This document shows positions 1-64,000 of a stretch of 64,000 nucleotides of DNA, piece by piece. Numbering within the stretch: position 1 is the first letter of the stretch; every line of letters begins with the position of its first letter. The translations under genes were made by a program, and so were the position numbers. The stretch is from Janibacter terrae NBRC 107853. Its GTDB lineage: Bacteria > Actinomycetota > Actinomycetes > Actinomycetales > Dermatophilaceae. The notes under the pieces were generated by a model. That model searched no databases. It was given only the letters and a program-made list of their open reading frames with translations, and was not told where the DNA came from. The stretch spans positions 558,001-622,000 of the forward strand of contig NZ_BCUV01000006.1 of NCBI RefSeq assembly GCF_001591405.1, written 5' to 3'.

Positions 1-141
1 CGCCACCGAGCGGTGCGGTGCGTCCTCGGCCGTGTACACGTGGTCCTCGCTCGCCCGGGCCACCCAGATGTTGGGGCCGGCGACCACGAGGACCACGAGC
101 AGCACCACGCCGCCGACCAACCAGCGCCACCTGCGCCTCAT
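1..141 (-). CDS. SanA/YdcF-like membrane protein, N-terminal part only
   Basis: Only the first 47 codons lie in the window. An ATG at 141 opens an arginine-rich start (MRRRWRWLVG), one hydrophobic anchor at about residues 8-21, and then the pattern NxWVxRxSxxxxY, which resembles the N-terminus of SanA-type DUF218 proteins that act in the cell envelope. The diagnostic VLG-type core would follow beyond base 1, so the family call rests on the anchor and the region just after it. It is divergent from the M20 hydrolase gene with 45 bases between the starts. Another single-pass membrane protein is possible. Confidence 0.5.
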   Translation of the reverse strand, partial: MRRRWRWLVGGVVLLVVLVVAGPNIWVARASEDHVYTAEDAPHRSVA

Positions 142-186
142 CCGTGCCCCCTGACAGTCGACCATCCCTCTGCGAGAGTGTGGACC

Positions 187-1449
187 ATGAGCGACGACGA
201 GCGCACCACCGACGTCCTGGCCCGGCTCGACGAGACGCGAGAACGCCGCGAGGAGCTCTACCGCCACCTCCACTCCCACCCCGAGCTGTCGCACGAGGAG
301 AGCGAGACGGCCGCGCTCGTCGCGCAGCGCCTCACGGGGTCCGGGTACGACGTGCGCACCGGGATCGGCGGGACCGGGGTCGTCGGCGTCCTCACCCGGG
401 GCGAGGGCGGGCGCGTGCTGCTGCGCGCCGACATGGACGCACTCCCCGTGCCCGAGGCCACCCGGCTGGACTACGCGAGCACCGTCACCACCCGGGACAC
501 GAAGGGGGAAGAGGTCCCGGTCGCACACGCCTGCGGCCACGACGTGCACGTCACGTGCCTGCTCGAGGCGGCGGACCTGCTCGCCTCCGCCCCCGAGGGC
601 GCGTGGAGCGGCACGGTGATCGCCCTCTTCCAGCCGGGCGAGGAGCGGGGCGACGGAGCCGGACGCATGGTCGAGGACGGTCTGGCCGAGGTCGTCGGGC
701 CGGTGGACGTCGCGATGGCGCAGCACGTGCTCGCCTTCCCCGCCGGCACGGTGGCCACGCGCCCCGGACCGGTGCTCTCGGCCGCCGACAGCATCCGGAT
801 CACCGTCCACGGCCGCGGGTCGCACGGGTCCATGCCGCAGACCGCCGTCGACCCCGTCGTCCTCGCCGCGATGATCGTGCTGCGGCTGCAGACGATCGTC
901 TCCCGCGAGATCGGCCCGACCGACCCGGCGGTCGTCACCGTGGGCTCGATCCACGCCGGCACCAAGAGCAATGTCATCGGCGACCACGCCGTGCTCGAGG
1001 TCAACACGCGGACCTACTCCGACGGGACCCGCCGGCGCGTGCTCGAAGCGATCGAACGCATCGTGCGGGCCGAGTGCCAGGCCTCGGGCAGCCCCCACGA
1101 GCCGCAGCTGGAGCTGTACGACCGCTTCCCGGCGACGGTCAACGACGAGGCGACGACGGCGAGGGTGCGCGCGGCCTTCGACGAGCACTTCGGCGCGGAC
1201 TCGCGCGAGCTGCCGCTGCAGTCCGCGAGCGAGGACTTCAGCGACATCCCGACCGCGCTCGGCGTCCCGTACACCTACTGGGCCATCGGTGGCATCGACC
1301 CGGAGCGGTACGCCGCGGCGGAGGCGGCCGGCCGGGTCGACGAGGACATCCCGGCCAACCACTCCCCCGCCTTCGCGCCCGTGATCCGCCCGACCCTCGA
1401 CGTCGGTGTGCGGGCGCTCGTCGTGGCCGCCCTGGCGCACCTGGGCTGA
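187..1449 (+). CDS. M20 family amidohydrolase (hippurate/N-acyl-amino-acid hydrolase type)
   Basis: This 420-residue protein belongs to the M20D group of zinc-dependent amidohydrolases, which release an amino acid or aromatic acid from an N-acyl amide. Metal-site motifs are visible: RADMDALP at about residue 80, ACGHDVHV at about 115 and PGEE near 150. The dimerisation (lid) domain lies at about 200-310 with the usual GRGSHGSMP segment. Length matches the family. The reading frame stays open far upstream (to base 13), but ATG 187 gives the normal N-terminus and leaves room for the divergent SanA-like gene. The real substrate cannot be read from the sequence. It converges on the cupin gene. 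Confidence 0.88.
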   Translation: MSDDERTTDVLARLDETRERREELYRHLHSHPELSHEESETAALVAQRLTGSGYDVRTGIGGTGVVGVLTRGEGGRVLLRADMDALPVPEATRLDYASTVTTRDTKGEEVPVAHACGHDVHVTCLLEAADLLASAPEGAWSGTVIALFQPGEERGDGAGRMVEDGLAEVVGPVDVAMAQHVLAFPAGTVATRPGPVLSAADSIRITVHGRGSHGSMPQTAVDPVVLAAMIVLRLQTIVSREIGPTDPAVVTVGSIHAGTKSNVIGDHAVLEVNTRTYSDGTRRRVLEAIERIVRAECQASGSPHEPQLELYDRFPATVNDEATTARVRAAFDEHFGADSRELPLQSASEDFSDIPTALGVPYTYWAIGGIDPERYAAAEAAGRVDEDIPANHSPAFAPVIRPTLDVGVRALVVAALAHLG

Positions 1450-1470
1450 GGCCCGGGGGGTCGGACGTGC

Positions 1471-1803
1471 CTAGCCCGCCGTCCCAACGCTGAGCAGCAC
1501 GACCGCGTCCTCGAGGGCCTGCAGGTCGTGGCGCACGCCGGGTACGACGAGCAGCTCACCGGCGCCGCCCTCCCACGTCTCCTCGCCCGCGGCCAGGCGC
1601 ACCCTGCCCTGCAGCACCTGCAGCGTCGCCTCCGGCGGGCTCTCGTGCTCGCCGAGCTCCTGGCCCTGCAGCAGGGCGATGAGGGTCTGGCGCAGGACGT
1701 AGTCGTGGCGGCCGTGGACCGTCACGGCGCTGCGCCCGGCCGATCCCTCCCGGGCCTTGGCCAGGTGCTCCTGCGCGAGCGCAGTCAGTGACATCGACTC
1801 CAT
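1471..1803 (-). CDS. small cupin-domain protein
   Basis: This 110-residue single-domain protein has an alpha-helical lead (about 1-35) followed by a beta-barrel pattern with the segments [18 protein letters not shown] and [21 protein letters not shown], typical of small RmlC-like cupins. The glutamate and histidine residues at the two cupin motifs are compatible with metal binding. The start at 1803 is favoured by a GGAGG seven bases upstream; a second ATG at 1794 is less well placed. Family members often sense or protect against stress compounds, but no substrate can be named. It is divergent from the broken AhpD-like gene. Confidence 0.75.
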
Positions 1804-1869
1804 GACGACTCCTCCGTGCGGTGACATGTCCCCCCATCCTGCTCCACCGGCAGCCGGTACGGTGCCCCC

Positions 1870-2257
1870 ATGGGTGAGCAGCAGCGCCGGATCTCCTGCC
1901 TCCGTGTCCCGGACGTCGAGGACGTGGATCAACCAGTGCACCTACTGCGCCGTCTCCCACGGCGCGGCCCTGCGCGAGCACTCCGGTGACCCGGTCATGG
2001 CCGACCTCGTCGCGGTCAACTGGCGCCAGGCGGAGCTGACCGAGCGCCAGCGGACGATCGCGGAGTATGCCGAGCTGCTCACGGTCTCGCCCGGGTCGGT
2101 GGAGGAGGGCGACATGGAGCCGCTGCGGGCCGCCGGCCTCGACGAGCACGAGATCCTCGAGGCCGTCCAGGTCATCGGGATGTTCAACATGACCAACCGC
2201 GTGTCCAGCGCGATCGGCCTGGTGCCCAACCACGAGTACCACGGGCAGGCGCGCTGA
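1870..2257 (+). pseudogene. AhpD-like peroxidase-related protein, internally deleted and frameshifted
   Basis: The family (carboxymuconolactone decarboxylase-like, peroxidase-related, about 190 residues) begins with RISxLxVPDV and has a CxxC active site in its middle. Here ATG 1870 opens a frame encoding [19 protein letters not shown], but the body of the protein, with the CTYC site, FNMTNR and a normal C-terminus [10 protein letters not shown], is in the next frame from about 1927. About 60 residues are missing between the two parts. A GTG at 1904 could start a 117-residue fragment in the second frame. This is most simply an internal deletion with frame change near 1920-1935. An assembly error at that point is the alternative. 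Confidence 0.7.
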
Positions 2258-2260
2258 CGC

Positions 2261-2803
2261 TCAGCCCTCGTCCGCGTCCTCGTCGCCCGTCGGCGGGTAG
2301 GTCACGGTCGTGCCGTCGACGACGGCGAAGGGGGTCAGCTCGTGCGCCTTGGGCGCTGCGGCCGAGATGATCTCCAGGGCGGTGTGACCGCGCGCCACGA
2401 GGGCGTCGGCGACGAGTCGCCGGTGACAGCGCCACGGCACCGCCTCGGCGCACATGATCGCGCAGGAGTCCTCCTCCGCGAGCGCCAGCAGCGTCTCCAG
2501 CCCCCGCTCGAACTCCTCGGTGAGCATGTGATCCGCGTAGCCCTGGAAGGAGGCATTGCGCCAGGCGCCGTTGGGTGAGTCGGGACGGCGCTTGCGCAGC
2601 CCGCCGAGCTCGGCGACGTAGGAGTACCCGAGCCCGACCCCGGCCAGGGAGTCCGCGAGTGCGTCCCCCCAGTACTGCGGGTTGCGACGCGACTTGGGCA
2701 CCGTGCGGATGTCGACGACCCGGGTCACGCCCCGGGCGGTCAGCATCTCGATGAACTCCTCGACGGGCCGGGTCGAGTGGCCGATCGTGTGGATGGTGCT
2801 CAT
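2261..2803 (-). CDS. DUF488 family protein
   Basis: A 180-residue cytosolic protein of the DUF488 family. It opens with the typical TIGHSTRPVEEFIEML, followed by VVDIRTVPKSRRNPQY, and carries the cysteine/histidine segment MCAEAVPWRCHRRLVAD at about 115-135 that defines the group. No biochemical role is firmly established for the family. The last 15 residues are acidic and variable. It converges on the broken AhpD-like gene with a gap of only three bases and starts seven bases from the stop of the BenE-type gene. Confidence 0.85.
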   Translation of the reverse strand: MSTIHTIGHSTRPVEEFIEMLTARGVTRVVDIRTVPKSRRNPQYWGDALADSLAGVGLGYSYVAELGGLRKRRPDSPNGAWRNASFQGYADHMLTEEFERGLETLLALAEEDSCAIMCAEAVPWRCHRRLVADALVARGHTALEIISAAAPKAHELTPFAVVDGTTVTYPPTGDEDADEG

Positions 2804-2810
2804 CGGCCCA

Positions 2811-3983
2811 TCATGCCTGCACGCGGACCCTCACCAGCAGGAGCCTCATCCCGACCCCGACGACGATGGCCCAGAAGGCGGCGCTGATCCCGGCGACGGC
2901 GACACCGGAGGCCGCGACGACGAAGGTGGTGACGGCGGGGACGTGGTCCGCCGGGTCGGCGAGGGCCGCCCGCAGCGAGCCGGCGAGGGTGCCCACCAGG
3001 GCGAGCCCGGCCACCGCCGGGACGACGCCCCCGGGGGCCAGCGCGACGAGGGTGGCCAGGGCGGCCGAGGCGATGCCGATCGGGAGGAGGAGCGTGCCGG
3101 AGGTCACGCTGGCGATCCAGCGTCGGGAGCGGTCCTCCCCCGCCTCCGGGCCGGCCGCGAGCGCGGCGCTGATCGCGGCCAGGTTGATCCCGTGGCCGCC
3201 GGCCGGGGCGCCGAGCAGCGTGCCGGCCCCGGTGACGAGCATCGCGCGCTGCCACGGGACCTCGTAGCCGTAGCCACGCATCACCGCCAGGCCCGGGACG
3301 TTCTGCGAGGCCATCGTCACGAGGTACAGCGGCAGGGCGATGCCGACGAGCCCGCCGATGGTGAAGGTCGGCGTCGTCAGCTCCAGCCGCGGCACGAGCG
3401 CCGACGCCTCGAGGGGCGTGCCCGAGCGCGCGAGGTGGACCCCGATGACGACCGCGGCCGCGACGAAGGCGAGCGGCGAGGCCCAGCGGGGCAGGAGGCG
3501 CAGCGTGAGCAGCCAGACCAGGACGACGGGTCCGACCGCCCATGGGTTGGCCGCCATCCCGGTCACCGCCCCGAGGCACAGCTGCAGGACGATGCCCGCG
3601 AGCATCGCCTGGGCGACGGAGGCAGGGATCCTGGCGATGAGGGCACCGAGCGCCGGGACGAGCCCGGTGAGCACGACGAGGGCACCGGTGACGACGAAGG
3701 CGCCGACCGCTGCCGACCACCCACCGGCGACCGCGCCGGTGGAGGCGAGCAGTGCGGCCCCCGGCGTCGACCACGCGATGGTCACCGGCAGCCGCGTGGA
3801 GAGCGACAGGACGATCGAGCCCAGGGCCATGAGCACCGTGAGGGCCATGAGCCCGCTGGCCGCCTGCGCCCGGCTGGCGCCGACCGCCTCCAGACCCGCG
3901 AGGACGATGACGAACGCGCTCGTGAACCCGACGAGTGCCGTGACCACCCCTGCACCCACGGGTTGGAGGGTCGGCTCGCGCAT
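2811..3983 (-). CDS. benE: BenE-type benzoate/H+ symporter
   Basis: A 390-residue polytopic membrane protein with about 11-12 hydrophobic segments. It matches the BenE (benzoate:H+ symporter) family in length, in its alternating small-residue helices, and in the segments SQNVPGLAVMRGYGY (about 237) and GAPAGGHGINLAAI (about 270). ATG 3983 (MREPTLQP) gives the expected start; the open frame continues upstream only because it reads through the opposite strand of the tRNA. No aromatic degradation genes are nearby, so the transported molecule is uncertain; BenE-family genes are common as isolated carriers in actinobacteria. Confidence 0.85.
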   Translation of the reverse strand: MREPTLQPVGAGVVTALVGFTSAFVIVLAGLEAVGASRAQAASGLMALTVLMALGSIVLSLSTRLPVTIAWSTPGAALLASTGAVAGGWSAAVGAFVVTGALVVLTGLVPALGALIARIPASVAQAMLAGIVLQLCLGAVTGMAANPWAVGPVVLVWLLTLRLLPRWASPLAFVAAAVVIGVHLARSGTPLEASALVPRLELTTPTFTIGGLVGIALPLYLVTMASQNVPGLAVMRGYGYEVPWQRAMLVTGAGTLLGAPAGGHGINLAAISAALAAGPEAGEDRSRRWIASVTSGTLLLPIGIASAALATLVALAPGGVVPAVAGLALVGTLAGSLRAALADPADHVPAVTTFVVAASGVAVAGISAAFWAIVVGVGMRLLLVRVRVQA

Positions 3984-4005
3984 GGCGTCACGGTACGGGA
4001 ACGTC

Positions 4006-4037
4006 CGAAGGCCCGGACCTGACGGTCCGGGCCTTCG
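4006..4037 (-). terminator. hairpin downstream of tRNA-Ala
   Basis: A perfect 14-base inverted repeat (CGAAGGCCCGGACC, arms 4006-4019 and 4024-4037) with a four-base loop lies between the 3' end of the tRNA and the start of the BenE-type gene. There is no long T tract, as is usual in high-GC actinobacteria. It is placed to end the tRNA transcript. Confidence 0.75.
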
Positions 4038-4045
4038 TGCCACTG

Positions 4046-4120
<75 letters not shown>

Positions 4121-4200
4121 GAGTGGGTTCCCCGTGAAGGGGACTGCGGAAGCATACCCACATGCCCCCCTTCCTCACCAAATCGGCGGCGCCGGAGGGG

Positions 4201-4875
4201 TCAGAGGCCGGCCGCGGACGCGTTCCACTGGGTGATCCGCCAGCCGGCGCGCCCCTCCTCGAGGCTCGCCCAGTGGCAGTTGCCGAAGCCGCCGAGCACC
4301 CGCCACGCGGTGGTCTGGTCCAGACCGACGAGCTCGGCGACGAGCGAGCGACCGGTGACCCCGTGGGTGGCGATGACGACGCACTCGGCCGCGTCCATGG
4401 ACGCGAGCAGGTCGTCGAGGGCAGCGCGCGTGCGCTCGCCGACGTCGGCGAGCGACTCGCCGTGACCGCCCCGCTTGAAGTCCTCGCCGGAGATGAGCTT
4501 GTCGGCGTCCTGCGGGTACTGCGAGTACACCTGGGCGGCCGTGAGGCCCTGCCAGCCACCGGCGTGGATCTCGCGCCAGCGCTCGTCGGTGCTCACCGGG
4601 AGGCCACCGCAGGCCGCGGCGACCTCCTCGGCCGTGTCCCGGGCCCGCACGAGGTCGGAGGAGACGACCCGCGTGGGACGAAGGGAGGCGATCGCCGCCG
4701 CCGCAGCGCGGGCCTGCTCACGGCCCAGGTCGGTCAGCTCGTGGTCGAGCTGTCCCTGCCAGATGCCCTTGAGGTTGGAGCCGGTCTGGCCGTGCCGCAG
4801 GACGACGAGGCGACGGGGGTCCCCCTTCGTCCCCCCTACGGCCTCCGCGGAGACGCGGCGGGTGGCCTCGGTCAC
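4201..4875 (-). CDS. histidine phosphatase family protein (phosphoglycerate mutase-like)
   Basis: A 224-residue protein of the histidine phosphatase superfamily. The catalytic RHG motif is in LVVLRHGQTGSN (His about 28), a second histidine lies in VVIATHGVTGRSL, and the acidic residue is in WREIHAGGWQG. The GTG start at 4875 overlaps the rsfS stop codon by four bases, so the gene is translationally coupled to nadD-rsfS, a common arrangement in actinobacteria. Family members act on many phosphorylated metabolites or are mutases; the substrate cannot be deduced. Confidence 0.85.
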   Translation of the reverse strand: MTEATRRVSAEAVGGTKGDPRRLVVLRHGQTGSNLKGIWQGQLDHELTDLGREQARAAAAAIASLRPTRVVSSDLVRARDTAEEVAAACGGLPVSTDERWREIHAGGWQGLTAAQVYSQYPQDADKLISGEDFKRGGHGESLADVGERTRAALDDLLASMDAAECVVIATHGVTGRSLVAELVGLDQTTAWRVLGGFGNCHWASLEEGRAGWRITQWNASAAGL

Positions 4876-5273
4876 TGCTCGCCGGCGGTCTGCTGGGAGC
4901 CCACCACCCCGAGGTCCAGGTGGGGGCAGTCGCGCCACAGGCGCTCGAGGTCGTAGAAGTCCAGCTCGTCGTCGTGCTGGGCGTGCACGACGATGTCGCC
5001 GAAGTCGAGGAGGACCCAGCGCCCGGGGCCGTGGCCCTCTCGGCGCAGCGTCTTGACGCCGGCCTCCTCGCGCAGGGTGTCCTCGATCGCCTCGGAGACC
5101 GCCTGGACCTGGCGCTCGTTGTCCGCCGAGACGATGACGAAGATGTCGGTGAGGGGCATCTGGCCGGACACGTCGAGCCCGGTGATGGTGGTCGCGAGCT
5201 TGTCGGCCGCCGCGCGGGCGGCGATCTTCGCGAGGTCGAGGGCGTGCTGGGTGGCTGCCACGGTCTGGGTCAC
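4872..5273 (-). CDS. rsfS: ribosomal silencing factor RsfS
   Basis: A 133-residue RsfS/Iojap protein, which binds ribosomal protein uL14 and blocks joining of the ribosomal subunits under starvation. Seen features are the [16 protein letters not shown] segment, the [46 protein letters not shown] core (split across about 75-115) and the normal length. GTG 5273 is chosen because it overlaps the nadD stop codon (GTGA), giving a coupled nadD-rsfS-phosphatase operon. Confidence 0.95.
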
Positions 5274-5863
5274 TCCCGGGGGTCGGTGTAGAGCTCGTAC
5301 TTGTTGATGTACTGGACGACGCCGTCGGGGACGAGGTACCAGACGGGTTCGCCGTCGGCGACCCGCTCGCGGCAGTCCGTGGAGGAGATCGCCATGGCGG
5401 GCACCTCCTGGAGCGTCACGTTGTCCTGCGGCAGGCCCGACTCGCTGAGCACGTAGCCGGGCCGGGTGACGCCGATGAAGTGGGCGAGGCCCCACAGCTC
5501 GTCGACGTCCTTCCACGACAGGATCTGCGCGAGGGCGTCGGCGCCGGTGATGAAGAAGAGCTCGTCGTCGGGGCGCTGGGCCCGCAGGTCGCGCAGGGTG
5601 TCGCTGGTGAACGTCGGGCCCTTGCGGTCGATGTCCACGCGGCTGACGGTGAAGCGCGGGTTGGACGCCGTCGCGACGACCGTCATGAGGTAGCGGTGCT
5701 CGGCCGGGCTGACCTGCTTGTCCGCCTTCTGCCAGGGCTCCCCCGTGGGCACGAAGACGACCTCGTCGAGGTCGAAGAGGGACTGCACCTCGCTCGCAGC
5801 GACGAGGTGCCCGTGGTGGATCGGGTCGAAGGTCCCACCCATCACGCCGAGGCGCTTGCTCAG
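5270..5863 (-). CDS. nadD: nicotinate-nucleotide adenylyltransferase NadD
   Basis: This 197-residue enzyme adenylylates nicotinic acid mononucleotide to deamido-NAD in NAD synthesis. The nucleotidyltransferase signature [12 protein letters not shown] is at about residues 9-20 and the ISSTDCR motif near the C-terminus. The start is unusual: no ATG or GTG lies ahead of the first beta strand (KRLGVMGG) except the GTG-ATG inside that strand, which would delete it. A CTG at 5863 overlaps the stop of the preceding small gene (CTGA) and gives SKRLGVMGG; it is chosen here. Starting at GTG 5845 is the alternative. Confidence 0.92.
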
Positions 5864-6075
5864 TGGTGGTCCCCGGCGCCGTGGTGCCCGTGGTCCTCGT
5901 GCACCACGGTGTTGTCCGCGGTGGCGACCTTGGTGGCGGCCTGGCGGAAGGCGAAGAGGGCGCCCAGCATGATGGCGAAGAAGAGGAGGGCGATCAGGCC
6001 GTACGCGGAGGGCGGGATCGGCAGCTCGACGTGGTGCTCGCTCTCGGCGGCGAGGGAGGCAAGGGTGCTCAGCAT
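5860..6075 (-). CDS. small single-pass membrane protein upstream of nadD
   Basis: A 71-residue protein with one hydrophobic segment at about residues 22-46 ([20 protein letters not shown]) and a short histidine-rich cytosolic or external tail ending GHHGAGDHH. It overlaps the nadD start by four bases, so it is probably the first gene of the nadD operon. No known family is recognised; the histidine-rich end could bind metal, but this is only a possibility. Confidence 0.65.
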
Positions 6076-6467
6076 GGGGCCATGCTACAAGGCCGCGGGG
6101 GCGCCGCAGCCGAGCGGTGGGTTGTCCACGGGCGTCGTCCACAGCCCTGTGGGCGAGGACGTGGGGAGCGCCCTGCGCCTGTGGACACGCCTGTGGGCGG
6201 TGTCCGCTCGGCGATGGATCCGCTCTCCTGTTGCCCCGGGTGCCCGAAGACGCGTAGAACAGTCCTCACACCGCGGCCGCACGACGGCCGTCAGGACCAC
6301 AGGGATAACGACGCACGCACGACCATCACGGCGCCACCGTGGGGGTCATCGGCGACGCGAGCGGCGTCGGCGCCTCCTGGTCCACGTGTCACCACGTCGT
6401 CGTGGCCCCTGCCCCGACGACGTGCTGCAGTCGCCGCAGGGCCCGAGAGGGTGCGTGCACGGACAGC
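6076..6467. other. non-coding stretch with a group of DnaA-box-like 9-mers
   Basis: No convincing gene is seen here. At 6122-6200 five 9-mers resemble the actinobacterial DnaA box TTGTCCACA: TTGTCCACG (6122), TCGTCCACA (6135), and on the other strand near-matches at 6148, 6180 (GTGTCCACA) and 6192. The first, second and fourth have a single mismatch each. The rest shows no repeat, RNA or promoter that I can support. The promoter of the small membrane protein/nadD operon should be near 6080-6120. Confidence 0.4.
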
Positions 6468-6510
6468 GGTCGAGGGGCCCCTTCCACGGGAGTGGAGGGG
6501 GCCCTCGACC
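6468..6510 (-). terminator. strong hairpin downstream of proA
   Basis: Two nearly identical 19-20 base arms (starting GGTCGAGGG at 6468 and ending CCCTCGACC at 6510) enclose a four-base GGGA loop region, with one or two imperfect pairs. It lies 20 bases beyond the proA stop codon on the minus strand and is well placed to end that transcript. Confidence 0.75.
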
Positions 6511-6530
6511 TGCGTCAGGTGACTGCAGGG

Positions 6531-7796
6531 TCAGCCGCGGACCTGGCCGTCACCCTCGACGACCCACTTGGTCGTCGTCAGCTCGGGCAGGGCCATCGGC
6601 CCGCGGGCGTGCAGCTTCTGCGTCGAGATGCCGATCTCCGCACCGAAGCCGAACTCGCCACCGTCGGTGAACCGCGTCGACGCGTTGACGAGCACCGCCG
6701 CGGCGTCCACCTCGGCGGTCCAGCGGCGGGCGGCGGCCCGGTCCTCGGTGACGATCGCCTCGGTGTGGCCGGAGCCGTGGCGCCGCACGTGCTCCATCGC
6801 CGCGTCGACGTCGTCGACGACCGCGACCGACATCTCCAGCGCGAGGTACTCCTGCGCGAAGTCCTCGTCGGTCGCCGCCAGCACGTCGACGCCAGCCGGG
6901 GCGAGCTCGCGCGTCGCCGCGTCACCGTGCAGGACGACGCCGGCGCCGGCGAGGTCGGCGAGCGCCTTGGGGAGGAACTCGCCGGCGATCTCGCGGTGGA
7001 CGAGCAGGGACTCGGCGGCGTTGCACACGCTCGGCCGGTGCGTCTTGGCGTTGAGGGTGATCGCCAGGGCCTTGCCGAGGTCGGCGGCCGCGTCGACGTA
7101 GACGTGGCAGTTGCCGACGCCGGTCTCGATGACGGGCACGGTGGACTCGAGGACGACGGTCTGGATCAGGCCTGCTCCCCCGCGCGGGATGAGCAGGTCG
7201 ACGAGCCCGCGCGCGGTCATCAGCGCCCGGACCGCGTCGTGGTCGCCCTCGAGGAGCTGCACGGCGTCCTGCGGCAGCCCGTGGTCGGCCAGCGCCGAGC
7301 GAAGGGAGTCGGCGAGGGCCCGGTTGGTGCTCGCAGCGGCCGAGCCGCCGCGCAGGATCATCGCGTTGCCGGACTTCAGCCCCAGGCCGGCGGCGTCCAC
7401 CGTGACATTGGGCCGGGCCTCGTAGATCATCCCGATGACACCCATCGGCACCCGCACCTGACGGATCTGCAGGCCGTTGGCCAGGGTCGAGCCGCGCACG
7501 ACCTCGCCGACAGGGTCGGGCAGGGCCGCGAGGTCCCGCAGTGCCTGCGCGACCGCGGCCACGCGGGCCGCGTCGAGGGACAGCCGGTCGAGCAGGCCGG
7601 GGGCCATCCCCCCTTCGCGTCCGCGTCGCAGGTCCTCGGCGTTGGCGGCGACGATGCGCTCCGAGGCCGCGTCCACGGCGTCGGCGAGCGCGAGGAGGGC
7701 GGAGTCCTTCTCGGCGCGGGTCAGCAGGGCGAGGCGGCGCGAGGCGACCCGGGCGCGCTCCGCGAGCTCCCGGACCACGGCGGTGCTGTCGGTCAT
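6531..7796 (-). CDS. proA: glutamate-5-semialdehyde dehydrogenase ProA
   Basis: The 421-residue enzyme reduces gamma-glutamyl phosphate to glutamate semialdehyde with NADPH in proline synthesis. It shows the family segments [17 protein letters not shown] (about 117), the catalytic cysteine in [14 protein letters not shown] (about 255) and [20 protein letters not shown] near the end. Length matches the family. proB, the preceding enzyme of the pathway, is at 8730-9848 on the same strand but is separated from proA by the oppositely oriented pdxY, so the two are not cotranscribed. Confidence 0.96.
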
Positions 7797-7868
7797 GCCT
7801 CCAGACTAGGAGCCCGGCGGCGCCCCGTCCGATGCGGTCCGGGGGACGGGCAGTGGCAGGATGCCGTG

Positions 7869-8723
7869 GTGACCACGATCCTCTCCATCCAGTCCCACGT
7901 CGCCTACGGCCACGTCGGCAACTCCGCCTCCGTCTTCCCGATGCAGCGCCTCGGGGTCGAGGTGTGGCCCGTGCACACGGTGAACTTCTCCAACCACACC
8001 GGCTACGGCGCCTGGCGCGGCCCGCTCATGGACCCCGCGGACGTCGCCGACGTCGTGACGGGCATCGGCGAGCGCGACGCCTTCGCGCAGGTCGACGCGG
8101 TCCTCTCGGGCTACCAGGGCGGCGAGGGCATCGGCGCGACGATCCTGGGGGCGGTGGAGCAGGTCAAGGCGGCCAACCCCGGGGCCATCTACGCGTGCGA
8201 CCCGGTCATGGGCAATGCCGCGTCCGGGTGCTTCGTCCACGAGTCGATCCCGGTGCTGCTGCGCGAGCAGGTCGTCCCGCACGCCGACCTCATCACGCCC
8301 AACCAGTTCGAGCTCGGCTTCCTCACCGGTACCGAGCCGCGGACCCTCGAGGAGACGCTCGCCTCGATCGACGCCGCCCGCGCGATGGGCCCGAGCACCG
8401 TGCTCGTCACCTCGGTCCTGCGACCCGACCGCCCCGAGGGGACGATCGAGATGATCGCCGCCCACGACGACGAGGCGTGGATCGTGCAGACCCCGCACCT
8501 GCCGCTCAAGGCCAACGGCTCCGGCGACGTGACCGCCGCGCTCTTCACGAGCCACTGGCTGCGTACCCGCTCGCTGCAGGAGTCGCTCGGGCGCACCGTC
8601 TCCTCCGTCTTCGACCTGCTGCAGCTCACCCACGAGTCCGGCCAGCGCGAGCTGCAGCTCGTCCAGGCGCAGGAGGCCTACGCCCACCCGCAGCTGCAGT
8701 TCGAGGTCACCCGGGTGCGCTGA
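7869..8723 (+). CDS. pdxY: pyridoxal kinase PdxY
   Basis: A 284-residue ribokinase-fold kinase that phosphorylates pyridoxal (vitamin B6 salvage). It begins with ILSIQSHVAYGHVGNSA, contains the substrate-loop region NFSNHTGYG and YACDPVMGN, and ends with the anion-hole/catalytic segment KANGSGDVTAALF (about 218-230), whose aspartate is the expected base. Length agrees with E. coli PdxY. GTG 7869 gives the normal start. It is inserted between proA and proB, both on the other strand, diverging from proA over 72 bases and converging on proB with a six-base gap. Confidence 0.94.
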   Translation: MTTILSIQSHVAYGHVGNSASVFPMQRLGVEVWPVHTVNFSNHTGYGAWRGPLMDPADVADVVTGIGERDAFAQVDAVLSGYQGGEGIGATILGAVEQVKAANPGAIYACDPVMGNAASGCFVHESIPVLLREQVVPHADLITPNQFELGFLTGTEPRTLEETLASIDAARAMGPSTVLVTSVLRPDRPEGTIEMIAAHDDEAWIVQTPHLPLKANGSGDVTAALFTSHWLRTRSLQESLGRTVSSVFDLLQLTHESGQRELQLVQAQEAYAHPQLQFEVTRVR

Positions 8724-8729
8724 GCCGCG

Positions 8730-9848
8730 TCAGAGCAGCGCGAGGTGGTCCCGGTGGATGACCTCGCGCTCGTACCGCGGGCCGATCTCCTGCTCGAGGT
8801 CCTTGGTGCTGCGCCCCATGAGGTGAGGCAGCTCGCCGGAGGTGTAGTTGACGAGCCCGCGGGCGATGACGACGCCGTCGGGACCGATGACGTCGACGGG
8901 GTCGCCGTCGACGAAGGACCCGCTGACGCCGGTGATCCCGGCAGGCAGCAGCGAGCGGCCGCGGTCGCGCAGCGCGGTCACGGCACCGGCGTCGATCTGG
9001 ACCGAGCCGCGGGGGGTGGTGGCGTGCGCCAGCCAGAGCGCGCGCGAGCCGCGGCTGCGCTCCTGCGGCACGAACCACGTGCCGACGTCCGCCCCCGCGA
9101 GCGCGTCCACGACACGGTCGGACGAGGTGAGCACGGTGGGGATGCCGGCGGCGCCGGCGATCGTCGCGGCCTCGACCTTGGTCGTCATGCCGCCGGAGCC
9201 GACGGCCGAGCCGGTGCCGCCGATCGAGATCTCCGCCAGCTCGGCGGCGTCGCCGACGACCGGGACCCGCTCGGCGCCGGCCGTGCCGGGGGCCGCCGTG
9301 TAGAGGGCGTCGACGTCCGTGAGCAGCACGAGCGCGTCGGCGCGCACGAGGTGGGCGACGAGCGCCGCGAGGCGGTCGTTGTCGCCGAAGCGGATCTCGT
9401 CCGTGGCGACGGTGTCGTTCTCGTTGACGATCGGGATGACGCCGAGGTCGAGCAGGGAGTCCAGGGTGCGCTTGGCGTTGGTGTAGTGGGTGCGCCGGGT
9501 GACGTCGTCGACGGTGAGCAGCACCTGCCCGATGGTGTGGCCGTGCCTGCCGAAGGCTGCGTCGTAGGCCGAGAGCAGCACGCCCTGGCCCACGCTCGCG
9601 GCCGCCTGCTGGCGGGCCAGGTCACGCGGACGGGTCTCCATGCCCAGGGGACCGATCCCCGCGGCGATGGCACCCGAGGAGACGAGGACGATCTCGGTCC
9701 CTGCGCTGCGGCGCACCGACAGCGCGTTGACCAGGGCGGTGAGCCGGGCGACGTCGAGCTCCCCGCCGGCGGCGCTCGTCAGGGACGAGGACCCGACCTT
9801 GACGACGACGCGGCGCGCATCGGCGACGGCCCGACGGCCACCGGCCAT
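8730..9848 (-). CDS. proB: glutamate 5-kinase ProB (with PUA domain)
   Basis: A 372-residue enzyme catalysing the first step of proline synthesis, phosphorylation of glutamate. The amino-acid kinase domain (about 1-255) has VVVKVGSSSLT, LVSSGAIAAG, PIVNENDTVA and GTGSAVGSGGMTTKV. A PUA domain follows (about 275-365: GSVQIDAGAVTAL to VNYTSGEL), as in most bacterial ProB proteins. ATG 9848 shares its A with the obgE TGA, so the gene is coupled to obgE. Feedback control by proline is known for the family. Confidence 0.96.
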   Translation of the reverse strand: MAGGRRAVADARRVVVKVGSSSLTSAAGGELDVARLTALVNALSVRRSAGTEIVLVSSGAIAAGIGPLGMETRPRDLARQQAAASVGQGVLLSAYDAAFGRHGHTIGQVLLTVDDVTRRTHYTNAKRTLDSLLDLGVIPIVNENDTVATDEIRFGDNDRLAALVAHLVRADALVLLTDVDALYTAAPGTAGAERVPVVGDAAELAEISIGGTGSAVGSGGMTTKVEAATIAGAAGIPTVLTSSDRVVDALAGADVGTWFVPQERSRGSRALWLAHATTPRGSVQIDAGAVTALRDRGRSLLPAGITGVSGSFVDGDPVDVIGPDGVVIARGLVNYTSGELPHLMGRSTKDLEQEIGPRYEREVIHRDHLALL

Positions 9849-11356
9849 CAGTCGTCCTCGGTCCAGTGGCCCGCCTTGCGCTCGGTCCACAGCCCCTCGC
9901 GGGCGGCGGTCTGGGCGTCCTTGCGCGCGTGGAACTCCTCGCGGCGCTCCTTGGTCGTGCGACGCGAGTTGTCGTCGAAGCGCAGGTCCTGGCCGCGGTG
10001 GCCGAGCAGCTCGGCGCCACCGACGAGGGTCGGCTCCCAGTCGAAGACGACCGCGTCCTCCTCGGGGCCGATGAGCACGGTCGAGCCGCCGACCGCGCCG
10101 ACCTTGGTCAGCTGCTCCTCGACCCCGGCCCGGTTCAGCCGGTCGGCGAGGTAGCCGACGGCCTCGTCGTTGGAGAAGTCGGTCTGGTGCACCCAGCGGG
10201 TGATCTTGTCGCCGAGCACCCGGAAGACCTCGCCGTCGGCGGTGCTCTCGCGGCGCACGACGAAGCCCGCGTCGTCGACGCCCTTGGGGCGCAGCACGAC
10301 CCGCTGGGGGACGAGCTCGACCGCGATCTCGGCGCGGGCGGCCTGCACGTAGCGGGCCATCGCGAAGGTCAGCTCCTTGAGCCCGGTGTGCGCGACGGCG
10401 GAGACGATGAAGACCTCCAGGCCGCGCTCCTGCAGGTCGCTCTTGACCATCTCGGCGAGGTCGAGGGCGTCCGGCACGTCGGACTTGTTGAGCACGACGA
10501 TGCGGGTGCGCTCGGACAGCGGCTTGCCGCCGAGGGTGTCGTCGGCGACGTACGCCGACAGCTCGGCCTCGATCGCCTCGAGGTCGCTCATCGGGTCGCG
10601 ACCGGGCTCGAGGGTCGCGCAGTCGATGACGTGGACGAGGACGGAGCAGCGCTCGACGTGGCGGAGGAACTCCAGGCCCAGCCCCTTCCCCTCGCTCGCG
10701 CCGGGGATCAGGCCCGGGACGTCGGCGACGGTGAAGCGCGCGTCGCCGGCGGTGACGACACCGAGGTTGGGCACGAGGGTGGTGAAGGGGTAGTCGGCGA
10801 TCTTCGGGCGGGCCGCCGAGAGGACCGAGACGAGCGAGGACTTGCCGGCGCTCGGGAAGCCGATGAGCGCGACGTCGGCGAGCGACTTCAGCTCCAGGAC
10901 GACCTCCGTGGACTCCCCCGGCTCGCCGAGCAGGGCGAAGCCGGGCGCGCGGCGCCGCTGGCTCGACAGGGCCTTGTTGCCCAGTCCGCCGCGACCGCCC
11001 TGCGCCGCGACGAAGCGCGTGCCGGGGGTGACGAGGTCGGCGAGGACGTCGCCGTGGCGGTCGGTGACGACCGTGCCCGCGGGCACGGGCAGGACGAGGT
11101 CCTCGCCGTTCGCGCCGTTCTTCTCGTCGCCGGCTCCGGGCGCGCCGTTGGTGGCGCGCCGGTGGGGACTGCGGTGGTAGTCGAGGAGGGTCGTGACCTG
11201 CGGGTCGACGAGCAGCACGACGTCGCCGCCGTTGCCGCCGTTGCCGCCGTCGGGTCCGCCGAGCGGCTTGAACTTCTCGCGGTGCACGGAGGCGACGCCG
11301 TGGCCGCCCTTGCCGGCCTCGACGTGCAGGGTGACGCGATCGACGAAGGTCGTCAC
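9848..11356 (-). CDS. obgE: GTPase Obg/CgtA
   Basis: A 502-residue ribosome-assembly and stress GTPase. Domains in order: glycine-rich OBG fold (1-158, [14 protein letters not shown]), G domain from about 160 (G1 GFPSAGKSS, switch [13 protein letters not shown]3 DVPG, G4 NKSD, G5 SAVA), OCT domain (about 340-420), then an 80-residue charged tail. The extended C-terminus is typical of actinobacterial Obg. It follows rplU-rpmA as usual and overlaps proB by one base. Confidence 0.97.
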
Positions 11357-11397
11357 GACCTCACCTCTTCTTGATGTCTCGTGGTGGTGCAGGTACG

Positions 11398-11434
11398 GCG
11401 AAGGGGGCCGGTCCAGGTGACCCGCCCCCTTCGC
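11398..11434 (-). terminator. inverted pair of the dispersed CGAAGGGG motif between rpmA and obgE
   Basis: GCGAAGGGGGC at 11398-11408 and its exact complement GCCCCCTTCGC at 11424-11434 can form an 11-base stem. It lies 18 bases after the rpmA stop on the minus strand and upstream of obgE, so it could end or attenuate the rplU-rpmA transcript. Confidence 0.7.
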
Positions 11435-11451
11435 TCATGCGTGGTACCGCG

Positions 11452-11715
11452 TCAGCTGGCGGAGTCCACCGGCAGGACGCTGACGACCTTGCGGCCGCGC
11501 TTGGCGCCGAAGGTCACCGCGCCGTCCGCGAGGGCGAACAGCGTGTCGTCGCCGCCACGGCCGACGTTGTCACCGGGGTGGAAGTGGGTGCCGCGCTGGC
11601 GCACGATGATCTGGCCGGTGCCGACGATCTCGCCGCCGTACCGCTTGACGCCGAGGCGCTGGGAGTTGGAGTCGCGTCCGTTCTTGGACGAGGACACACC
11701 CTTCTTGGAAGACAT
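11452..11715 (-). CDS. rpmA: 50S ribosomal protein L27
   Basis: An 87-residue bL27. The start [20 protein letters not shown] is followed by the conserved [28 protein letters not shown]-type core (about 20-48) and the FxxGRGRKVV-like end. It lies at the peptidyl-transferase side of the large subunit. rplU is directly upstream. Confidence 0.98.
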
Positions 11716-11748
11716 GTCAGTGGGTTCCTAACTGTTGAAGAAGAAGGC

Positions 11749-12057
11749 TCAGGCCTTGATGTCGGTGATCTTCAGCTGCGTGAGCGGCTGGCGGTGACCC
11801 TGGCGCTTGCGGTAGCCGGTCTTGTTCTTGTACTTCATGATCGTGATCTTGGGGCCCTTGGCGGCACCCAGGATCTCGGCCGTGACGCTGACCTTGGCCA
11901 GCTTGTCGGCGTCGCTGGTCACGGTGGACCCGTCGACGACGAGGATCGGCTGGAGGTCGATGCTGTCGCCGGCCTCACCCTTGATCGAGTTGATGAGGAT
12001 GGTGTCGCCGACGGAGACCTTCTCCTGGCGGCCACCCGCGCGAACGATCGCGTACAT
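11749..12057 (-). CDS. rplU: 50S ribosomal protein L21
   Basis: A 102-residue bL21: [18 protein letters not shown] at the start, then [14 protein letters not shown], and the RNA-binding end [20 protein letters not shown] (here [12 protein letters not shown]). It is first in the rplU-rpmA pair. The 173 bases upstream hold its promoter and the terminator of rne. Confidence 0.98.
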
Positions 12058-12169
12058 CAGTGGAACTCACTTTCGTCATGGCGCACTCGCTCTGTCTGAC
12101 CGGCCAACAGTCCCCACGCGCAAGCGCGGAGCGTCCGCTCGGTGGGCGCACCAAGGGTCAAGACTACCC

Positions 12170-12208
12170 GTGCCCCCCTCCGACCGACAAACCGGCGAAG
12201 GGGGGCAC
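12170..12208 (-). terminator. hairpin downstream of the RNase E/G gene
   Basis: GTGCCCCCCT at 12170-12179 and AGGGGGGCAC at 12199-12208 are exact complements and enclose a 19-base loop. The hairpin is 23 bases beyond the rne stop and upstream of rplU. The right arm contains a copy of the dispersed CGAAGGGG motif. Confidence 0.65.
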
Positions 12209-12230
12209 CCGGGTCCGCGCGCGGGGCGGG

Positions 12231-15086
12231 TCAGGCCTTGGGCGGCCCGGCCTCCGAGGTGACCCGCTTGCGCTTGCGACGGGCCGGGGCGGCCGGCTCA
12301 GGGTCGGCGACCGGGGTGGTCGGCGGCTCGCCGCTCTCCCCCGCGATCTTGGTGATCGGCGCCGAATCGACCGGGGCGGTCAGGTCGACGGGCTGCAGCG
12401 CAACGGGCGCACCGGCGCTGGAGGCTGCACGGCGGCCACCGCGGCGGCGCTTCGGCTCGTCGGCGGGCTCGTCGGCGGGCTCGGGCTCGGGCTCGGGCTC
12501 GACGGCCGGCACGGGCTGCACGTCGTCGACGGGCTCGACGGCGAGCACCTCGGGAGCCGAGGACTGCTCGTCCGGGCTCGAGGAGCCGGCACCGGTGAGG
12601 TCCACCGGCTCGAGGGCCACGGGTGCCCCGGCGCTGGAGGCGGCGCGGCGGCCACCGCGGCGACGCTTCGGCTCGGGCTGCTCGGCCTGCTCGGCCTGCT
12701 CGGCCTGGACCTCGGGCGCCGACTGCTCGGGCGCGAGCTCCGCGACGTCGTCCTCGCCGGGCTCACCGGCGATGTTCTTGATCGCCGCGGCGTGGGCGGC
12801 CGCCGCGATCTGGGCCGGGGTGCGGCCGTGGGCGTCGGTCGGCTCCTCGACCGGCTCGTGCCGCTGCACGGAGGAGTCCTTCTCCCCCTTCGAGCGACCG
12901 CGACGCGACGAGCCGCCGCTGCCGCCACCGTGGTTGCCCCCGGCGTGACCGCCCGGGTCGTGCGCGACCGGCTCGCTGTGGACGATGATCCCGCGGCCGT
13001 GGCAGTGCTCGCACTCCTGCGAGAAGACCTCGATGAGACCGGCGCCGACCCGCTTGCGGGTCATCTGGACCAGGCCGAGCGAGGTGACCTCGGCGACCTG
13101 GTGCTTGGTGCGGTCCCGGCCGAGGCACTCGAGGAGCCGGCGCACGACGAGGTCGCGGTTGGACTCCAGGACCATGTCGATGAAGTCGACGACGATGATG
13201 CCGCCGATGTCGCGCAGGCGCAGCTGGCGGACGATCTCCTCGGCGGCCTCGAGGTTGTTCTTGGTGACCGTCTCCTCGAGGTTGCCCCCTGAGCCGGTGA
13301 ACTTGCCGGTGTTGACGTCGACGACGGTCATCGCCTCGGTGCGGTCGATGACGAGCGAACCGCCGGAGGGCAGCCAGACCTTGCGGTCCATCGCCTTGGC
13401 GATCGCCTCGTCGATGCGGTGCGCGGCGAAGACGTCGCCCTCACCGGTCCACTGCTCGAGGCGCTCGGACAGGTCGGGCGCCACGTCGTCGACGTAGCCC
13501 TTGATCTCGCGCCAGGCGTCCTCACCGGAGACGACCATCCGCGCGAAGTCCTCGTTGAAGATGTCGCGGATGACGCGCACGGTCATGTCGGGCTCGGCGT
13601 GCAGGAGGACGGGGGCGCCGCCGGCGGAACCCTTCTTGCCCTTCTTGGCCTCGGCCTTGTCGGCGACCTTGTCCCACGCCTTGGTGAGGCGCTCGACGTC
13701 GGCGGTCAGCTCGGCCTCCGAGGCCCCCTCGGCGGCGGTGCGCACGATGACGCCGGCGCTGTCCGGCACGACCTGCTTGAGGATGCCCTTGAGGCGGGCG
13801 CGCTCGGTGTCGGGCAGCTTGCGCGAGATGCCCGTCATGCTGCCCTCGGGCACGTAGACGACGTAGCGGCCGGGCAGCGAGATCTGCGAGGTGAGGCGCG
13901 CGCCCTTGTGGCCGACCGGGTCCTTGGTGACCTGGACGAGGACGGAGTCGCCGGAGCTCAGCGCGTTCTCGATGCGGCGGGCCTGGCCGTTGCCGACGCC
14001 CTGGGCCTCCCAGTTGACCTCTCCGGCGTAGAGCACCGCGTTGCGGCCCTTGCCGATGTCGATGAAGGCCGCCTCCATGCTCGGCAGCACGTTCTGCACA
14101 CGGCCGAGGTAGACGTTGCCGACCATCGTCGAGGTGGTCTCGCGGGAGACGTAGTGCTCGGCGAGCACCCCGTCCTCGAGGACACCGATCTGCGTGCGAT
14201 CGCCCTGCTGGCGCACGACCATGACCCGCTCGACGCTCTCTCGGCGGGCGAGGAACTCGGCCTCGGTGATGATCGTGCGGCGACGACCGGCCTCGCGGCC
14301 CTCTCGGCGACGCTGCTTCTTGGCCTCCAGGCGCGTGCTGCCCTTGATGGCCTGCGGCTCGTCGCGCCGGGAGTCGCGGACCTTGGTCACGGTGCCGGGC
14401 GGGTCCTCCTGGCCACCGTTGCCACCGCCCCCGCGACGACGGCGACGACGCCGGCGGGAGCTGCCCGAGCCGTCGTCGTCGGAGTCGTCCGAGGAGTCGT
14501 CCTCGGAGGCGCTGTCGTCGGACTCGTCGGAGTCGTCGCCGTCGGTGGAGTCGTCCTGCTGGGGCTTGCCGCGGCCACGACCACGACCGCGGCCACGGCC
14601 CCTGGTGCGCTCGTCCCTGGCAGAGTCGTCCACGTCGTCGGAGGCGTCGGACACGTCCCCGGCCTCGTCCTGGGCGTCATCACCCGAGGAGTCGCTCGCG
14701 TCGGAGCCCTCGCCCGAGCGGTTGTTGCGGCCACGGCCGCCACGACGGCGGCGACGTCGGCCCCCTTCGCCCCGGCCGTCGTCGTCGGCGTCGGAGGAAT
14801 CCGTGGAGTCCGTGGAGTCCGTTGAATCCGTGGAGTCGGAGGTGTCCCTCCGGCCTTGGTCCTCGGTGTCCTGCTCGTCCTCGTCCTCGTCCTCGTCGAC
14901 GTCCTCGGGCTCCGGCTCGGGAGCCCGGCGTCGGGTCGGGGCGGCGACGGGCGCCGGCGGCTGGAAGAGCAGACCGAAGCTCGGCACGACCGCAGCCGGC
15001 TCGGGAGCCGCCTCCGGGGCGCTCAGCAGGGTCTCTTCCTCGGTGGTCTCGACGGTCTCGTCGAACGGCATGTCGTCGGTGGCCAT
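12231..15086 (-). CDS. rne: ribonuclease E/G with long acidic and basic extensions
   Basis: This 951-residue Rne/Rng family endoribonuclease processes and decays RNA. The first 270 residues are disordered, with acidic, RGR-rich and Ser-Asp-Thr repeat tracts. The catalytic core spans about 280-760: S1 domain near 315-390, catalytic aspartates in VVDVNTGKF (about 587) and IVVDFIDM (about 634), and a zinc-link CEHC (about 689). The C-terminal tail holds two near-copies of an RRRGGRRAASSAGAPVAL-containing unit. Extensions at both ends around the core fit the actinobacterial form. The start is supported by AGGAGG six bases before ATG 15086. Confidence 0.93.
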   Translation of the reverse strand: MATDDMPFDETVETTEEETLLSAPEAAPEPAAVVPSFGLLFQPPAPVAAPTRRRAPEPEPEDVDEDEDEDEQDTEDQGRRDTSDSTDSTDSTDSTDSSDADDDGRGEGGRRRRRRGGRGRNNRSGEGSDASDSSGDDAQDEAGDVSDASDDVDDSARDERTRGRGRGRGRGRGKPQQDDSTDGDDSDESDDSASEDDSSDDSDDDGSGSSRRRRRRRRGGGGNGGQEDPPGTVTKVRDSRRDEPQAIKGSTRLEAKKQRRREGREAGRRRTIITEAEFLARRESVERVMVVRQQGDRTQIGVLEDGVLAEHYVSRETTSTMVGNVYLGRVQNVLPSMEAAFIDIGKGRNAVLYAGEVNWEAQGVGNGQARRIENALSSGDSVLVQVTKDPVGHKGARLTSQISLPGRYVVYVPEGSMTGISRKLPDTERARLKGILKQVVPDSAGVIVRTAAEGASEAELTADVERLTKAWDKVADKAEAKKGKKGSAGGAPVLLHAEPDMTVRVIRDIFNEDFARMVVSGEDAWREIKGYVDDVAPDLSERLEQWTGEGDVFAAHRIDEAIAKAMDRKVWLPSGGSLVIDRTEAMTVVDVNTGKFTGSGGNLEETVTKNNLEAAEEIVRQLRLRDIGGIIVVDFIDMVLESNRDLVVRRLLECLGRDRTKHQVAEVTSLGLVQMTRKRVGAGLIEVFSQECEHCHGRGIIVHSEPVAHDPGGHAGGNHGGGSGGSSRRGRSKGEKDSSVQRHEPVEEPTDAHGRTPAQIAAAAHAAAIKNIAGEPGEDDVAELAPEQSAPEVQAEQAEQAEQPEPKRRRGGRRAASSAGAPVALEPVDLTGAGSSSPDEQSSAPEVLAVEPVDDVQPVPAVEPEPEPEPADEPADEPKRRRGGRRAASSAGAPVALQPVDLTAPVDSAPITKIAGESGEPPTTPVADPEPAAPARRKRKRVTSEAGPPKA
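12381..12676 (-). repeat. duplicated ~80-base unit in the 3' part of rne
   Basis: Bases 12381-12460 and 12596-12676 encode nearly the same 28-30 residues (PKRRRGGRRAASSAGAPVAL followed by EPVDLT or QPVDLT). The copies differ mainly at third positions, so the duplication is not recent. It doubles a basic, probably RNA-binding, segment of the tail. Confidence 0.75.
14797..14838 (-). repeat. Ser-Thr-Asp tandem repeat in rne
   Basis: The bases encode a run of Asp-Ser-Thr triplets (SDSTDSTDSTDSTDSSD) in the acidic N-terminal extension. The copies differ at third positions, so it is a protein-level repeat with some DNA-level slippage potential. Confidence 0.7.
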
Positions 15087-15243
15087 GTGGCACCTCCTGC
15101 ACGAGGGCCCGACCCCGACACCGGCACCCTGGGGGTGCAGTCCGACCGCTGTGCGGCGTGGCGGGCACTCGCCCGCGGAAAGGTCCGTGTTGCCTCGTGG
15201 GAGCTCGCGCTGAGCGCGGCACCCCCTCGGGGCCGGCGGCGGC

Positions 15244-15975
15244 TCAGTCGGTGGCCAGTGGGTCGGCCACGCTCTCGGTCTCGCTGCTCCACAGGCCCTG
15301 CGCCAGCCGGGTCGCCTGGGGCGATCGCGGCGGCGCGAACGATGTGGCAGCGGTGATCGCGCTGAGGACGTCGTCGGGGCGAACGGCAGGTGTGGTGTGC
15401 CGCACGACCATCGTCAGTATCGCACAGCCCTGCGCATCGACGTCGGTCCGCGCCGACAGCACGGGTCCGCGCGCGTCGAAGGACTTCATGCCCCGTTTGA
15501 ACATCCGCGAGACCTCGACCGACTCCTCCGCGAGGAATCCGGCCACGGCGCGCTCGAGGTCGGCCGGGGCGACGCCGGGGAAGGTGAGCCGCCAGTGGCT
15601 CGCCTCGAGCCGGTCGGCGAGGGCCCCCGGCTGCGCCTCGACGACGGACACGATGTCCAGCCCGTCGGGCAGCGCCTCGTCGAGCGCGCGCGCCACCGCG
15701 GCGGGGTCGACCCGCTCGGTCACCGAGATCTCGAAGTACTCCGCCTCGCTCGCCGCACCGGTCGGCGCACCGTTGGCGTAGGAGATCTTCGGGTGCGGGT
15801 GGAACCCCGCGGAGTAGGCCATCGGCACACCCGAGCGACGCAGGGCCCGCTCGAGCGCCCGCCCGAAGTCACGGGTCGAGGAGTAGCGCAGCCGCCCGCG
15901 CCGGGCGTACTGGATGCGCAGCTTCTGGACCGCCGGGGGTGGTGGCGGACCGTCGGGGGTGCGTTGCTTGGCCAT
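15244..15975 (-). CDS. TIGR03936 family radical SAM-linked protein
   Basis: A 243-residue protein matching the TIGR03936 family (DUF2344): RIQYARRGRLRYSSTRDF at about 20-38, RSGVPMAYSAGFHPHPKISYA at about 48-68, and the middle EYFEISVTERVD. In many bacteria this domain is fused to, or directly follows, a TIGR03960 B12-binding radical SAM protein. Here that partner is at 19166-21145 on the same strand, with two other genes between. The function is unknown; a link to RNA modification or RNase E/G is suggested only by recurrent adjacency. Start ATG 15975 is the first that fits the family. Confidence 0.85.
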   Translation of the reverse strand: MAKQRTPDGPPPPPAVQKLRIQYARRGRLRYSSTRDFGRALERALRRSGVPMAYSAGFHPHPKISYANGAPTGAASEAEYFEISVTERVDPAAVARALDEALPDGLDIVSVVEAQPGALADRLEASHWRLTFPGVAPADLERAVAGFLAEESVEVSRMFKRGMKSFDARGPVLSARTDVDAQGCAILTMVVRHTTPAVRPDDVLSAITAATSFAPPRSPQATRLAQGLWSSETESVADPLATD

Positions 15976-15986
15976 GGGGGTCAAGC

Positions 15987-18845
15987 CTAGGTGCCGCGCG
16001 CGAGCAGCTCGACCAGGTGCACGCCCGTGCGCTCGGACAGGTCGGCGATCTGCGTCTGGCAGGAGAAGCCGTCGGCGAGCACGACCGCGTCGGGCGAGGC
16101 CGCCTCGATGGCCGGCAGCAGCTGCTGCTCGGCGACCTTGACCGACACCTCGTAGTGGCCGAGCTCGACGCCGAAGTTGCCGGCGAGGCCGCAGCAGCCG
16201 CCGAGGCGCGTCACCGTCGCGCCGGTGCGGGCGAGCAGCGCCTCGTCGGCGGCCCAGCTCATCACCGCGTGGTGGTGGCAGTGCGGCTGCGCGACGACCT
16301 CGGTGCCGGTGAGGTCGGGGGCGGCCCAGCGGCCCTCGTCGATGGCCACGGCGAGCAGCTCGGCGACTGTGCGCACTCCCCCGGCCACCTGCCGCGCCGC
16401 GCCGGAGTCGACGAGCCGCGGCAGGTCGTGGCGCAGGGCTGCGGTGCAGCTCGGCTCGATGCCGAGGACCGGGATCCCGGCGGCGACGACGGGGGCGAGG
16501 ACGCGGGCGGCGTCGGTGAGGGTCTTCTTCGCCGCGTCGAGCTGGCCGGTGGAGATGAAGGTCAGGCCGCAGCACAGCGCCTCCGCCGGGACGAAGGGGG
16601 TGAACCCCGCCTCCCGCAGCAGCGCCACCGTGGACCGCCCGACCTGGGGCGAGAAGTGGTCGGTGAAGGAGTCGACGAAGATCGCGACCGGGTGGTCGGT
16701 GCCGGCGGCCTGCGCGGCGGAGGCGATCATCCCTTCGCCCTGCGCCCACGTGCGGAAGGTCTGCCGCGCGAAGCTCGGGATGCTCCGGCGCGGGTCGACC
16801 CCCGCCGCGGGCAGGGTGATCCGCCTCAGCCCCGGCAACGAGGTCATCGCGTTGACGAGCCGCGGTGCCCGCGAGGCCAGTCGGGCCATCTGCGGCAGGC
16901 GACCCAGCGAGTAGTGGCTGCGCGGACGCAACCGGCCCCGGTAGGTCTGGTGCAGCGCCTCGGACTTGTAGGTCGCCATGTCGACACCGGTCGGGCAGTC
17001 GCTCGAGCAGCCCTTGCACGACAGACACAGGTCGAGGGCGTCGTGGACCTCCGGCGCGGCCCACCCGCCGGTGATCGTCGTGCCGTTGAGCATCTCCTGC
17101 AGGGCGCGGGCGCGGCCGCGGGTGGAGTCCTTCTCCTCCCCTGTCGCGAGGTAGCTCGGGCACATGACGGTGCTCGAGGTGCCCGCGGCGCGGCACTTGC
17201 CGACGCCGGTGCAGCGGTGCACGGCCTGGCTGAAGTCACCGTCGTCCTCGGGGTAGCCGAAGGCCAGCGGCACGGCGACGCGGCGGGCGGCGGGGATGCG
17301 CAGGTCGGCCTCGACGGGCGCGGGGTCGACGAGCACGCCGGGGTTGAGCAGGTTGTCGGGGTCGAAGGCGTGCTTGACGGCCCCGAAGAGGGCCATCGTC
17401 TCCGGGCGGTACATGCGCGGCAGCAGGGCCGAGCGGGCCCGCCCGTCCCCGTGCTCACCGGAGAGCGAGCCGCCGTGGGCCGCGACGAGGTCGGCGGCCT
17501 CCTCGACGAGGCGGCGGTAGCGCTCGGTCGCGTCGGGGGCGGTGAGGTCGATGTCGAGCCGGATGTGCAGGCAGCCGTCGCCGAAGTGGCCGTACGGCAG
17601 GCCCTGGACGTCGTGCTCCTCGAGCAACGCGTCGAAGGCACGCAGGTAGTCACCGAGCCGCGCCGGCGGGACCGCGGCGTCCTCCCAGCCGGCGTGGGCC
17701 GGCCGGTCCCGCTGCGAGCGCGCCGAGAGACCGGCACCGTCCTCGCGGATCTTCCACAGCGCCCGGGCGTGGGCGGGGTCGGTGACGACCAGGGAGTCGG
17801 TGCTCGCGATCTCGCGGCAGACCCGCTCCGCGGCGGCGCGGGCCGTCGCGGCGTCCTCACCGGGCACCTCGACGAGCATCCACGCGGCCCCCCGTGGCAG
17901 GTCGGGCACGGCGCGCGGCCCGCGTCGGGTGCGCACGACGTCGACGATGCGCGAGTCGATCCCCTCGGCCGCGACGGCACCCAGGCCCTTGAGCAGGTGG
18001 GCGACGTCACCGGCGGCGTAGATGTCCTCGAAGCCCAGGACCGCGAGGCAGGTGGCCGGCGGGTCGGTGACGAGGCGCACGCGCGCCTGCGTCACGATCG
18101 CCAGCGTGCCCTCGGAGCCGACGAGCATGCGGCCGATGTCGCGGCCGCGCTCTGGCGCGAGGTGCTCGAGCGCGTAGCCGGAGACCTGCCGGCCGAAGGT
18201 GGCGAACTCCGTGCGCAGGGTCTCGAGGTGGTCGTCGGCCAGGCGCGTCAGCTCGCCGACGAGGGCGTCGTCACCCGTGAGCGAAGGGGGGCCCCCCGCC
18301 ACCGAGGTGGTCGCGGACAGCCGTCGGCCCGCGGCGGTGAGCAGGTCCATGGCCACGACGTTGTCGCTCGTGCGGCCGTACCCGAGCGCCCGGTTGCCGC
18401 AGGCGTTGTTGCCGATCATCCCGCCGATCGTGCACCGGGTGTGGCTGCTGGGGTCGGGACCGAAGCGCAGGCCGACCTCACGAGCGCGGGCCTGCAGCGT
18501 GGCGTGCACCGTGCCCGCCTCGACGAGGGCGGTGGCGCTGTCCCGGTCGACCTCGAGCACCCGGCCCAGGTGACGGGCGGTGTCGATGACGATGCCCGGC
18601 CCCACCGCGTTGCCGGCGCACGAGGTGCCCGCGCCTCGGGCGGTGATCGGCACCCCGAGCCCGCGGGCCACCTCGAGGGTGGCGTCGATCTCGTCGGTGT
18701 GCCGCGGGAAGACGACCGCACGCGGCGGCACCCGGTAGAGGCCGGCGTCCGTGGCGTACATGCCCACGGTGAGCGCGTCGTCGCGGGCGTCGGCGATGCC
18801 GGCGTGACGCAGGGCCCGGGTCAGCTCGGAGGAGGTCGCGGTCAT
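15987..18845 (-). CDS. FAD-binding and Fe-S-cluster oxidoreductase (YdiJ/D-2-hydroxyacid dehydrogenase type)
   Basis: A 952-residue fusion of a GlcD-like flavoprotein and a GlcF-like Fe-S protein. The FAD PCMH domain (about 40-270) has GAGTSCAGNAVG and GGMIGNNACGNRALGYGR. An FAD C-terminal domain follows to about 530 (GHFGDGCLHIRL, SGEHGDGRARS). A ferredoxin-type part holds CTGVGKC and CLSCKGCSSDCPTG near 612, then two CCG repeats (ALCCG about 755, GGCCG about 885). Relatives such as E. coli YdiJ oxidise D-2-hydroxyacids and pass electrons to the membrane chain; the substrate is not fixed by sequence. The start at 18845 fits the family N-terminus. Confidence 0.9.
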   Translation of the reverse strand: MTATSSELTRALRHAGIADARDDALTVGMYATDAGLYRVPPRAVVFPRHTDEIDATLEVARGLGVPITARGAGTSCAGNAVGPGIVIDTARHLGRVLEVDRDSATALVEAGTVHATLQARAREVGLRFGPDPSSHTRCTIGGMIGNNACGNRALGYGRTSDNVVAMDLLTAAGRRLSATTSVAGGPPSLTGDDALVGELTRLADDHLETLRTEFATFGRQVSGYALEHLAPERGRDIGRMLVGSEGTLAIVTQARVRLVTDPPATCLAVLGFEDIYAAGDVAHLLKGLGAVAAEGIDSRIVDVVRTRRGPRAVPDLPRGAAWMLVEVPGEDAATARAAAERVCREIASTDSLVVTDPAHARALWKIREDGAGLSARSQRDRPAHAGWEDAAVPPARLGDYLRAFDALLEEHDVQGLPYGHFGDGCLHIRLDIDLTAPDATERYRRLVEEAADLVAAHGGSLSGEHGDGRARSALLPRMYRPETMALFGAVKHAFDPDNLLNPGVLVDPAPVEADLRIPAARRVAVPLAFGYPEDDGDFSQAVHRCTGVGKCRAAGTSSTVMCPSYLATGEEKDSTRGRARALQEMLNGTTITGGWAAPEVHDALDLCLSCKGCSSDCPTGVDMATYKSEALHQTYRGRLRPRSHYSLGRLPQMARLASRAPRLVNAMTSLPGLRRITLPAAGVDPRRSIPSFARQTFRTWAQGEGMIASAAQAAGTDHPVAIFVDSFTDHFSPQVGRSTVALLREAGFTPFVPAEALCCGLTFISTGQLDAAKKTLTDAARVLAPVVAAGIPVLGIEPSCTAALRHDLPRLVDSGAARQVAGGVRTVAELLAVAIDEGRWAAPDLTGTEVVAQPHCHHHAVMSWAADEALLARTGATVTRLGGCCGLAGNFGVELGHYEVSVKVAEQQLLPAIEAASPDAVVLADGFSCQTQIADLSERTGVHLVELLARGT

Positions 18846-18900
18846 GGCGCGATTGTCCCCCTTCGTCCCGCCGTGCCGTCGACGGGTCCGCGCTGCGGGC

Positions 18901-19089
18901 TCAGCCCCGGCCGATGAACCAGGGCACGACGACGAGGACGAAGAAGAGGAGGGCGACGAGTCCGGCCCCGCCCAGGACGTACCGCGACCGGGCCGACGGG
19001 CTCCATCCGTCATCCGGCACGACGGCGAACCCGAGGCCGTACGCCACGGCCACGACCCCGACGATGACCGCCCCGAGCTCGATCGACAT
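18901..19089 (-). CDS. small two-helix membrane protein
   Basis: A 62-residue protein with hydrophobic segments at about 5-23 and 38-57 separated by a polar loop (VPDDGWSPSARSRY), ending WFIGRG. No family is recognised. It lies between the TIGR03960-type gene and the FAD/Fe-S oxidoreductase on the same strand, so it is probably cotranscribed. It is below the usual length for confident calling, but the clean hydropathy and the codon use support a real gene. Confidence 0.6.
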   Translation of the reverse strand: MSIELGAVIVGVVAVAYGLGFAVVPDDGWSPSARSRYVLGGAGLVALLFFVLVVVPWFIGRG

Positions 19090-19165
19090 GTCCCTGCTCC
19101 CCCGCTGGACCGTGGTGACCCGCTCAGCCTGCCACGGACGGGCCGACGCGTGCGCCAGAGGCGGG

Positions 19166-21145
<1,980 letters not shown>

Positions 21146-21157
21146 GGGACAAGGGTA

Positions 21158-21197
21158 GGTCCGGTGCGCGGGGTACCCAAACGCCGCGCACCGGACC
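21158..21197 (-). terminator. hairpin between the acyl-CoA ligase and radical SAM genes
   Basis: Arms GGTCCGGTGCGCGG (21158-21171) and CCGCGCACCGGACC (21184-21197) are exactly complementary with a 12-base loop. The hairpin starts six bases after the acyl-CoA ligase stop on the minus strand, so it probably ends that transcript before the TIGR03960-type gene. Confidence 0.8.
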
Positions 21198-21203
21198 CCG
21201 CTG

Positions 21204-23060
21204 TCAGCTCGGGTACATCTCCTCGATGTCGCCCTTGAACTTCTCCGCGACGACCTTGCGGCGCAGCTTCAGGCTGGGGGTCAGCTCGCCGTCCTCGACG
21301 GTGAGGTCCCGGCCCAGGATGTGGAACTTCTTGATCTGCTCGTGCCGGTTGAGCCCGGCGTTGAGCTGGTCGACGTAGCCCTGGACCATCTCGCGCGCCT
21401 GCAGCGAGGAGACGATCTCGGTGTAGCTCGCGCCCTCGAGCCCGTTGGCCTCGGCCCACGGCTTGATGGCCTCCTCGTCGAGGGTGATGAGAGCCGTGAC
21501 GAACTGCCGGCTCTCACCGTGGACGAGCAGCTGTCCGACGTAGGGGCACAGCCCCTTGAAGGTCGACTCGATGAGCGAGGGCGCCACGTACTTGCCGTTG
21601 CTCGTCTTGAACAGGTCCTTCTTGCGGTCGGTGACCTTGACGAACCCGTCGGCGTCGATCTCGCCGATGTCCCCGGAGTGGAACCACCCGTCCTCGGAGA
21701 GCACCTCGGCGGTGGCCTCGGGGTTGTTGTGGTAGCCCTCCATGACGTGCTCGCCGCGGATGAGGATCTCCCCGTCCTCGGCGATCTTGATGTCCGTCTG
21801 CGGCGTGGGCCAGCCGACGGAGCCGACCCGCAGGGCGTAGGGCCGGTTGACCGTCGCGGCCGCCGAGGTCTCGGTGAGGCCGTAGCCCTCGAGGATCGGC
21901 AGGCCGGCGCCGTTGAACCAGTGGGCGATGTCCTGGTTGAGGGCCGCGGAGCCGGAGATGAAGAACCGGACGCGGCCGCCGAAGCGCTCACGCACCTTGC
22001 CGAAGACGAGCTTGTCGCCGATCGTGTGCTTCAGGCCCAGGAGCAGCCCGGGCCGGCGGTTGTCGGACAGCGTCCGCGAGTACTCCCGGGCGGCCTCGGA
22101 GGCGAAGGCGAAGATCTTGGCCTTCGCTCCCCCTTCCTCCTCCATCCCGAGCGAGATGCGGCCGTAGACCTTCTCGAAGATGCGCGGGGCCGCGGCCATG
22201 AAGGTCGGGCGGACCTCACCGAGGTTGTCGACGATCTTGTCGATCCGGCCGTCGACGGCCGTCTGCATGCCGACGTCGGTGCTGATGAGCAGCAGCACCT
22301 TGGCGAAGACGTGCGACAGGGGCAGCCACAGGTAGTGGACGTCGTCCTCGGAGAGCATCCCGGTCGCCCGGGTGGCCGCGCCCTGGTAGGTCCACGTCGC
22401 GTGCCGCAGGCGCACGCCCTTGGGCCGCCCGGTGGTGCCGGAGGTGTAGATGATCGTGGCGAGCGAGCTCGGCCCGGTGCCGTCGATGCGGGAGTCGACG
22501 ACCCCCGGCTCCGAGGCGAGGAGCGCGCGGCCGCGCTCCTCGACGTCCTCGAGGGAGACGACCCAGTCGTCGAGGTCGACGCCCTCGGTGTCCATGACGA
22601 CGACCGTCGTGACCCCTGGGATCGCGTCGCGGACCTCGCGCAGCTTGGCCACCTGCTCGGCGTCCTCGGCGACGACGACCTTGGACCCGGAGTCATCGGT
22701 GATGAAGGCGACGTCGTCGCTGATCGACGTCGGGTAGATCGTCGTCGTGGCGGCACCGGCGGCCATGATCGCGTAGTCCGCGAGGACCCACTCGATGCGG
22801 GTGCTCGAGGCCAGCGCGACCCGGTCCTCGGGCTGGATCCCGAGGTCGACGAGTCCGGCGGCCAGGGTCCACACCCGTTCCCCCAGCTGGGCCCAGGTCA
22901 GCTCGTCCCAGGCGATGCCGGCGGGGTAGGAGTAGGCGATGTTGTCGGGCGTGTCGGCGATGCGCTGCCGGAGCAGGTGGCCGACGGATGGAGCACGGTC
23001 CTCGAAGACGCTGGCGTCGAAGACCTCGTCGGAGGCGCGGGTGGGGCGAGGGTCGGGCAC
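21204..23060 (-). CDS. long-chain fatty acid-CoA ligase (FadD15-like)
   Basis: A 618-residue AMP-forming synthetase that activates fatty acids as acyl-AMP and then acyl-CoA. The P-loop-like motif is YTSGTTGRPKG (about 209-219), followed by LPLSHVFAKV, the EGYGLTETSAA motif (about 395), the hinge region WFHSGDIGEIDADGFVKVTDRKKD (split across about 470-493) and the C-terminal TPSLKLRRK lysine region. It resembles the actinobacterial FadD15 type. The GTG start at 23060 has AAGGAG nine bases upstream. Confidence 0.92.
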   Translation of the reverse strand: MPDPRPTRASDEVFDASVFEDRAPSVGHLLRQRIADTPDNIAYSYPAGIAWDELTWAQLGERVWTLAAGLVDLGIQPEDRVALASSTRIEWVLADYAIMAAGAATTTIYPTSISDDVAFITDDSGSKVVVAEDAEQVAKLREVRDAIPGVTTVVVMDTEGVDLDDWVVSLEDVEERGRALLASEPGVVDSRIDGTGPSSLATIIYTSGTTGRPKGVRLRHATWTYQGAATRATGMLSEDDVHYLWLPLSHVFAKVLLLISTDVGMQTAVDGRIDKIVDNLGEVRPTFMAAAPRIFEKVYGRISLGMEEEGGAKAKIFAFASEAAREYSRTLSDNRRPGLLLGLKHTIGDKLVFGKVRERFGGRVRFFISGSAALNQDIAHWFNGAGLPILEGYGLTETSAAATVNRPYALRVGSVGWPTPQTDIKIAEDGEILIRGEHVMEGYHNNPEATAEVLSEDGWFHSGDIGEIDADGFVKVTDRKKDLFKTSNGKYVAPSLIESTFKGLCPYVGQLLVHGESRQFVTALITLDEEAIKPWAEANGLEGASYTEIVSSLQAREMVQGYVDQLNAGLNRHEQIKKFHILGRDLTVEDGELTPSLKLRRKVVAEKFKGDIEEMYPS

Positions 23061-23124
23061 GTGAGTCCACTCCTTCGTGGGCTGCGGGTGATGCGCGCAT
23101 CATCCCCCACGGAGGGCTCGGCTG

Positions 23125-24258
23125 TCACCGGGTGGTCCACAAGGTGACCGATCGGTAATGAACGCCCCGGTGGCCCTCGTGGCTCACCGCGACCACGAGC
23201 CCCATCGCGGCCCAGCAGGCGAACATCGAGGACCCGCCGTACGAGAGGAAGGGCAGCGGCAGGCCGGTGACGGGCAGCAGCCCGAGGTTCATCCCGATGT
23301 TCTCCACCGACTGCACGGCGAACCAGGCCGACACCGCCCAGCAGACGAGCCGGACGAAGGGGTCATCGGTCCGGGTCCCGGCGAGGGCGACGCGGCCGAC
23401 GACGAGCCCGAGCAGGACGACGACGAAGGCCGCGCCGACGAAGCCGAGCTCCTCCCCCGCGACGGAGAAGACGAAGTCGGTCTCCTGGAAAGGGATCGCG
23501 CCGGACCCGGTGAGCTCGCCGGCGTGCAGCCCCTGTCCGCCCCAGCCGCCACCGGCGATCGCGGCCCGCACCTGCTGCGTCTGGTAGCCGATCCCGAGCG
23601 GGTCGGCCGACGGGTCGAGGAAGGCGGTGAGCCGGTCGCGCTGGTACGGGCTGAGGAGCGGCGTGGTGAAGGCAGCGGTCACCGCCGTCACGACGGCGAC
23701 GAGGACACCGACGAGCCAGGGCCACGCGGCGCCGGAGACGACGAGCACCCCGAGCGCGAGGGCCACGAGGACCAGCGCGGACCCGAGGTCGGGCTGGGCC
23801 ATGACGAGCAGCACCGGGACGGCGGTGACGACGCCGGCGAGCAGGACCTCACGGGGACGTGGCCGCTGGCGGCGCTCGGCGGCCGGTGCGAGCAGCATGG
23901 GCAGGGCGACGCACAACCCGACCTTGGCCAGCTCGCTCGGCTGGATCGAGAACCCGCCGGGCAGCTGGATCCACGAGCGCGAGCCGTTGATCTCGGACCC
24001 CAGCGGGGTGAGCACGAGCGCCAGCCCGAGGATGCCCACGGCGTAGACGAAGGGGGCGAGCGCCCGCAGCACCGCGCGGTCGAGCCGGAGCACCAGGAGC
24101 GCCAGGACGAGCCCGATGCCCAGGTTGAGCAGGTGCCGCACGAGGTAGACCGACCCGGCCTCCGCCCGGGTCGCCGAGTGGACGAGCAGCGCACCGAGCC
24201 CGGAGGCGGTGAGGGCGGCCGCGACGAGGACGAGGTCGGACCGCAGCAGCCGGTGCAC
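23125..24258 (-). CDS. rodA: SEDS-family peptidoglycan polymerase RodA/FtsW-type
   Basis: A 377-residue polytopic membrane protein with about ten helices. It carries the SEDS signatures GSEINGSRSWIQLPGGFSIQPSELAK-type region (residues about 88-113), AQPDLGSALV, and the end LPVTGLPLPFLSYGGSSM (about 333). SEDS proteins polymerise lipid II outside the membrane together with a class B PBP; no PBP or mre gene is nearby. RodA is preferred over FtsW because of its short length and the SYGGSS end. It follows ribF with a three-base gap, so it is the last gene of the rbfA-truB-ribF run. Confidence 0.88.
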   Translation of the reverse strand: MHRLLRSDLVLVAAALTASGLGALLVHSATRAEAGSVYLVRHLLNLGIGLVLALLVLRLDRAVLRALAPFVYAVGILGLALVLTPLGSEINGSRSWIQLPGGFSIQPSELAKVGLCVALPMLLAPAAERRQRPRPREVLLAGVVTAVPVLLVMAQPDLGSALVLVALALGVLVVSGAAWPWLVGVLVAVVTAVTAAFTTPLLSPYQRDRLTAFLDPSADPLGIGYQTQQVRAAIAGGGWGGQGLHAGELTGSGAIPFQETDFVFSVAGEELGFVGAAFVVVLLGLVVGRVALAGTRTDDPFVRLVCWAVSAWFAVQSVENIGMNLGLLPVTGLPLPFLSYGGSSMFACWAAMGLVVAVSHEGHRGVHYRSVTLWTTR

Positions 24259-24261
24259 GGA

Positions 24262-25239
24262 CTAGGCGGATGCGGACGGCGGCAGGCCGAGGACCGCCCG
24301 GGTCTGCCGGACGTCGTCGGCCATGGCCTCGAGGAGCTCGTCGATGGTGTCGAAGCGCAGGGTCGGGCGCACGTGCCCGACGAAGTCGACCGCGACCTGC
24401 TCGCCGTAGAGGTCGAGGTCCGTGCGGTCGAGGACGTAGGACTCGACGACGCGCACCTGCCCGTCGAAGGTCGGGTTGGTCCCGACCGAGATCGCCGCGG
24501 GCAGGCGCCGGTCGGTGCCGTCGGGGCCGTCGGTGTCGAGGTCGAGCCGGGTGAGCCACCCGGCGTAGACACCGTCGGCGGGGATGAGCCCGAGGCTGTC
24601 GGTGCCGAGGTTGGCGGTCGGGTAGCCGAGCTCGCGTCCGCGGTGGTGGCCGTGGACGACGGTGCCGGTCACGCGGTGCGGCCGACCGAGGATCGCGGCG
24701 GCGTCCTCGACCTCGCCGATGGCGAGGTGGTTGCGCACCGCCGAGGAGGACCACCGCGCGGTGTCCCCCTGGTCCTCGATGACGACGACCTCGAAGCCGT
24801 GCTGCTCCCCCAGCTCGCGCAGGAGCTCCACGTCACCGGTGTACCCGGCACCGAAGCCGCGGGTGTCCGCGCCGACGACGAGGGCCTCGGCGTGCAGCCC
24901 GGTGACGAAGGTGTCGACGATGTAGTCCACGGCGCTCGTGCGGGCGAACTCGAGCGTGTACGGCAGCACGAGCAACCCGTCGACGCCCGCCTGCTCGAGC
25001 AGGTCGTCGCGCAGGACCCCGGGGGAGATGATCTGCGGGGCCCGCTCGGGGTGCATGACCTCCACCGGGTGCGGGTCGAACGTCACCGCCACGGCCGGCA
25101 CGTCACGCGCGCGCGCCTGCCGGGCCAGCTCGTCGAGGATCGCGCGGTGCCCGCGGTGCACACCGTCGAAGTTGCCGAAGGTCGCCACGCACGGCCGCAG
25201 CTGCGGCGGGGTGGCACTCGGGGATGACCATTGCTGCAC
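24262..25239 (-). CDS. ribF: bifunctional riboflavin kinase/FAD synthetase RibF
   Basis: A 325-residue enzyme that makes FMN from riboflavin and then FAD. The N-terminal FAD synthetase domain shows VATFGNFDGVHRGH (about 20-33), TFDPHPVEVMHP and SSSAVRNHLAIGEV (about 160). The C-terminal flavokinase domain (about 185-320) shows GRELGYPTANLG and PADGVYAGWL. The GTG start at 25239 lies 11 bases after the truB stop and gives the normal N-terminus. Confidence 0.95.
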   Translation of the reverse strand: MQQWSSPSATPPQLRPCVATFGNFDGVHRGHRAILDELARQARARDVPAVAVTFDPHPVEVMHPERAPQIISPGVLRDDLLEQAGVDGLLVLPYTLEFARTSAVDYIVDTFVTGLHAEALVVGADTRGFGAGYTGDVELLRELGEQHGFEVVVIEDQGDTARWSSSAVRNHLAIGEVEDAAAILGRPHRVTGTVVHGHHRGRELGYPTANLGTDSLGLIPADGVYAGWLTRLDLDTDGPDGTDRRLPAAISVGTNPTFDGQVRVVESYVLDRTDLDLYGEQVAVDFVGHVRPTLRFDTIDELLEAMADDVRQTRAVLGLPPSASA

Positions 25240-25249
25240 GGGCGACACT

Positions 25250-26170
25250 CTACGAACTGGCCGGCGCGAAGACGACGTGGGCACGCGCTGTGGCGCGACT
25301 CTCGTCCAGGACGGCCACGAGGACGCCCGCCGGGGAGAAGGCCGCGACGGGCTGCGAGCGGCCCGGCTCGGCGCTCTCGATGCGTTGCCCGTAGCCGAGG
25401 GCGCGGGCCTCGCCCTCGGTGAGCTCACGCGCCACGAGTGCCGCGCGGGCCGCCTCCTCCAGGGGGGTGAGCGGCATGATCGCCTCGTCGCCGCCCGCCT
25501 CGCGCAGCGCCGTCAGCGCGTCGAGCGAGTGGCCGTGCTCCAGCGTGAGCCCGCCGACGCGGGTGCGCCGCAGGGCCGTGAGGTGGCCCCGGCTGCCGAG
25601 ATCCTCACCGAGGTCGCGGGCCAGCGCGCGCACGTAGGTCCCCGAGGAGACCTCGACGACGACGTCGACGTCGAGCACCGGGTGACCGTCGGCCTCGCCC
25701 TGGCGCACGTCGAGGACGTCGAAGCGCGAGACCGTCACCGGGCGGGCCGGGAGCTGCACGTCCTCGCCGGCGCGCACGCGGGCGTAGGAGCGCTCCCCCT
25801 TGACCTTGATCGCGCTCACCGAGCTCGGGACCTGCTCGATGTCGCCGGTGAGGCGCGCGACCGCCGCGTCGAGGGCGGCCCGGTCGATGCCGGCCACCTC
25901 GCCGACGCTCGTGACCTCCCCTTCGGCGTCATCCGTGACCGTCGCCTGGCCGAGGCGGATGGTCGCCGTGTACTCCTTGTCCGCGCCGACGAGGAAGGTG
26001 AGCAGCTTGGTGCCGCGACCGACCCCGAGGACGAGGACACCGGTGGCCATCGGGTCGAGGGTGCCCGCGTGGCCGACCTTCTTGGTCCGGTACAGCCGCC
26101 GGCACCGCGCGACGACGTCGTGGCTCGACCAGCCGGACGGCTTGTCGACGACGACCAGGCCCTCGCTCAC
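25250..26170 (-). CDS. truB: tRNA pseudouridine(55) synthase TruB
   Basis: A 306-residue enzyme that makes pseudouridine 55 in the T loop of tRNAs. The start VVVDKPSGWSSHDVV and the catalytic aspartate in GHAGTLDPMATGVL (Asp about 39) are typical, as are LTGDIEQVPSSVSAIKVKGERSYA-type residues at about 110-133 and GTYVRALARDLG near 180. A PUA-like C-terminal segment follows. The GTG start overlaps the rbfA stop by four bases. Confidence 0.96.
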   Translation of the reverse strand: MSEGLVVVDKPSGWSSHDVVARCRRLYRTKKVGHAGTLDPMATGVLVLGVGRGTKLLTFLVGADKEYTATIRLGQATVTDDAEGEVTSVGEVAGIDRAALDAAVARLTGDIEQVPSSVSAIKVKGERSYARVRAGEDVQLPARPVTVSRFDVLDVRQGEADGHPVLDVDVVVEVSSGTYVRALARDLGEDLGSRGHLTALRRTRVGGLTLEHGHSLDALTALREAGGDEAIMPLTPLEEAARAALVARELTEGEARALGYGQRIESAEPGRSQPVAAFSPAGVLVAVLDESRATARAHVVFAPASS

Positions 26171-26622
26171 GCCCGGGACGGAGGGGGCGTGTCCTCCCCT
26201 TCGCCGTCCTTGGAGCGGTAGGGGTCGGCCTCGCCGGCGGGGCGGGCGTCGCTGCGGGAACGCGCGAGGTCCGCGTCACGCTCGCGCGCGGAGCGCAGCA
26301 GGTCGTCGATGTGGGAGGCGTTCTCGGGGACCGCGTCCGGGATGATCTCGAGCGTCGGGGTCAGCCGGATGCCCAGCTGCTTGCCGACGAAGGAACGCAG
26401 CTTGCCGCGGTTGGCCTCGAGGACCTCCGCGCTGCGCTCTCGCTGCGCGTCGTCACCGAAGACGGTGTAGAAGACGGAGGCGTGCTGCAGGTCGCCGGTC
26501 ACCCGCACGTCGGTGATCGTCACGAACCCGAGGTCGGGGTCCTTGACGACCTGCTGCAGGTTGGCCGCGATGAGCTCCTGGATGCGGTCGGCGATCTTGC
26601 GGGCGCGGGCCGGGTCGGCCAT
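26167..26622 (-). CDS. rbfA: ribosome-binding factor A
   Basis: A 151-residue KH-fold protein needed for late maturation of the 30S subunit. The core (1-115) has ARKIADRIQELIAANL, DPDLGFVTITDVRVTGDLQHA and LRSFVGKQLGIRLTPTLEI-type segments; a charged, disordered tail of about 40 residues follows. ATG 26622 has a GGAGG six bases upstream. It is coupled to truB by a four-base overlap. Confidence 0.96.
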   Translation of the reverse strand: MADPARARKIADRIQELIAANLQQVVKDPDLGFVTITDVRVTGDLQHASVFYTVFGDDAQRERSAEVLEANRGKLRSFVGKQLGIRLTPTLEIIPDAVPENASHIDDLLRSARERDADLARSRSDARPAGEADPYRSKDGEGEDTPPPSRA

Positions 26623-26681
26623 GGCACACCTCCGTGAGGGGCTGGGTGGGGACGGGTCCACGGTATGCGAACCACGGTCGA

Positions 26682-27062
26682 TCAGTAGTACTGGTTGTCC
26701 ACGAGGGAGGAGGCGATGCCCAGGAAGAACCAGAGCGCCACGAGGGCGAGGGCGAGGAGACCGAGGACGAGCCCGCTCACCAGGTACGGCTTGGCGTCGC
26801 TGCCGGGCTCGTGCCGCAGCTGGGTCAGGCCGACGCCACCGCAGGCGATCGCGGTGAGCGCCGGGATCCACCCGAGGAACCAGCAGCACGAGGCCGGGAG
26901 CGCGATGATGCCCGCGACGAGCGCGATGATCCCGAGCGTCCTGGTCGAGCCGCCACCCCGCGGGGGGCCGCCCTGCGGGTAGGGCATCGGGGGCGGCGGT
27001 CCGTGCCCGCCGGGAGGCGGCGGCAGGGTCCCGTAGCCGGGGGGCGGAGGGGGCGTGCTCAT
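26682..27062 (-). CDS. DUF4190-like membrane protein with proline-rich head (copy 1)
   Basis: A 126-residue protein. Residues 1-38 are a proline/glycine-rich head with PPPPG runs; two hydrophobic segments follow (about 43-62 and 90-115). The pattern resembles DUF4190 proteins of actinobacteria, small membrane proteins of unknown function. ATG 27062 is preceded by GAGGAGG. It is a diverged neighbour of the next gene, and both interrupt the usual infB-rbfA link. Confidence 0.75.
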   Translation of the reverse strand: MSTPPPPPGYGTLPPPPGGHGPPPPMPYPQGGPPRGGGSTRTLGIIALVAGIIALPASCCWFLGWIPALTAIACGGVGLTQLRHEPGSDAKPYLVSGLVLGLLALALVALWFFLGIASSLVDNQYY

Positions 27063-27108
27063 GGTCCTCCTCGAGGTCGTGACGCGGTCGGTGTGCCCGG
27101 GAGACACG

Positions 27109-27140
27109 GACGCCCCCGGCCCGAGAGGGCCGAGGGCGTC
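27109..27140 (-). terminator. hairpin between the two DUF4190-like genes
   Basis: Arms of 14 bases (GACGCCCCCGGCCC and GGGCCGAGGGCGTC, one mismatch) enclose GAGA, 13 bases after the stop of the second copy. It suggests separate transcription ends for the two small genes. Confidence 0.7.
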
Positions 27141-27153
27141 ACCGAGCGATCTC

Positions 27154-27657
27154 TCAGGAGAGGTCGCTGTAGAAGTTCGCGTCGATCACACCTGTGGCGG
27201 TGAGGATCCACACGATGATGCCCAGGACGATGCCCAGGACACCGAGACCGAGGCCGACCTGCGCGAGGGTCTTCTTCTCGCCGGTCTTGTCGAACTCCTT
27301 GCCACCGAGGTAGCCGAGGACGACGGCCGCGATGGAGAAGACGAACCACGAGCAGCAGCACAGGCCGATGACGCCGGTGACGATCGAGATGATCGACATG
27401 ATCTTGCCGTTGTTGCTCTGGCCCTGCTGCGGGAAGCCACCGCCCGGCGGGGGCGCCTGCGGGGGCATGCCGCCGGACGGCGAGCCGTAGCTCGGTGCGC
27501 CGGGGGGCGGGGGCGGGGTGGCGCCCGGGAAGGAGCCCGCCGGGGTGGAGCCGGAGGGGGTGGAGCCGGAGCCCTCGGAGGAGGGGTACGGGTTGCTCCC
27601 CGTGGGGTCGTAGGGCTGGTTGCCCCCGCTGCCGGGCGGAGGAGGTGGCGTCGTCAT
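27154..27657 (-). CDS. DUF4190-like membrane protein with proline-rich head (copy 2)
   Basis: A 167-residue protein with an 80-residue Pro/Gly/Ser-rich head and two hydrophobic segments (about 86-115, containing CCCSWFVFSIAAVVLGYLGG, and 130-155). The layout matches the neighbouring copy, with cysteines at the same place in the first helix (CCC here, CCW there), so the pair probably arose by an old tandem duplication. ATG 27657 has GGGGAG upstream. The role is unknown. Confidence 0.75.
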   Translation of the reverse strand: MTTPPPPPGSGGNQPYDPTGSNPYPSSEGSGSTPSGSTPAGSFPGATPPPPPGAPSYGSPSGGMPPQAPPPGGGFPQQGQSNNGKIMSIISIVTGVIGLCCCSWFVFSIAAVVLGYLGGKEFDKTGEKKTLAQVGLGLGVLGIVLGIIVWILTATGVIDANFYSDLS

Positions 27658-27775
27658 GTCGCTCCCCTGATAGATGTCATGCGGTCAGGCACACCCTAGT
27701 GTCCGGGCCCGGCCCGTCGCGGCATTGGGGCGGGCATGTCGGTGGGGAGGACTCCCCTGCTCCCAGCGGGCACGA

Positions 27776-27817
27776 CGAAGGGGGGAGGTCCGGCTCTCGC
27801 CGGGCCTCCCCCCTTCG
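27776..27817 (-). terminator. very strong terminator of infB, built from two inverted CGAAGGGG motifs
   Basis: A 42-base hairpin with 19-base arms, beginning CGAAGGGGGG at 27776 and ending CCCCCCTTCG at 27817, one G-T pair and a four-base loop. It lies 16 bases beyond the infB stop on the minus strand. The base of the stem on each side is a copy of the dispersed motif. Confidence 0.85.
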
Positions 27818-27833
27818 CTCGCACGGGCGAGGA

Positions 27834-30719
27834 TCAGCTGCGGGGCTTCTCCTGCATCTCGTACGTGGTGATGAGGTCACCGTCCTGCACGTCGTTGAAG
27901 CTGCCGAGGTTGATGCCGCACTCGAAGCCCTCGCGGACCTCGGTGACGTCGTCCTTGAAGCGACGCAGACCGGTGAGCTCGAGGCCCTCGGTGACGACCA
28001 CGCCGTTGCGGGTGATCCGCGCCTTGGAGCCGCGCTTGATGACGCCGCTGCGGACGATGGAACCGGCGATGTTGCCGAACTTGCTGGAGCGGAAGATCTC
28101 GCGGATCTCCGCCGAGCCGAGCTCGACCTCCTCGTACTCCGGCTTGAGCATGCCCTTGAGCGCCTGCTCGATCTCCTCGATGGCCTGGTAGATCACGCCG
28201 TAGTAGCGGATCTCCACGCCCTCGCGCTCGGCGACCTCGGCGTTCTGGCCCTCGGCGCGGACGTTGAAGCCGATGATGATCGCGTCCGAGGCCATGGCCA
28301 GGTTGATGTTGTTCAGCGTGATCGCGCCGACGCCACGGTCGATGATCCGCAGGTCCACGTCGTCGCCGACGTCGATCTGCAGGAGCGCATCCTCCAGGGC
28401 CTCGACGGAACCGGACACGTCACCCTTGAGGATGAGGTTGAGGGTGTCGATCTTGCCGGCCGCGATGACCTGGTCGAGGTCCTCGAGGCTGATCCGCTTG
28501 CGGGCCTTGGCCAGGCTGGCCTGACGGTCCGCCGCCTCACGCTTCTCGGCGATCTGGCGCGCGGTGCGGTCGTCCGGGGCCACCACGAAGGTGTCACCGG
28601 CGCGGGGCACGGACGACAGCCCGAGCACCTGCACGGGACGGGACGGGCCCGCCTCGTCGAGGTTGTTGCCGTGCTCGTCGAGCATGGCGCGGACGCGACC
28701 GAAGGCCGAGCCGGTGACGATCGCGTCACCGACGCGCAGCGTGCCGGACTGGACGAGGACGGTCGCGGTCGCACCGCGGCCCTTGTCGAGGTTGGCCTCG
28801 ATCGCGACACCGCGGGCATCGCGCTCGGGGTTGGCCCGCATGTCCAGCTCGGCGTCGACCGTGAGCAGGACGGCGTCGAGCAGGGAGTCGATGTTCTGAC
28901 CCTGCTTGGCGGAGACGTCGACGAACATCGTGTCGCCGCCGTACTCCTCGGCCACGAGGTTGTACTCGGTGAGCTGACCGCGGATCTTGGCCGGGTCGGC
29001 GCCCTCGACGTCGATCTTGTTGACCGCGACGACGATCGGCACGTCCGCAGCCTGGGCGTGGTTGAGCGCCTCGATGGTCTGCGGCATGACGCCGTCGTCG
29101 GCAGCGACCACGAGGACCGCGATGTCGGTGACCTTGGCACCACGGGCACGCATGGCGGTGAACGCCTCGTGACCCGGGGTGTCGATGAAGGTCAGCGCCC
29201 GCTCGACGCCCTCGTGCTCGGTGCGGATCTGGTAGGCACCGATGTGCTGGGTGATGCCACCGGTCTCCCCCGAGCCCACGTCGGCCTGGCGGATCGCGTC
29301 GAGCAGACGCGTCTTGCCGTGGTCGACGTGACCCATGACGGTGATGACCGGCGGACGAGCCACCAGGTCCTCGTCGTCCTCGTGCTCGAGGCCGATGTCG
29401 AGGTTGACGTTGTAGGCGTCGAAGAGCGCGCGCTCCTCCTCCTCGGGCGAGACCATCTGGATGTCGTAGCCGAGCTCGGCCCCGAGCAGCTGGAAGGTGA
29501 CCTCGTCCAGGGACTGGGTCGCCGTGGCCATCTCGCCGAGGTTGAACAGCACGGTGACGAGCGACGCCGGGTTGGCGTTGATCTTGTCGGCGAAGTCGCT
29601 CATCGAGGCACCCTGACGGATGCGGATGACGGTCGTGCCGTCACCACGGGGGACGACCACACCGCCGATCGACGGCGCGGACATCTGCTCGAACTCGGCC
29701 CGCTTCGCGCGCTTGGACTTGCGCTGCTTGCTCCGGCCGCCACCGCGACCGAAGGCACCCTGGGTGCCGCCACGGCCACCGGGGCCACCGCGGTACCCAC
29801 CGGGACCGCCGCCGCCGGGACGGGCGCCGGGGCCACCGGCCCCGGGACGACCGCGACCACCGGCGCCACCACGTCCACCGGGACGCTCACCCGGCCGCGG
29901 GACGGCCGAGCTGGCCGGCATCATGCCGGGCGACGGACGCGGACCACCGGGACGGGGACCAGCGGCACCCGCACCGGCACCGGCCGGACGAGGGCCACCG
30001 GCACCGGCACCCGCGGCGGGGCGCTGCCCACCGGGACGCTGGCCGCCGGGACGCTGGCCGGGGCGCGGCATGCCCTGGCTGGAGGCGAAGGGGTTGTTGC
30101 CCGGGCGCGGGGCGCCGGAGCCACCCCCTTCGCGACGGGTGCCCATGCCCTGGCTGGAGGCGAAGGGGTTGTTGCCGGGACGCGGACCCGGACGACCGGC
30201 CGGCTTGGCCGGCGCGGGACGCGGGCCGGGAGCCGGGGCCTTGGGACCGGGGGTCGCCGCGGCCGGCTTGTCCTGCGTCGCGGGCTGCTCGGCGGTCGGG
30301 GCCGCCGGAGCTGCAGCGGCGGGAGCCTCCGCGGCCCTGGCCGCAGGTGCCTGGGGAGCCGCCGGAGCGGCAGGGGTCGGAGCAGCCGGCGCGGGTGTCG
30401 CGGGGGCAGGCGCCGCGGGTGCGGGACCGGGGGTGGGCGCCTTGGGACCCGGCGTCGCCGCCGGTGCCTTGGGGGCAGCCTGCTCAGGGGTGGTGGGGGC
30501 GGGAGCCTTGGGGCCGGGCTTCGCCGCGGGCTTGGCGGCCGCCTTCTTGGCGCCACCCTCGGTCGGCGGGGGGTTGTTCTTCACCCGGCGCACGACAGGC
30601 GCCTCGATCGTCGAGCTCGCAGACTTCACGAACTCCCCCATGTCACCCAGGTGGGCGAGGAGGGTCTTGCTGGAAACCCCGAGCTCCTTCGCGAGCTCGT
30701 GGACACGGACCTTGGCCAC
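27834..30719 (-). CDS. infB: translation initiation factor IF-2
   Basis: A 961-residue GTPase that places initiator tRNA on the ribosome. Residues 1-50 are the IF2N helical domain ([21 protein letters not shown]); about 50-345 is a low-complexity Ala/Pro/Gly/Arg region with two NPFASSQGM units. The G domain starts at about 455 ([18 protein letters not shown]), followed by domains II-IV including the initiator-tRNA-binding C2. The long N-terminal region is normal for actinobacteria. It follows ylxR-nusA-rimP in the conserved order. Confidence 0.97.
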
Positions 30720-30847
30720 GTTTCTCCTTCTCTGGTCCGTACCGGAAGGAGGCGCGGACCGTCGTCAGTTGAGGTGAATGCTCATTGCTGAGTACTCATC
30801 GGGTGCTCATCAGCGTCAAACCCGCTCTCGGTGCTGAACTGTGTTGG

Positions 30848-31165
30848 TCATGACAGGTTGCTGCCCAGGTGCTCGAGCCAGCGGCGGACGGCGTCGGAGC
30901 CATCCACCCGGCGCCGGAAGGCGCGGGAGAAGGCCCGCCGCCGGACGGCGAGGTCCAAGCAGGCGATGTCGGCGTGGAGCCATGCCCCACGACCCGGCAG
31001 CCGCCGACGCGGGTCCGGCACGACCGTGGTGCGACCCAGGTCATCCGTCTCCACGACGATGCGCAGCAGGGTCGACCGGCTATCCCGTCCTCGACACCCG
31101 ATGCAGGTCCGGATGGGACCCGCGACGGGTGGGCCGGACTGGAGTCCAGACCGATCGACCTCCAT
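30848..31165 (-). CDS. YlxR (DUF448) family protein
   Basis: A 105-residue basic protein with the family signature PIRTCIGCRGRDSRSTLLRIV (about 17-37) and PGRGAWLHADIACLDLAVRRRAF. YlxR proteins lie between nusA and infB in many bacteria and are nucleic-acid or RNase P-associated factors; the exact role is uncertain. ATG 31165 is the first in frame after nusA; a later start just before GPIRTC is possible. Confidence 0.88.
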   Translation of the reverse strand: MEVDRSGLQSGPPVAGPIRTCIGCRGRDSRSTLLRIVVETDDLGRTTVVPDPRRRLPGRGAWLHADIACLDLAVRRRAFSRAFRRRVDGSDAVRRWLEHLGSNLS

Positions 31166-31193
31166 CAGTCTAGCCCCTGCCGCGTCCCGTCCG

Positions 31194-32291
31194 TCACCCG
31201 GCCGACGGACCGGGGGCGGAGGCGTCCCCGCTCGGGTCGGCCGCGGTGTCGGGACGGATGTCGATGCGCCAGCCGGTGAGCTTGGCCGCCAGCCGGGCGT
31301 TCTGGCCCTCCTTGCCGATGGCCAGGGAGAGCTGGTAGTCGGGGACGACGACGCGCGCCGAGCGCAGCCTCGGGTCGACGATCGTCACCGACTGCACCTT
31401 GGAGGGCGAGAGGGCAGCGGCGATGAACTTCTGCGGGTCCTCCGAGTAGTCGACGATGTCGATCTTCTCGCCCTGCAGGTGGGCCATGACCGCGCGGACG
31501 CGGGCACCCATGGCGCCGATGCACGCCCCCTTGGCGTTGAGGCCGGGGATCTTGGAGTGCACGGCGATCTTGGTGCGGTGGCCGGCCTCGCGGGCCAGCG
31601 CCGCGATCTCGACGGACCCGTCGGCGATCTCCGGGACCTCCATGGCGAAGAGCTTGCGCACGAGGTTGGGGTGGGTGCGCGAGAGACCGATCTCGGGTCC
31701 ACGCATGCCGCGCTTCACCGAGACGACGTAGACGCGGATGCGGTCGCCGTGCTTGTAGACCTCGCCGGGGACCTGCTCGGCCGAAGGGAGGACGCCCTCC
31801 ACCGTGCCGAAGTCGACCAGGACGTTGCGCGGGTTGGAGCTCTGCTGGATGACCCCGGCGACGATGTCGCCCTCGCGGCCGCGGAAGTCGCCCATGATCG
31901 CCTCGTCCTCGAGGTCGCGCATGCGCTGGGTGATGACCTGACGAGCGGTGGCGGCCGCGACCCGACCGAAGTTGTCGGGGGTGTCGTCGAACTCGGGCCC
32001 CAGCTCGCGCCGGGTGCGGGTACGCATGAGGGGGTTGCCCTCGTCGTCGACGGGGGCGGGCTCGCCCTCGACCGCCTCGACCGGGACCTCCTCCTCGAGG
32101 ACGTGCTCCTCGCGGGCCCACACGACGACGTGCCCGTCCTTGCGACCGAGCTCGGCGCGCGCGTTCTTGTACGCGCCCTCGGTGCGGTGGTACGCGCCGA
32201 GGAGCGCCGCCTCGATGGCGTCGACGAGGATGTCGAAGGGGATCTCCCGCTCGCGCTCGAGGGCCTTGAGGGCGTGGATGTCGATGTCCAT
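31194..32291 (-). CDS. nusA: transcription termination/antitermination factor NusA
   Basis: A 365-residue RNA-polymerase-binding protein. The N-terminal domain (1-130) starts with [20 protein letters not shown]; the S1 domain follows (about 140-200, [10 protein letters not shown]), then KH1 and KH2 (about 205-340, [22 protein letters not shown]-type motif and [23 protein letters not shown]). No acidic C-terminal repeats are present, as in other actinobacteria. Its stop and the start of ylxR are 28 bases apart; rimP lies directly upstream with one base between. Confidence 0.97.
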
Positions 32292-32292
32292 G

Positions 32293-32829
32293 TCAGTCCT
32301 TGTCGTCGTCGCCGTCGGGCGCGCTCGGTCGGGTGAACTCCACCTGGGCGACGCCCTTGGTGATGTCGGCGAAGGGGAAGTGCTCGGTGCGGGGCGCCTG
32401 CCGCTTGGTGCCGGCGAGGTGCAGCTCGACGCCGTCGGCCGTCGTCGCGAGGACGCGGCCGGTGACCGTGCCCTCGCCCCTGCCCTCGGCGAGCGTGAGC
32501 TCCACGAGGCGGCCGACGGTGCGGCGGAAGTGCATCGGCTCGGTGAGCGGTCGGTCCGTGCCGGGGGTGCTCACCTCGAGGGTGTACGGCTGGCTGCCCA
32601 TGACGTCGGAGCTGTCCAGGGCATCGCTCACCAGACGGGTCGCATCGGCGATCTCGTCGAGGGTGAGCTGCTCCACCGGCGTGTCCCCGACCGCGTCGAC
32701 GACCGTCCGCTCGACGGTGATCCGGGCGACCCGGCGCTTGCCAGCGGGTGTCACGACCACCCCGGCCACGCTGAAGTCACCACCCAACGCGCCGGACACC
32801 TGGGTGTGGATGTCCTGGTCGAGAGCCAT
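32293..32829 (-). CDS. rimP: ribosome maturation factor RimP
   Basis: A 178-residue protein needed for 30S assembly. The segment [18 protein letters not shown] and [22 protein letters not shown] (about 83-105) are diagnostic of the RimP two-domain fold. It is the first gene of the nusA-infB operon and diverges from the DUF4439-like lipoprotein gene over 87 bases, where the operon promoter should lie. Confidence 0.95.
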
Positions 32830-32916
32830 GGGAGAGCGCCTTCCGTGTGGAGTTGACGTGCTGGCCCGACACTCTAGTCATGATCCGCGCCCCGCGAGAC
32901 ATGCGAAGATCGACCG

Positions 32917-33768
32917 GTGCCCGTCCCGCCCAGCCGTCGTCTCGTGCTCGCCGGTGCCGCGACACTCGCCGCCGCCGTCCTGACCGGCTGCGGGGTTCGG
33001 CTCGAGGACGACGCGCCGGACCTCCCCTTCGTCCCGCGGCGGGAGCCGGTCCCCGCCGAGTCCGCGCTGCTCGCGGTCCTCGGGACCCTGCGTGACTCCG
33101 ACGCCGAGCACGCCGCGGCCCGCGCCGAGCGGCTGCGGACGGCGCTCGAGGGGGCCCAGGTCCCGGCCACCGTGCTCGACGACGCGACCGCGCCGACGTC
33201 CGACGGCGAGACGGCCGCGGCCTTCGAGGCGGCGGTGCGCGAGTGCGCGCCCGGGATGCTGCGGCTCGTCGGGCAGCTCACGGCGACCCACCGCATCGCC
33301 ACCCCCCTCGGCCGGAGGAGCGGGCTGTGGACGCCGGCCGGCACGCAGCCGTGGACCGCGGGCTCCGTCGCCGCGGATGTCCTCGCGGGCACCCGGGCCG
33401 CGGTCTACGCCCTCGACGTCATCGCCGCCAAGGCCACCGGCGCGGTCGCCGAGGACGCGCTGACCGCAGCCCGGGCCCTGCAGCGCCTGGAGATCCGGCA
33501 GACCACTGCGGCCGGTGAGCAGGCGGCCGAGGTCACCCTCGGCTACGAGCGCCCCGCCGGCCTCACCGGGTCCAAGGCGCTGGAGTGGGGCAAGGACGCG
33601 TGCGAGCGGCTGCTCGCCGTCCACGCCGCGGGCTTCGACGGGCTCGCCGACGACCGCGACGCGGCCCTCGAGCTCGTGCAGTGGATGGTCGCGGCCGAGC
33701 GGATCTCCCGACCGCGGTTCGGCCGGCCGGTCCCCGAGCTCTACGGCGACGCCCAGCCCACGACGTGA
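32917..33768 (+). CDS. DUF4439-like (ferritin-like) exported lipoprotein
   Basis: A 283-residue protein with a lipoprotein signal: SRRLVLAGAATLAAAVLTGC, with the lipobox LTGC at Cys 25 and an RR pair that could direct Tat export. The mature part is helical with an Ala-rich pattern matching DUF4439/ferritin-like domains (about 150-280: AADVLAGTRAAVYALDVIAAK, WGKDACERLL). Metal binding is known for the ferritin fold but not shown here. It starts at GTG 32917 and overlaps the next kinase gene by four bases. Confidence 0.75.
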   Translation: MPVPPSRRLVLAGAATLAAAVLTGCGVRLEDDAPDLPFVPRREPVPAESALLAVLGTLRDSDAEHAAARAERLRTALEGAQVPATVLDDATAPTSDGETAAAFEAAVRECAPGMLRLVGQLTATHRIATPLGRRSGLWTPAGTQPWTAGSVAADVLAGTRAAVYALDVIAAKATGAVAEDALTAARALQRLEIRQTTAAGEQAAEVTLGYERPAGLTGSKALEWGKDACERLLAVHAAGFDGLADDRDAALELVQWMVAAERISRPRFGRPVPELYGDAQPTT

Positions 33769-34664
33769 GGGTCGCGGACGCGGCGGCGCTCGTCCCGTCG
33801 GCCTTCGTCACGCACGTCTCCTCGCTCGGGGCCGACGGAGGTCCCTCGGGCGCCGACTGGGTGGCCGCCCTCCCCCACCTGGTCGCCGACGTGCTCGACG
33901 CGTGGGACCTGACCGTCGACGGGCCGGCGATGACCGGCCGCTGCGCGCTCGTGCTGCCCGTGCGCGGGCCCGAGGGGCGCGCCGTGCTCAAGCTCGGCTG
34001 GCCGCACACGGACGCCGACGTCGAGCACCTGGCGCTGCGGACGTGGGACGGTCGCGGGGCCGTGCGGCTGCTGCGGGCCGACCCGCGCCGTTCGGTCCTG
34101 CTGCTCGAACGCCTCACGACCGAGGACCTCACGGGGGTGTGGGACGAGGAAGCCGTGGCGGTCGTCGCGGGTCTCTACGCGGACCTGCACGTCGCTCCCC
34201 TGCCGCAGCTGCCGCAGCTCGAGCCGTGGGTCCGGGAGGTCCTGTCGCGGCCGGCGGCCGCGGGGCTGCCGCGCAGGTACGTCGAGCAGGCGCGGGGCTC
34301 CCTTCGCGCGCTCTCGACGCTCGACGGGCACCGGCTCCTCCACGGCGACCTGCACTACGGCAACGTGCTGTCCGACGGCACCGACTGGGTCGCGATCGAC
34401 CCCGAGCCGGTCGTCGGGCACCCTGCCTGGGAGGTCGCTCCGCTGCTCTGCAACCGCTGGTCGGAGATGGGCACGGGCGCGTCGCTGCGCTGGTCCGTGC
34501 GACGCCGCGTGGAGGTCGTCTGCGACGTGGCCGGCCTGGACGAGGGACTCGTGCGCTCAGTGAGCGCGCTGCGCGAGCTGGTGGGCGCCGTCCGGGCGCT
34601 CGAGGACGGCCACGCCGAACGAGTGTCCCGGGCGGTCGCGCTCGTCAAGGCGCTCGGCGACTGA
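33765..34664 (+). CDS. aminoglycoside phosphotransferase-family kinase (APH(6)/hydroxyurea kinase type)
   Basis: A 299-residue small-molecule kinase. The catalytic loop LLHGDLHYGNVLSD (about 193-206) and the metal-binding WVAIDPEPVVGHPAWEVAPLL are those of the APH(6)-like streptomycin/hydroxyurea phosphotransferases; the N-terminal lobe has AVLKLGWPHTDADVEHLAL. The GTG start overlaps the lipoprotein stop (GTGA). In chromosomal settings like this the family is often a general kinase rather than an acquired resistance gene, and no mobile element is nearby. Confidence 0.82.
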   Translation: MRVADAAALVPSAFVTHVSSLGADGGPSGADWVAALPHLVADVLDAWDLTVDGPAMTGRCALVLPVRGPEGRAVLKLGWPHTDADVEHLALRTWDGRGAVRLLRADPRRSVLLLERLTTEDLTGVWDEEAVAVVAGLYADLHVAPLPQLPQLEPWVREVLSRPAAAGLPRRYVEQARGSLRALSTLDGHRLLHGDLHYGNVLSDGTDWVAIDPEPVVGHPAWEVAPLLCNRWSEMGTGASLRWSVRRRVEVVCDVAGLDEGLVRSVSALRELVGAVRALEDGHAERVSRAVALVKALGD

Positions 34665-34726
34665 GCGAAGGGGGGCCGGGTCGCGGTCCCTGTCGTCCTG
34701 ACGCGCACCTGTGTCACGCAATTTCG

Positions 34727-35689
34727 TCACACGGGTGGGACCAACGACGTCAACCCGGGGACAGACCGACGACGGCGCGCCCGGTCCACGGCTGCCGTCA
34801 CCTTGCGCAGCACCACCATCGGGTCCGAGAGATCCGCCCAGACGAGCCTCACGACCTCGTACCCGAGCTCCCGCAGCCGGTCCTCCCGGACCTTCTCGGC
34901 CCGTAGGGCTCGAGGGTCCTGGTACTTGCCCATCCCGTCGACCTCGATGATGACGCCCTCGAGCTCCATCAGGAAGTCGAGCCGCGCCCAGACCTCGCCC
35001 CGCTCGTCACGCAGCTCGACCTGCGGCGTCGGCTGCGGGATGCCGGCGAGGTGGAAGGCCCACCGCGCCCGCGACTCGGCGGCCGACTCGATCCGTGGGT
35101 CGGCCAGCGCCACGACCCGAGCCGGCTCTCGGGACCACCTGTCCGGTCGAAGCAGCGTCATCGCGCCGACAAGGTCCTCCCGGGTCATCACCGCGCGGTG
35201 GAGAGCGTTGTCGGCGCTCACCAGCCCGGCCTCGGCCCCGAACTGCACCGCTACCTGGAGGCAGGCGGTGGCCGGGGTCACCGTCCGCACCGACCGATGC
35301 ACCTCGATGAGCTCTGCGGGTACCTGCCGGTGCACGCGCAGGACGGCATCGGTGCGCCCCCTGCGACCATCGGTGTGCACCAGGTGCACCCGGTCGTCGA
35401 CGCCGTGCACCGCGATCAGCCGGATGGCGAGGGCGCTGTGGTGGCTCAGGGCGCTGACGTCGTCGGGGCGGCTGCGGTAGACAGCGAGCGCGCGGAGACC
35501 GTGCCGGTCCCAAGGTGTGGCCGACCGCCACAGGTCCCCGTCGACGAAGGCCCCGCGACGGACCCTCACGAGCTGCCCCGAGCGCACCGCCGCGGTGATC
35601 TCCCTGCTGCTGACACCCTGGGCCAGCAGGGCGGTGGAGGTGGTGGTCCCGTGGGTACGCTCGAGCGCCACTGCGAGACGTGTGTCCAT
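34727..35689 (-). CDS. AbiEi/DUF559-like protein (predicted nuclease-fold, type IV toxin-antitoxin-related)
   Basis: A 320-residue protein. Residues 1-60 resemble the AbiEi N-terminal wing (TALLAQGVSSREITAAVRSGQLVRVRRGAFVDGD split across 18-51); the C-terminal third is a DUF559-like, Vsr-type fold (ARLDFLMELEGVIIEVDGMGKYQDPRALRAEKVRED region, about 235-270), with conserved D/E residues. No partner AbiEii nucleotidyltransferase is adjacent, so an active toxin-antitoxin pair is not supported. Such solitary proteins are common in actinobacteria and their role is unknown. Confidence 0.75.
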   Translation of the reverse strand: MDTRLAVALERTHGTTTSTALLAQGVSSREITAAVRSGQLVRVRRGAFVDGDLWRSATPWDRHGLRALAVYRSRPDDVSALSHHSALAIRLIAVHGVDDRVHLVHTDGRRGRTDAVLRVHRQVPAELIEVHRSVRTVTPATACLQVAVQFGAEAGLVSADNALHRAVMTREDLVGAMTLLRPDRWSREPARVVALADPRIESAAESRARWAFHLAGIPQPTPQVELRDERGEVWARLDFLMELEGVIIEVDGMGKYQDPRALRAEKVREDRLRELGYEVVRLVWADLSDPMVVLRKVTAAVDRARRRRSVPGLTSLVPPV

Positions 35690-35776
35690 ACGTCGATGGT
35701 GCTCCGGATCGCGGTCCGAGGTGGATGGTCATCCACAGGGCTGCCCCGGCCTTCCTGGGGGTGAGACGGTGGGGGC

Positions 35777-37762
<1,986 letters not shown>

Positions 37763-38365
37763 TCAGTCGACGACGTCGACGCTCGTGACGGACCCGGGAT
37801 CGATCGGCTCGTCCCAGTCGATGTCGCGGTGCGAGTGCGACCGCAACCACGCCAGAGCGGCCCGGATCGTGTGCTCGTGGCTGACGACGACGAGGTGCTC
37901 GGGCTGCTCGATGAGGGCGGGGGCGAACCACTCGCCGACCCGCTCGAAGACGTCCTGCATGGACTCGCCCCCGCCCCAGCGGACCTCGCTGATGTGGCGG
38001 TCCTGCGGGACCTCCTCGGCACGCAGGAGGTCGCTGCGCTCCCCCTCGAGCCGGCCGAGGGCCTGCTCGCGCAGGCCGGCCTCGTTGCGGACCGAGGCGT
38101 GCCACCCGGCGGGGCGCAGGGCCACCGAGATGATCTCGGCGGTCTGCAGGGCACGCATGAGGTCGCTGGACCACAGGGCGAGGGCGCGCTCCGAGCGGGG
38201 CGGACCCAGCACCGCGCCCAGGGCGAGCCCGGCCCGGGCGGCGTCGGCGCGTCCCGCGTCGGTGAGCACGGACTGGCCGGGCCCCCGGTGGGCACCCTGG
38301 ACGAGGCCGTCACGGTTCCATGTGGACTCCCCGTGACGGACGAGGTGCACGCGCGTGGGGCTCAC
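37763..38365 (-). CDS. histidine phosphatase (MSMEG_4193-like; possible alpha-ribazole phosphatase)
   Basis: A 200-residue histidine phosphatase with VHLVRHGESTWN (His 11), LWSSDLMRALQTAEI, the acidic LGRLEGERSD and VVVSHEHTIRAAL (second catalytic His). It matches the actinobacterial MSMEG_4193 group. It diverges from cobQ over 37 bases. The removal of phosphate from alpha-ribazole phosphate (CobC activity) would fit the locus and no other candidate is visible, but the gene is not in a cob operon and general phosphoserine or metabolite phosphatase activity is equally possible. Confidence 0.7.
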   Translation of the reverse strand: MSPTRVHLVRHGESTWNRDGLVQGAHRGPGQSVLTDAGRADAARAGLALGAVLGPPRSERALALWSSDLMRALQTAEIISVALRPAGWHASVRNEAGLREQALGRLEGERSDLLRAEEVPQDRHISEVRWGGGESMQDVFERVGEWFAPALIEQPEHLVVVSHEHTIRAALAWLRSHSHRDIDWDEPIDPGSVTSVDVVD

Positions 38366-38402
38366 GAGGCCACGCTATCGGTGCTCCGTAGAGTTGCGGC
38401 TC

Positions 38403-39890
38403 GTGAGCGGACTCCTCATCACCGGTACCTCCTCCGACGCGGGCAAGTCCCTCGTCGTGACGGGACTGTGCCGCGTCCTCGCCCGGCGGGGCGTGTCCGT
38501 CGCCCCGTACAAGGCGCAGAACATGTCCAACCACTCGATGGTCTGCCGCGACGGGTCCGAGATCGGCCGCGCCCAGTACCTGCAGGCGCAGGCCGCCGGG
38601 GTCGAGGCGACGTCGGCGATGAACCCGGTGCTGCTCAAGCCGGGCAGCGACCGGCGCGCCCACGTCGTCGTGCGGGGGCGGCCGGCGGGCGAGCTGCGCG
38701 CGGGTGAGTACGCCACCGGGCGGGGGCACCTGGCAGACGCCGCGTTCGCCGCGTACGAGGAGCTGGCCGCGGCGCACGACGTCATCGTCTGCGAGGGCGC
38801 GGGCTCCCCGGCCGAGGTCAACCTACGCGCGGGCGACTACGTCAACCTCGGTCTGGCCCAACGGTTCTCGCTGCCCACCGTGCTCGTCGGCGACATCGAC
38901 CGTGGCGGCGTGCTCGCGGCCCTGTACGGGACGTGGGCGCTCGTCGCGGACGAGGACCGGCCGTTGCTGCGCGCCTACCTGATCAACAAGTTCCGCGGCG
39001 ACGCGTCGGTCCTCGAGCCGGGGCTCGACGAGGTCACCCGCCGCACCGGGATGCCCTCCCTCGGGGTGCTGCCGTGGCTCACCGACGTGTGGCTCGACTC
39101 CGAGGACTCGCTGTCGATGGGCGCCTGGGGCGAGGCCGAGGACGACGTCCCGGCCGACCGCCGCCTGTCCGTGGCCGTCGTCCGACTGCCACGCACGTCC
39201 AACGGCACCGACGTCGACGCGCTGGCCGCCGAGCCGGGTGTCGACGTGCGCGTCACGGTGGACACGGACCACGTGCGAGAGGCCGACCTCGTCGTGCTGC
39301 CGGGCTCGCGGGCCACGGTGTCCGACCTCGCGTGGTTGCGCCGGTCCGGCTTGGCCGAGGTGGTGGTGGACCGCGCGCGCCGCGGTGCACCGGTCCTCGG
39401 GATCTGCGGCGGGTACCAGATGCTGCTCGACGAGGTCGTCGACGACGTCGAGTCCGACGACGACGACGACGAAGGGAGCGAATCCCCCTCTCCCCCAACG
39501 GTCCCCGGCCTCGGACTGCTCCCCGGACGCGTCGTCTTCCACCACGACAAGGTGCTCGCGAGACCGAGCGGGTCGTGGCGGGGCGTGCCGGTGGAGGGGT
39601 ACGAGATCCACCACGGCGTCGTCGAGCCGACCGGCGGCGAGGACTTCCCCGGCGGCCACGCGGTGGGCCCGGTGCGTGGGTCGATCTGGCACGGGACGCT
39701 CGAGGGCGACGGCTTCCGGCGCGCCCTCCTGGCCGACGTCGCGCGGGCGAGCGGCGCGGCCTGGTCCGCGGAGGCGGGCGGGACCCCCTTCGCCTCACGG
39801 CGGGAGCGGATGATCGACACCCTCGCCGACGCCCTCGAGACCCACGTCAACATCGACGCCCTGCTCGCCCTGACGAAGGACTCCCGTTGA
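38403..39890 (+). CDS. cobQ: cobyric acid synthase CobQ
   Basis: A 495-residue enzyme that amidates four side chains of adenosylcobyrinic diamide using glutamine and ATP. The N-terminal P-loop is GTSSDAGKS (Lys 15), followed by AQNMSNHSMV and VEGAGS-like VCEGAGSPAEVNL. The glutaminase domain has LPGSRATVSDLAWLR, the nucleophile in GICGGYQML (about 335) and the His in SIWHGTLEGDGFRRALL. A short acidic/Ser-Pro insert (DDDDDEGSESPSP) sits after the nucleophile region. The start is GTG 38403; an in-frame TTG lies nine bases upstream. Confidence 0.95.
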   Translation: MSGLLITGTSSDAGKSLVVTGLCRVLARRGVSVAPYKAQNMSNHSMVCRDGSEIGRAQYLQAQAAGVEATSAMNPVLLKPGSDRRAHVVVRGRPAGELRAGEYATGRGHLADAAFAAYEELAAAHDVIVCEGAGSPAEVNLRAGDYVNLGLAQRFSLPTVLVGDIDRGGVLAALYGTWALVADEDRPLLRAYLINKFRGDASVLEPGLDEVTRRTGMPSLGVLPWLTDVWLDSEDSLSMGAWGEAEDDVPADRRLSVAVVRLPRTSNGTDVDALAAEPGVDVRVTVDTDHVREADLVVLPGSRATVSDLAWLRRSGLAEVVVDRARRGAPVLGICGGYQMLLDEVVDDVESDDDDDEGSESPSPPTVPGLGLLPGRVVFHHDKVLARPSGSWRGVPVEGYEIHHGVVEPTGGEDFPGGHAVGPVRGSIWHGTLEGDGFRRALLADVARASGAAWSAEAGGTPFASRRERMIDTLADALETHVNIDALLALTKDSR

Positions 39891-40687
39891 GCCCCAGCGC
39901 TGCCCGTCGCATCCACGTCATCGGCATCGGCGCCGGGTCCCCCGAGCACGTGACCGCCGAGGCCGCCGCCGCGCTGGGCGAGGTCGACGTCTTCCTCGTC
40001 GCCGACAAGGGTGGCGCCAAGGACGAGCTGGTCGCGGTGCGCCGCGCGATCTGCGAGCGCTACATCCCTGCCGACCACGCCTACGAGCTCGTCACCGTGC
40101 CCGACCCGCAGCGCGGACCCGACGCCGAGCGCGACCCCGCCGAGTACGCGCGAGGGGTGCGCGACTGGCACGCCGCGCGGACCGACGCGTACGTGCGGAT
40201 CATCGAGGGGCTGCCGGAGGACGCGGTCGTGGGCTTCCTCGTGTGGGGAGACCCCGCCTTCTACGACAGCACGATCCGCGTGGTCGACGCGATCGGCGGG
40301 CGGATCCCGACGACGGTCCGGGTGCTGCCGGGGATCTCGGCGTTCCAGACCCTGGCCGCTGCGCACGGGATCGTGCTGCACCGCGTCGGCGAGCCGGTCC
40401 ACGTCACGACCGGCCGGCGGCTCGTCGAGGACTGGGCACGTGCCGACGACGCGGGGCTGGAGCTCGGGACCGTCGTCGTCATGCTCGACGGGCACCTGCA
40501 CTGCCGCGAGCTCGCGGCCACGCACCCGGACACCGTCATCCACTGGGGCGCCTACGTCGGCATGCCCCAGCAGGCGCTGCGGTCCGGGCGCCTGGCCGAT
40601 GTCATCGACGAGATCGTCGAGCTGCGCGCGCGGCTGCGCGCGCAGCACGGCTGGGTCATGGACGTCTACGCGCTGACGCCCGCCTGA
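39887..40687 (+). CDS. cobF: precorrin-6A synthase (deacetylating) CobF
   Basis: A 266-residue SAM-dependent methyltransferase of the aerobic cobalamin pathway, which methylates C-1 of precorrin-5 with loss of acetate to give precorrin-6A. The start GIGAGSPEHVTAEAA, the FLVWGDPAFYDS motif (about 108-120) and VLPGISAFQTLAAAHGI are typical of CobF. The TTG start overlaps the cobQ stop (TTGA), indicating coupling. It converges on bluB-cobT with three bases between. Confidence 0.93.
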   Translation: MSPSAARRIHVIGIGAGSPEHVTAEAAAALGEVDVFLVADKGGAKDELVAVRRAICERYIPADHAYELVTVPDPQRGPDAERDPAEYARGVRDWHAARTDAYVRIIEGLPEDAVVGFLVWGDPAFYDSTIRVVDAIGGRIPTTVRVLPGISAFQTLAAAHGIVLHRVGEPVHVTTGRRLVEDWARADDAGLELGTVVVMLDGHLHCRELAATHPDTVIHWGAYVGMPQQALRSGRLADVIDEIVELRARLRAQHGWVMDVYALTPA

Positions 40688-40690
40688 GGG

Positions 40691-42433
40691 TCACCGGGTG
40701 CGGGCCGCGGCGCGGCGGACGGCCAGGCCCTGCAGGACCATCGACGCCGCGAGGCAGGCGCCGACACCCTCGCCGGCACGCAGGCGCAGGTCGAGCAGCG
40801 GCTCGAGGCCGAGCTCGCGCAGCACGAGCGCGTGGGCACGCTCGCGGGAGACCTGGCCGGCGAGCAGGTAGGCCTGCACCGCCGGCTCGATGCGGCTCGC
40901 GACGACGCCCGGCAGGGACCCCGCGAGGCCGTCGAGGACGACCGGCGCACCGGCGGCCGCGGCTCCGAGCACGACCCCCGTGAGCAGCGCGATCTCCGGA
41001 CCACCCACGGCCGCGAGGAGGCGAAGGGGGTCCGACTCCCCCTTCGTCCGGGCGAGTGCCGCCGCGACGACCTCGCGCTTGCGCGCGACCATGTCCGCGT
41101 CGGACCCCGAGCCGAGGCCGACCGCGTCCTGGGGCTCGAGGTCGAGGAGGGCGCAGGCCAGGGCGGCGGCGACGGTCGTGTTGCCGACGCCGACCTCGCC
41201 GAGGCAGACGAGACCCCCGCGCGAGGCCTCACGACCGATGCCGTGACCGGCAGCCACGAGGGCCTCGACGTCGGCCGGAGACATCGCGTCGGTGGTCGCC
41301 AGGTCGCCCCGCTCCCCCCTCGCACGCGCGGCGCGCGCGTCCGGGACAGGCTGCGCCACACCGGCGTCCACGGCGATGACGGCCAGACCGGCGCCCTTGG
41401 CCGTGGCCGCGCCCAGAGACGTCCCGGCCACCGTGGCGGACAGCACGTCCGCGGTCGTCGAGCCCGGGAAGGCACTGACCCCGAGCTCGGTCACGGGGTG
41501 GTCCGCGCCGGCGAGCACCAGCGTGCCACCGGTGATGTCCTGGGCGCCGACGGCCAGCACCCGGTTGAGCGTGCGGTCGAGGACACCGAGCGAGTCCGGG
41601 GGCGAGAGCAGCTCGTCGGCCGCGTCGGTGGCCCCGACGAGGCGCTCCGGCTCGGGTCCGCGCAGGTGCGAGACCGGCTGCTGCGGGGCCGACTCGTCAG
41701 CAGGCCAGCGGTCGCGCAGGACGACCTCCTCGAGAGGTGCCTTCCGCGACCACGCGGCGCGCTCGAGACCCGGCGACGGAGGCCGCTCGTCGGGCCAGCC
41801 GAGGCACAGCCACCCGAGCGTGACGACGTCCTCGGGCAGGCCGAGCAGGCCGGCGAGCTCGTCCGGGTCGAAGAGTGTTACCCAGCCCATCCCGAGCCCG
41901 TGGGCGCGGGCGGTGAGCCACATGTTCTCGATCGCCGCGGCGCAGGACCACAGGTCGGCGTCGGGGAAGGTCGCGCGCCCGAGCACCCCCACCGCGGGAG
42001 TGCGCCGGTCGCACGCGACGACGACGCCGACGGGCGCCTCGCGCAGGCCCTCCAGCTTGAGGTCGAGCATGCGCGCTGCGCGCTCCGAGGCCAGGTGCGC
42101 GGCCTGCTCGACCCGCGCCCGGTCAGCCAGCGCCGCGGCGCGGTCGCGGGTCGTGGGGTCGGTGACGACGAGGAACCGCCAGGGCTGGGAGTGGCCGACG
42201 CTCGGCGCGCGGTGGCCGGCCTCGAGCACCGCGGTGACGAGGTGCTCCGGCACGGCGTCGGGCCGGAACCGGCGGATGTCGCGCCTCCCGGCGACGACCG
42301 CGGCCAGGGCCTGCGTCACGGTCTCGCCCATCGCCCACCCGGCGGGGTCCTCGCGCCGCTGCGCGGCACTGCTGGCGTCGCCGATGGTCGGGACGGGCCG
42401 GGCGTAGCGGGGGGACTCCCCTGCGTCGCTCAC
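40691..42433 (-). CDS. cobT: BluB-CobT fusion: DMB synthase + nicotinate-nucleotide:DMB phosphoribosyltransferase
   Basis: A 580-residue two-domain protein. Residues about 25-225 are a BluB-type flavin destructase (RRDIRRFRPDAVPE, APSVGHSQPWRFLVV, LWSCAAAIENMWLTARAHGLGMGWV), which makes 5,6-dimethylbenzimidazole from FMNH2. Residues about 245-580 are CobT (SPPDSLGVLD, LVLAGADHPV, and the catalytic glutamate region CLGEVGVGNTT near 413), which attaches ribose phosphate to that base. The fusion joins two consecutive steps of lower-ligand synthesis. GTG 42433 overlaps the cobN stop by four bases. Confidence 0.93.
   Translation of the reverse strand: MSDAGESPRYARPVPTIGDASSAAQRREDPAGWAMGETVTQALAAVVAGRRDIRRFRPDAVPEHLVTAVLEAGHRAPSVGHSQPWRFLVVTDPTTRDRAAALADRARVEQAAHLASERAARMLDLKLEGLREAPVGVVVACDRRTPAVGVLGRATFPDADLWSCAAAIENMWLTARAHGLGMGWVTLFDPDELAGLLGLPEDVVTLGWLCLGWPDERPPSPGLERAAWSRKAPLEEVVLRDRWPADESAPQQPVSHLRGPEPERLVGATDAADELLSPPDSLGVLDRTLNRVLAVGAQDITGGTLVLAGADHPVTELGVSAFPGSTTADVLSATVAGTSLGAATAKGAGLAVIAVDAGVAQPVPDARAARARGERGDLATTDAMSPADVEALVAAGHGIGREASRGGLVCLGEVGVGNTTVAAALACALLDLEPQDAVGLGSGSDADMVARKREVVAAALARTKGESDPLRLLAAVGGPEIALLTGVVLGAAAAGAPVVLDGLAGSLPGVVASRIEPAVQAYLLAGQVSRERAHALVLRELGLEPLLDLRLRAGEGVGACLAASMVLQGLAVRRAAARTR
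41022..41046. repeat. inverted pair of the CGAAGGGG motif inside cobT
   Basis: CGAAGGGGG at 41022-41030 and CCCCCTTCG at 41038-41046 are exact complements with a seven-base loop, lying wholly inside the coding region. It encodes a variable surface-loop-like stretch (TKGESDPLRLL). Confidence 0.7.
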
Positions 42434-45400
42434 TCGTCCTCCATGTCGCCCTCGACGTCGAGGTAGACCTGCTGCATCGCGGCCACGACCTGCGGGTCCG
42501 GCTCCTCCCACAGGCCGCGGTCGGCGGCCTCGGTGAGCTTCTCGACGATGCCGCGCAGGGCCCAGGGGTTGGCCCGGCGCATGAACTCCTGGTTGGTCTC
42601 GTCGAGGACGTAGTCCTGGGCGATGCGGTCGTACATCCAGTCGTGGACGACGCCGGCGGTCGCGTCGAAGCCGAAGAGGTAGTCGACCGTGGCCGCCAGC
42701 TCGAAGGCGCCCTTGTACCCGTGGCGCTGCATCGCCGAGATCCACCTGGGGTTGACCACGCGCGAGCGGAAGACGCGGTTGGTCTCCTCCTGCAGCGTCC
42801 GGGTGCGCACCGCGTCGGGCGAGGTCGAGTCGCCGACGTAGGCCTTCGGCTCGCTCCCGGTGAGCGCGCGCACGGTCGCGACCATGCCGCCGTGGTACTG
42901 GAAGTAGTCGTCGGAGTCGAGGATGTCGGACTCGCGGTTGTCGACGTTCTTCGCGGCGACCTGGATGCGGCGGTAGGTGCGCTCCATGTCCTCCGCAGCG
43001 GGCCGGCCGTCGAGGTCGCGGCCGTAGGCGTAGCCGCCCCAGGCCGTGTAGACCTGCGCGAGGTCGTCATCGCTGCGCCAGCTGCCGGACTCCACGACCT
43101 GCAGGATGCCCGCGCCGTAGGACCCGGGCTTGGAGCCGAAGATCCTCGTGCGGGAACGGCGCTCGTCACCGTGGTCGGCGAGGTCGGCGCTCGCGTGGGC
43201 GCGGACGTGGTTGTCCTCCTCGCGCTCGTCCAGGCCGGCGACGAGGGCGACCGCGTCGTCGATGAGCGCGATGACGTGCGGGAACGCGTCGCGGAAGAAT
43301 CCCGAGATGCGCACGGTGACGTCGATCCGCGGGCGGCCGAGCTCGGCCAGCGGTATCGGCTCGAGGCCGACCACGCGGCGCGACTGCTCGTCCCACACCG
43401 GCGTGACGCCGAGCAGGGCGAGCACCTCGCCGATGTCGTCGCCGGAGGTGCGCATCGCGGAGGTGCCCCACATCGACAGCCCGACGGAGGTCGGCAGCTC
43501 GCCGGTCTCCTCGCGGTAGCGCTCGAGCAGGGAGTCGGCCATCGCGGTGCCGGTCTGGTAGGCCAGCCGCGACGGGATCGCCTTGGGGTCGACCGAGTAG
43601 AAGTTGCGCCCGGTCGGCAGCACGTTGACCAGGCCACGAAGGGGGGACCCGCTCGGCCCCGCGGGCACGTACCCGCCGTCGAGGGCGTGCAGGACCATCG
43701 GCAGCTCGCGCTCGGTCGCGGCGAGGCGCGGCACGACCTGGGTGGCGGCGAACTCGAGCACCGCGGCCACCCCGGCGGCCGCCTCCGCCGACAGGCCCGG
43801 CTCGAGCTCGGCGACCAGATCCGTTGCGGCGCGGGCCTGCCAGCCACGGGCGGCGAGCGCCTCGACGAGGCGACGGGCCCTCCCTTCGACCTCGTCGGTC
43901 TCGGTCGAGGAGGCGTCCTCGACGAGGCCGAGCGCGGCGCGCAGGCCGGGGACCGACCCGACCTGCCCGGAGAAGACCTGGGCGGCACGCAGGACGGCGA
44001 GCACGAGGTTGACCAGCTCCTCCCCCTGCGGTGCCTGGCCGAGCACGTGCAGGCCGTCGCGGATCTGCACGTCCTTGATCTCGCAGAGCCACCCGTCGAC
44101 GTGCATGACGAGGTCGTCGAAGCCGTCTGCGTCGTCGAGGTCGACGTCCTCGAGACCGAGGTCGACGTGCATCTGCGCGGCGTGGATGAGCTGCCAGATC
44201 TCCCCGCGCAGGGCCGGCGCCTTGGCCGGGTCCATGACCGAGACGTTGCCGTACTCGTCGAGCAGCTGCTCGAGCCGGGCGATGTCGCCGTAGGACTCGG
44301 CGCGGGCCATCGGCGGGACGAGGTGGTCGACGATCGTCGCGTGGGCGCGGCGCTTGGCCTGCGTGCCCTCGCCGGGGTCGTTGACGAGGAAGGGGTAGAC
44401 GAGCGGCAGGTCGCCGAGGGCCGCGTCGGTGCCGCACGACGCGGACATCGCGAGGTTCTTGCCGGAGAGCCACTCGAGGTTGCCGTGCTTGCCGACGTGG
44501 ACGACCGCGTGCGCGCCGAACTCCTCCTCGATCCACCGGTAGGTCGCGAGGTAGTGGTGGGTCGGCGGCAGGTCGGGGTCGTGGTAGATCGCGATCGGGT
44601 TCTCCCCGAAGCCGCGCGGCGGCTGGACGAGCAGGGCGACATTGCCGCGGACGAGGGCCGCGGTGACGATCTCCTGGTCTCGAGGCTCCTCCGTCGCACC
44701 TCGACCCACGTCCCGGACGAAGACCTCGCCGGGCGCCTCGCCCCAGTGCTCGGTCATCGCCTCGCGCAGGTCGGCAGGGAAGGCGTCGAACCACTCCCGG
44801 TAGCGCGCGGCCGGGATGCGCACCTGCGCGCCCTCGACCTGCTCCTGGGTGAGCCACTCCTCGTCCTGCCCACCGGCGGCGATGAGCTCGTGGATGAGGG
44901 CATTGCCCGACGTCGTGTCGGCGGCCTCGCCCTCGACCGGAGGGAGCGGGTCCATCCCGACGAAGCCGTCACCGAGGTCGTAGCCTGCCTCGCGCATCGC
45001 GCGCAGCAGGCGGATCGTCGAGACCGGGGTGTCGAGGCCGACGGCATTGCCCAGGCGGGAGTGCTTCGTCGGGTAGGCCGAGAGGACGACGGCGATCTTG
45101 CGCTCGGCGACGGGCGTCGAGCGCAGGCGCGCGTGGTTGACCGCGATGCCGGCGACGCGGGCGGCGCGCTCGGGGTCGGCGACGTAGTGCGGCAGGCCCT
45201 CGTCGTCGAACTCCTTGAAGGAGAAGGCGACCGTGATGAGGCGGCCGTCGAACTCGGGGACGGCGACCTGGGTCGCGACGTCGAGCGGGCTCATGCCGTC
45301 GTCGGACTCCTCCCAGTCGGCGCGGCCCCAGGTGAGGCACAGACCCTGGAGGATCGGGATGTCGAGGGCGGCGAGCTTCTCCACGTCCCAAGCCTCGTCG

Positions 45401-46110
45401 TCCTCGCCGGCGCCGGCGGTGGCGGGCTTGGTGCCGCCGGCCGCGAGGACCGTCGTGACGAGCGCGTCGAGGGTGCCGAGGTGCTCGAGCAGACCGTCGG
45501 GGGCGTCGCGCAGCGAGGCGGAGTGGATGACGACGCCCTGGCCGCCGGCCGCGTCGATCGCGTCGGCGAGCGCGTGCGCGTAGTCGGTGTTGCCGGCGGC
45601 GTACTGGGCCCGGTAGATGAGGACGCCGACGCGGGGACGACGGGTGTCGCTGCCGGAGGTGTCGAGGGCGGCGGGCTCGTCGCGGTCGAGGACGCCCCAC
45701 TGGGGCAGCGCCTGCGGCGCCTCGAAGCCCTCGCCGGTGAGCAGGAGGGTGTCGCCGAGGAAGGCGTGCAGCTGCGCGAGGTTGGCCGGTCCCCCTTCGG
45801 CCAGGTAGCGGTGGGCCTCCGCGGCGGTGCCGGGCGGGACCGTCGACAGCTCCATGAGCGCGGCGTCGGGCTCCTGGGTGCCGCCGAGGACGACGAGCGG
45901 GGCCCTGGCCGAGCGCAGGTCGGCGAAGCCCTCCCACAGCCCCTGCGGGGAGCCGAGGTAGCGCACGACGACGATGTCGGCACCGGCGACGCGCTCGGCG
46001 ATCTGCTCGTCGGTGAGGCGGGCCGGGTTGCCGACGACGTAGTCGACGCCAGCGCTGCGCGCGCTCAGCAGGTCGGTGTCGGAGGTGGACAGCAGGGCGA
46101 CGGTGGTCAC
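42430..46110 (-). CDS. cobN: cobaltochelatase subunit CobN
   Basis: This 1226-residue large subunit inserts cobalt into hydrogenobyrinic acid a,c-diamide in the aerobic pathway. It shows the CobN/BchH pattern: PLVVLGGTQEPDAALMELSTVPPG near the start, LCLTWGRADWEE, VVLSAYPTKHSRLGNAVGLDTP (about 335-358), the GENPIAIYHDPDLPPTHHYLATYRW-type region and VHVGKHGNLEWLSGKN (about 535-550). Partner ATPase/vWA functions are in the protein at 57995-60085. GTG 46110 with AAGGAG six bases upstream is the start; the frame stays open for 18 more codons. A cobalamin riboswitch precedes it. Confidence 0.96.
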   Translation of the reverse strand: MTTVALLSTSDTDLLSARSAGVDYVVGNPARLTDEQIAERVAGADIVVVRYLGSPQGLWEGFADLRSARAPLVVLGGTQEPDAALMELSTVPPGTAAEAHRYLAEGGPANLAQLHAFLGDTLLLTGEGFEAPQALPQWGVLDRDEPAALDTSGSDTRRPRVGVLIYRAQYAAGNTDYAHALADAIDAAGGQGVVIHSASLRDAPDGLLEHLGTLDALVTTVLAAGGTKPATAGAGEDDEAWDVEKLAALDIPILQGLCLTWGRADWEESDDGMSPLDVATQVAVPEFDGRLITVAFSFKEFDDEGLPHYVADPERAARVAGIAVNHARLRSTPVAERKIAVVLSAYPTKHSRLGNAVGLDTPVSTIRLLRAMREAGYDLGDGFVGMDPLPPVEGEAADTTSGNALIHELIAAGGQDEEWLTQEQVEGAQVRIPAARYREWFDAFPADLREAMTEHWGEAPGEVFVRDVGRGATEEPRDQEIVTAALVRGNVALLVQPPRGFGENPIAIYHDPDLPPTHHYLATYRWIEEEFGAHAVVHVGKHGNLEWLSGKNLAMSASCGTDAALGDLPLVYPFLVNDPGEGTQAKRRAHATIVDHLVPPMARAESYGDIARLEQLLDEYGNVSVMDPAKAPALRGEIWQLIHAAQMHVDLGLEDVDLDDADGFDDLVMHVDGWLCEIKDVQIRDGLHVLGQAPQGEELVNLVLAVLRAAQVFSGQVGSVPGLRAALGLVEDASSTETDEVEGRARRLVEALAARGWQARAATDLVAELEPGLSAEAAAGVAAVLEFAATQVVPRLAATERELPMVLHALDGGYVPAGPSGSPLRGLVNVLPTGRNFYSVDPKAIPSRLAYQTGTAMADSLLERYREETGELPTSVGLSMWGTSAMRTSGDDIGEVLALLGVTPVWDEQSRRVVGLEPIPLAELGRPRIDVTVRISGFFRDAFPHVIALIDDAVALVAGLDEREEDNHVRAHASADLADHGDERRSRTRIFGSKPGSYGAGILQVVESGSWRSDDDLAQVYTAWGGYAYGRDLDGRPAAEDMERTYRRIQVAAKNVDNRESDILDSDDYFQYHGGMVATVRALTGSEPKAYVGDSTSPDAVRTRTLQEETNRVFRSRVVNPRWISAMQRHGYKGAFELAATVDYLFGFDATAGVVHDWMYDRIAQDYVLDETNQEFMRRANPWALRGIVEKLTEAADRGLWEEPDPQVVAAMQQVYLDVEGDMEDE

Positions 46111-46157
46111 GTCTGACTCCTTGGCGGGGGTCCGCGCCCCGCGGTCGAAGGGAGGGA

Positions 46158-46177
46158 CTCGCACGGTCTCGTGCGAG
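46158..46177 (-). terminator. hairpin between the cobN riboswitch and cobN
   Basis: CTCGCAC (46158-46164) and GTGCGAG (46171-46177) form a perfect seven-base stem around GGTCTC. Read on the minus strand it follows the riboswitch core and precedes the cobN start by 48 bases, so it may be part of the expression platform (terminator or ribosome-site sequestering). Confidence 0.5.
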
Positions 46178-46179
46178 CC

Positions 46180-46290
46180 GGCCGACAGGGCGTGTCTGAC
46201 TCGCGAAGGGGGTTTCGCTCACAGTGGCGGGACCGTCCCGGACTTGCACCGGGTTCCGCGCTGCTCGGTTGCGGGCAGCCTACCGGGGGC
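46180..46290 (-). promoter_or_regulatory. cobalamin riboswitch upstream of cobN
   Basis: On the minus strand the core reads GGAACCCGGTGCAAGTCCGG, then GACGGTCCCGCCACTGTGA, and GCGAGTCAGACA, matching the conserved B12-box regions in order and spacing. It begins about 180 bases before the cobN start. Binding of adenosylcobalamin is expected to reduce cobN-bluB-cobT expression. Confidence 0.93.
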
Positions 46291-46342
46291 CCGGAGTCGC
46301 GCGGCAGCGCTGTGAGTACACCGCCGCGTAGGCTGCCCTGCC

Positions 46343-47497
46343 GTGAGCACACCGACGCCCTCCCGCAGCGGGGCCGACCGCTGCCCGGGGCTGCTCACCC
46401 CCTTCGTCTCGGCGGACGGGGCGATGGTGCGCCTGCGGGTGCCGGGAGGCCGGGTGGACGCCGCCACCCTGCTCGAGATCTCTTCTCTCGCAGGCCGGTT
46501 CGGCAACCCCGACATCACGCTCACCTCACGCGGGAGCCTGCAGTTGCGCGGCCTGCCCGACCCGCTCCCTGGCGCGCTCATCACGGCGATCGACGACCTC
46601 GGGCTCGTCCCCTCCGGGCCGCACGACAAGGCGCGCAACATCGTCGCCGATCCACATGCCGGACTCGACGACCTCGTGACCGCCCTCGACGAGGGGCTGC
46701 TCGCGGACCCCGGGCTGGCGGAGCTGCCGGGGCGCTTCCTGCTCGCCGTCGCCGAGCCCGGCGGTGCTGTCCTCGGGGAGCCCTGGGACGTCGCGATCGT
46801 CACCTCCCCGCTGGCTGAGGTGCGAGGAACGAGCCTCGAAGCCACCATCCTCGCCGCTGACCGGGCGATCAGCGTCCCCCGCGACGAGGCCACGCGGGCT
46901 GCGCTCGACGTCGCCCGGCGCTTCCTCGCCGCCCGGACCGACACCCGCACGTGGAACCTGCGCGACCTGCCTGACGACGCCCGGGCCGACCTGCTGACGG
47001 GGGTCGCCCCCCTCGAGGTGGTGGCGGGCGACCCGCCGGCGCCGGGGCCGGCGGGAGACGACCTCGTGGCGCTCGTGCCGCTGGGGCTGCTGACTCCGGC
47101 GATGGTGGAGGGGCTTCGAGAGGTCGCCGGGTCTCGAGGGTCGTCGCAGGGCTCCTCACACCTCGACCAGCGGATCGTCGTCACGCCCTGGCGCTCGGTC
47201 GTCGTGCCGGGTGGGGCGGGGCGGGCCGAGGAGCTCGCGGCGGCCGGCTTCGCCACGGCCGCCGACTCCCCCTGGACCGTCCTCACCGCCTGCGCCGGAG
47301 CCCCCTCGTGCGGGCGGACGACGACCCGCACGCGCGACCTCGCCCGGGAGGCCGCCCCCTTCGTCGACGTCGCCGGACCGGATGTGCACGTCATCGGCTG
47401 CGAGCGCTCGTGCGGCCACCCCGCCCGCGCCCACGCGACCGCCCTCAACCCCACCAACGCAGCGGATGTCGTTGCGGCACAACACGAGAAGGCTTGA
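46343..47497 (+). CDS. cobG: precorrin-3B synthase CobG
   Basis: A 384-residue sulfite/nitrite-reductase-like Fe-S protein that uses oxygen to hydroxylate precorrin-3A, so this is the aerobic pathway. It shows two half-ferredoxin repeats with DITLTSRGSLQLRGL (about 64) and cluster cysteines in CAGAPSCGRTTTRTRDLA (about 316-323) and GCERSCGHPARAHA (about 352-356). It is first in cobG-cobH-cobIJ. The GTG start at 46343 diverges from cobN over 232 bases; that region carries the riboswitch of cobN on the other strand and none for cobG. Confidence 0.92.
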   Translation: MSTPTPSRSGADRCPGLLTPFVSADGAMVRLRVPGGRVDAATLLEISSLAGRFGNPDITLTSRGSLQLRGLPDPLPGALITAIDDLGLVPSGPHDKARNIVADPHAGLDDLVTALDEGLLADPGLAELPGRFLLAVAEPGGAVLGEPWDVAIVTSPLAEVRGTSLEATILAADRAISVPRDEATRAALDVARRFLAARTDTRTWNLRDLPDDARADLLTGVAPLEVVAGDPPAPGPAGDDLVALVPLGLLTPAMVEGLREVAGSRGSSQGSSHLDQRIVVTPWRSVVVPGGAGRAEELAAAGFATAADSPWTVLTACAGAPSCGRTTTRTRDLAREAAPFVDVAGPDVHVIGCERSCGHPARAHATALNPTNAADVVAAQHEKA

Positions 47498-48165
47498 TGA
47501 ACCCCCTTCGCCAACCGCCTCGCCGGTACGACTACGTCACCGACGGGCAGGAGATCTACCGCCGCTCCTTCGGGATGATCCGCGACGAGGCCGACCTCAG
47601 CGGTCTGCCCGCCGACCTCCACGGTGCTGCCGTGCGGATCATCCACGCCGCTGGTGACGTCGGCATCACGAGCGAGATCGCCGGCCACCCCGAGGTCGCC
47701 GCTTCCGCCCACGCTGCGCTCGTCGCCGGGGCGCCGATCCTCACCGACAGCAACATGCTCGCGCAGGGCGTCACCCGCCGCCGCCTGCCCGCCGACAACG
47801 AGGTGGTCTGCACCCTGCGCGAGCCGCAGGTGCCCGACCTCGCCGCCCAGTGGGGCACGACCCGCGCGGCCGCCGCCGTCTCCCTCTGGGGCGAGCGGCT
47901 CGAGGGTGCCGTCGTCGCGATCGGCAATGCGCCGACCGCCCTCTTCCACCTGCTCGAGCTGCTCCACGACGGCGCCCCGCGTCCCGCCGCGATCATCGGG
48001 ATGCCCGTCGGCTTCGTCGGGTCCGCGGAGTCCAAGGTCGCCCTCGCCGAGCACGACCTGCCCGGCGGCCCGGTCCCCTGGCTCGTCGTCCACGGCCGCC
48101 GCGGCGGGTCCGCGATGGCCGCTGCCGCGCTCAACGCCCTCGCCCACCGGGACGAGCTGGCATGA
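47497..48165 (+). CDS. cobH: precorrin-8X methylmutase CobH
   Basis: A 222-residue enzyme that moves a methyl group from C-11 to C-12 to form hydrogenobyrinic acid. The active-site histidine is in VRIIHAAGDVG (about 46-56), and ILTDSNMLAQGVTRR and GNAPTALFHLLELL match the family. The ATG shares its first base with the last base of the cobG stop, showing tight coupling. Confidence 0.95.
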   Translation: MNPLRQPPRRYDYVTDGQEIYRRSFGMIRDEADLSGLPADLHGAAVRIIHAAGDVGITSEIAGHPEVAASAHAALVAGAPILTDSNMLAQGVTRRRLPADNEVVCTLREPQVPDLAAQWGTTRAAAAVSLWGERLEGAVVAIGNAPTALFHLLELLHDGAPRPAAIIGMPVGFVGSAESKVALAEHDLPGGPVPWLVVHGRRGGSAMAAAALNALAHRDELA

Positions 48166-49739
48166 GCGGCGGCCGCTTCTACGGCGTCGGCATCGGCCCC
48201 GGCGACCCCGAGCTCATCACTCTCAAAGCCGCCCGGCTCATCCGTGACGCCGATGTCATCGCCTACCACGCGGGCACCGGCAAGCAGTCGCTCGCGCGCT
48301 CCATCGCCGCCGACCTCATCCCCGAGGGCGCCATCGAGGAAGAGCTGCGCTACCCGGTGACGACCGGCTTCACCGACCACCCTCGCGGCTACTACGGGGC
48401 CCTCGCCGACTTCTACGACGAGTGCTGCGACCGGCTCGAGACCCACCTTGCTGCCGGCCGCAGCGTCGTCGTCCTCGCCATCGGCGACCCGCTCTTCTTC
48501 GGCTCCTTCATGTACGTCCATGACCGGCTGAGTCCGCGCTACGCCACCGAGGTCGTCCCCGGGATCACCTCGCTGTCCGCCGCCACCGCCGCGGTCGCGA
48601 CCGGCCTGTGCCGTCACGAGGACACCCTCACCGTCCTGCCCGGCACCTTGCCCGTACCCGAGCTGGCTCGGCGTCTCGCCGACACCGATGCGGCGATCAT
48701 CATGAAGCTCGGCCGCACCTTCGCCGGTGTCCGCGAGGCCCTGCGCCAGGCAGGGATGCTCGAGCGTGCCGTCTACGTCGAGCGCGCGTCCTACCCGGGC
48801 GAGCTCGTCATGCCGGCTGCCGAAGTCGACGAGGGCCGGGTGCCCTACATGTCGCTCGTCGTCGTCCCCGGCGAGGGGCTGCGTGACGATGCCGCCGGGC
48901 GGGCCGCGGACTTCGCGCGGCTGACGGGTGGTACGGAGTCCCCTGATCTCGAGGGTCGGCCGCGGGCGGCCTCCCACCTCGATCAGCGGGAGGTGGGCAC
49001 GGTGCACGTCGTCGGGCTGGGGCCGGGGCCGAACCACTGGCTCACGCCGCAGGCGAGCGAGGTGCTCGCCCGGGTCGACCACGTGGTCGGCTACGCGCCC
49101 TACATCGCGCGGGTGCCGCAGCGCGAGGGCCTGACCCGCCATGCCTCCGGCAACTCGGTCGAGCTCGACCGCGGGCGCCTGGCGCTCGACCTGGCCCGCG
49201 AGGGGGCGGACGTCGCACTCGTCTCGGGCGGTGACGCTGGCGTCTTCGGCATGGCGACGGCGCTCTTCGAGTCGCGCGAGGCGGCCCTGTCCGACGACCC
49301 CGGCTACGCCGACGTGCCGGTCGAGGTCGTGCCGGGCGTCACCGCAGCGCACGCGGCGAGCGCCCTCGTCGGCGCCGTCCTCGGCGGCGACCATGCCCTG
49401 GTCAACCTCAGCGACAACCTCAAGCCGTGGGAGGTCCTCGCGGCACGGCTGACCGCGCTGGCGACGAACGACATCTCGGTCGCCCTCTACAACCCGCGCT
49501 CCCGCTCGCGGCCGGACACCCTCGGAGCGGCCCTCGACCTGCTCGTCGACGCCGTCGGCCCGGACCGGGTCGTCGTCGTGGCCCGTCACGTGGGCCGCGA
49601 CGAGGAGTCGTCGTGGGTGACGACGCTCGGCGAGCTCGACGTCGAGGCCGTCGACATGGGCTGTCTCGTCGTCATCGGCGCCTCGACGACCCGGGTCACC
49701 GACGACGGCCGGGTGTGGACGCCGCGCTCGGTCGGCTGA
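48162..49739 (+). CDS. cobIJ: CobI-CobJ fusion: precorrin-2 C20- and precorrin-3B C17-methyltransferase
   Basis: A 525-residue protein of two SAM-dependent corrinoid methyltransferases. CobI (1-about 245) has GRFYGVGIGPGDPELITLKAA and VVLAIGDPLFFGSF; CobJ (about 279-525) has GTVHVVGLGPGPNHWLTPQA, LVSGGDAGVFGMA and EVVPGVTAAHAASALVGA. A 35-residue linker joins them. CobI and CobJ methylate C-20 and C-17 on either side of the CobG step; such fusions are well known in actinobacteria. ATGA overlap with cobH. Confidence 0.96.
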   Translation: MSGGRFYGVGIGPGDPELITLKAARLIRDADVIAYHAGTGKQSLARSIAADLIPEGAIEEELRYPVTTGFTDHPRGYYGALADFYDECCDRLETHLAAGRSVVVLAIGDPLFFGSFMYVHDRLSPRYATEVVPGITSLSAATAAVATGLCRHEDTLTVLPGTLPVPELARRLADTDAAIIMKLGRTFAGVREALRQAGMLERAVYVERASYPGELVMPAAEVDEGRVPYMSLVVVPGEGLRDDAAGRAADFARLTGGTESPDLEGRPRAASHLDQREVGTVHVVGLGPGPNHWLTPQASEVLARVDHVVGYAPYIARVPQREGLTRHASGNSVELDRGRLALDLAREGADVALVSGGDAGVFGMATALFESREAALSDDPGYADVPVEVVPGVTAAHAASALVGAVLGGDHALVNLSDNLKPWEVLAARLTALATNDISVALYNPRSRSRPDTLGAALDLLVDAVGPDRVVVVARHVGRDEESSWVTTLGELDVEAVDMGCLVVIGASTTRVTDDGRVWTPRSVG

Positions 49740-49747
49740 CTCCCCGT

Positions 49748-49818
49748 GCACAAGAGGTCCCGCTGAGGGCGATCTGGGCGGTCAACGCCACGAGATGCAC
49801 CAGGGCGACCTCTTGTGC
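49748..49818. terminator. long interrupted hairpin between cobIJ and the thioesterase gene
   Basis: GCACAAGAGGTC (49748-49759) and GACCTCTTGTGC (49807-49818) are exact complements. Inside are further pairs: GCGATCT with AGATGC and GGCG with CGCC around a GTCAA loop near the centre. The gene stop on each side is immediately adjacent, and both genes converge, so a bidirectional terminator is likely; a small repeat element is the alternative. Confidence 0.6.
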
Positions 49819-50376
49819 TCACCCCCAGAAGGGCGGTGGCCCTGCCGGCGCGTCCTCGCGCGGTGACGGCAGCCGGGTGCCGTCTCCCCACCCCTTCGCC
49901 CACTCCGGCACCCGGCTCGGCGGCGGGTCGATGCCGAGCATCGGCCACAGCCGGTCGGTGTCGACGCCGCGGCCACGCTGGAGGAAGCGCATGCGCACCA
50001 GCGCTTGCGCGCTCACCTGGCCGTCGGTGACGAAGCGCTGCTCGAAGAAGACGCTGACGCGGTCCCACCCGGCGATCACGGTGTGCAGCTCGTAGGCCTG
50101 CAGCGGCTGCAGCGAGCTGCGGAAGGTCATTGTCTCCTGCATGACGACCGGCGCCACTCGCCGGCGCACCTGCGCCAGGCCCCACCCGGAGCGGATCGCC
50201 AGGTCGATGCGCCCGAGGTCGGCCATCGTGAAGTAGACGCCGTTGTTCATGTGCCACGCGAAGTCGATGTCGTTGGGCAGCACCCGCAGCGGCAGGACGG
50301 CGACCTCGCCGGGGGCGACCGGGCCGCGCCGCCTCGCGGTGGCGACGGTCCACAGGATGCGGGGGACGCGGTTCAT
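49819..50376 (-). CDS. acyl-CoA thioesterase-like (4HBT/THEM6-type) protein
   Basis: A 185-residue hot-dog-fold protein. The segment LPNDIDFAWHMNNGVYFTMADLGRIDL (positions about 39-65) matches the catalytic region of the THEM6-like 4-hydroxybenzoyl-CoA thioesterase group. FRSSLQPLQAYELHTVIAGW and FFEQRFV match the second strand region. ATG 50376 (MNRVPRIL) is preferred; the frame runs upstream into the promoter area of the divergent methyltransferase gene. The substrate is unknown. Confidence 0.8.
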   Translation of the reverse strand: MNRVPRILWTVATARRRGPVAPGEVAVLPLRVLPNDIDFAWHMNNGVYFTMADLGRIDLAIRSGWGLAQVRRRVAPVVMQETMTFRSSLQPLQAYELHTVIAGWDRVSVFFEQRFVTDGQVSAQALVRMRFLQRGRGVDTDRLWPMLGIDPPPSRVPEWAKGWGDGTRLPSPREDAPAGPPPFWG

Positions 50377-50452
50377 CGGGGTCCTCGGTGGGTGTCCGGA
50401 GCAGGGCCGAGGCAGCCTAACCCGGGCGGGAACCGCTGCTAGCGTGCCAGCC

Positions 50453-51748
50453 GTGAGCGCCTCCACGATGCCCACCAGCCCTGACTGGGACCTCGTCCGC
50501 CGTGCCGAGGGCCCCCGCGCCCCGCTCGCCGACCGGGTCGCCAGCGAGCTCGAACGCGGCCGCCGCGACTACGCGCCGCCCGAGGTCGGCAGCGACGTCG
50601 TGAGCGACAAGGTGCGCCGCGTCCAGGAGGACGCCTACAACCGGGCCCGGCTCGAGCGGATCGCCGACGTCGTCCTGCCCGGCGAGGAGCTCGTCGAGGT
50701 GGGGTGCGGCGCCGGGTTCGTCGCCGCCCGCGCCCTGGCGGCCGGTGCCGCGTCGTACCGGGCCATGGACCTCGAGGCCAGCTGCGTGCGGCGCACCGGA
50801 CGGCTGCTCGACGCGCTCGGCCACGAGGACCGGGCCCGCTCGATCGTCGAGAAGGACCTCTACACCCTCGAGCCCGGTGACCTCGACGACGCCTCGCTCG
50901 TCATCTGCTCCGAGGTGGTCGAGCACGTCCCCGACCCCGAGCTCGCTCTTGAGACCCTCGGCCGGGCGCTGCCCGAGGACGCCGACCTGCTCTTCACCGT
51001 GCCCCTGCTCGGCCGGCTCGAGCAGGTCTGGGGCCACCTGTCGATCTTCACCGCCGAGCGACTCCAGTCGATGCTCGAGCGGGCCGGGCTCGAGGCCCTG
51101 CATGTCGAGCCGCTCGCCGACCGCTGGGTCCTCGTCGTGGGCCACCCGGGCGGGTCGCAGCGGCGCACCGCCCGCGTCGAGCAGCTCCTCGCCGCCGGCA
51201 GCCGGCACCCCGAGGTCACGCGCGACGAGGCGCCGCCGGCCACCCCGCCGCAGCCCACGCGGTTCGACAACGTGCCGCTGGGCTCGCGCGACGTCTCCGC
51301 CGTGAGCTCCTCGCGGGCCGCCGTCGAGGTCACCCCACCGACCCCTGACGAAGGGAGCGCCGCCGCCACCGTCACCGCGGCGGGCTCGCCGCTCCCGTGG
51401 CGCCGAGCCACCGGAGGGCTCGCCATCTCCCTCGCCGACGTCGACCCGGTGCAGGGCGTGCGCCTCGAGCTCGAGGTCGACTCCCTCGCCGACGTCGCGG
51501 CGGTCACCGTCACCTTCCCCGGCGCCGCGTCGGGCCGCTCCGCCACGTGGACCTGGACGCCCTCGCGACGGGACGTGCAGAGCCACCGGCGGCGGACCTT
51601 CTCGCTGCGCCCGGGGCGGAGCATCACCCCCTTCGCCGCCCCGCGGAGCGCCGACCTCACCGGGGCGCGGCGCGTCGAGGTGACCCTCACCGTGCGCCCG
51701 GGGCGCACCGCCCACCTGGACCTCAGCCGCATCGCCTGGATCCGCTGA
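50453..51748 (+). CDS. SAM-dependent methyltransferase with unassigned C-terminal beta-rich domain
   Basis: A 431-residue protein. Residues about 40-230 are a class I methyltransferase: motif I LVEVGCGAGFVAARAL (about 80-95), MDLEASCVRRTG, and VICSEVVEHVPDPELALE. A flexible Pro/Thr-rich linker (about 235-310) leads to about 120 residues of alternating strands (VRLELEVDSLADVAAVTVTF, RRVEVTLTVRPGRTAHLDLS) that I do not recognise. The acceptor is unknown; cell-envelope or small-molecule methylation are both possible. The GTG start fits the codon pattern, with ATG 50468 as an alternative. Confidence 0.75.
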   Translation: MSASTMPTSPDWDLVRRAEGPRAPLADRVASELERGRRDYAPPEVGSDVVSDKVRRVQEDAYNRARLERIADVVLPGEELVEVGCGAGFVAARALAAGAASYRAMDLEASCVRRTGRLLDALGHEDRARSIVEKDLYTLEPGDLDDASLVICSEVVEHVPDPELALETLGRALPEDADLLFTVPLLGRLEQVWGHLSIFTAERLQSMLERAGLEALHVEPLADRWVLVVGHPGGSQRRTARVEQLLAAGSRHPEVTRDEAPPATPPQPTRFDNVPLGSRDVSAVSSSRAAVEVTPPTPDEGSAAATVTAAGSPLPWRRATGGLAISLADVDPVQGVRLELEVDSLADVAAVTVTFPGAASGRSATWTWTPSRRDVQSHRRRTFSLRPGRSITPFAAPRSADLTGARRVEVTLTVRPGRTAHLDLSRIAWIR

Positions 51749-51780
51749 CGGCTGTCGGTGGCACCTGCCACGCTGGGTCG

Positions 51781-52398
51781 ATGGCGACGATCTACTGCAC
51801 CGCGACGAGTCTGGACGGCTACATCGCCGACGACGAGGAGAGCCTGTCGTGGCTCTTCGCGACGCCGGCCCACGACAAGGACCCCGGCGGGAGGTACGGC
51901 GACGGCGACAGCCTCGACTTCGACCAGTTCCTCCCGACGGTCGGCGCGGTCGTGTGCGGTGCCAACACCTATGCGTGGGTCCACCGCGAGCTGACCCACG
52001 ACGGGCAGGACTTCGCGTGGCCCTACGAGCAGCCGTCGTGGATCGTCACGCACCGCGACCTCGACCTGCCCGACGGCGTGCGGGCCCACGCGGGTGACGT
52101 GCGCGAGGTGCACGCGGCCGCGACGGAAGCGGCCGACGGCAAGGACGTGTGGATCGTCGGGGGCGGTGACCTCGCCGGGCAGTTCGCCGACGCGGGGCTG
52201 CTCGACAAGGTGTGGGTCCACCAGACGCCCGTCGTCCTGGGGGCGGGCGCTCCCCTGCTCCCCCGGCGGCTGCGGCTGCGGCGCGAGCGGGTCGAGCGCG
52301 ACGGCCAGTTCACCGCGATGCTCTTCGAGGTCGTCGGCCCGGAGCCGCGGCGGGCGGGCGAGGTCGACGGCGCCGCCGAGGTCTACGCCGAGGGCTGA
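51781..52398 (+). CDS. dihydrofolate reductase-family (RibD C-terminal-like) protein
   Basis: A 205-residue protein of the RibD_C/DHFR fold. It opens IYCTATSLDGYIADDEESLSWL, typical of the YwjB-like group, and contains VVCGANTYAWV, WIVTHRDLDLP and the nucleotide-binding DVWIVGGGDLAGQFADAGLLD (about 120-140). These proteins bind NADPH; their substrate is usually unknown, and neither folate nor riboflavin synthesis is implied. The last 20 residues are variable. Confidence 0.85.
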   Translation: MATIYCTATSLDGYIADDEESLSWLFATPAHDKDPGGRYGDGDSLDFDQFLPTVGAVVCGANTYAWVHRELTHDGQDFAWPYEQPSWIVTHRDLDLPDGVRAHAGDVREVHAAATEAADGKDVWIVGGGDLAGQFADAGLLDKVWVHQTPVVLGAGAPLLPRRLRLRRERVERDGQFTAMLFEVVGPEPRRAGEVDGAAEVYAEG

Positions 52399-52418
52399 GC
52401 CGGGGCTACGGTCGAGGG

Positions 52419-52922
52419 GTGAACCCGCACCCCTTCGAGCACGAGGTCTCCTTCGCCGCGCCGGCCCGCGAGCAGCTGCTCGAGTTCGTCGACGAGCACC
52501 GGGCGGTGCTCGGCCGGTGCCTCGACGACCTGACCGAGGACGAGGCGCGACGCGGCCTCGTGCCCTCGCGCACGACCCTGCTCGGGCTGCTCAAGCACGT
52601 GACCTTCGTCGAGCGGGTGTGGTTCGACGAAGGGGTCCGCGGCCGCTCGCGCACCGAGATCGGGATCCCCGCGACCCCTGACGAGTCCTTCGAGCTGAGC
52701 CCGCACGACACCATCGCCTCGGTCCGGGCCGCGCACCGCCGGGCGTGCGAGGACAGCCGGGCGGCGATCGCCGGGCTCGACCTCGACGACGTGGTGACCG
52801 GCAACCGACGGGGGCCGCTCCCCCTTCGCTGGGTCCTGCTGCACGTGCTGCGCGAGCTCGCCCAGCACGCGGGCCACGCCGACATCCTGCGCGAGCAGAT
52901 CCTCGCCTCCCGCCAGGGCTGA
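52419..52922 (+). CDS. DinB/DUF664-like protein (possible mycothiol-dependent transferase fold)
   Basis: A 167-residue four-helix protein of the DinB/DUF664 superfamily: FVDEHRAVLGRCLDDLTEDEARR, TLLGLLKHVTFVERVWFDEG (histidine about 67) and LHVLRELAQHAGHADILREQ (two histidines about 148-151). The three spaced histidines are the metal-binding triad of the fold. Actinobacterial relatives include mycothiol S-transferases. The GTG start at 52419 gives the expected N-terminus; its stop is followed by a strong hairpin. Confidence 0.8.
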   Translation: MNPHPFEHEVSFAAPAREQLLEFVDEHRAVLGRCLDDLTEDEARRGLVPSRTTLLGLLKHVTFVERVWFDEGVRGRSRTEIGIPATPDESFELSPHDTIASVRAAHRRACEDSRAAIAGLDLDDVVTGNRRGPLPLRWVLLHVLRELAQHAGHADILREQILASRQG

Positions 52923-52940
52923 CCCACCACTCAGCAAGAG

Positions 52941-52987
52941 AAACTGCCGCTTCGCAAGAGTTCGTAACTCCTGCGAAGTGGCGGTTT
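52941..52987. terminator. 22-base-arm hairpin between the DinB-like gene and cbiO
   Basis: Arms 52941-52962 and 52966-52987 pair over 22 positions with three mismatches or G-T pairs, around a CGT loop. The left flank is A-rich and the right flank reads GTTTATC, giving T tracts in both directions. It overlaps the cbiO stop codon and lies between converging genes, as expected for a bidirectional terminator. Its lower GC content stands out from the neighbourhood. Confidence 0.75.
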
Positions 52988-53876
52988 ATCGGGTGACCCG
53001 AGAATCTTGGGACAAATGGGACGACGCGAGTGCCACCGCCACATCGGCGGGCGTGCGGGGCCAGCCGGCGGCGGAGGGGTCGATCCCCATCTCGCGCAGC
53101 AGCTGCACCGACCACGGCGGGCGCAGCCGGGCCGCCTCGACGAGCGCACCGTCGGTCAGTGCGTCGGTCACCTCGCCCTGGTGGACGACGTGGTCGACGA
53201 CGAGCGCCACCTCGTCGGCCCAGCTCCACGCGAGGTCGACGTCGTGGGTCGACAGCACGACGGTCGTGCCGTGCGCCTCGAGCGCCGCGACAGCGGCGAG
53301 CATCTCCTCGACCCCGGCCGGGTCGAGCCCCGCCGTCGGCTCGTCGAGCAGCAGCACCCGGGGGTGCATCGCGAGCGCACCGGCCACCGCGACCCGCTTG
53401 CGCTGACCGAAGGAGAGCCGGTGCACCGGGCGCTCGGCGAGTGCCTCGAGCGAGAGCACCGCGAGCGCCTCGTCGACCCGGGCGGAGACCTCGGCCGCGG
53501 GCAGCCCCAGGTTGGTCGGCCCGTAGCCGATGTCGCTGCGCACGTCGGCGCTGAAGAGCTGGTCGTCCGGGTCCTGCAGGACCAGCTGCACCCGCTGCCG
53601 GTGGGCGGTGAGACCGCGTCGGGTGTGCCGCAGCACCTCGCCGCCGGAGACGACGGCCCCCTCGGCCGGCTCGTGGGCACCGGACAGCACGCGCAGCAGC
53701 GTCGTCTTGCCGGAGCCGTTGGCCCCGAGGATCGCGATGCGCCGGCCGGTGCCGATCGTCAGGCTGACGCAGTCGAGGACGCCCGGTGCGCCCGGGTAGC
53801 CCGCGTGCACCCCGCGCAGTGCGAGGACGGTGGCCGCGTCGTCGGGCGGGGTCCAGGAGCCGAGGCGGTGCGTCAT
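52986..53876 (-). CDS. cbiO: cobalt ECF transporter ATPase CbiO
   Basis: A 296-residue ABC ATPase that powers cobalt import with CbiM, CbiN and CbiQ. Walker A is GANGSGKTTLL (about 52), the Q-loop LQDPDDQLFSADVRSD, the signature LSFGQRKRVAVAGAL, Walker B VLLLDEPTAGLD and the switch STHDVD. The DPDDQLF segment is typical of ECF ATPases. It overlaps cbiQ (ATGA) and is last in cbiMNQO. Confidence 0.94.
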   Translation of the reverse strand: MTHRLGSWTPPDDAATVLALRGVHAGYPGAPGVLDCVSLTIGTGRRIAILGANGSGKTTLLRVLSGAHEPAEGAVVSGGEVLRHTRRGLTAHRQRVQLVLQDPDDQLFSADVRSDIGYGPTNLGLPAAEVSARVDEALAVLSLEALAERPVHRLSFGQRKRVAVAGALAMHPRVLLLDEPTAGLDPAGVEEMLAAVAALEAHGTTVVLSTHDVDLAWSWADEVALVVDHVVHQGEVTDALTDGALVEAARLRPPWSVQLLREMGIDPSAAGWPRTPADVAVALASSHLSQDSRVTR

Positions 53877-54625
53877 GCCAGCCCCGCCCGCAGCGACAGC
53901 CCGGCGAGCCCGAGGACGAGGCCCCCGGCCGCCAGGACGAAGGGGGTCGACACGGACCGGGCAGGGACGAGCGGCACGGCGGCGACTCCCCCACGACCGG
54001 CCAGTCCGTCCTCGAGCCGGCGGGCCTTGTCCCACGCGGCGACGAGCACCGCGGCGCACAGCTGACCGACCGACCGTCGCGCGGCCCGACCGCTCGCGTA
54101 GCCCAACCGCCCGGCCTGCGCGGCACGGATCGCCGACGCGGCGTCGAGCAGGGCGAAGATCATCCGGTAGGTGACGGCGGCGATGTCGACCGCCACCTCC
54201 GGCACCCGCGCCCGGCGCAGCCCGGCGAGCAGGTCGACCATCGGGGTGGTCGCCGCCAGCAGGACCATCGCGCTCGTGGCCGCGAGCGCCCGGGCGGCGA
54301 CGAGCACGGCCCGGGAGACACTCCCTTCGCCCACGCCGATCGGACCGAGGGACCACAGGTCACCGGGACCGAGGGTCACCGCGATCGTCACTGCTCCGAT
54401 GCCGACGAAGACCGCCGGCCCGAGCATCGCCCGCAGCCAGACGCCGACCGGGACCCGGGCGAGGGCCGCGAGGCCGACGGCACACACCCCGACGAGGCCG
54501 GCGACGACCAGCGAGGTCGTCGTCGCGGCGACGAGGAGCAGGCCCAGGCAGAGGAGGGACTTCTCCAGCGTCGAGCGGGACCGCCACCGGGAGGACCACG
54601 CCGCGTCGTCGAGGGTGGGCCTCAT
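53873..54625 (-). CDS. cbiQ: cobalt ECF transporter transmembrane protein CbiQ
   Basis: A 250-residue membrane protein with about five to six hydrophobic helices. The EcfT coupling helices are recognisable by the Ala-Arg-Gly motif regions: LAGLRRARVPEVAVDIAAVTYR and AIRAAQAGRLGYASGRAARR (about 170-195). CbiQ transmits ATP-driven motion from CbiO to CbiM. It overlaps cbiN and cbiO by four bases each. Confidence 0.92.
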   Translation of the reverse strand: MRPTLDDAAWSSRWRSRSTLEKSLLCLGLLLVAATTTSLVVAGLVGVCAVGLAALARVPVGVWLRAMLGPAVFVGIGAVTIAVTLGPGDLWSLGPIGVGEGSVSRAVLVAARALAATSAMVLLAATTPMVDLLAGLRRARVPEVAVDIAAVTYRMIFALLDAASAIRAAQAGRLGYASGRAARRSVGQLCAAVLVAAWDKARRLEDGLAGRGGVAAVPLVPARSVSTPFVLAAGGLVLGLAGLSLRAGLA

Positions 54626-54954
54626 GCGCTGGGGTCGACCGTCTCGGTCCGGGTGCGCCGTCCCTTGAGCCGACCGAAGACGTAGCCGAGCGCGAGACCG
54701 CCGAGGCCCGCCTGCAGGGCGAAGAGCCCGGACTCGATCTCGCCGCCGGCGGGGGGCATGAGCGGCTCGAACCACGGCTCGTGGCCGGCCTCCTCGAGCT
54801 GGGCGGTCGCGGCGGCGTCGGACCCGCCGAAGGCCTCCTCGTCGCCCGCTGCGGCCCGGCCGCCGAGGTAGAGCGCGACGACGAGGACGAGGACGATGGC
54901 GGCGACGACGAGCGCGACGCCGCGCCGACCGAGGGTCTGGGTGGACTCACGCAC
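54622..54954 (-). CDS. cbiN: cobalt ECF transporter substrate-capture protein CbiN
   Basis: A 110-residue protein with two hydrophobic segments (about 11-33 and 76-94) and an external loop with GGSDAAATAQLEEAGHEPWFEPL (residues about 43-65), the pattern expected of CbiN, which helps load Co2+ into CbiM. The GTG start overlaps the cbiM stop by eight bases. Confidence 0.9.
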   Translation of the reverse strand: MRESTQTLGRRGVALVVAAIVLVLVVALYLGGRAAAGDEEAFGGSDAAATAQLEEAGHEPWFEPLMPPAGGEIESGLFALQAGLGGLALGYVFGRLKGRRTRTETVDPSA

Positions 54955-55630
54955 GAGCGGCCTCCGTGGTCTCGACGGTGTCGGCGGGCACGACCTGGAG
55001 GTCCTCCAGTTCGGGCCGCGCCCACGTGATGAGCGCGTTGAGGAGCAGCACGCCGACGAGCCCCTCGACGACGGCGAGCGGCACCTGGGTCACGGCGAAG
55101 ATCCCGAGGAAGCGACCCCACGCCTCGACGAAACCGCCCTCGGGGTAGGCCAGGGCGAGCTGGGTGGCGGTCGTGACGTAGGTGGCGAGGTTGGCCATCG
55201 CGATGCCGACGAAGACCCGCACGACGAAGGGGGCCGCGGCCAGCAGCCGGAAGAGCCCGTAGCCGACCCAGGGCCCGACGACCGCCATGGAGACGACGTT
55301 GGCGCCGAGCGTCGTCAGCCCGCCATGGGCGAGCAGCAGCGCCTGGAAGAGCAGCACGATCGTGCCGAGCAGGGCCATGACCGGCGGACGGAAGATGATC
55401 GCGCCGACGCCGGTGCCCGTCGGGTGCGAGCTCGAGCCGGTGACCGACGGCAGCTTGATCGCCGACATGACGAAGGTGAAGGCGCCGGCGGCGCCGAGCA
55501 GCAGGCGGGCACTCGGGTTGTCCCGCACGATGCGGGCGGCACTGCGGGTGCCGTGGATGACGAAGGGAGCGGCGACAGCAGTCCACGCGGCGGCGTGGAC
55601 CGGTGGCAGGAAGCCCTCGGCGATGTGCAT
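54947..55630 (-). CDS. cbiM: cobalt ECF transporter S component CbiM
   Basis: A 227-residue membrane protein that binds Co2+. The N-terminus MHIAEGFLPP is the diagnostic metal-binding end (His 2), and FTFVMSAIKLPSVTGSSSHPTGTG (residues about 52-75) contains the second conserved histidine. Six to seven helices follow. It opens the cbiMNQO operon, under a cobalamin riboswitch. Confidence 0.96.
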   Translation of the reverse strand: MHIAEGFLPPVHAAAWTAVAAPFVIHGTRSAARIVRDNPSARLLLGAAGAFTFVMSAIKLPSVTGSSSHPTGTGVGAIIFRPPVMALLGTIVLLFQALLLAHGGLTTLGANVVSMAVVGPWVGYGLFRLLAAAPFVVRVFVGIAMANLATYVTTATQLALAYPEGGFVEAWGRFLGIFAVTQVPLAVVEGLVGVLLLNALITWARPELEDLQVVPADTVETTEAARA

Positions 55631-55647
55631 CAGCGCACTCTCTCTCT

Positions 55648-55668
55648 GGCCGGATGACGCGTCCGGCC
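55648..55668 (-). terminator. hairpin between the cbiM riboswitch and cbiM
   Basis: GGCCGGA (55648-55654) and TCCGGCC (55662-55668) form a seven-base stem, lying between the riboswitch core and the cbiM start (55630). It is a candidate expression platform; an AGAGAG tract follows before the start codon. Confidence 0.5.
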
Positions 55669-55679
55669 GCTGCAGCCCT

Positions 55680-55778
55680 CGCCCCGGAGTTCCTGACTCG
55701 CGGAAGACCCGCTCACAGTGGCGCGACCGTCCCGGACTCTCACCGGGTTCCTCCAGGTGGAGGCGATGGCTGGGGCCG
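55680..55778 (-). promoter_or_regulatory. cobalamin riboswitch upstream of cbiMNQO
   Basis: The minus strand carries GGAACCCGGTGAGAGTCCGG, GACGGTCGCGCCACTGTGA and GCGAGTCAGGAACTC in the conserved order. It fills the gap between the cobM stop and the cbiM leader and should reduce cobalt uptake when cobalamin is plentiful. Confidence 0.93.
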
Positions 55779-55781
55779 AGA

Positions 55782-56567
55782 CTAGCGAAGCCCGCCCGGG
55801 ATGTCTGCTGCCGTCCGCTCCTCGCGCTCGGCCGCGCGGCGGCAGGAGTAGAGGTGCGACTCGACGAAGCCCTCGGCCCGCAGGGCCCACCCGACGACGA
55901 TGATCGCGGCCTGCCGCAGGTCGTGCGCCTCGACCTGGTCGGCGATGTCGGCGAGGGTGCCGCGCAGGACGATCTCCTCGGGCTGCTCGACCCGGTAGGC
56001 CACGGCGACGGGGCAGTCGGCGCCGTAGTGCTCGGCGAGCCGGTCGGCGAGCTCGCGGGCGCGGCGGATCGCCAGGTGCAGCACGAGGGTCGCACCGGTC
56101 GCGGCGAAGGCCTCGAGCGATTCCCCCGACGGCATGGCCGTCGAGTCCCGCTGGGCGCGGGTGAGCACGACCGACTGGGCGACCTCGGGCACGGTGAGCT
56201 CGCGGCCGAGCCGGGCGGCGGTCGCGGCGTAGGCGGCGATGCCGGGCGTGATGTCCCACGGCACGCCGGCGGCGTCGAGCCGGCGGGTCTGCTCGGCGAT
56301 CGCGGAGTAGACGCTCGGGTCGCCGGAGCACAGCCGGGCGACGTCCTCGCCCCGCTCGTGCGCGGCGACGAGCTCGGCGGTGATCCCGTCGAGGTCGAGG
56401 TCCTGGGTGTCGACGAGCCGCGCGCCGTCGGGGCAGTGCTCGAGGACGGCGGCGTCGAGGTAGGTCCCGGCGTAGAGGCAGACCGGGCTCGCCGCGAGCA
56501 GTCGGGTCGCGCGGATCGTCAGCAGGTCGGCGGCACCGGGGCCGGCGCCGATGAAGTGAACGGTCAT
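55782..56567 (-). CDS. cobM: precorrin-4 C11-methyltransferase CobM
   Basis: A 261-residue SAM-dependent methyltransferase that makes precorrin-5. It begins VHFIGAGPGAADLLTIRATRLL, with CLYAGTYLDAAVLEHCP, ARLCSGDPSVYSAI and ITPGIAAYAATAARLGRELT, all typical of CobM/CbiF. The ATG overlaps the cobL stop (ATGA). Confidence 0.95.
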   Translation of the reverse strand: MTVHFIGAGPGAADLLTIRATRLLAASPVCLYAGTYLDAAVLEHCPDGARLVDTQDLDLDGITAELVAAHERGEDVARLCSGDPSVYSAIAEQTRRLDAAGVPWDITPGIAAYAATAARLGRELTVPEVAQSVVLTRAQRDSTAMPSGESLEAFAATGATLVLHLAIRRARELADRLAEHYGADCPVAVAYRVEQPEEIVLRGTLADIADQVEAHDLRQAAIIVVGWALRAEGFVESHLYSCRRAAEREERTAADIPGGLR

Positions 56568-57790
56568 GTCGGGTCCTCGGAGTCGGTGCGGATCGCGGCG
56601 AGCTGGGTGACGGTGCGGGCGGGGGTCCACGACAGGAAGCGCCCGAGCGGGACGGCCCGCTCCACGGACAGGCGGGTGAGCTCGCCGCCGGTGCGGGCGT
56701 GCCGGCCGATGAGCGCGGCGTCCCCCTCGAGCGTCACGGCGTGCGCGACGAGGCGTCCGCCGGGGCGAAGGGAGGACCAGGCACGGTCGAGCAGGTCGGG
56801 GTCGAGCCCGCCGCCGACGAAGATCGCGTCGGGCGTCGGCAGCATTGCCAGGTCGGTGCTGCCGGTGTCGCCGACGACGACGTCGACCCGAGCAGCGAGG
56901 CCGAGGGCAGCGGCGTTGTCGCGGATGCGCTGGGCGCGGGTCGCGTCGCGCTCGACGCAGGTGACGGTCGCGCGGTCGGCGGCGAGGCACCACTCGAGGG
57001 CCACGGAGCCGTTGCCGGCGCCGAGGTCCCACAGGTGCGCGCCGGGTGTGGGCCGCAGTCGGGCCAGACCGCTCGCGCGCACGTCGCGCTTGGTCAGCTG
57101 GCCGTCGTGGTCGATGAAGTCCTCGGGGCGCCCCGGGACCGGTCCGGCGGTCGCGGCAGTCGCCGCGGGGTCGTCGGCGCGCACGTCGAGGCAGGCGAGC
57201 ACGAGGTCGGGGGTGGCCTCGGCGAAGCCGTCGGCGCGCTCGGAGCGAGCGCCCTCGTCGGGGCTGCCAAGGTGCCAGCGGGCGGTGAGCATGCTTGCGC
57301 CCCAACCGTGCTCGGTGAGCAGTGCGCCGAGCCGAGCCGGGTCGCCGCCCCCGGAGAGGAGGACGACGAGTCGCGCGCCGGGGGCCAGGTGGGGCAGGAC
57401 CGCGCGCAGGTCGCGCCCGACGGTCGTGACGACGACGGTCTCCTCGGCGGACCACCCCTGACGGGCCCGGGCGAGGGCATCGCTGCCGATGGCGGGGTGG
57501 ACGCGCACGCGGTCGCCGCCGACGAGCTCGACGAGGGTCGTGGCGATGCCGGAACGCAGCGGGTCACCGCTGGCGAGGACGACGGCGTCGGGGTGCGCCT
57601 CGACGAGGGCGGGCAACGCCGGGCGAAGGGGGCTGGGCCAGGGCACGAGCTGCGCCTCGGGTGCGTGGGGGGCGACGAGGTCGAGGTGACGGCCGCCCCC
57701 GACGAGGGTCGCGGCACCGCTGATGAGGGCGCGTCGGGCCTCGTCCAGACCGGACCACCCGTCGTCCCCGATACCCACGACCTCGATCAC
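56564..57790 (-). CDS. cobL: precorrin-6Y C5,15-methyltransferase (decarboxylating) CobL
   Basis: A 408-residue CbiE-CbiT fusion, adding methyl groups at C-5 and C-15 with removal of the C-12 acetate carboxyl. The CbiE part (1-about 200) starts VVGIGDDGWSGLDEARRAL and has VVLASGDPLRSGIA; the CbiT part (about 215-408) has KRDVRASGLARLRP, HLWDLGAGNGSVALEWC and AIFVGGGLDP. It starts at GTG 57790, divergent from the riboswitch of the chelatase gene. Confidence 0.95.
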   Translation of the reverse strand: MIEVVGIGDDGWSGLDEARRALISGAATLVGGGRHLDLVAPHAPEAQLVPWPSPLRPALPALVEAHPDAVVLASGDPLRSGIATTLVELVGGDRVRVHPAIGSDALARARQGWSAEETVVVTTVGRDLRAVLPHLAPGARLVVLLSGGGDPARLGALLTEHGWGASMLTARWHLGSPDEGARSERADGFAEATPDLVLACLDVRADDPAATAATAGPVPGRPEDFIDHDGQLTKRDVRASGLARLRPTPGAHLWDLGAGNGSVALEWCLAADRATVTCVERDATRAQRIRDNAAALGLAARVDVVVGDTGSTDLAMLPTPDAIFVGGGLDPDLLDRAWSSLRPGGRLVAHAVTLEGDAALIGRHARTGGELTRLSVERAVPLGRFLSWTPARTVTQLAAIRTDSEDPT

Positions 57791-57837
57791 GGACGCCCAC
57801 CCTAGGGCCTTGCCCTCCTGTGAGAGGATCGCGCCTA

Positions 57838-57927
57838 GGCACTCCCCCGAGGAATCCGGTGCAACTCCGGAGCGGTCCCGCCACTGTCACGGCCCACGCG
57901 GCCCGAGCCAGACACTCGGTCGGTGCC
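57838..57927 (+). promoter_or_regulatory. cobalamin riboswitch upstream of the chelatase-cobO-cobB-cobA run
   Basis: The plus strand has GGCAC (57838-57842) and GTGCC (57923-57927) as closing stem, and inside the conserved GAGGAATCCGGTGCAACTCC, GGTCCCGCCACTGTCA and GAGCCAGACACTC. It ends about 68 bases before the gene start. It should reduce expression of the whole downstream run. Confidence 0.92.
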
Positions 57928-57994
57928 CGTCGTCGCGAACCCGCGTCGATGTCGTCGGACGGCGAGCGTGGACACTCGCCAGGAGGCCGCCACT

Positions 57995-60085
57995 GTGAGC
58001 CGCACCGGGTCCCGGACCCCCACCTTCCCCTTCACCGCGCTCGTCGGTGCCGACGAGCTGACGTCGGCGCTGCTGCTGAGCGCGATCTCGCCCGAGATCG
58101 GCGGGGTCCTCGTCCGGGGTGAGAAGGGCACCGCCAAGTCGACCGCCGTCCGCGCCCTCGCCTCGGTCCTGCCCGAGCAGCGGGTGGCGAGCGAGTGCCG
58201 CTTCGGCTGCGACCCCGACCGCGACGAGGACTGCCCCGACGGCCCCCACGAGGGCGCGGCCACGACCCGCCCGGCCCGCCTCGTCGAGCTGCCCGTCGGT
58301 GCGACCGAGGACCGCGTCGTCGGCTCCCTCGACCTGCGCCGAGCCCTGGGCGACGGCGAGGCCGCCTACCAGCCCGGTCTGCTCGCCGACGCGCACCGCG
58401 GCATCCTCTACGTCGACGAGGTCAACCTCCTGCACGACCACCTCGTCGACGTGCTGCTCGACGCTGCCGCGATGGGGCGCAACACCGTCGAGCGCGACGG
58501 TGTCTCGATCTCGCACCCGGCGCGGATCACCCTCGTCGGCACGATGAACCCCGAGGAGGGCGAGCTGCGCCCGCAGCTGCTCGACCGCTTCGGCCTGACC
58601 GTCCACGTCGCCGCGAGCCGCGACCCGCACGTGCGCGCCGAGGTCGTGCGTCGCCGGCTCGAGGCCGACCTCGACCCGGCAGGCTTCGCGGCCCGCTTCA
58701 CCGACGCCGAGGCCGAGCTCACCGCGCGCCTGGCCGCCGCCCGCGAGGCGGTGCGCCGGGTCGCGCTCGACGAGCGGACCCTGCGGACCATCGCGCGGGT
58801 GTGCGCCGGATTCGACGTCGACGGCATGCGCGCCGACATCGTCACCGCCCGCACCGCCGCGGCGCACGCCGCGTGGGAGGGGCGCGACCACGTGACCCGC
58901 GAGGACATCCGGGCCGCGGCGCTGCTCTCCCTGCCCCACCGCCGCCGTCGTGCTCCCTTCGACGCGCCGGGTCTCGACGAGGACCTGCTCGACCGGCTGC
59001 TCGACGACGAGCCCGAGGACGACCCGCCGGGCGGCGGCGAGGAAGAGCCCGACGGCGGCGACCAGCCCGACGAGGGCCCGGGCGAGGCGCCCGACGCCGA
59101 CCCCTCGGGCCCGGCCCCGAGCTCGACGTCGTCCGACGACCAGCCCCCGACCGGGCCCCAGTCGTCCGCCGACCCGACCCCCGACTCCCCGGACGAGTCG
59201 GCGGAGGACCCCGAGGCACCCCCTTCGCCCCCTGCGGGTGCCCAGCCGACCCCCACCGGCACCGCCGCGGCCACCGAGCCCTACCGGGCCCGTCGCCTCG
59301 AGCTCACCGGCGTCGGCGCCGGCCCGAGCGGTCGCCGCTCCCCCGCGCTCACCCCCCGCGGGCGGGTCGTCGGCACCCACCCGGCCGGGCACGAGCCCGC
59401 CGGGTCGCCGGTGCACCTGACCGCCACCCTTCGTGCCTCCGCCGCCCGCCGCGCGGCCCGCACCGGGCCCGCCCGGGTGACCGGCGACGACCTGCGCCAC
59501 GCCATGACCCGCGGCCGCGAGGCCAACCTCGTCCTCCTCGCCGTCGACGCCTCCGGCTCGATGGCCGCGCGCAAGCGGATGGGCGAGGTCAAGACCGCCG
59601 TCCTCTCGCTCCTGCTCGACGCCTACCAGCGGCGCGACCGGGTGGGTCTGGTGACCTTCCGCGGGACCGGCGCGGAGCTGGCGCTGCCGCCCACCTCGTC
59701 CGTCGACGCCGCCGCCGCGCGCCTCGCCGAGATGCCGCACGGCGGACGGACCCCGCTCGCCGAGGGCCTGACCGAGATCGCCAGGGTCGTTGCGAGAGAG
59801 CGCATCCGCGACCGCAACCAGCGCGCCCTCGTCGTCCTCGTCACTGATGGCCGGGCCACCGCGGGCCCCGATGCCCTCGCCCGGGCCCAGGCCATCGCCG
59901 ACGCCTGGGGGCACACGGCGGAGACCGTCGTCGTCGACTGCGAGTCGGGCCGCTTCCGCATGGGCCTGGCCGCCGACCTCGCCCACCGCATGGGCGCCGA
60001 GCACATCGCCCTCGAGCAGGTCGCCGCGAGCGGCCTCGTCGAGATCGTCACCGACCGCACCGCCTCCCGAAGGAGCGCCGCCTGA
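57995..60085 (+). CDS. ChlI/ChlD-type chelatase subunit (AAA+ plus vWA), partner of CobN
   Basis: A 696-residue fusion. The AAA+ domain (about 10-330) has Walker A GEKGTAKST (about 42-50), Walker B ILYVDEVNLLHDHLVDVLLDAA and GTMNPEEGELRPQLLDRFGL. An acidic, Pro-rich linker (about 335-450) leads to a vWA domain with the MIDAS motif DASGSMAARKRM (about 517). Such proteins replace CobS and CobT-chelatase as ATPase partners of CobN in actinobacteria. GTG 57995 with AGGAGG eight bases upstream fixes the start. It shares the B12-repressed unit with cobO. Confidence 0.92.
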   Translation: MSRTGSRTPTFPFTALVGADELTSALLLSAISPEIGGVLVRGEKGTAKSTAVRALASVLPEQRVASECRFGCDPDRDEDCPDGPHEGAATTRPARLVELPVGATEDRVVGSLDLRRALGDGEAAYQPGLLADAHRGILYVDEVNLLHDHLVDVLLDAAAMGRNTVERDGVSISHPARITLVGTMNPEEGELRPQLLDRFGLTVHVAASRDPHVRAEVVRRRLEADLDPAGFAARFTDAEAELTARLAAAREAVRRVALDERTLRTIARVCAGFDVDGMRADIVTARTAAAHAAWEGRDHVTREDIRAAALLSLPHRRRRAPFDAPGLDEDLLDRLLDDEPEDDPPGGGEEEPDGGDQPDEGPGEAPDADPSGPAPSSTSSDDQPPTGPQSSADPTPDSPDESAEDPEAPPSPPAGAQPTPTGTAAATEPYRARRLELTGVGAGPSGRRSPALTPRGRVVGTHPAGHEPAGSPVHLTATLRASAARRAARTGPARVTGDDLRHAMTRGREANLVLLAVDASGSMAARKRMGEVKTAVLSLLLDAYQRRDRVGLVTFRGTGAELALPPTSSVDAAAARLAEMPHGGRTPLAEGLTEIARVVARERIRDRNQRALVVLVTDGRATAGPDALARAQAIADAWGHTAETVVVDCESGRFRMGLAADLAHRMGAEHIALEQVAASGLVEIVTDRTASRRSAA

Positions 60086-60699
60086 TGGCCCAGGGACAGA
60101 CCCCCGTCACCCCGAAGGACGGGCTGACCACGCGGCAGCGCCGCAACCGCCCGCTCGTCGTCGTCCACGGCGGCGTCGGCAAGGGCAAGTCGACGGCGGC
60201 CTTCGGCCTCGGCCTGCGCGGGTGGAACCAGGGCTGGTCGATCGGCGTCTTCCAGTTCGTCAAGTCCGCGAAGTGGCGCATCGGCGAGGAGGAGGTCTAC
60301 ACGACCCTCGGCCGGGTCCACGAGGAGACCGGCGAAGGGGGCCCCGTCGAGTGGCACAAGATGGGCTCCGGCTGGTCCTGGTCGCGCAAGGCGGGGACCG
60401 AGGAGGACCACGCGGCCGACGCCCGTGAGGGCTGGGCGGAGATCAAGCGGCGACTCGCCGCCGAGACGCACACCGTTTACATCCTCGACGAGTTCACCTA
60501 TGTCATGAAGTGGGGTTGGGTCGAGCTCGACGACGTCATCGACACGCTGACCAACCGGCCCGGCTACCAGCACGTGATCATCACCGGCCGCGACCCGCAC
60601 CCGCGCCTGCTCGAGATCGCCGACGTCGCGACCGAGATGACCAAGGTCAAGCACCCCTTCGACCAGGGGCAGAAGGGCCAGAAGGGCATCGAGTGGTGA
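60085..60699 (+). CDS. cobO: cob(I)yrinic acid a,c-diamide adenosyltransferase CobO
   Basis: A 204-residue P-loop enzyme that adenosylates the corrinoid using ATP. The phosphate loop is VVHGGVGKGKSTAAFGLGLR (about 27-45), followed by FQFVKSAKWRIGEE, the tryptophan-rich KMGSGWSWSRK and ILDEFTYVMKWGW. The ATG shares a base with the preceding TGA. It matches the CobA/CobO family throughout. Confidence 0.96.
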   Translation: MAQGQTPVTPKDGLTTRQRRNRPLVVVHGGVGKGKSTAAFGLGLRGWNQGWSIGVFQFVKSAKWRIGEEEVYTTLGRVHEETGEGGPVEWHKMGSGWSWSRKAGTEEDHAADAREGWAEIKRRLAAETHTVYILDEFTYVMKWGWVELDDVIDTLTNRPGYQHVIITGRDPHPRLLEIADVATEMTKVKHPFDQGQKGQKGIEW

Positions 60700-63299
60700 C
60701 GACCCTCCCCCGGGTGCTCGTCGCGGCGCCAGCGTCGGGCCACGGCAAGACGACGATCGCCGTGGGGATCATGGCCGCCCTCGCCCGCCGCGGTCTGACC
60801 GTCGCGCCGGCCAAGGTCGGCCCGGACTACATCGACCCCGGCTACCACGCCCTGGCGACCGGCCGCCCGAGCCGCACCCTCGACCCGTGGCTCGTGGGCG
60901 AAGGGAGGGTCGCTCCCCTCCTCGCCCGCGGCGCCACCCACCCGACCCTCGCGGACGTCGCGGTCCTCGAGGGCGTCATGGGCCTCATGGACGGACGGCT
61001 CGGGGGCGACGGCTTCGCCTCCAGCGCGCACGTCGCCACCCTGACGCGCACGCCCGTCGTCCTCGTCGTCGACATCAGCTCGACCTCACGGACCGTCGCC
61101 GCCACCGTGCACGGCCTCGCGACGATCGACCCCGAGCTCGACGTCGTGGGTGTCGTGCTCAACAAGGCCGGCACCCCGCGCCACGGCGAGGAGGCCCGCC
61201 GGGCGGTCGAGGCCGTCGGCGTCCCCGTGTGGGGCGTGCTGCCCCGCGACGCCGCGATGCACGTGCCCTCGCGCCACCTCGGGCTCGTCCCCGCCGCCGA
61301 GCGCGGCGAGGCCGCAGCGACCCTCGACCACATCGCCGCCGTCGCCGAGGAGCACCTCGACCTCGACGCGCTGCTCGCGGCCTCCCGCACGGCCCCCGAC
61401 CTCGATCTCGAGCCGTGGGCCCCTGGCGCCGCCCTTCCTTCGCTCCAGTCCCCGCTCCCCGAGGAGCGTGCTGTGCATTCGTCCCGACGGGAGGTCGTCG
61501 TGGCCGTCGCCGGGGGCCGCGCCTTCACCTTCCGCTACCCCGAGACGGTCGAGCTGCTCGAGGCCGCCGGCGCCCGGGTCGTCGAGCTCGACCCGGCCCG
61601 CGACGCCGCGCTGCCGGAGGACACGAGCGGGCTCTACCTCGGCGGCGGCTTCCCCGAGGTGCACGCGCGCACCCTGGCGACCAACCGCCCTCTCGTGCAC
61701 CAGATCCGCACCGCCATCGCGGCCGGCATGCCGACGATCGCCGAGTGCGCCGGCATGCTCTACCTCGCCGAGACCCTCGACGACCACCCGATGGTCGGCG
61801 CCCTGCCCGCCCGGGCCGCGATGGGCCGCCGCCTCACCCTCGGCTACCGCGAGGCGACCTCGCTCGTCGACTCCGTCCTCGGCCCGGCCGGGACCCGGGT
61901 CGCCGGCCACGAGTTCCACCGCACGGTGACCGATCCCCCCTTCGGCACGAGTGCGGCATGGGACCTCGGTGGCCGCACCGAGGGCTTCGCCCTCGACCCC
62001 GCCGGCACCGGTCGCGCGACCCTCGTCGCCTCCTACCTGCACACGCACTGGGCCGGCTCGCCCTCCGTGGCGGGGTCCTTCGTCGAGGCCGCTCGTGGCT
62101 GGGGCCAAGCCCGCACGGTCACCTCGGACGAAGTCCCTCGGGGCGTCCGTGGATCGGGTGGGGTGGCGCTGGGGGCTTCGCCCGTGCACCCCACGTCCGC
62201 GGAGCACTCACCTGACGCCCCGCAACCGGCTCAGCCCTTGAGTCGCGCCACCCCAGCCCGATCCACGTCCTTGGCAGACCCCCTTCGTCATCACGGGGAC
62301 GCCGAGGTGTCGAGCGAGCTGGTGGACCTCGCCGTCAACGTGCGGCTCACCCAGCCGCCGGGGTGGCTCGCGCAGGCCCTCGCCGAGGAGCTGTCGACCG
62401 TCGCGGCCTACCCCGACCCCACCCGTGCTCGGGATGCGATCGCCGCGCGGCACGGTGTGGCCCGCGACCAGGTGCTGCCGACGAGTGGTGGGGCCGAGGC
62501 CTTCACGCTGCTCGCGCGGGCGCTGACACCGCGCGACGCGGTCGTCGTGCACCCGCAGTTCACCGAGCCCGAGGCCGCGCTGCGCGCCGCGGGGCACGAG
62601 GTGCGGCGCGTCCTGCTGCGGCCGGAGGACGACTTTGCGCTCACGGCCCAGGCGCTCGGGCAGATCGGCGACGCCGACCTCGTCGTCGTCGGCAACCCGA
62701 CCAACCCGACGGGCGTGCTCCACCCGGCAGCTACGCTGCGCTCGCTCGTGCGGCCCGGCCGGGTGGTCCTCGTCGACGAGGCCTTCATCGACTCCGTCCC
62801 CGGCGAGCGCGAGACGCTCCTGGGGGGCGACCTCACCGGCCTGCTCGTCGTGCGCTCGCTGACCAAGACCTGGGCCGTCGCCGGCATCCGCGCCGGCTAC
62901 GTCGTCGGAGACGCCGAGCTCGTCGCGGCCCTGGCCGAGCACCAACCGCACTGGTCCGTGGGCTCCCTCGCGCTGCGCGTCATGATCGAGACCGCCACCC
63001 AAGCCGCACTCGTCGAGGCCGACCGGGCCGCCGAGGAGATCGCCGGGTGGCGGGCCCACCTCACGCGGGGGCTGCACACGCTGGGCATCCCGACCGCCGG
63101 CGGGGACGCCCCCTTCGTCCTGGCCCGGGTCGGCACGGGTGTCCGCGAGGCGCTGCGCGATGCCGGGTGGGCCGTGCGGCGAGGCGATACGTTCCCGGGG
63201 CTCGACACCGCATGGGTGCGGATCGCCGTCCGTGACCCCCACACCATCGACGGGTTGCTGAGAGAGCTGACCCACCTGCACCACCGGAGGACCGCATGA
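60696..63299 (+). CDS. cobB: CobB-CobC fusion: cobyrinic acid a,c-diamide synthase + threonine-phosphate decarboxylase-like aminotransferase
   Basis: An 867-residue protein. CobB (1-about 478) has the P-loop PASGHGKTTIAVGIMAALA, KVGPDYIDPGYHA, the glutaminase nucleophile in AECAGMLYLAETL (about 350) and SYLHTHWAG. It amidates side chains a and c of hydrogenobyrinic acid. A 55-residue Pro/Ser-rich linker (about 479-536) follows. The second part (537-867) is a fold-I PLP enzyme like Rv2231c CobC, with PTSGGAEAFTLLA, NPTNPTGV, VDEAFIDS and the PLP lysine in RSLTKTWAVAGIRAGY. No stop or frame change separates the parts. GTG 60696 overlaps cobO. Confidence 0.92.
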   Translation: MTTLPRVLVAAPASGHGKTTIAVGIMAALARRGLTVAPAKVGPDYIDPGYHALATGRPSRTLDPWLVGEGRVAPLLARGATHPTLADVAVLEGVMGLMDGRLGGDGFASSAHVATLTRTPVVLVVDISSTSRTVAATVHGLATIDPELDVVGVVLNKAGTPRHGEEARRAVEAVGVPVWGVLPRDAAMHVPSRHLGLVPAAERGEAAATLDHIAAVAEEHLDLDALLAASRTAPDLDLEPWAPGAALPSLQSPLPEERAVHSSRREVVVAVAGGRAFTFRYPETVELLEAAGARVVELDPARDAALPEDTSGLYLGGGFPEVHARTLATNRPLVHQIRTAIAAGMPTIAECAGMLYLAETLDDHPMVGALPARAAMGRRLTLGYREATSLVDSVLGPAGTRVAGHEFHRTVTDPPFGTSAAWDLGGRTEGFALDPAGTGRATLVASYLHTHWAGSPSVAGSFVEAARGWGQARTVTSDEVPRGVRGSGGVALGASPVHPTSAEHSPDAPQPAQPLSRATPARSTSLADPLRHHGDAEVSSELVDLAVNVRLTQPPGWLAQALAEELSTVAAYPDPTRARDAIAARHGVARDQVLPTSGGAEAFTLLARALTPRDAVVVHPQFTEPEAALRAAGHEVRRVLLRPEDDFALTAQALGQIGDADLVVVGNPTNPTGVLHPAATLRSLVRPGRVVLVDEAFIDSVPGERETLLGGDLTGLLVVRSLTKTWAVAGIRAGYVVGDAELVAALAEHQPHWSVGSLALRVMIETATQAALVEADRAAEEIAGWRAHLTRGLHTLGIPTAGGDAPFVLARVGTGVREALRDAGWAVRRGDTFPGLDTAWVRIAVRDPHTIDGLLRELTHLHHRRTA

Positions 63300-64000
63300 C
63301 CGACGCCACCACCGCCACCGGGCGGGTCATCCTCGTCGGCGGAGGGCCGGGCGACCCCGGCCTGCTCACCGTCGCCGGACACGACGCGCTTGCGGCGGCC
63401 GACATCGTCGTCACCGACCGCCTCGGTCCGGTCGCGGCGCTCGACGAGATCGCCCCGCAGGCCGAGATCGTCCACGTCGGCAAGATCCCCCGCGGCAAGT
63501 TCACCCCCCAGGAGCGGATCAACGAACTGCTCGTCGAGCACGCCCGCGCCGGCCGGACCGTGGTGCGGCTCAAGGGCGGTGACGGTTACCTCTTCGGCCG
63601 CGGCGGCGAGGAGTGGAACCACTGCGTCGCCGCCGGCGTGCCCGTCGAGGCCGTGCCGGGCGTCTCCTCCGCCTTCTCCGTGCCGGCCCTCGCCGGCATC
63701 CCGGTGACCCACCGCGGCCTGTCCCAGGGCGTCGCGGTCGTCTCCGGGCACGTCGCCCCCGACGACCCGCGCAGCGAGGTCGACTGGGCGGCGCTGGCCA
63801 CCTCGCGTCTGACGATCGTCATCCTCATGGGGGTCGCCACCCTCGGGGCGATCGCCGAGGCGCTCGTCGCGGCCGGCCTGTCCCCCGACACCCCCGCCGC
63901 GTGCATCGCCGACGGGGCCACCCCGCAGCAGCGCTCGGTGCGGGCGCCCCTGTCGCAGATCGCCTCCGCGGCCGACGAAGGGGGCTTCGCTCCCCCGGCC
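63296..64000 (+). CDS. cobA: uroporphyrinogen-III C-methyltransferase CobA, 3' end cut by the window
   Basis: The first 235 codons are present. The enzyme methylates uroporphyrinogen III at C-2 and C-7 to precorrin-2, the entry to cobalamin and siroheme. It shows VILVGGGPGDPGLLTVAGHDAL, RLKGGDGYLFGRGGEEW (about 98) and VPGVSSAFSVPALAGIPVTHRG, and is nearly complete to the end of the catalytic domain. ATG 63296 has GGAGG five bases upstream and overlaps the CobB-CobC stop. Whether a siroheme or HemD domain follows cannot be seen. Confidence 0.93.
   Translation, partial: MTDATTATGRVILVGGGPGDPGLLTVAGHDALAAADIVVTDRLGPVAALDEIAPQAEIVHVGKIPRGKFTPQERINELLVEHARAGRTVVRLKGGDGYLFGRGGEEWNHCVAAGVPVEAVPGVSSAFSVPALAGIPVTHRGLSQGVAVVSGHVAPDDPRSEVDWAALATSRLTIVILMGVATLGAIAEALVAAGLSPDTPAACIADGATPQQRSVRAPLSQIASAADEGGFAPPA

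What the first reader, a model, noticed from the sequence alone, without database searches (positions are those of the whole stretch)
1..64000. A dispersed 10-base motif, RCGAAGGGRG, recurs about 65 times on both strands
Reading the window, I counted about 32 copies of CGAAGGG on the plus strand and about 33 on the minus strand. With roughly 72% GC, a simple independent-base estimate is about 15 in total, so it is enriched about fourfold. The flanks are also constrained: A or G before, and RG, mostly GG or AG, after. Copies lie between genes (11399, 18282, 34666) and inside genes in all frames, often in variable loops such as the acidic insert of CobQ (39470), the methyltransferase linker (51349) and CobO (60332). 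Equal strand use argues against a chromosome-polarity signal like KOPS; it resembles DNA uptake sequences or a recombination/architectural site.
Basis: partly seen in the sequence, partly recalled or inferred. Interest (0 to 1): 0.75.

Follow-up and report, generated by a model that had tools for sequence, protein, structure and literature searches.

The report
DNA-uptake-like motif in Janibacter
A short DNA word is scattered some 1,800 times through this bacterium's chromosome in the pattern expected of a "self" tag by which competent bacteria recognise DNA of their own kind, something reported so far from only two unrelated bacterial families.

Summary
RCGAAGGGRG occurs 1,837 times in the 3.58 Mb genome (923 forward, 914 reverse) against 15 for the pattern read backwards. 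It survives codon-preserving shuffles (165 vs 22.9±3.9), shows no strand polarity in a complete relative, and loses its enrichment with any single change in CGAAGGG. It marks Janibacter and Marihabitans: 12 of 12 sampled genomes, none of 137 others of the family, none of 273 from other families of the order. Most other genera of the family have a different word, CGSCATACC (77 of 149 genomes high); none of the 149 has both. The word is conserved between species while its flanks are less conserved than average, forms inverted hairpin pairs, and is scarce in two elements inserted in comEC. This is the signature of DNA uptake sequences with dialects. I conclude that it is most likely a DUS-type self-recognition system in Actinobacteria, probably read by the ComEA/ComEC–Tad pilus apparatus. 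Uptake and receptor are untested. A 2025 paper names Neisseriaceae and Pasteurellaceae as the only families known to do this (PMC12616744, passage).

The parts
499..508 (+). RCGAAGGGRG copy
2325..2334 (+). RCGAAGGGRG copy
4678..4687 (+). RCGAAGGGRG copy
4821..4830 (-). RCGAAGGGRG copy
7299..7308 (+). RCGAAGGGRG copy
7609..7618 (-). RCGAAGGGRG copy
11398..11434 (.). two copies as a convergent inverted pair outside called genes (11398-11407 +, 11425-11434 -); predicted hairpin -32.5 kcal/mol, terminator-like
12195..12204 (+). RCGAAGGGRG copy, outside called genes
14761..14770 (-). RCGAAGGGRG copy
16591..16600 (+). RCGAAGGGRG copy
18281..18290 (+). RCGAAGGGRG copy
18857..18866 (-). RCGAAGGGRG copy, outside called genes
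24047..24056 (+). RCGAAGGGRG copy
27775..27818 (.). two copies as a convergent inverted pair outside called genes (27775-27784 +, 27809-27818 -); predicted hairpin -48.6 kcal/mol, terminator-like
30124..30133 (-). RCGAAGGGRG copy
34298..34307 (-). RCGAAGGGRG copy
34665..34674 (+). RCGAAGGGRG copy, outside called genes
36678..36687 (+). RCGAAGGGRG copy
37570..37579 (-). RCGAAGGGRG copy
39469..39478 (+). RCGAAGGGRG copy
39784..39793 (-). RCGAAGGGRG copy
41021..41047 (.). two copies as a convergent inverted pair (41021-41030 +, 41038-41047 -), inside a called gene; predicted hairpin -24.3 kcal/mol
43636..43645 (+). RCGAAGGGRG copy
46203..46212 (+). RCGAAGGGRG copy, outside called genes
46398..46407 (-). 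RCGAAGGGRG copy, outside called genes
47355..47364 (-). RCGAAGGGRG copy
47502..47511 (-). RCGAAGGGRG copy
51348..51357 (+). RCGAAGGGRG copy
51627..51636 (-). RCGAAGGGRG copy
52820..52829 (-). RCGAAGGGRG copy
53937..53946 (+). RCGAAGGGRG copy
54321..54330 (-). RCGAAGGGRG copy
55224..55233 (+). RCGAAGGGRG copy
55560..55569 (+). RCGAAGGGRG copy
56765..56774 (+). RCGAAGGGRG copy
57623..57632 (+). RCGAAGGGRG copy
59219..59228 (-). RCGAAGGGRG copy
60332..60341 (+). RCGAAGGGRG copy
60898..60907 (+). RCGAAGGGRG copy
62279..62288 (-). RCGAAGGGRG copy
63109..63118 (-). RCGAAGGGRG copy
63975..63984 (+). RCGAAGGGRG copy

Best explanation
RCGAAGGGRG is the DNA uptake sequence (self-recognition tag) of Janibacter and Marihabitans, and CGSCATACC is the corresponding tag of most other genera sampled in the same family. 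During natural transformation a surface receptor of the competence apparatus binds DNA that carries the clade's own word and passes it to ComEA and ComEC. Fragments with the word are taken up and recombined more often, so the word accumulates wherever the sequence tolerates it and is kept there; freshly arrived phage DNA is poor in it. Paired inverted copies are re-used as hairpins, probably transcription terminators, between genes. Shown here: enrichment, strand symmetry, sharpness, clade restriction, two exclusive words, conservation of the word with permissive flanks, inverted pairs, scarcity in two elements inserted in comEC, and presence of comEA, comEC and a Tad/Flp pilus locus. Inferred: that the word is read at uptake, that transformation happens in these bacteria, and which protein is the receptor (the Tad minor pilin TadE is only a lead).
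For: Whole-genome counts 923/914 vs 11/4 reversed. Codon shuffle 165 vs 22.9±3.9. CGAAGGGGG 492 vs 24.6 expected in 864 kb of two species, while single changes in the first seven bases give 0 to 2.4 times expectation. No polarity in a complete relative, 140 vs 133. 12 of 12 genomes of genera g1 and g38, at most 71 copies (both strands) in any of 137 other family genomes. Named genomes: 8 of 8 of the Janibacter/Marihabitans group high, 3 of 3 others (a MAG, Piscicoccus, Ornithinimicrobium CNJ-824) low; by their identical counts five of the eight and two of the three are genomes already counted. Second word CGSCATACC: 77 of 149 genomes in 29 of 53 genera high, 13 intermediate, 59 low, strands 34,608 vs 34,673 in the high ones, all 12 RCGAAGGGRG genomes low; of 184 genomes of other families the highest has 110 copies against 46 for its control. 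Retention at orthologous places vs composition-matched permutations: 27/34 vs 173/360, 22/34 vs 119/382, 24/31 vs 125/378, 8/26 vs 57/294, 14/31 vs 74/301. Flanks less identical than random in 5 of 5 species, P 0.06 in one and 0.006 or less in four, as reported for Neisseria and H. influenzae (PMC2397512, passages). Pairs 9-50 bases apart: convergent 36 (28 outside genes) and divergent 9, expected 4.9 each; same strand 2, expected 9.7. One prophage copy in this genome 5 vs 22.9-27.0 expected; element in G080 2 vs 14.2. ComEC in 145 of 149, TadE in 141 of 149, comEA and Tad genes named by profile in G144 and G037.
Against: No uptake or transformation experiment on these bacteria is in what I read; none of the papers listed mentions Janibacter. 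ComEC and TadE are just as present in genomes with neither word, so competence genes do not track the word. In this very genome comEC is split by a prophage, so this strain may not be transformable at present. No receptor was identified; ComEA's DNA-binding domain shows no clear dialect-linked change. The nearest sampled relatives of the carriers have neither word. The bias toward gene ends known from Pasteurellaceae is absent. Known DUS/USS systems are in Gram-negative bacteria.
Confidence: 0.72

Rival explanations
1. The word is a Chi site: it regulates a RecBCD-type helicase-nuclease so that it stops degrading self DNA and starts recombination.
For: G-rich, asymmetric, clade-specific and abundant like Chi; RecC (PF04257) is present in 12 of 12 RCGAAGGGRG genomes.
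Against: No bias to the locally G-rich strand in 20 stretches of a complete genome. The exclusive counterpart CGSCATACC is abundant in genomes where RecC was not found: 8 of 18 such genomes, 7 of 17 if one that is 88% complete is set aside; and RecC is present in 7 of 13 genomes with neither word. AddAB and AdnAB were not searched. For RCGAAGGGRG taken alone this rival is not excluded.
Confidence: 0.12
2. The word is a binding site of an abundant nucleoid or chromosome-organising protein.
For: About one copy per 1.95 kb over the whole genome, sharp sequence demand, conserved places.
Against: Spacing is close to random apart from an excess of near pairs (which counts one stretch twice); two quite different words exclude each other within one family and both are missing in single species of genera that otherwise have one (G125, G069); scarcity in the comEC elements needs an extra reason.
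Confidence: 0.08
3. The word marks DNA for a modification-based defence system or is a by-product of codon use, composition or terminators.
For: Hairpin pairs between genes resemble terminators. Modification was not tested.
Against: Codon shuffles and a Markov model leave a 7- to 20-fold excess; most copies (165 of 225 in 464 kb) are inside genes; restriction targets are usually depleted (recalled).
Confidence: 0.05
4. The word is spread by a copying element or a break-and-repair drive unrelated to transformation.
For: Any self-favouring conversion would also spread a short word.
Against: No longer repeat surrounds the copies: positions beyond about two bases on either side carry little information; no such element is known to me.
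Confidence: 0.03

Closest known systems
DNA uptake sequence (DUS) of Neisseriaceae, with dialects and the minor pilin receptor ComP (PMC3630211 abstract and section 'DUS dialects'; PMC2397512 and PMC6370729 passages)
   Same: About 10 bases; about 1,900 copies in N. meningitidis and 1,837 here; several dialects in one family; inverted pairs in terminators; permissive flanks; some family members with none.
   Different: Actinobacteria, Gram-positive; unrelated word without the CTG core; pilus of Tad/Flp type; two words that differ almost wholly, sharing at most a 5' RCG; uptake not shown.
Uptake signal sequence (USS) of Pasteurellaceae (PMC12616744 passages; PMC2346458 abstract)
   Same: Short core in high numbers, in genes too; two dialect groups.
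   Different: Different word and phylum; bias of copies to gene ends, reported for Pasteurellaceae, is not seen here.
Flp/Tad-pilus-dependent natural transformation of Micrococcus luteus (PMC6370729 and PMC8467076, passages)
   Same: An actinobacterium with comEA, comEC and Tad/Flp genes.
   Different: The passages I saw mention no uptake sequence in M. luteus; I did not examine its genome.
Chi sites of RecBCD/AddAB (recalled)
   Same: Short G-rich asymmetric word, abundant.
   Different: No strand polarity; counterpart word occurs where RecC was not found.

Membership tests
DNA uptake sequence / uptake signal sequence (functional class) | Short word hugely over-represented, about one per 1-2 kb | tested here: met
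   1,837 copies in 3,576,202 bases vs 15 reversed
DNA uptake sequence / uptake signal sequence (functional class) | Both strands alike, no replication polarity | tested here: met
   923/914; 140/133 by locally G-rich strand in G144; origin not located
DNA uptake sequence / uptake signal sequence (functional class) | Clade-specific dialects | tested here: met
   RCGAAGGGRG vs CGSCATACC, exclusive in 149 genomes; the 6 carriers put on a ComEC tree of 55 are one clade, support 99/97
DNA uptake sequence / uptake signal sequence (functional class) | Inverted pairs as terminator-like hairpins (Neisseria) | tested here: met
   36 convergent pairs vs 9 divergent, 4.9 expected each; termination not tested; few such pairs in 6 CGSCATACC stretches (4 within 60 bases)
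DNA uptake sequence / uptake signal sequence (functional class) | Word kept, flanks permissive | tested here: met
   flank result not significant in one of five species
DNA uptake sequence / uptake signal sequence (functional class) | Scarce in recently acquired DNA | tested here: met
   Two elements only: 5 vs 22.9-27.0 and 2 vs 14.2
DNA uptake sequence / uptake signal sequence (functional class) | Competence machinery present | tested here: met
   ComEC 145/149, TadE 141/149, ComEA by profile; but the window's own comEC is interrupted
DNA uptake sequence / uptake signal sequence (functional class) | Preferred uptake of DNA that carries the word | not testable with these tools
   needs an uptake assay
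DNA uptake sequence / uptake signal sequence (functional class) | Cognate receptor (ComP-like minor pilin) | tested here: inconclusive
   TadE has an extra C-terminal Cys in 12 of 12 carriers and, after removing two parsing artefacts, in 1 of 43 others; carriers look like one clade, so this may be descent alone
Neisseriaceae DUS as a sequence family | Core CTG shared by all dialects | tested here: not met
   Neither word contains CTG or CAG by inspection; core
Chi site | Bias to the leading strand, as in several bacteria (recalled) | tested here: not met
   by local GC skew and map halves
Chi site | RecBCD-type enzyme present wherever the word is | tested here: inconclusive
   12 of 12 for RCGAAGGGRG, but 10 of 18 for the counterpart word; AddAB/AdnAB not searched
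KOPS/AIMS polarity signals | Strand bias along each chromosome arm | tested here: not met

The most novel reading that the evidence does not exclude
A third, independent origin of uptake-sequence self-recognition, and the first in Gram-positive bacteria: one actinobacterial family with two wholly different, mutually exclusive uptake words, the Janibacter one having replaced the commoner one, read by a Tad-type pilus whose TadE minor pilin gained a disulfide-forming cysteine in the clade that switched.
Probability: 0.6. Interest if true: 0.95.

Novelty: new variant of a known kind. Interest (0 to 1): 0.9.

Why it matters
If right, uptake specificity is not a peculiarity of two proteobacterial families but arose again in Actinobacteria, with a different word and probably a different pilus. 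It would give a second natural experiment on how a word and its receptor change together, predict natural transformability across some 30 genera, and offer a practical way to deliver DNA to them. The clean split into two words also makes the old question, whether such words persist by uptake bias or by selection for self-recognition, testable in a new group.

Tried and rejected
Rejected: chance and composition, codon usage, chromosome polarity, RecBCD-Chi for the two-word system as a whole. Chi for RCGAAGGGRG alone is not excluded.

Tried without result: ComEC presence does not separate genomes with and without the words. ComEA HhH comparison of 14 genomes showed no clear dialect signature; one residue (before the F of the linker) is G or S in 5 of 6 carriers and R in 8 of 8 others, which I do not build on. 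TadE presence does not separate them either. Bias of copies toward gene ends, known from Pasteurellaceae, was not found (deciles 14 to 21). Of 18 stretches taken from other families of the order, 15 (15.6-20 kb, one per genome) were long enough to scan and showed no comparable word; some 9-mers with 5-7 copies and very low expectation (L160, L164) were not followed; three (L161, L166, L170) were too short and dropped. Of ten genera of the family without RCGAAGGGRG, sampled at 40 kb each, two led to CGSCATACC; the other eight showed nothing comparable, although one of them (G081) has an intermediate CGSCATACC count genome-wide, so 40 kb can miss a weak word.

Rows dropped or corrected: one search counted one G144 stretch twice (L074 overlaps L121); one search repeats the pair count without it. 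The 89-kb insert proved to be two identical tandem prophage copies, so the P value is overstated and one search gives the single-copy figure. One search counts only sites aligned without gaps (26 to 34 of 45). One search flagged 3 of 43 other TadE proteins; two (G028, G063) I take as parsing artefacts, since their printed last 70 residues hold no Cys; G010 gave no TadE hit. One search used 28 of the 30 loci; one search used all 30. Labels on the tree (high, low, none) were set by hand. My gene calls come from a home-made caller trained on two Janibacter genomes and undercall other genera.

Literature: ten searches; no title listed there reports an uptake sequence in Actinobacteria. The library holds open-licence papers only and lists were capped, so this is not proof that nothing is in print. 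Papers: PMC3630211 abstract and one section; PMC2346458 abstract; PMC12616744, PMC8467076, PMC6370729, PMC2397512 passages; all others search listing only.
Full report
Observation. The window holds CGAAGGG 34 times on the plus and 33 times on the minus strand, 45 of them in the full form RCGAAGGGRG. In the whole genome (G000, 3,576,202 bases, 11 contigs) RCGAAGGGRG occurs 923 times forward and 914 times in reverse; the same pattern read backwards, which has the same composition, occurs 11 and 4 times. That is one copy per 1.95 kb. In 464 kb (window plus 20 stretches) CGAAGGGGG is the most over-represented 9-mer, 220 against 11.4 expected from a third-order Markov model. In called genes there are 165 copies; 100 shuffles of synonymous codons within genes give 22.9, sd 3.9, maximum 32. 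Density is 0.41 per kb in genes and 0.99 outside.

Sharpness. In 864 kb from two species CGAAGGGGG is found 492 times against 24.6 expected. Single changes in its first seven bases bring the ratio to between 0 and 2.4; only A at the eighth or ninth place keeps a clear excess, 6.9 and 8.6. Bases further out carry little information, with a preference for G two places before the C and for A or G just before it. This looks like the demand of one specific reader rather than a compositional trend.

No polarity. In 20 stretches spaced every 160 kb round a complete relative (G144, 3,229,343 bases) the copies divide 140 to 133 between the locally G-rich and C-rich strand, and neither half of the map shows a bias: 66 vs 64 and 65 vs 78, summed from the rows. 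The origin was not located, but signals that follow chromosome arms, such as KOPS and AIMS, should have shown; Chi becomes less likely.

Who has it. In 149 genomes of 53 genera sampled from the same family, all 9 genomes of the window's genus (g1) and all 3 of genus g38 have 1,192 to 2,039 copies, while none of the other 137 has more than 71. In 297 genomes of the order, 273 of them from other families, no further carrier appears. A search with ComEC in named genomes identifies g1 as Janibacter and g38 as the group of J. melonis and Marihabitans asiaticum, since contig lengths agree exactly (G101 = Janibacter sp. Soil728, G037 = J. melonis NBRC107855, G100 = M. asiaticum DSM 18935; lengths). 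Counted in the named genomes: J. limosus 711/723, Soil728 890/936, a Janibacter MAG 464/488, J. hoylei 831/751, J. anophelis 943/973, J. melonis 894/818, M. asiaticum 930/912, Ca. J. merdipullorum 734/771; a MAG outside the group 16/13, Piscicoccus 16/17, Ornithinimicrobium CNJ-824 13/11. By identical counts, five of the eight carriers and two of the three others are genomes already, so only four of these eleven are new. The species of the window's own genome was not told; that it is a Janibacter follows from its genus code.

A second word. I looked for any enriched k-mer in 40 kb of each of ten genera without RCGAAGGGRG. Two, G047 and G035, showed a different one, CGGCATACC or CGCCATACC. Searched in the same 149 genomes, CGSCATACC is high (at least 200 copies and five times its reversed control) in 77 genomes of 29 genera, intermediate in 13, low in 59; strands 34,608 and 34,673; all 12 RCGAAGGGRG genomes are low. 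Of 184 genomes from other families none reaches these marks; the highest is 110 copies against 46 for its control in a genome of 8.3 Mb. Within genera it can be missing: G125 (12 copies) beside G035 (753), G069 (12) beside G096 (1,626). On a ComEC tree of 55 genomes the six RCGAAGGGRG carriers included form one clade (99/97) inside a branch (support 91/91, not a strong one) in which 18 of the 27 other genomes have CGSCATACC; the nearest sisters, G049 and G036, have neither. The simplest account is one replacement of the word in the ancestor of Janibacter and Marihabitans, and repeated losses of CGSCATACC; the tree is unrooted and does not prove direction. Both words often begin with RCG, which may be a shared remnant or chance.

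Behaviour of the copies. Five species were aligned to the window (82 to 88% identity). The word is kept at the orthologous place more often than 300 permutations of its letters: 27/34 vs 173/360 (G144), 22/34 vs 119/382 (G132), 24/31 vs 125/378 (G101), 8/26 vs 57/294 (G037), 14/31 vs 74/301 (G074). Yet the 60 bases on either side are less conserved than random places in all five, significantly in four (P 0.006 or less; 0.06 in G144), and the word lies more often in columns without alignment. Closely spaced convergent pairs are in excess: 36 at 9 to 50 bases, 28 of them outside genes, against 9 divergent, 4.9 expected for each, and 2 on the same strand, 9.7 expected; they fold into hairpins, in the window at 11398-11434, 27775-27818 and 41021-41047. 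Neisserial DUS do the same in terminators. I did not test termination. Such pairs were rare for CGSCATACC in the six stretches looked at.

Foreign DNA. comEC of this genome is split: residues 29-275 and 270-330 of a relative's ComEC match 89 kb apart. The insert is two identical tandem copies of a 44.5-kb prophage with a serine recombinase, terminase, portal, protease and tape measure. Each copy holds 5 words against 22.9 (genome mean) or 27.0 (flanks) expected. In G080, a CGSCATACC genome, comEC is likewise split about 40 kb apart; the element there has an integrase 59% identical to the Janibacter one, though the Janibacter terminase and portal found no match in it, and 2 CGSCATACC against 14.2 expected. 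DNA that looks newly arrived is thus poor in the word of its host, in both dialects.

Machinery. ComEC is found in 145 of 149 family genomes; the four misses are draft genomes of 330 or more contigs. Next to it in G144 lies comEA with SLBB and HhH domains. A Tad/Flp locus is present: TadA, a DUF4244 pilin and a TadE minor pilin of the Rv3655c type in G144, a DUF4244 pilin and an Rv3654c-type pilin in G037; TadE is found in 141 of 149 genomes. This is the kind of apparatus that Micrococcus luteus uses for transformation (PMC6370729, passages). Neither ComEC nor TadE separates genomes with a word from genomes without. One lead: TadE has an additional cysteine near its C-terminus in 12 of 12 RCGAAGGGRG genomes and in 1 of 43 others, there about two residues off. 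As the carriers look like one clade, this may be shared descent only.

Choice between mechanisms. RecC is present in 12 of 12 RCGAAGGGRG genomes but was not found in 8 of 18 CGSCATACC genomes, and is present in 7 of 13 genomes with neither. If the two words are the same kind of thing, as their exclusion, density, symmetry and scarcity in the comEC elements suggest, RecBCD-Chi cannot be the answer. A nucleoid-protein site is not excluded by sequence alone but does not predict replacement of the word, loss in single species, or permissive flanks.

Novelty. [quoted passage not shown] Ten searches of the open-licence library listed no report for Actinobacteria. I rate it a new variant of a known kind: it works like a DUS, but it is not a member of either known sequence family, and uptake has not been shown.

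Noticed in passing
G000 contig C6:462.5k-551.5k (L023-L027), about 6.5 kb left of the window: comEC is interrupted by two identical tandem copies of a 44.5-kb prophage with a serine recombinase at the comEC junction, so this strain may be unable to take up DNA.
   Followed up: yes
G080:C46:68,541-108,976; G049:C1:2,176,730-2,204,467; G095:C158: comEC is broken near the same position of the Competence domain (about residue 27-33) in three further genomes of 149, in two of them with the missing end 28-40 kb away; the G080 element carries an integrase 59% identical to the Janibacter one. comEC seems to be a recurrent insertion site in this family, as comK is for phages of Listeria (recalled).
   Followed up: partly
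G089, G090, G146 comEC: comEC is split over adjoining matches, possibly decayed or misassembled.
   Followed up: no
G125 (genus g36), G069 (genus g26): Both lack CGSCATACC although congeners have hundreds of copies, while ComEC and TadE are still found: possible cases of recent loss.
   Followed up: no
464-kb sample of G000: Palindrome CCCTAGGG is counted 24 times on the two strands together (12 places) against 1.1 expected; GTCGGTGA 191 vs 56. Neither was studied.
   Followed up: no
L160 (G151) and L164 (G155): Several 9-mers with 5 to 7 copies in 20 kb and very low expectation (for example AAGGGCTTC), perhaps repeats within a gene.
   Followed up: no
L142-L143 (G014): CTCCCCCA 16 vs 2.1 and GTGGGGGA 16 vs 2.8 in 40 kb of a 59% GC genome with neither word; could be another signal.
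   Followed up: no
G000:C7:1298175-1311302 (L099, L100): Two extra secretion-ATPase genes that score higher against PF00437 than any other hit of the 11 genomes searched; the five other carriers searched have no comparable hit, while G047 and G001 do.
   Followed up: no
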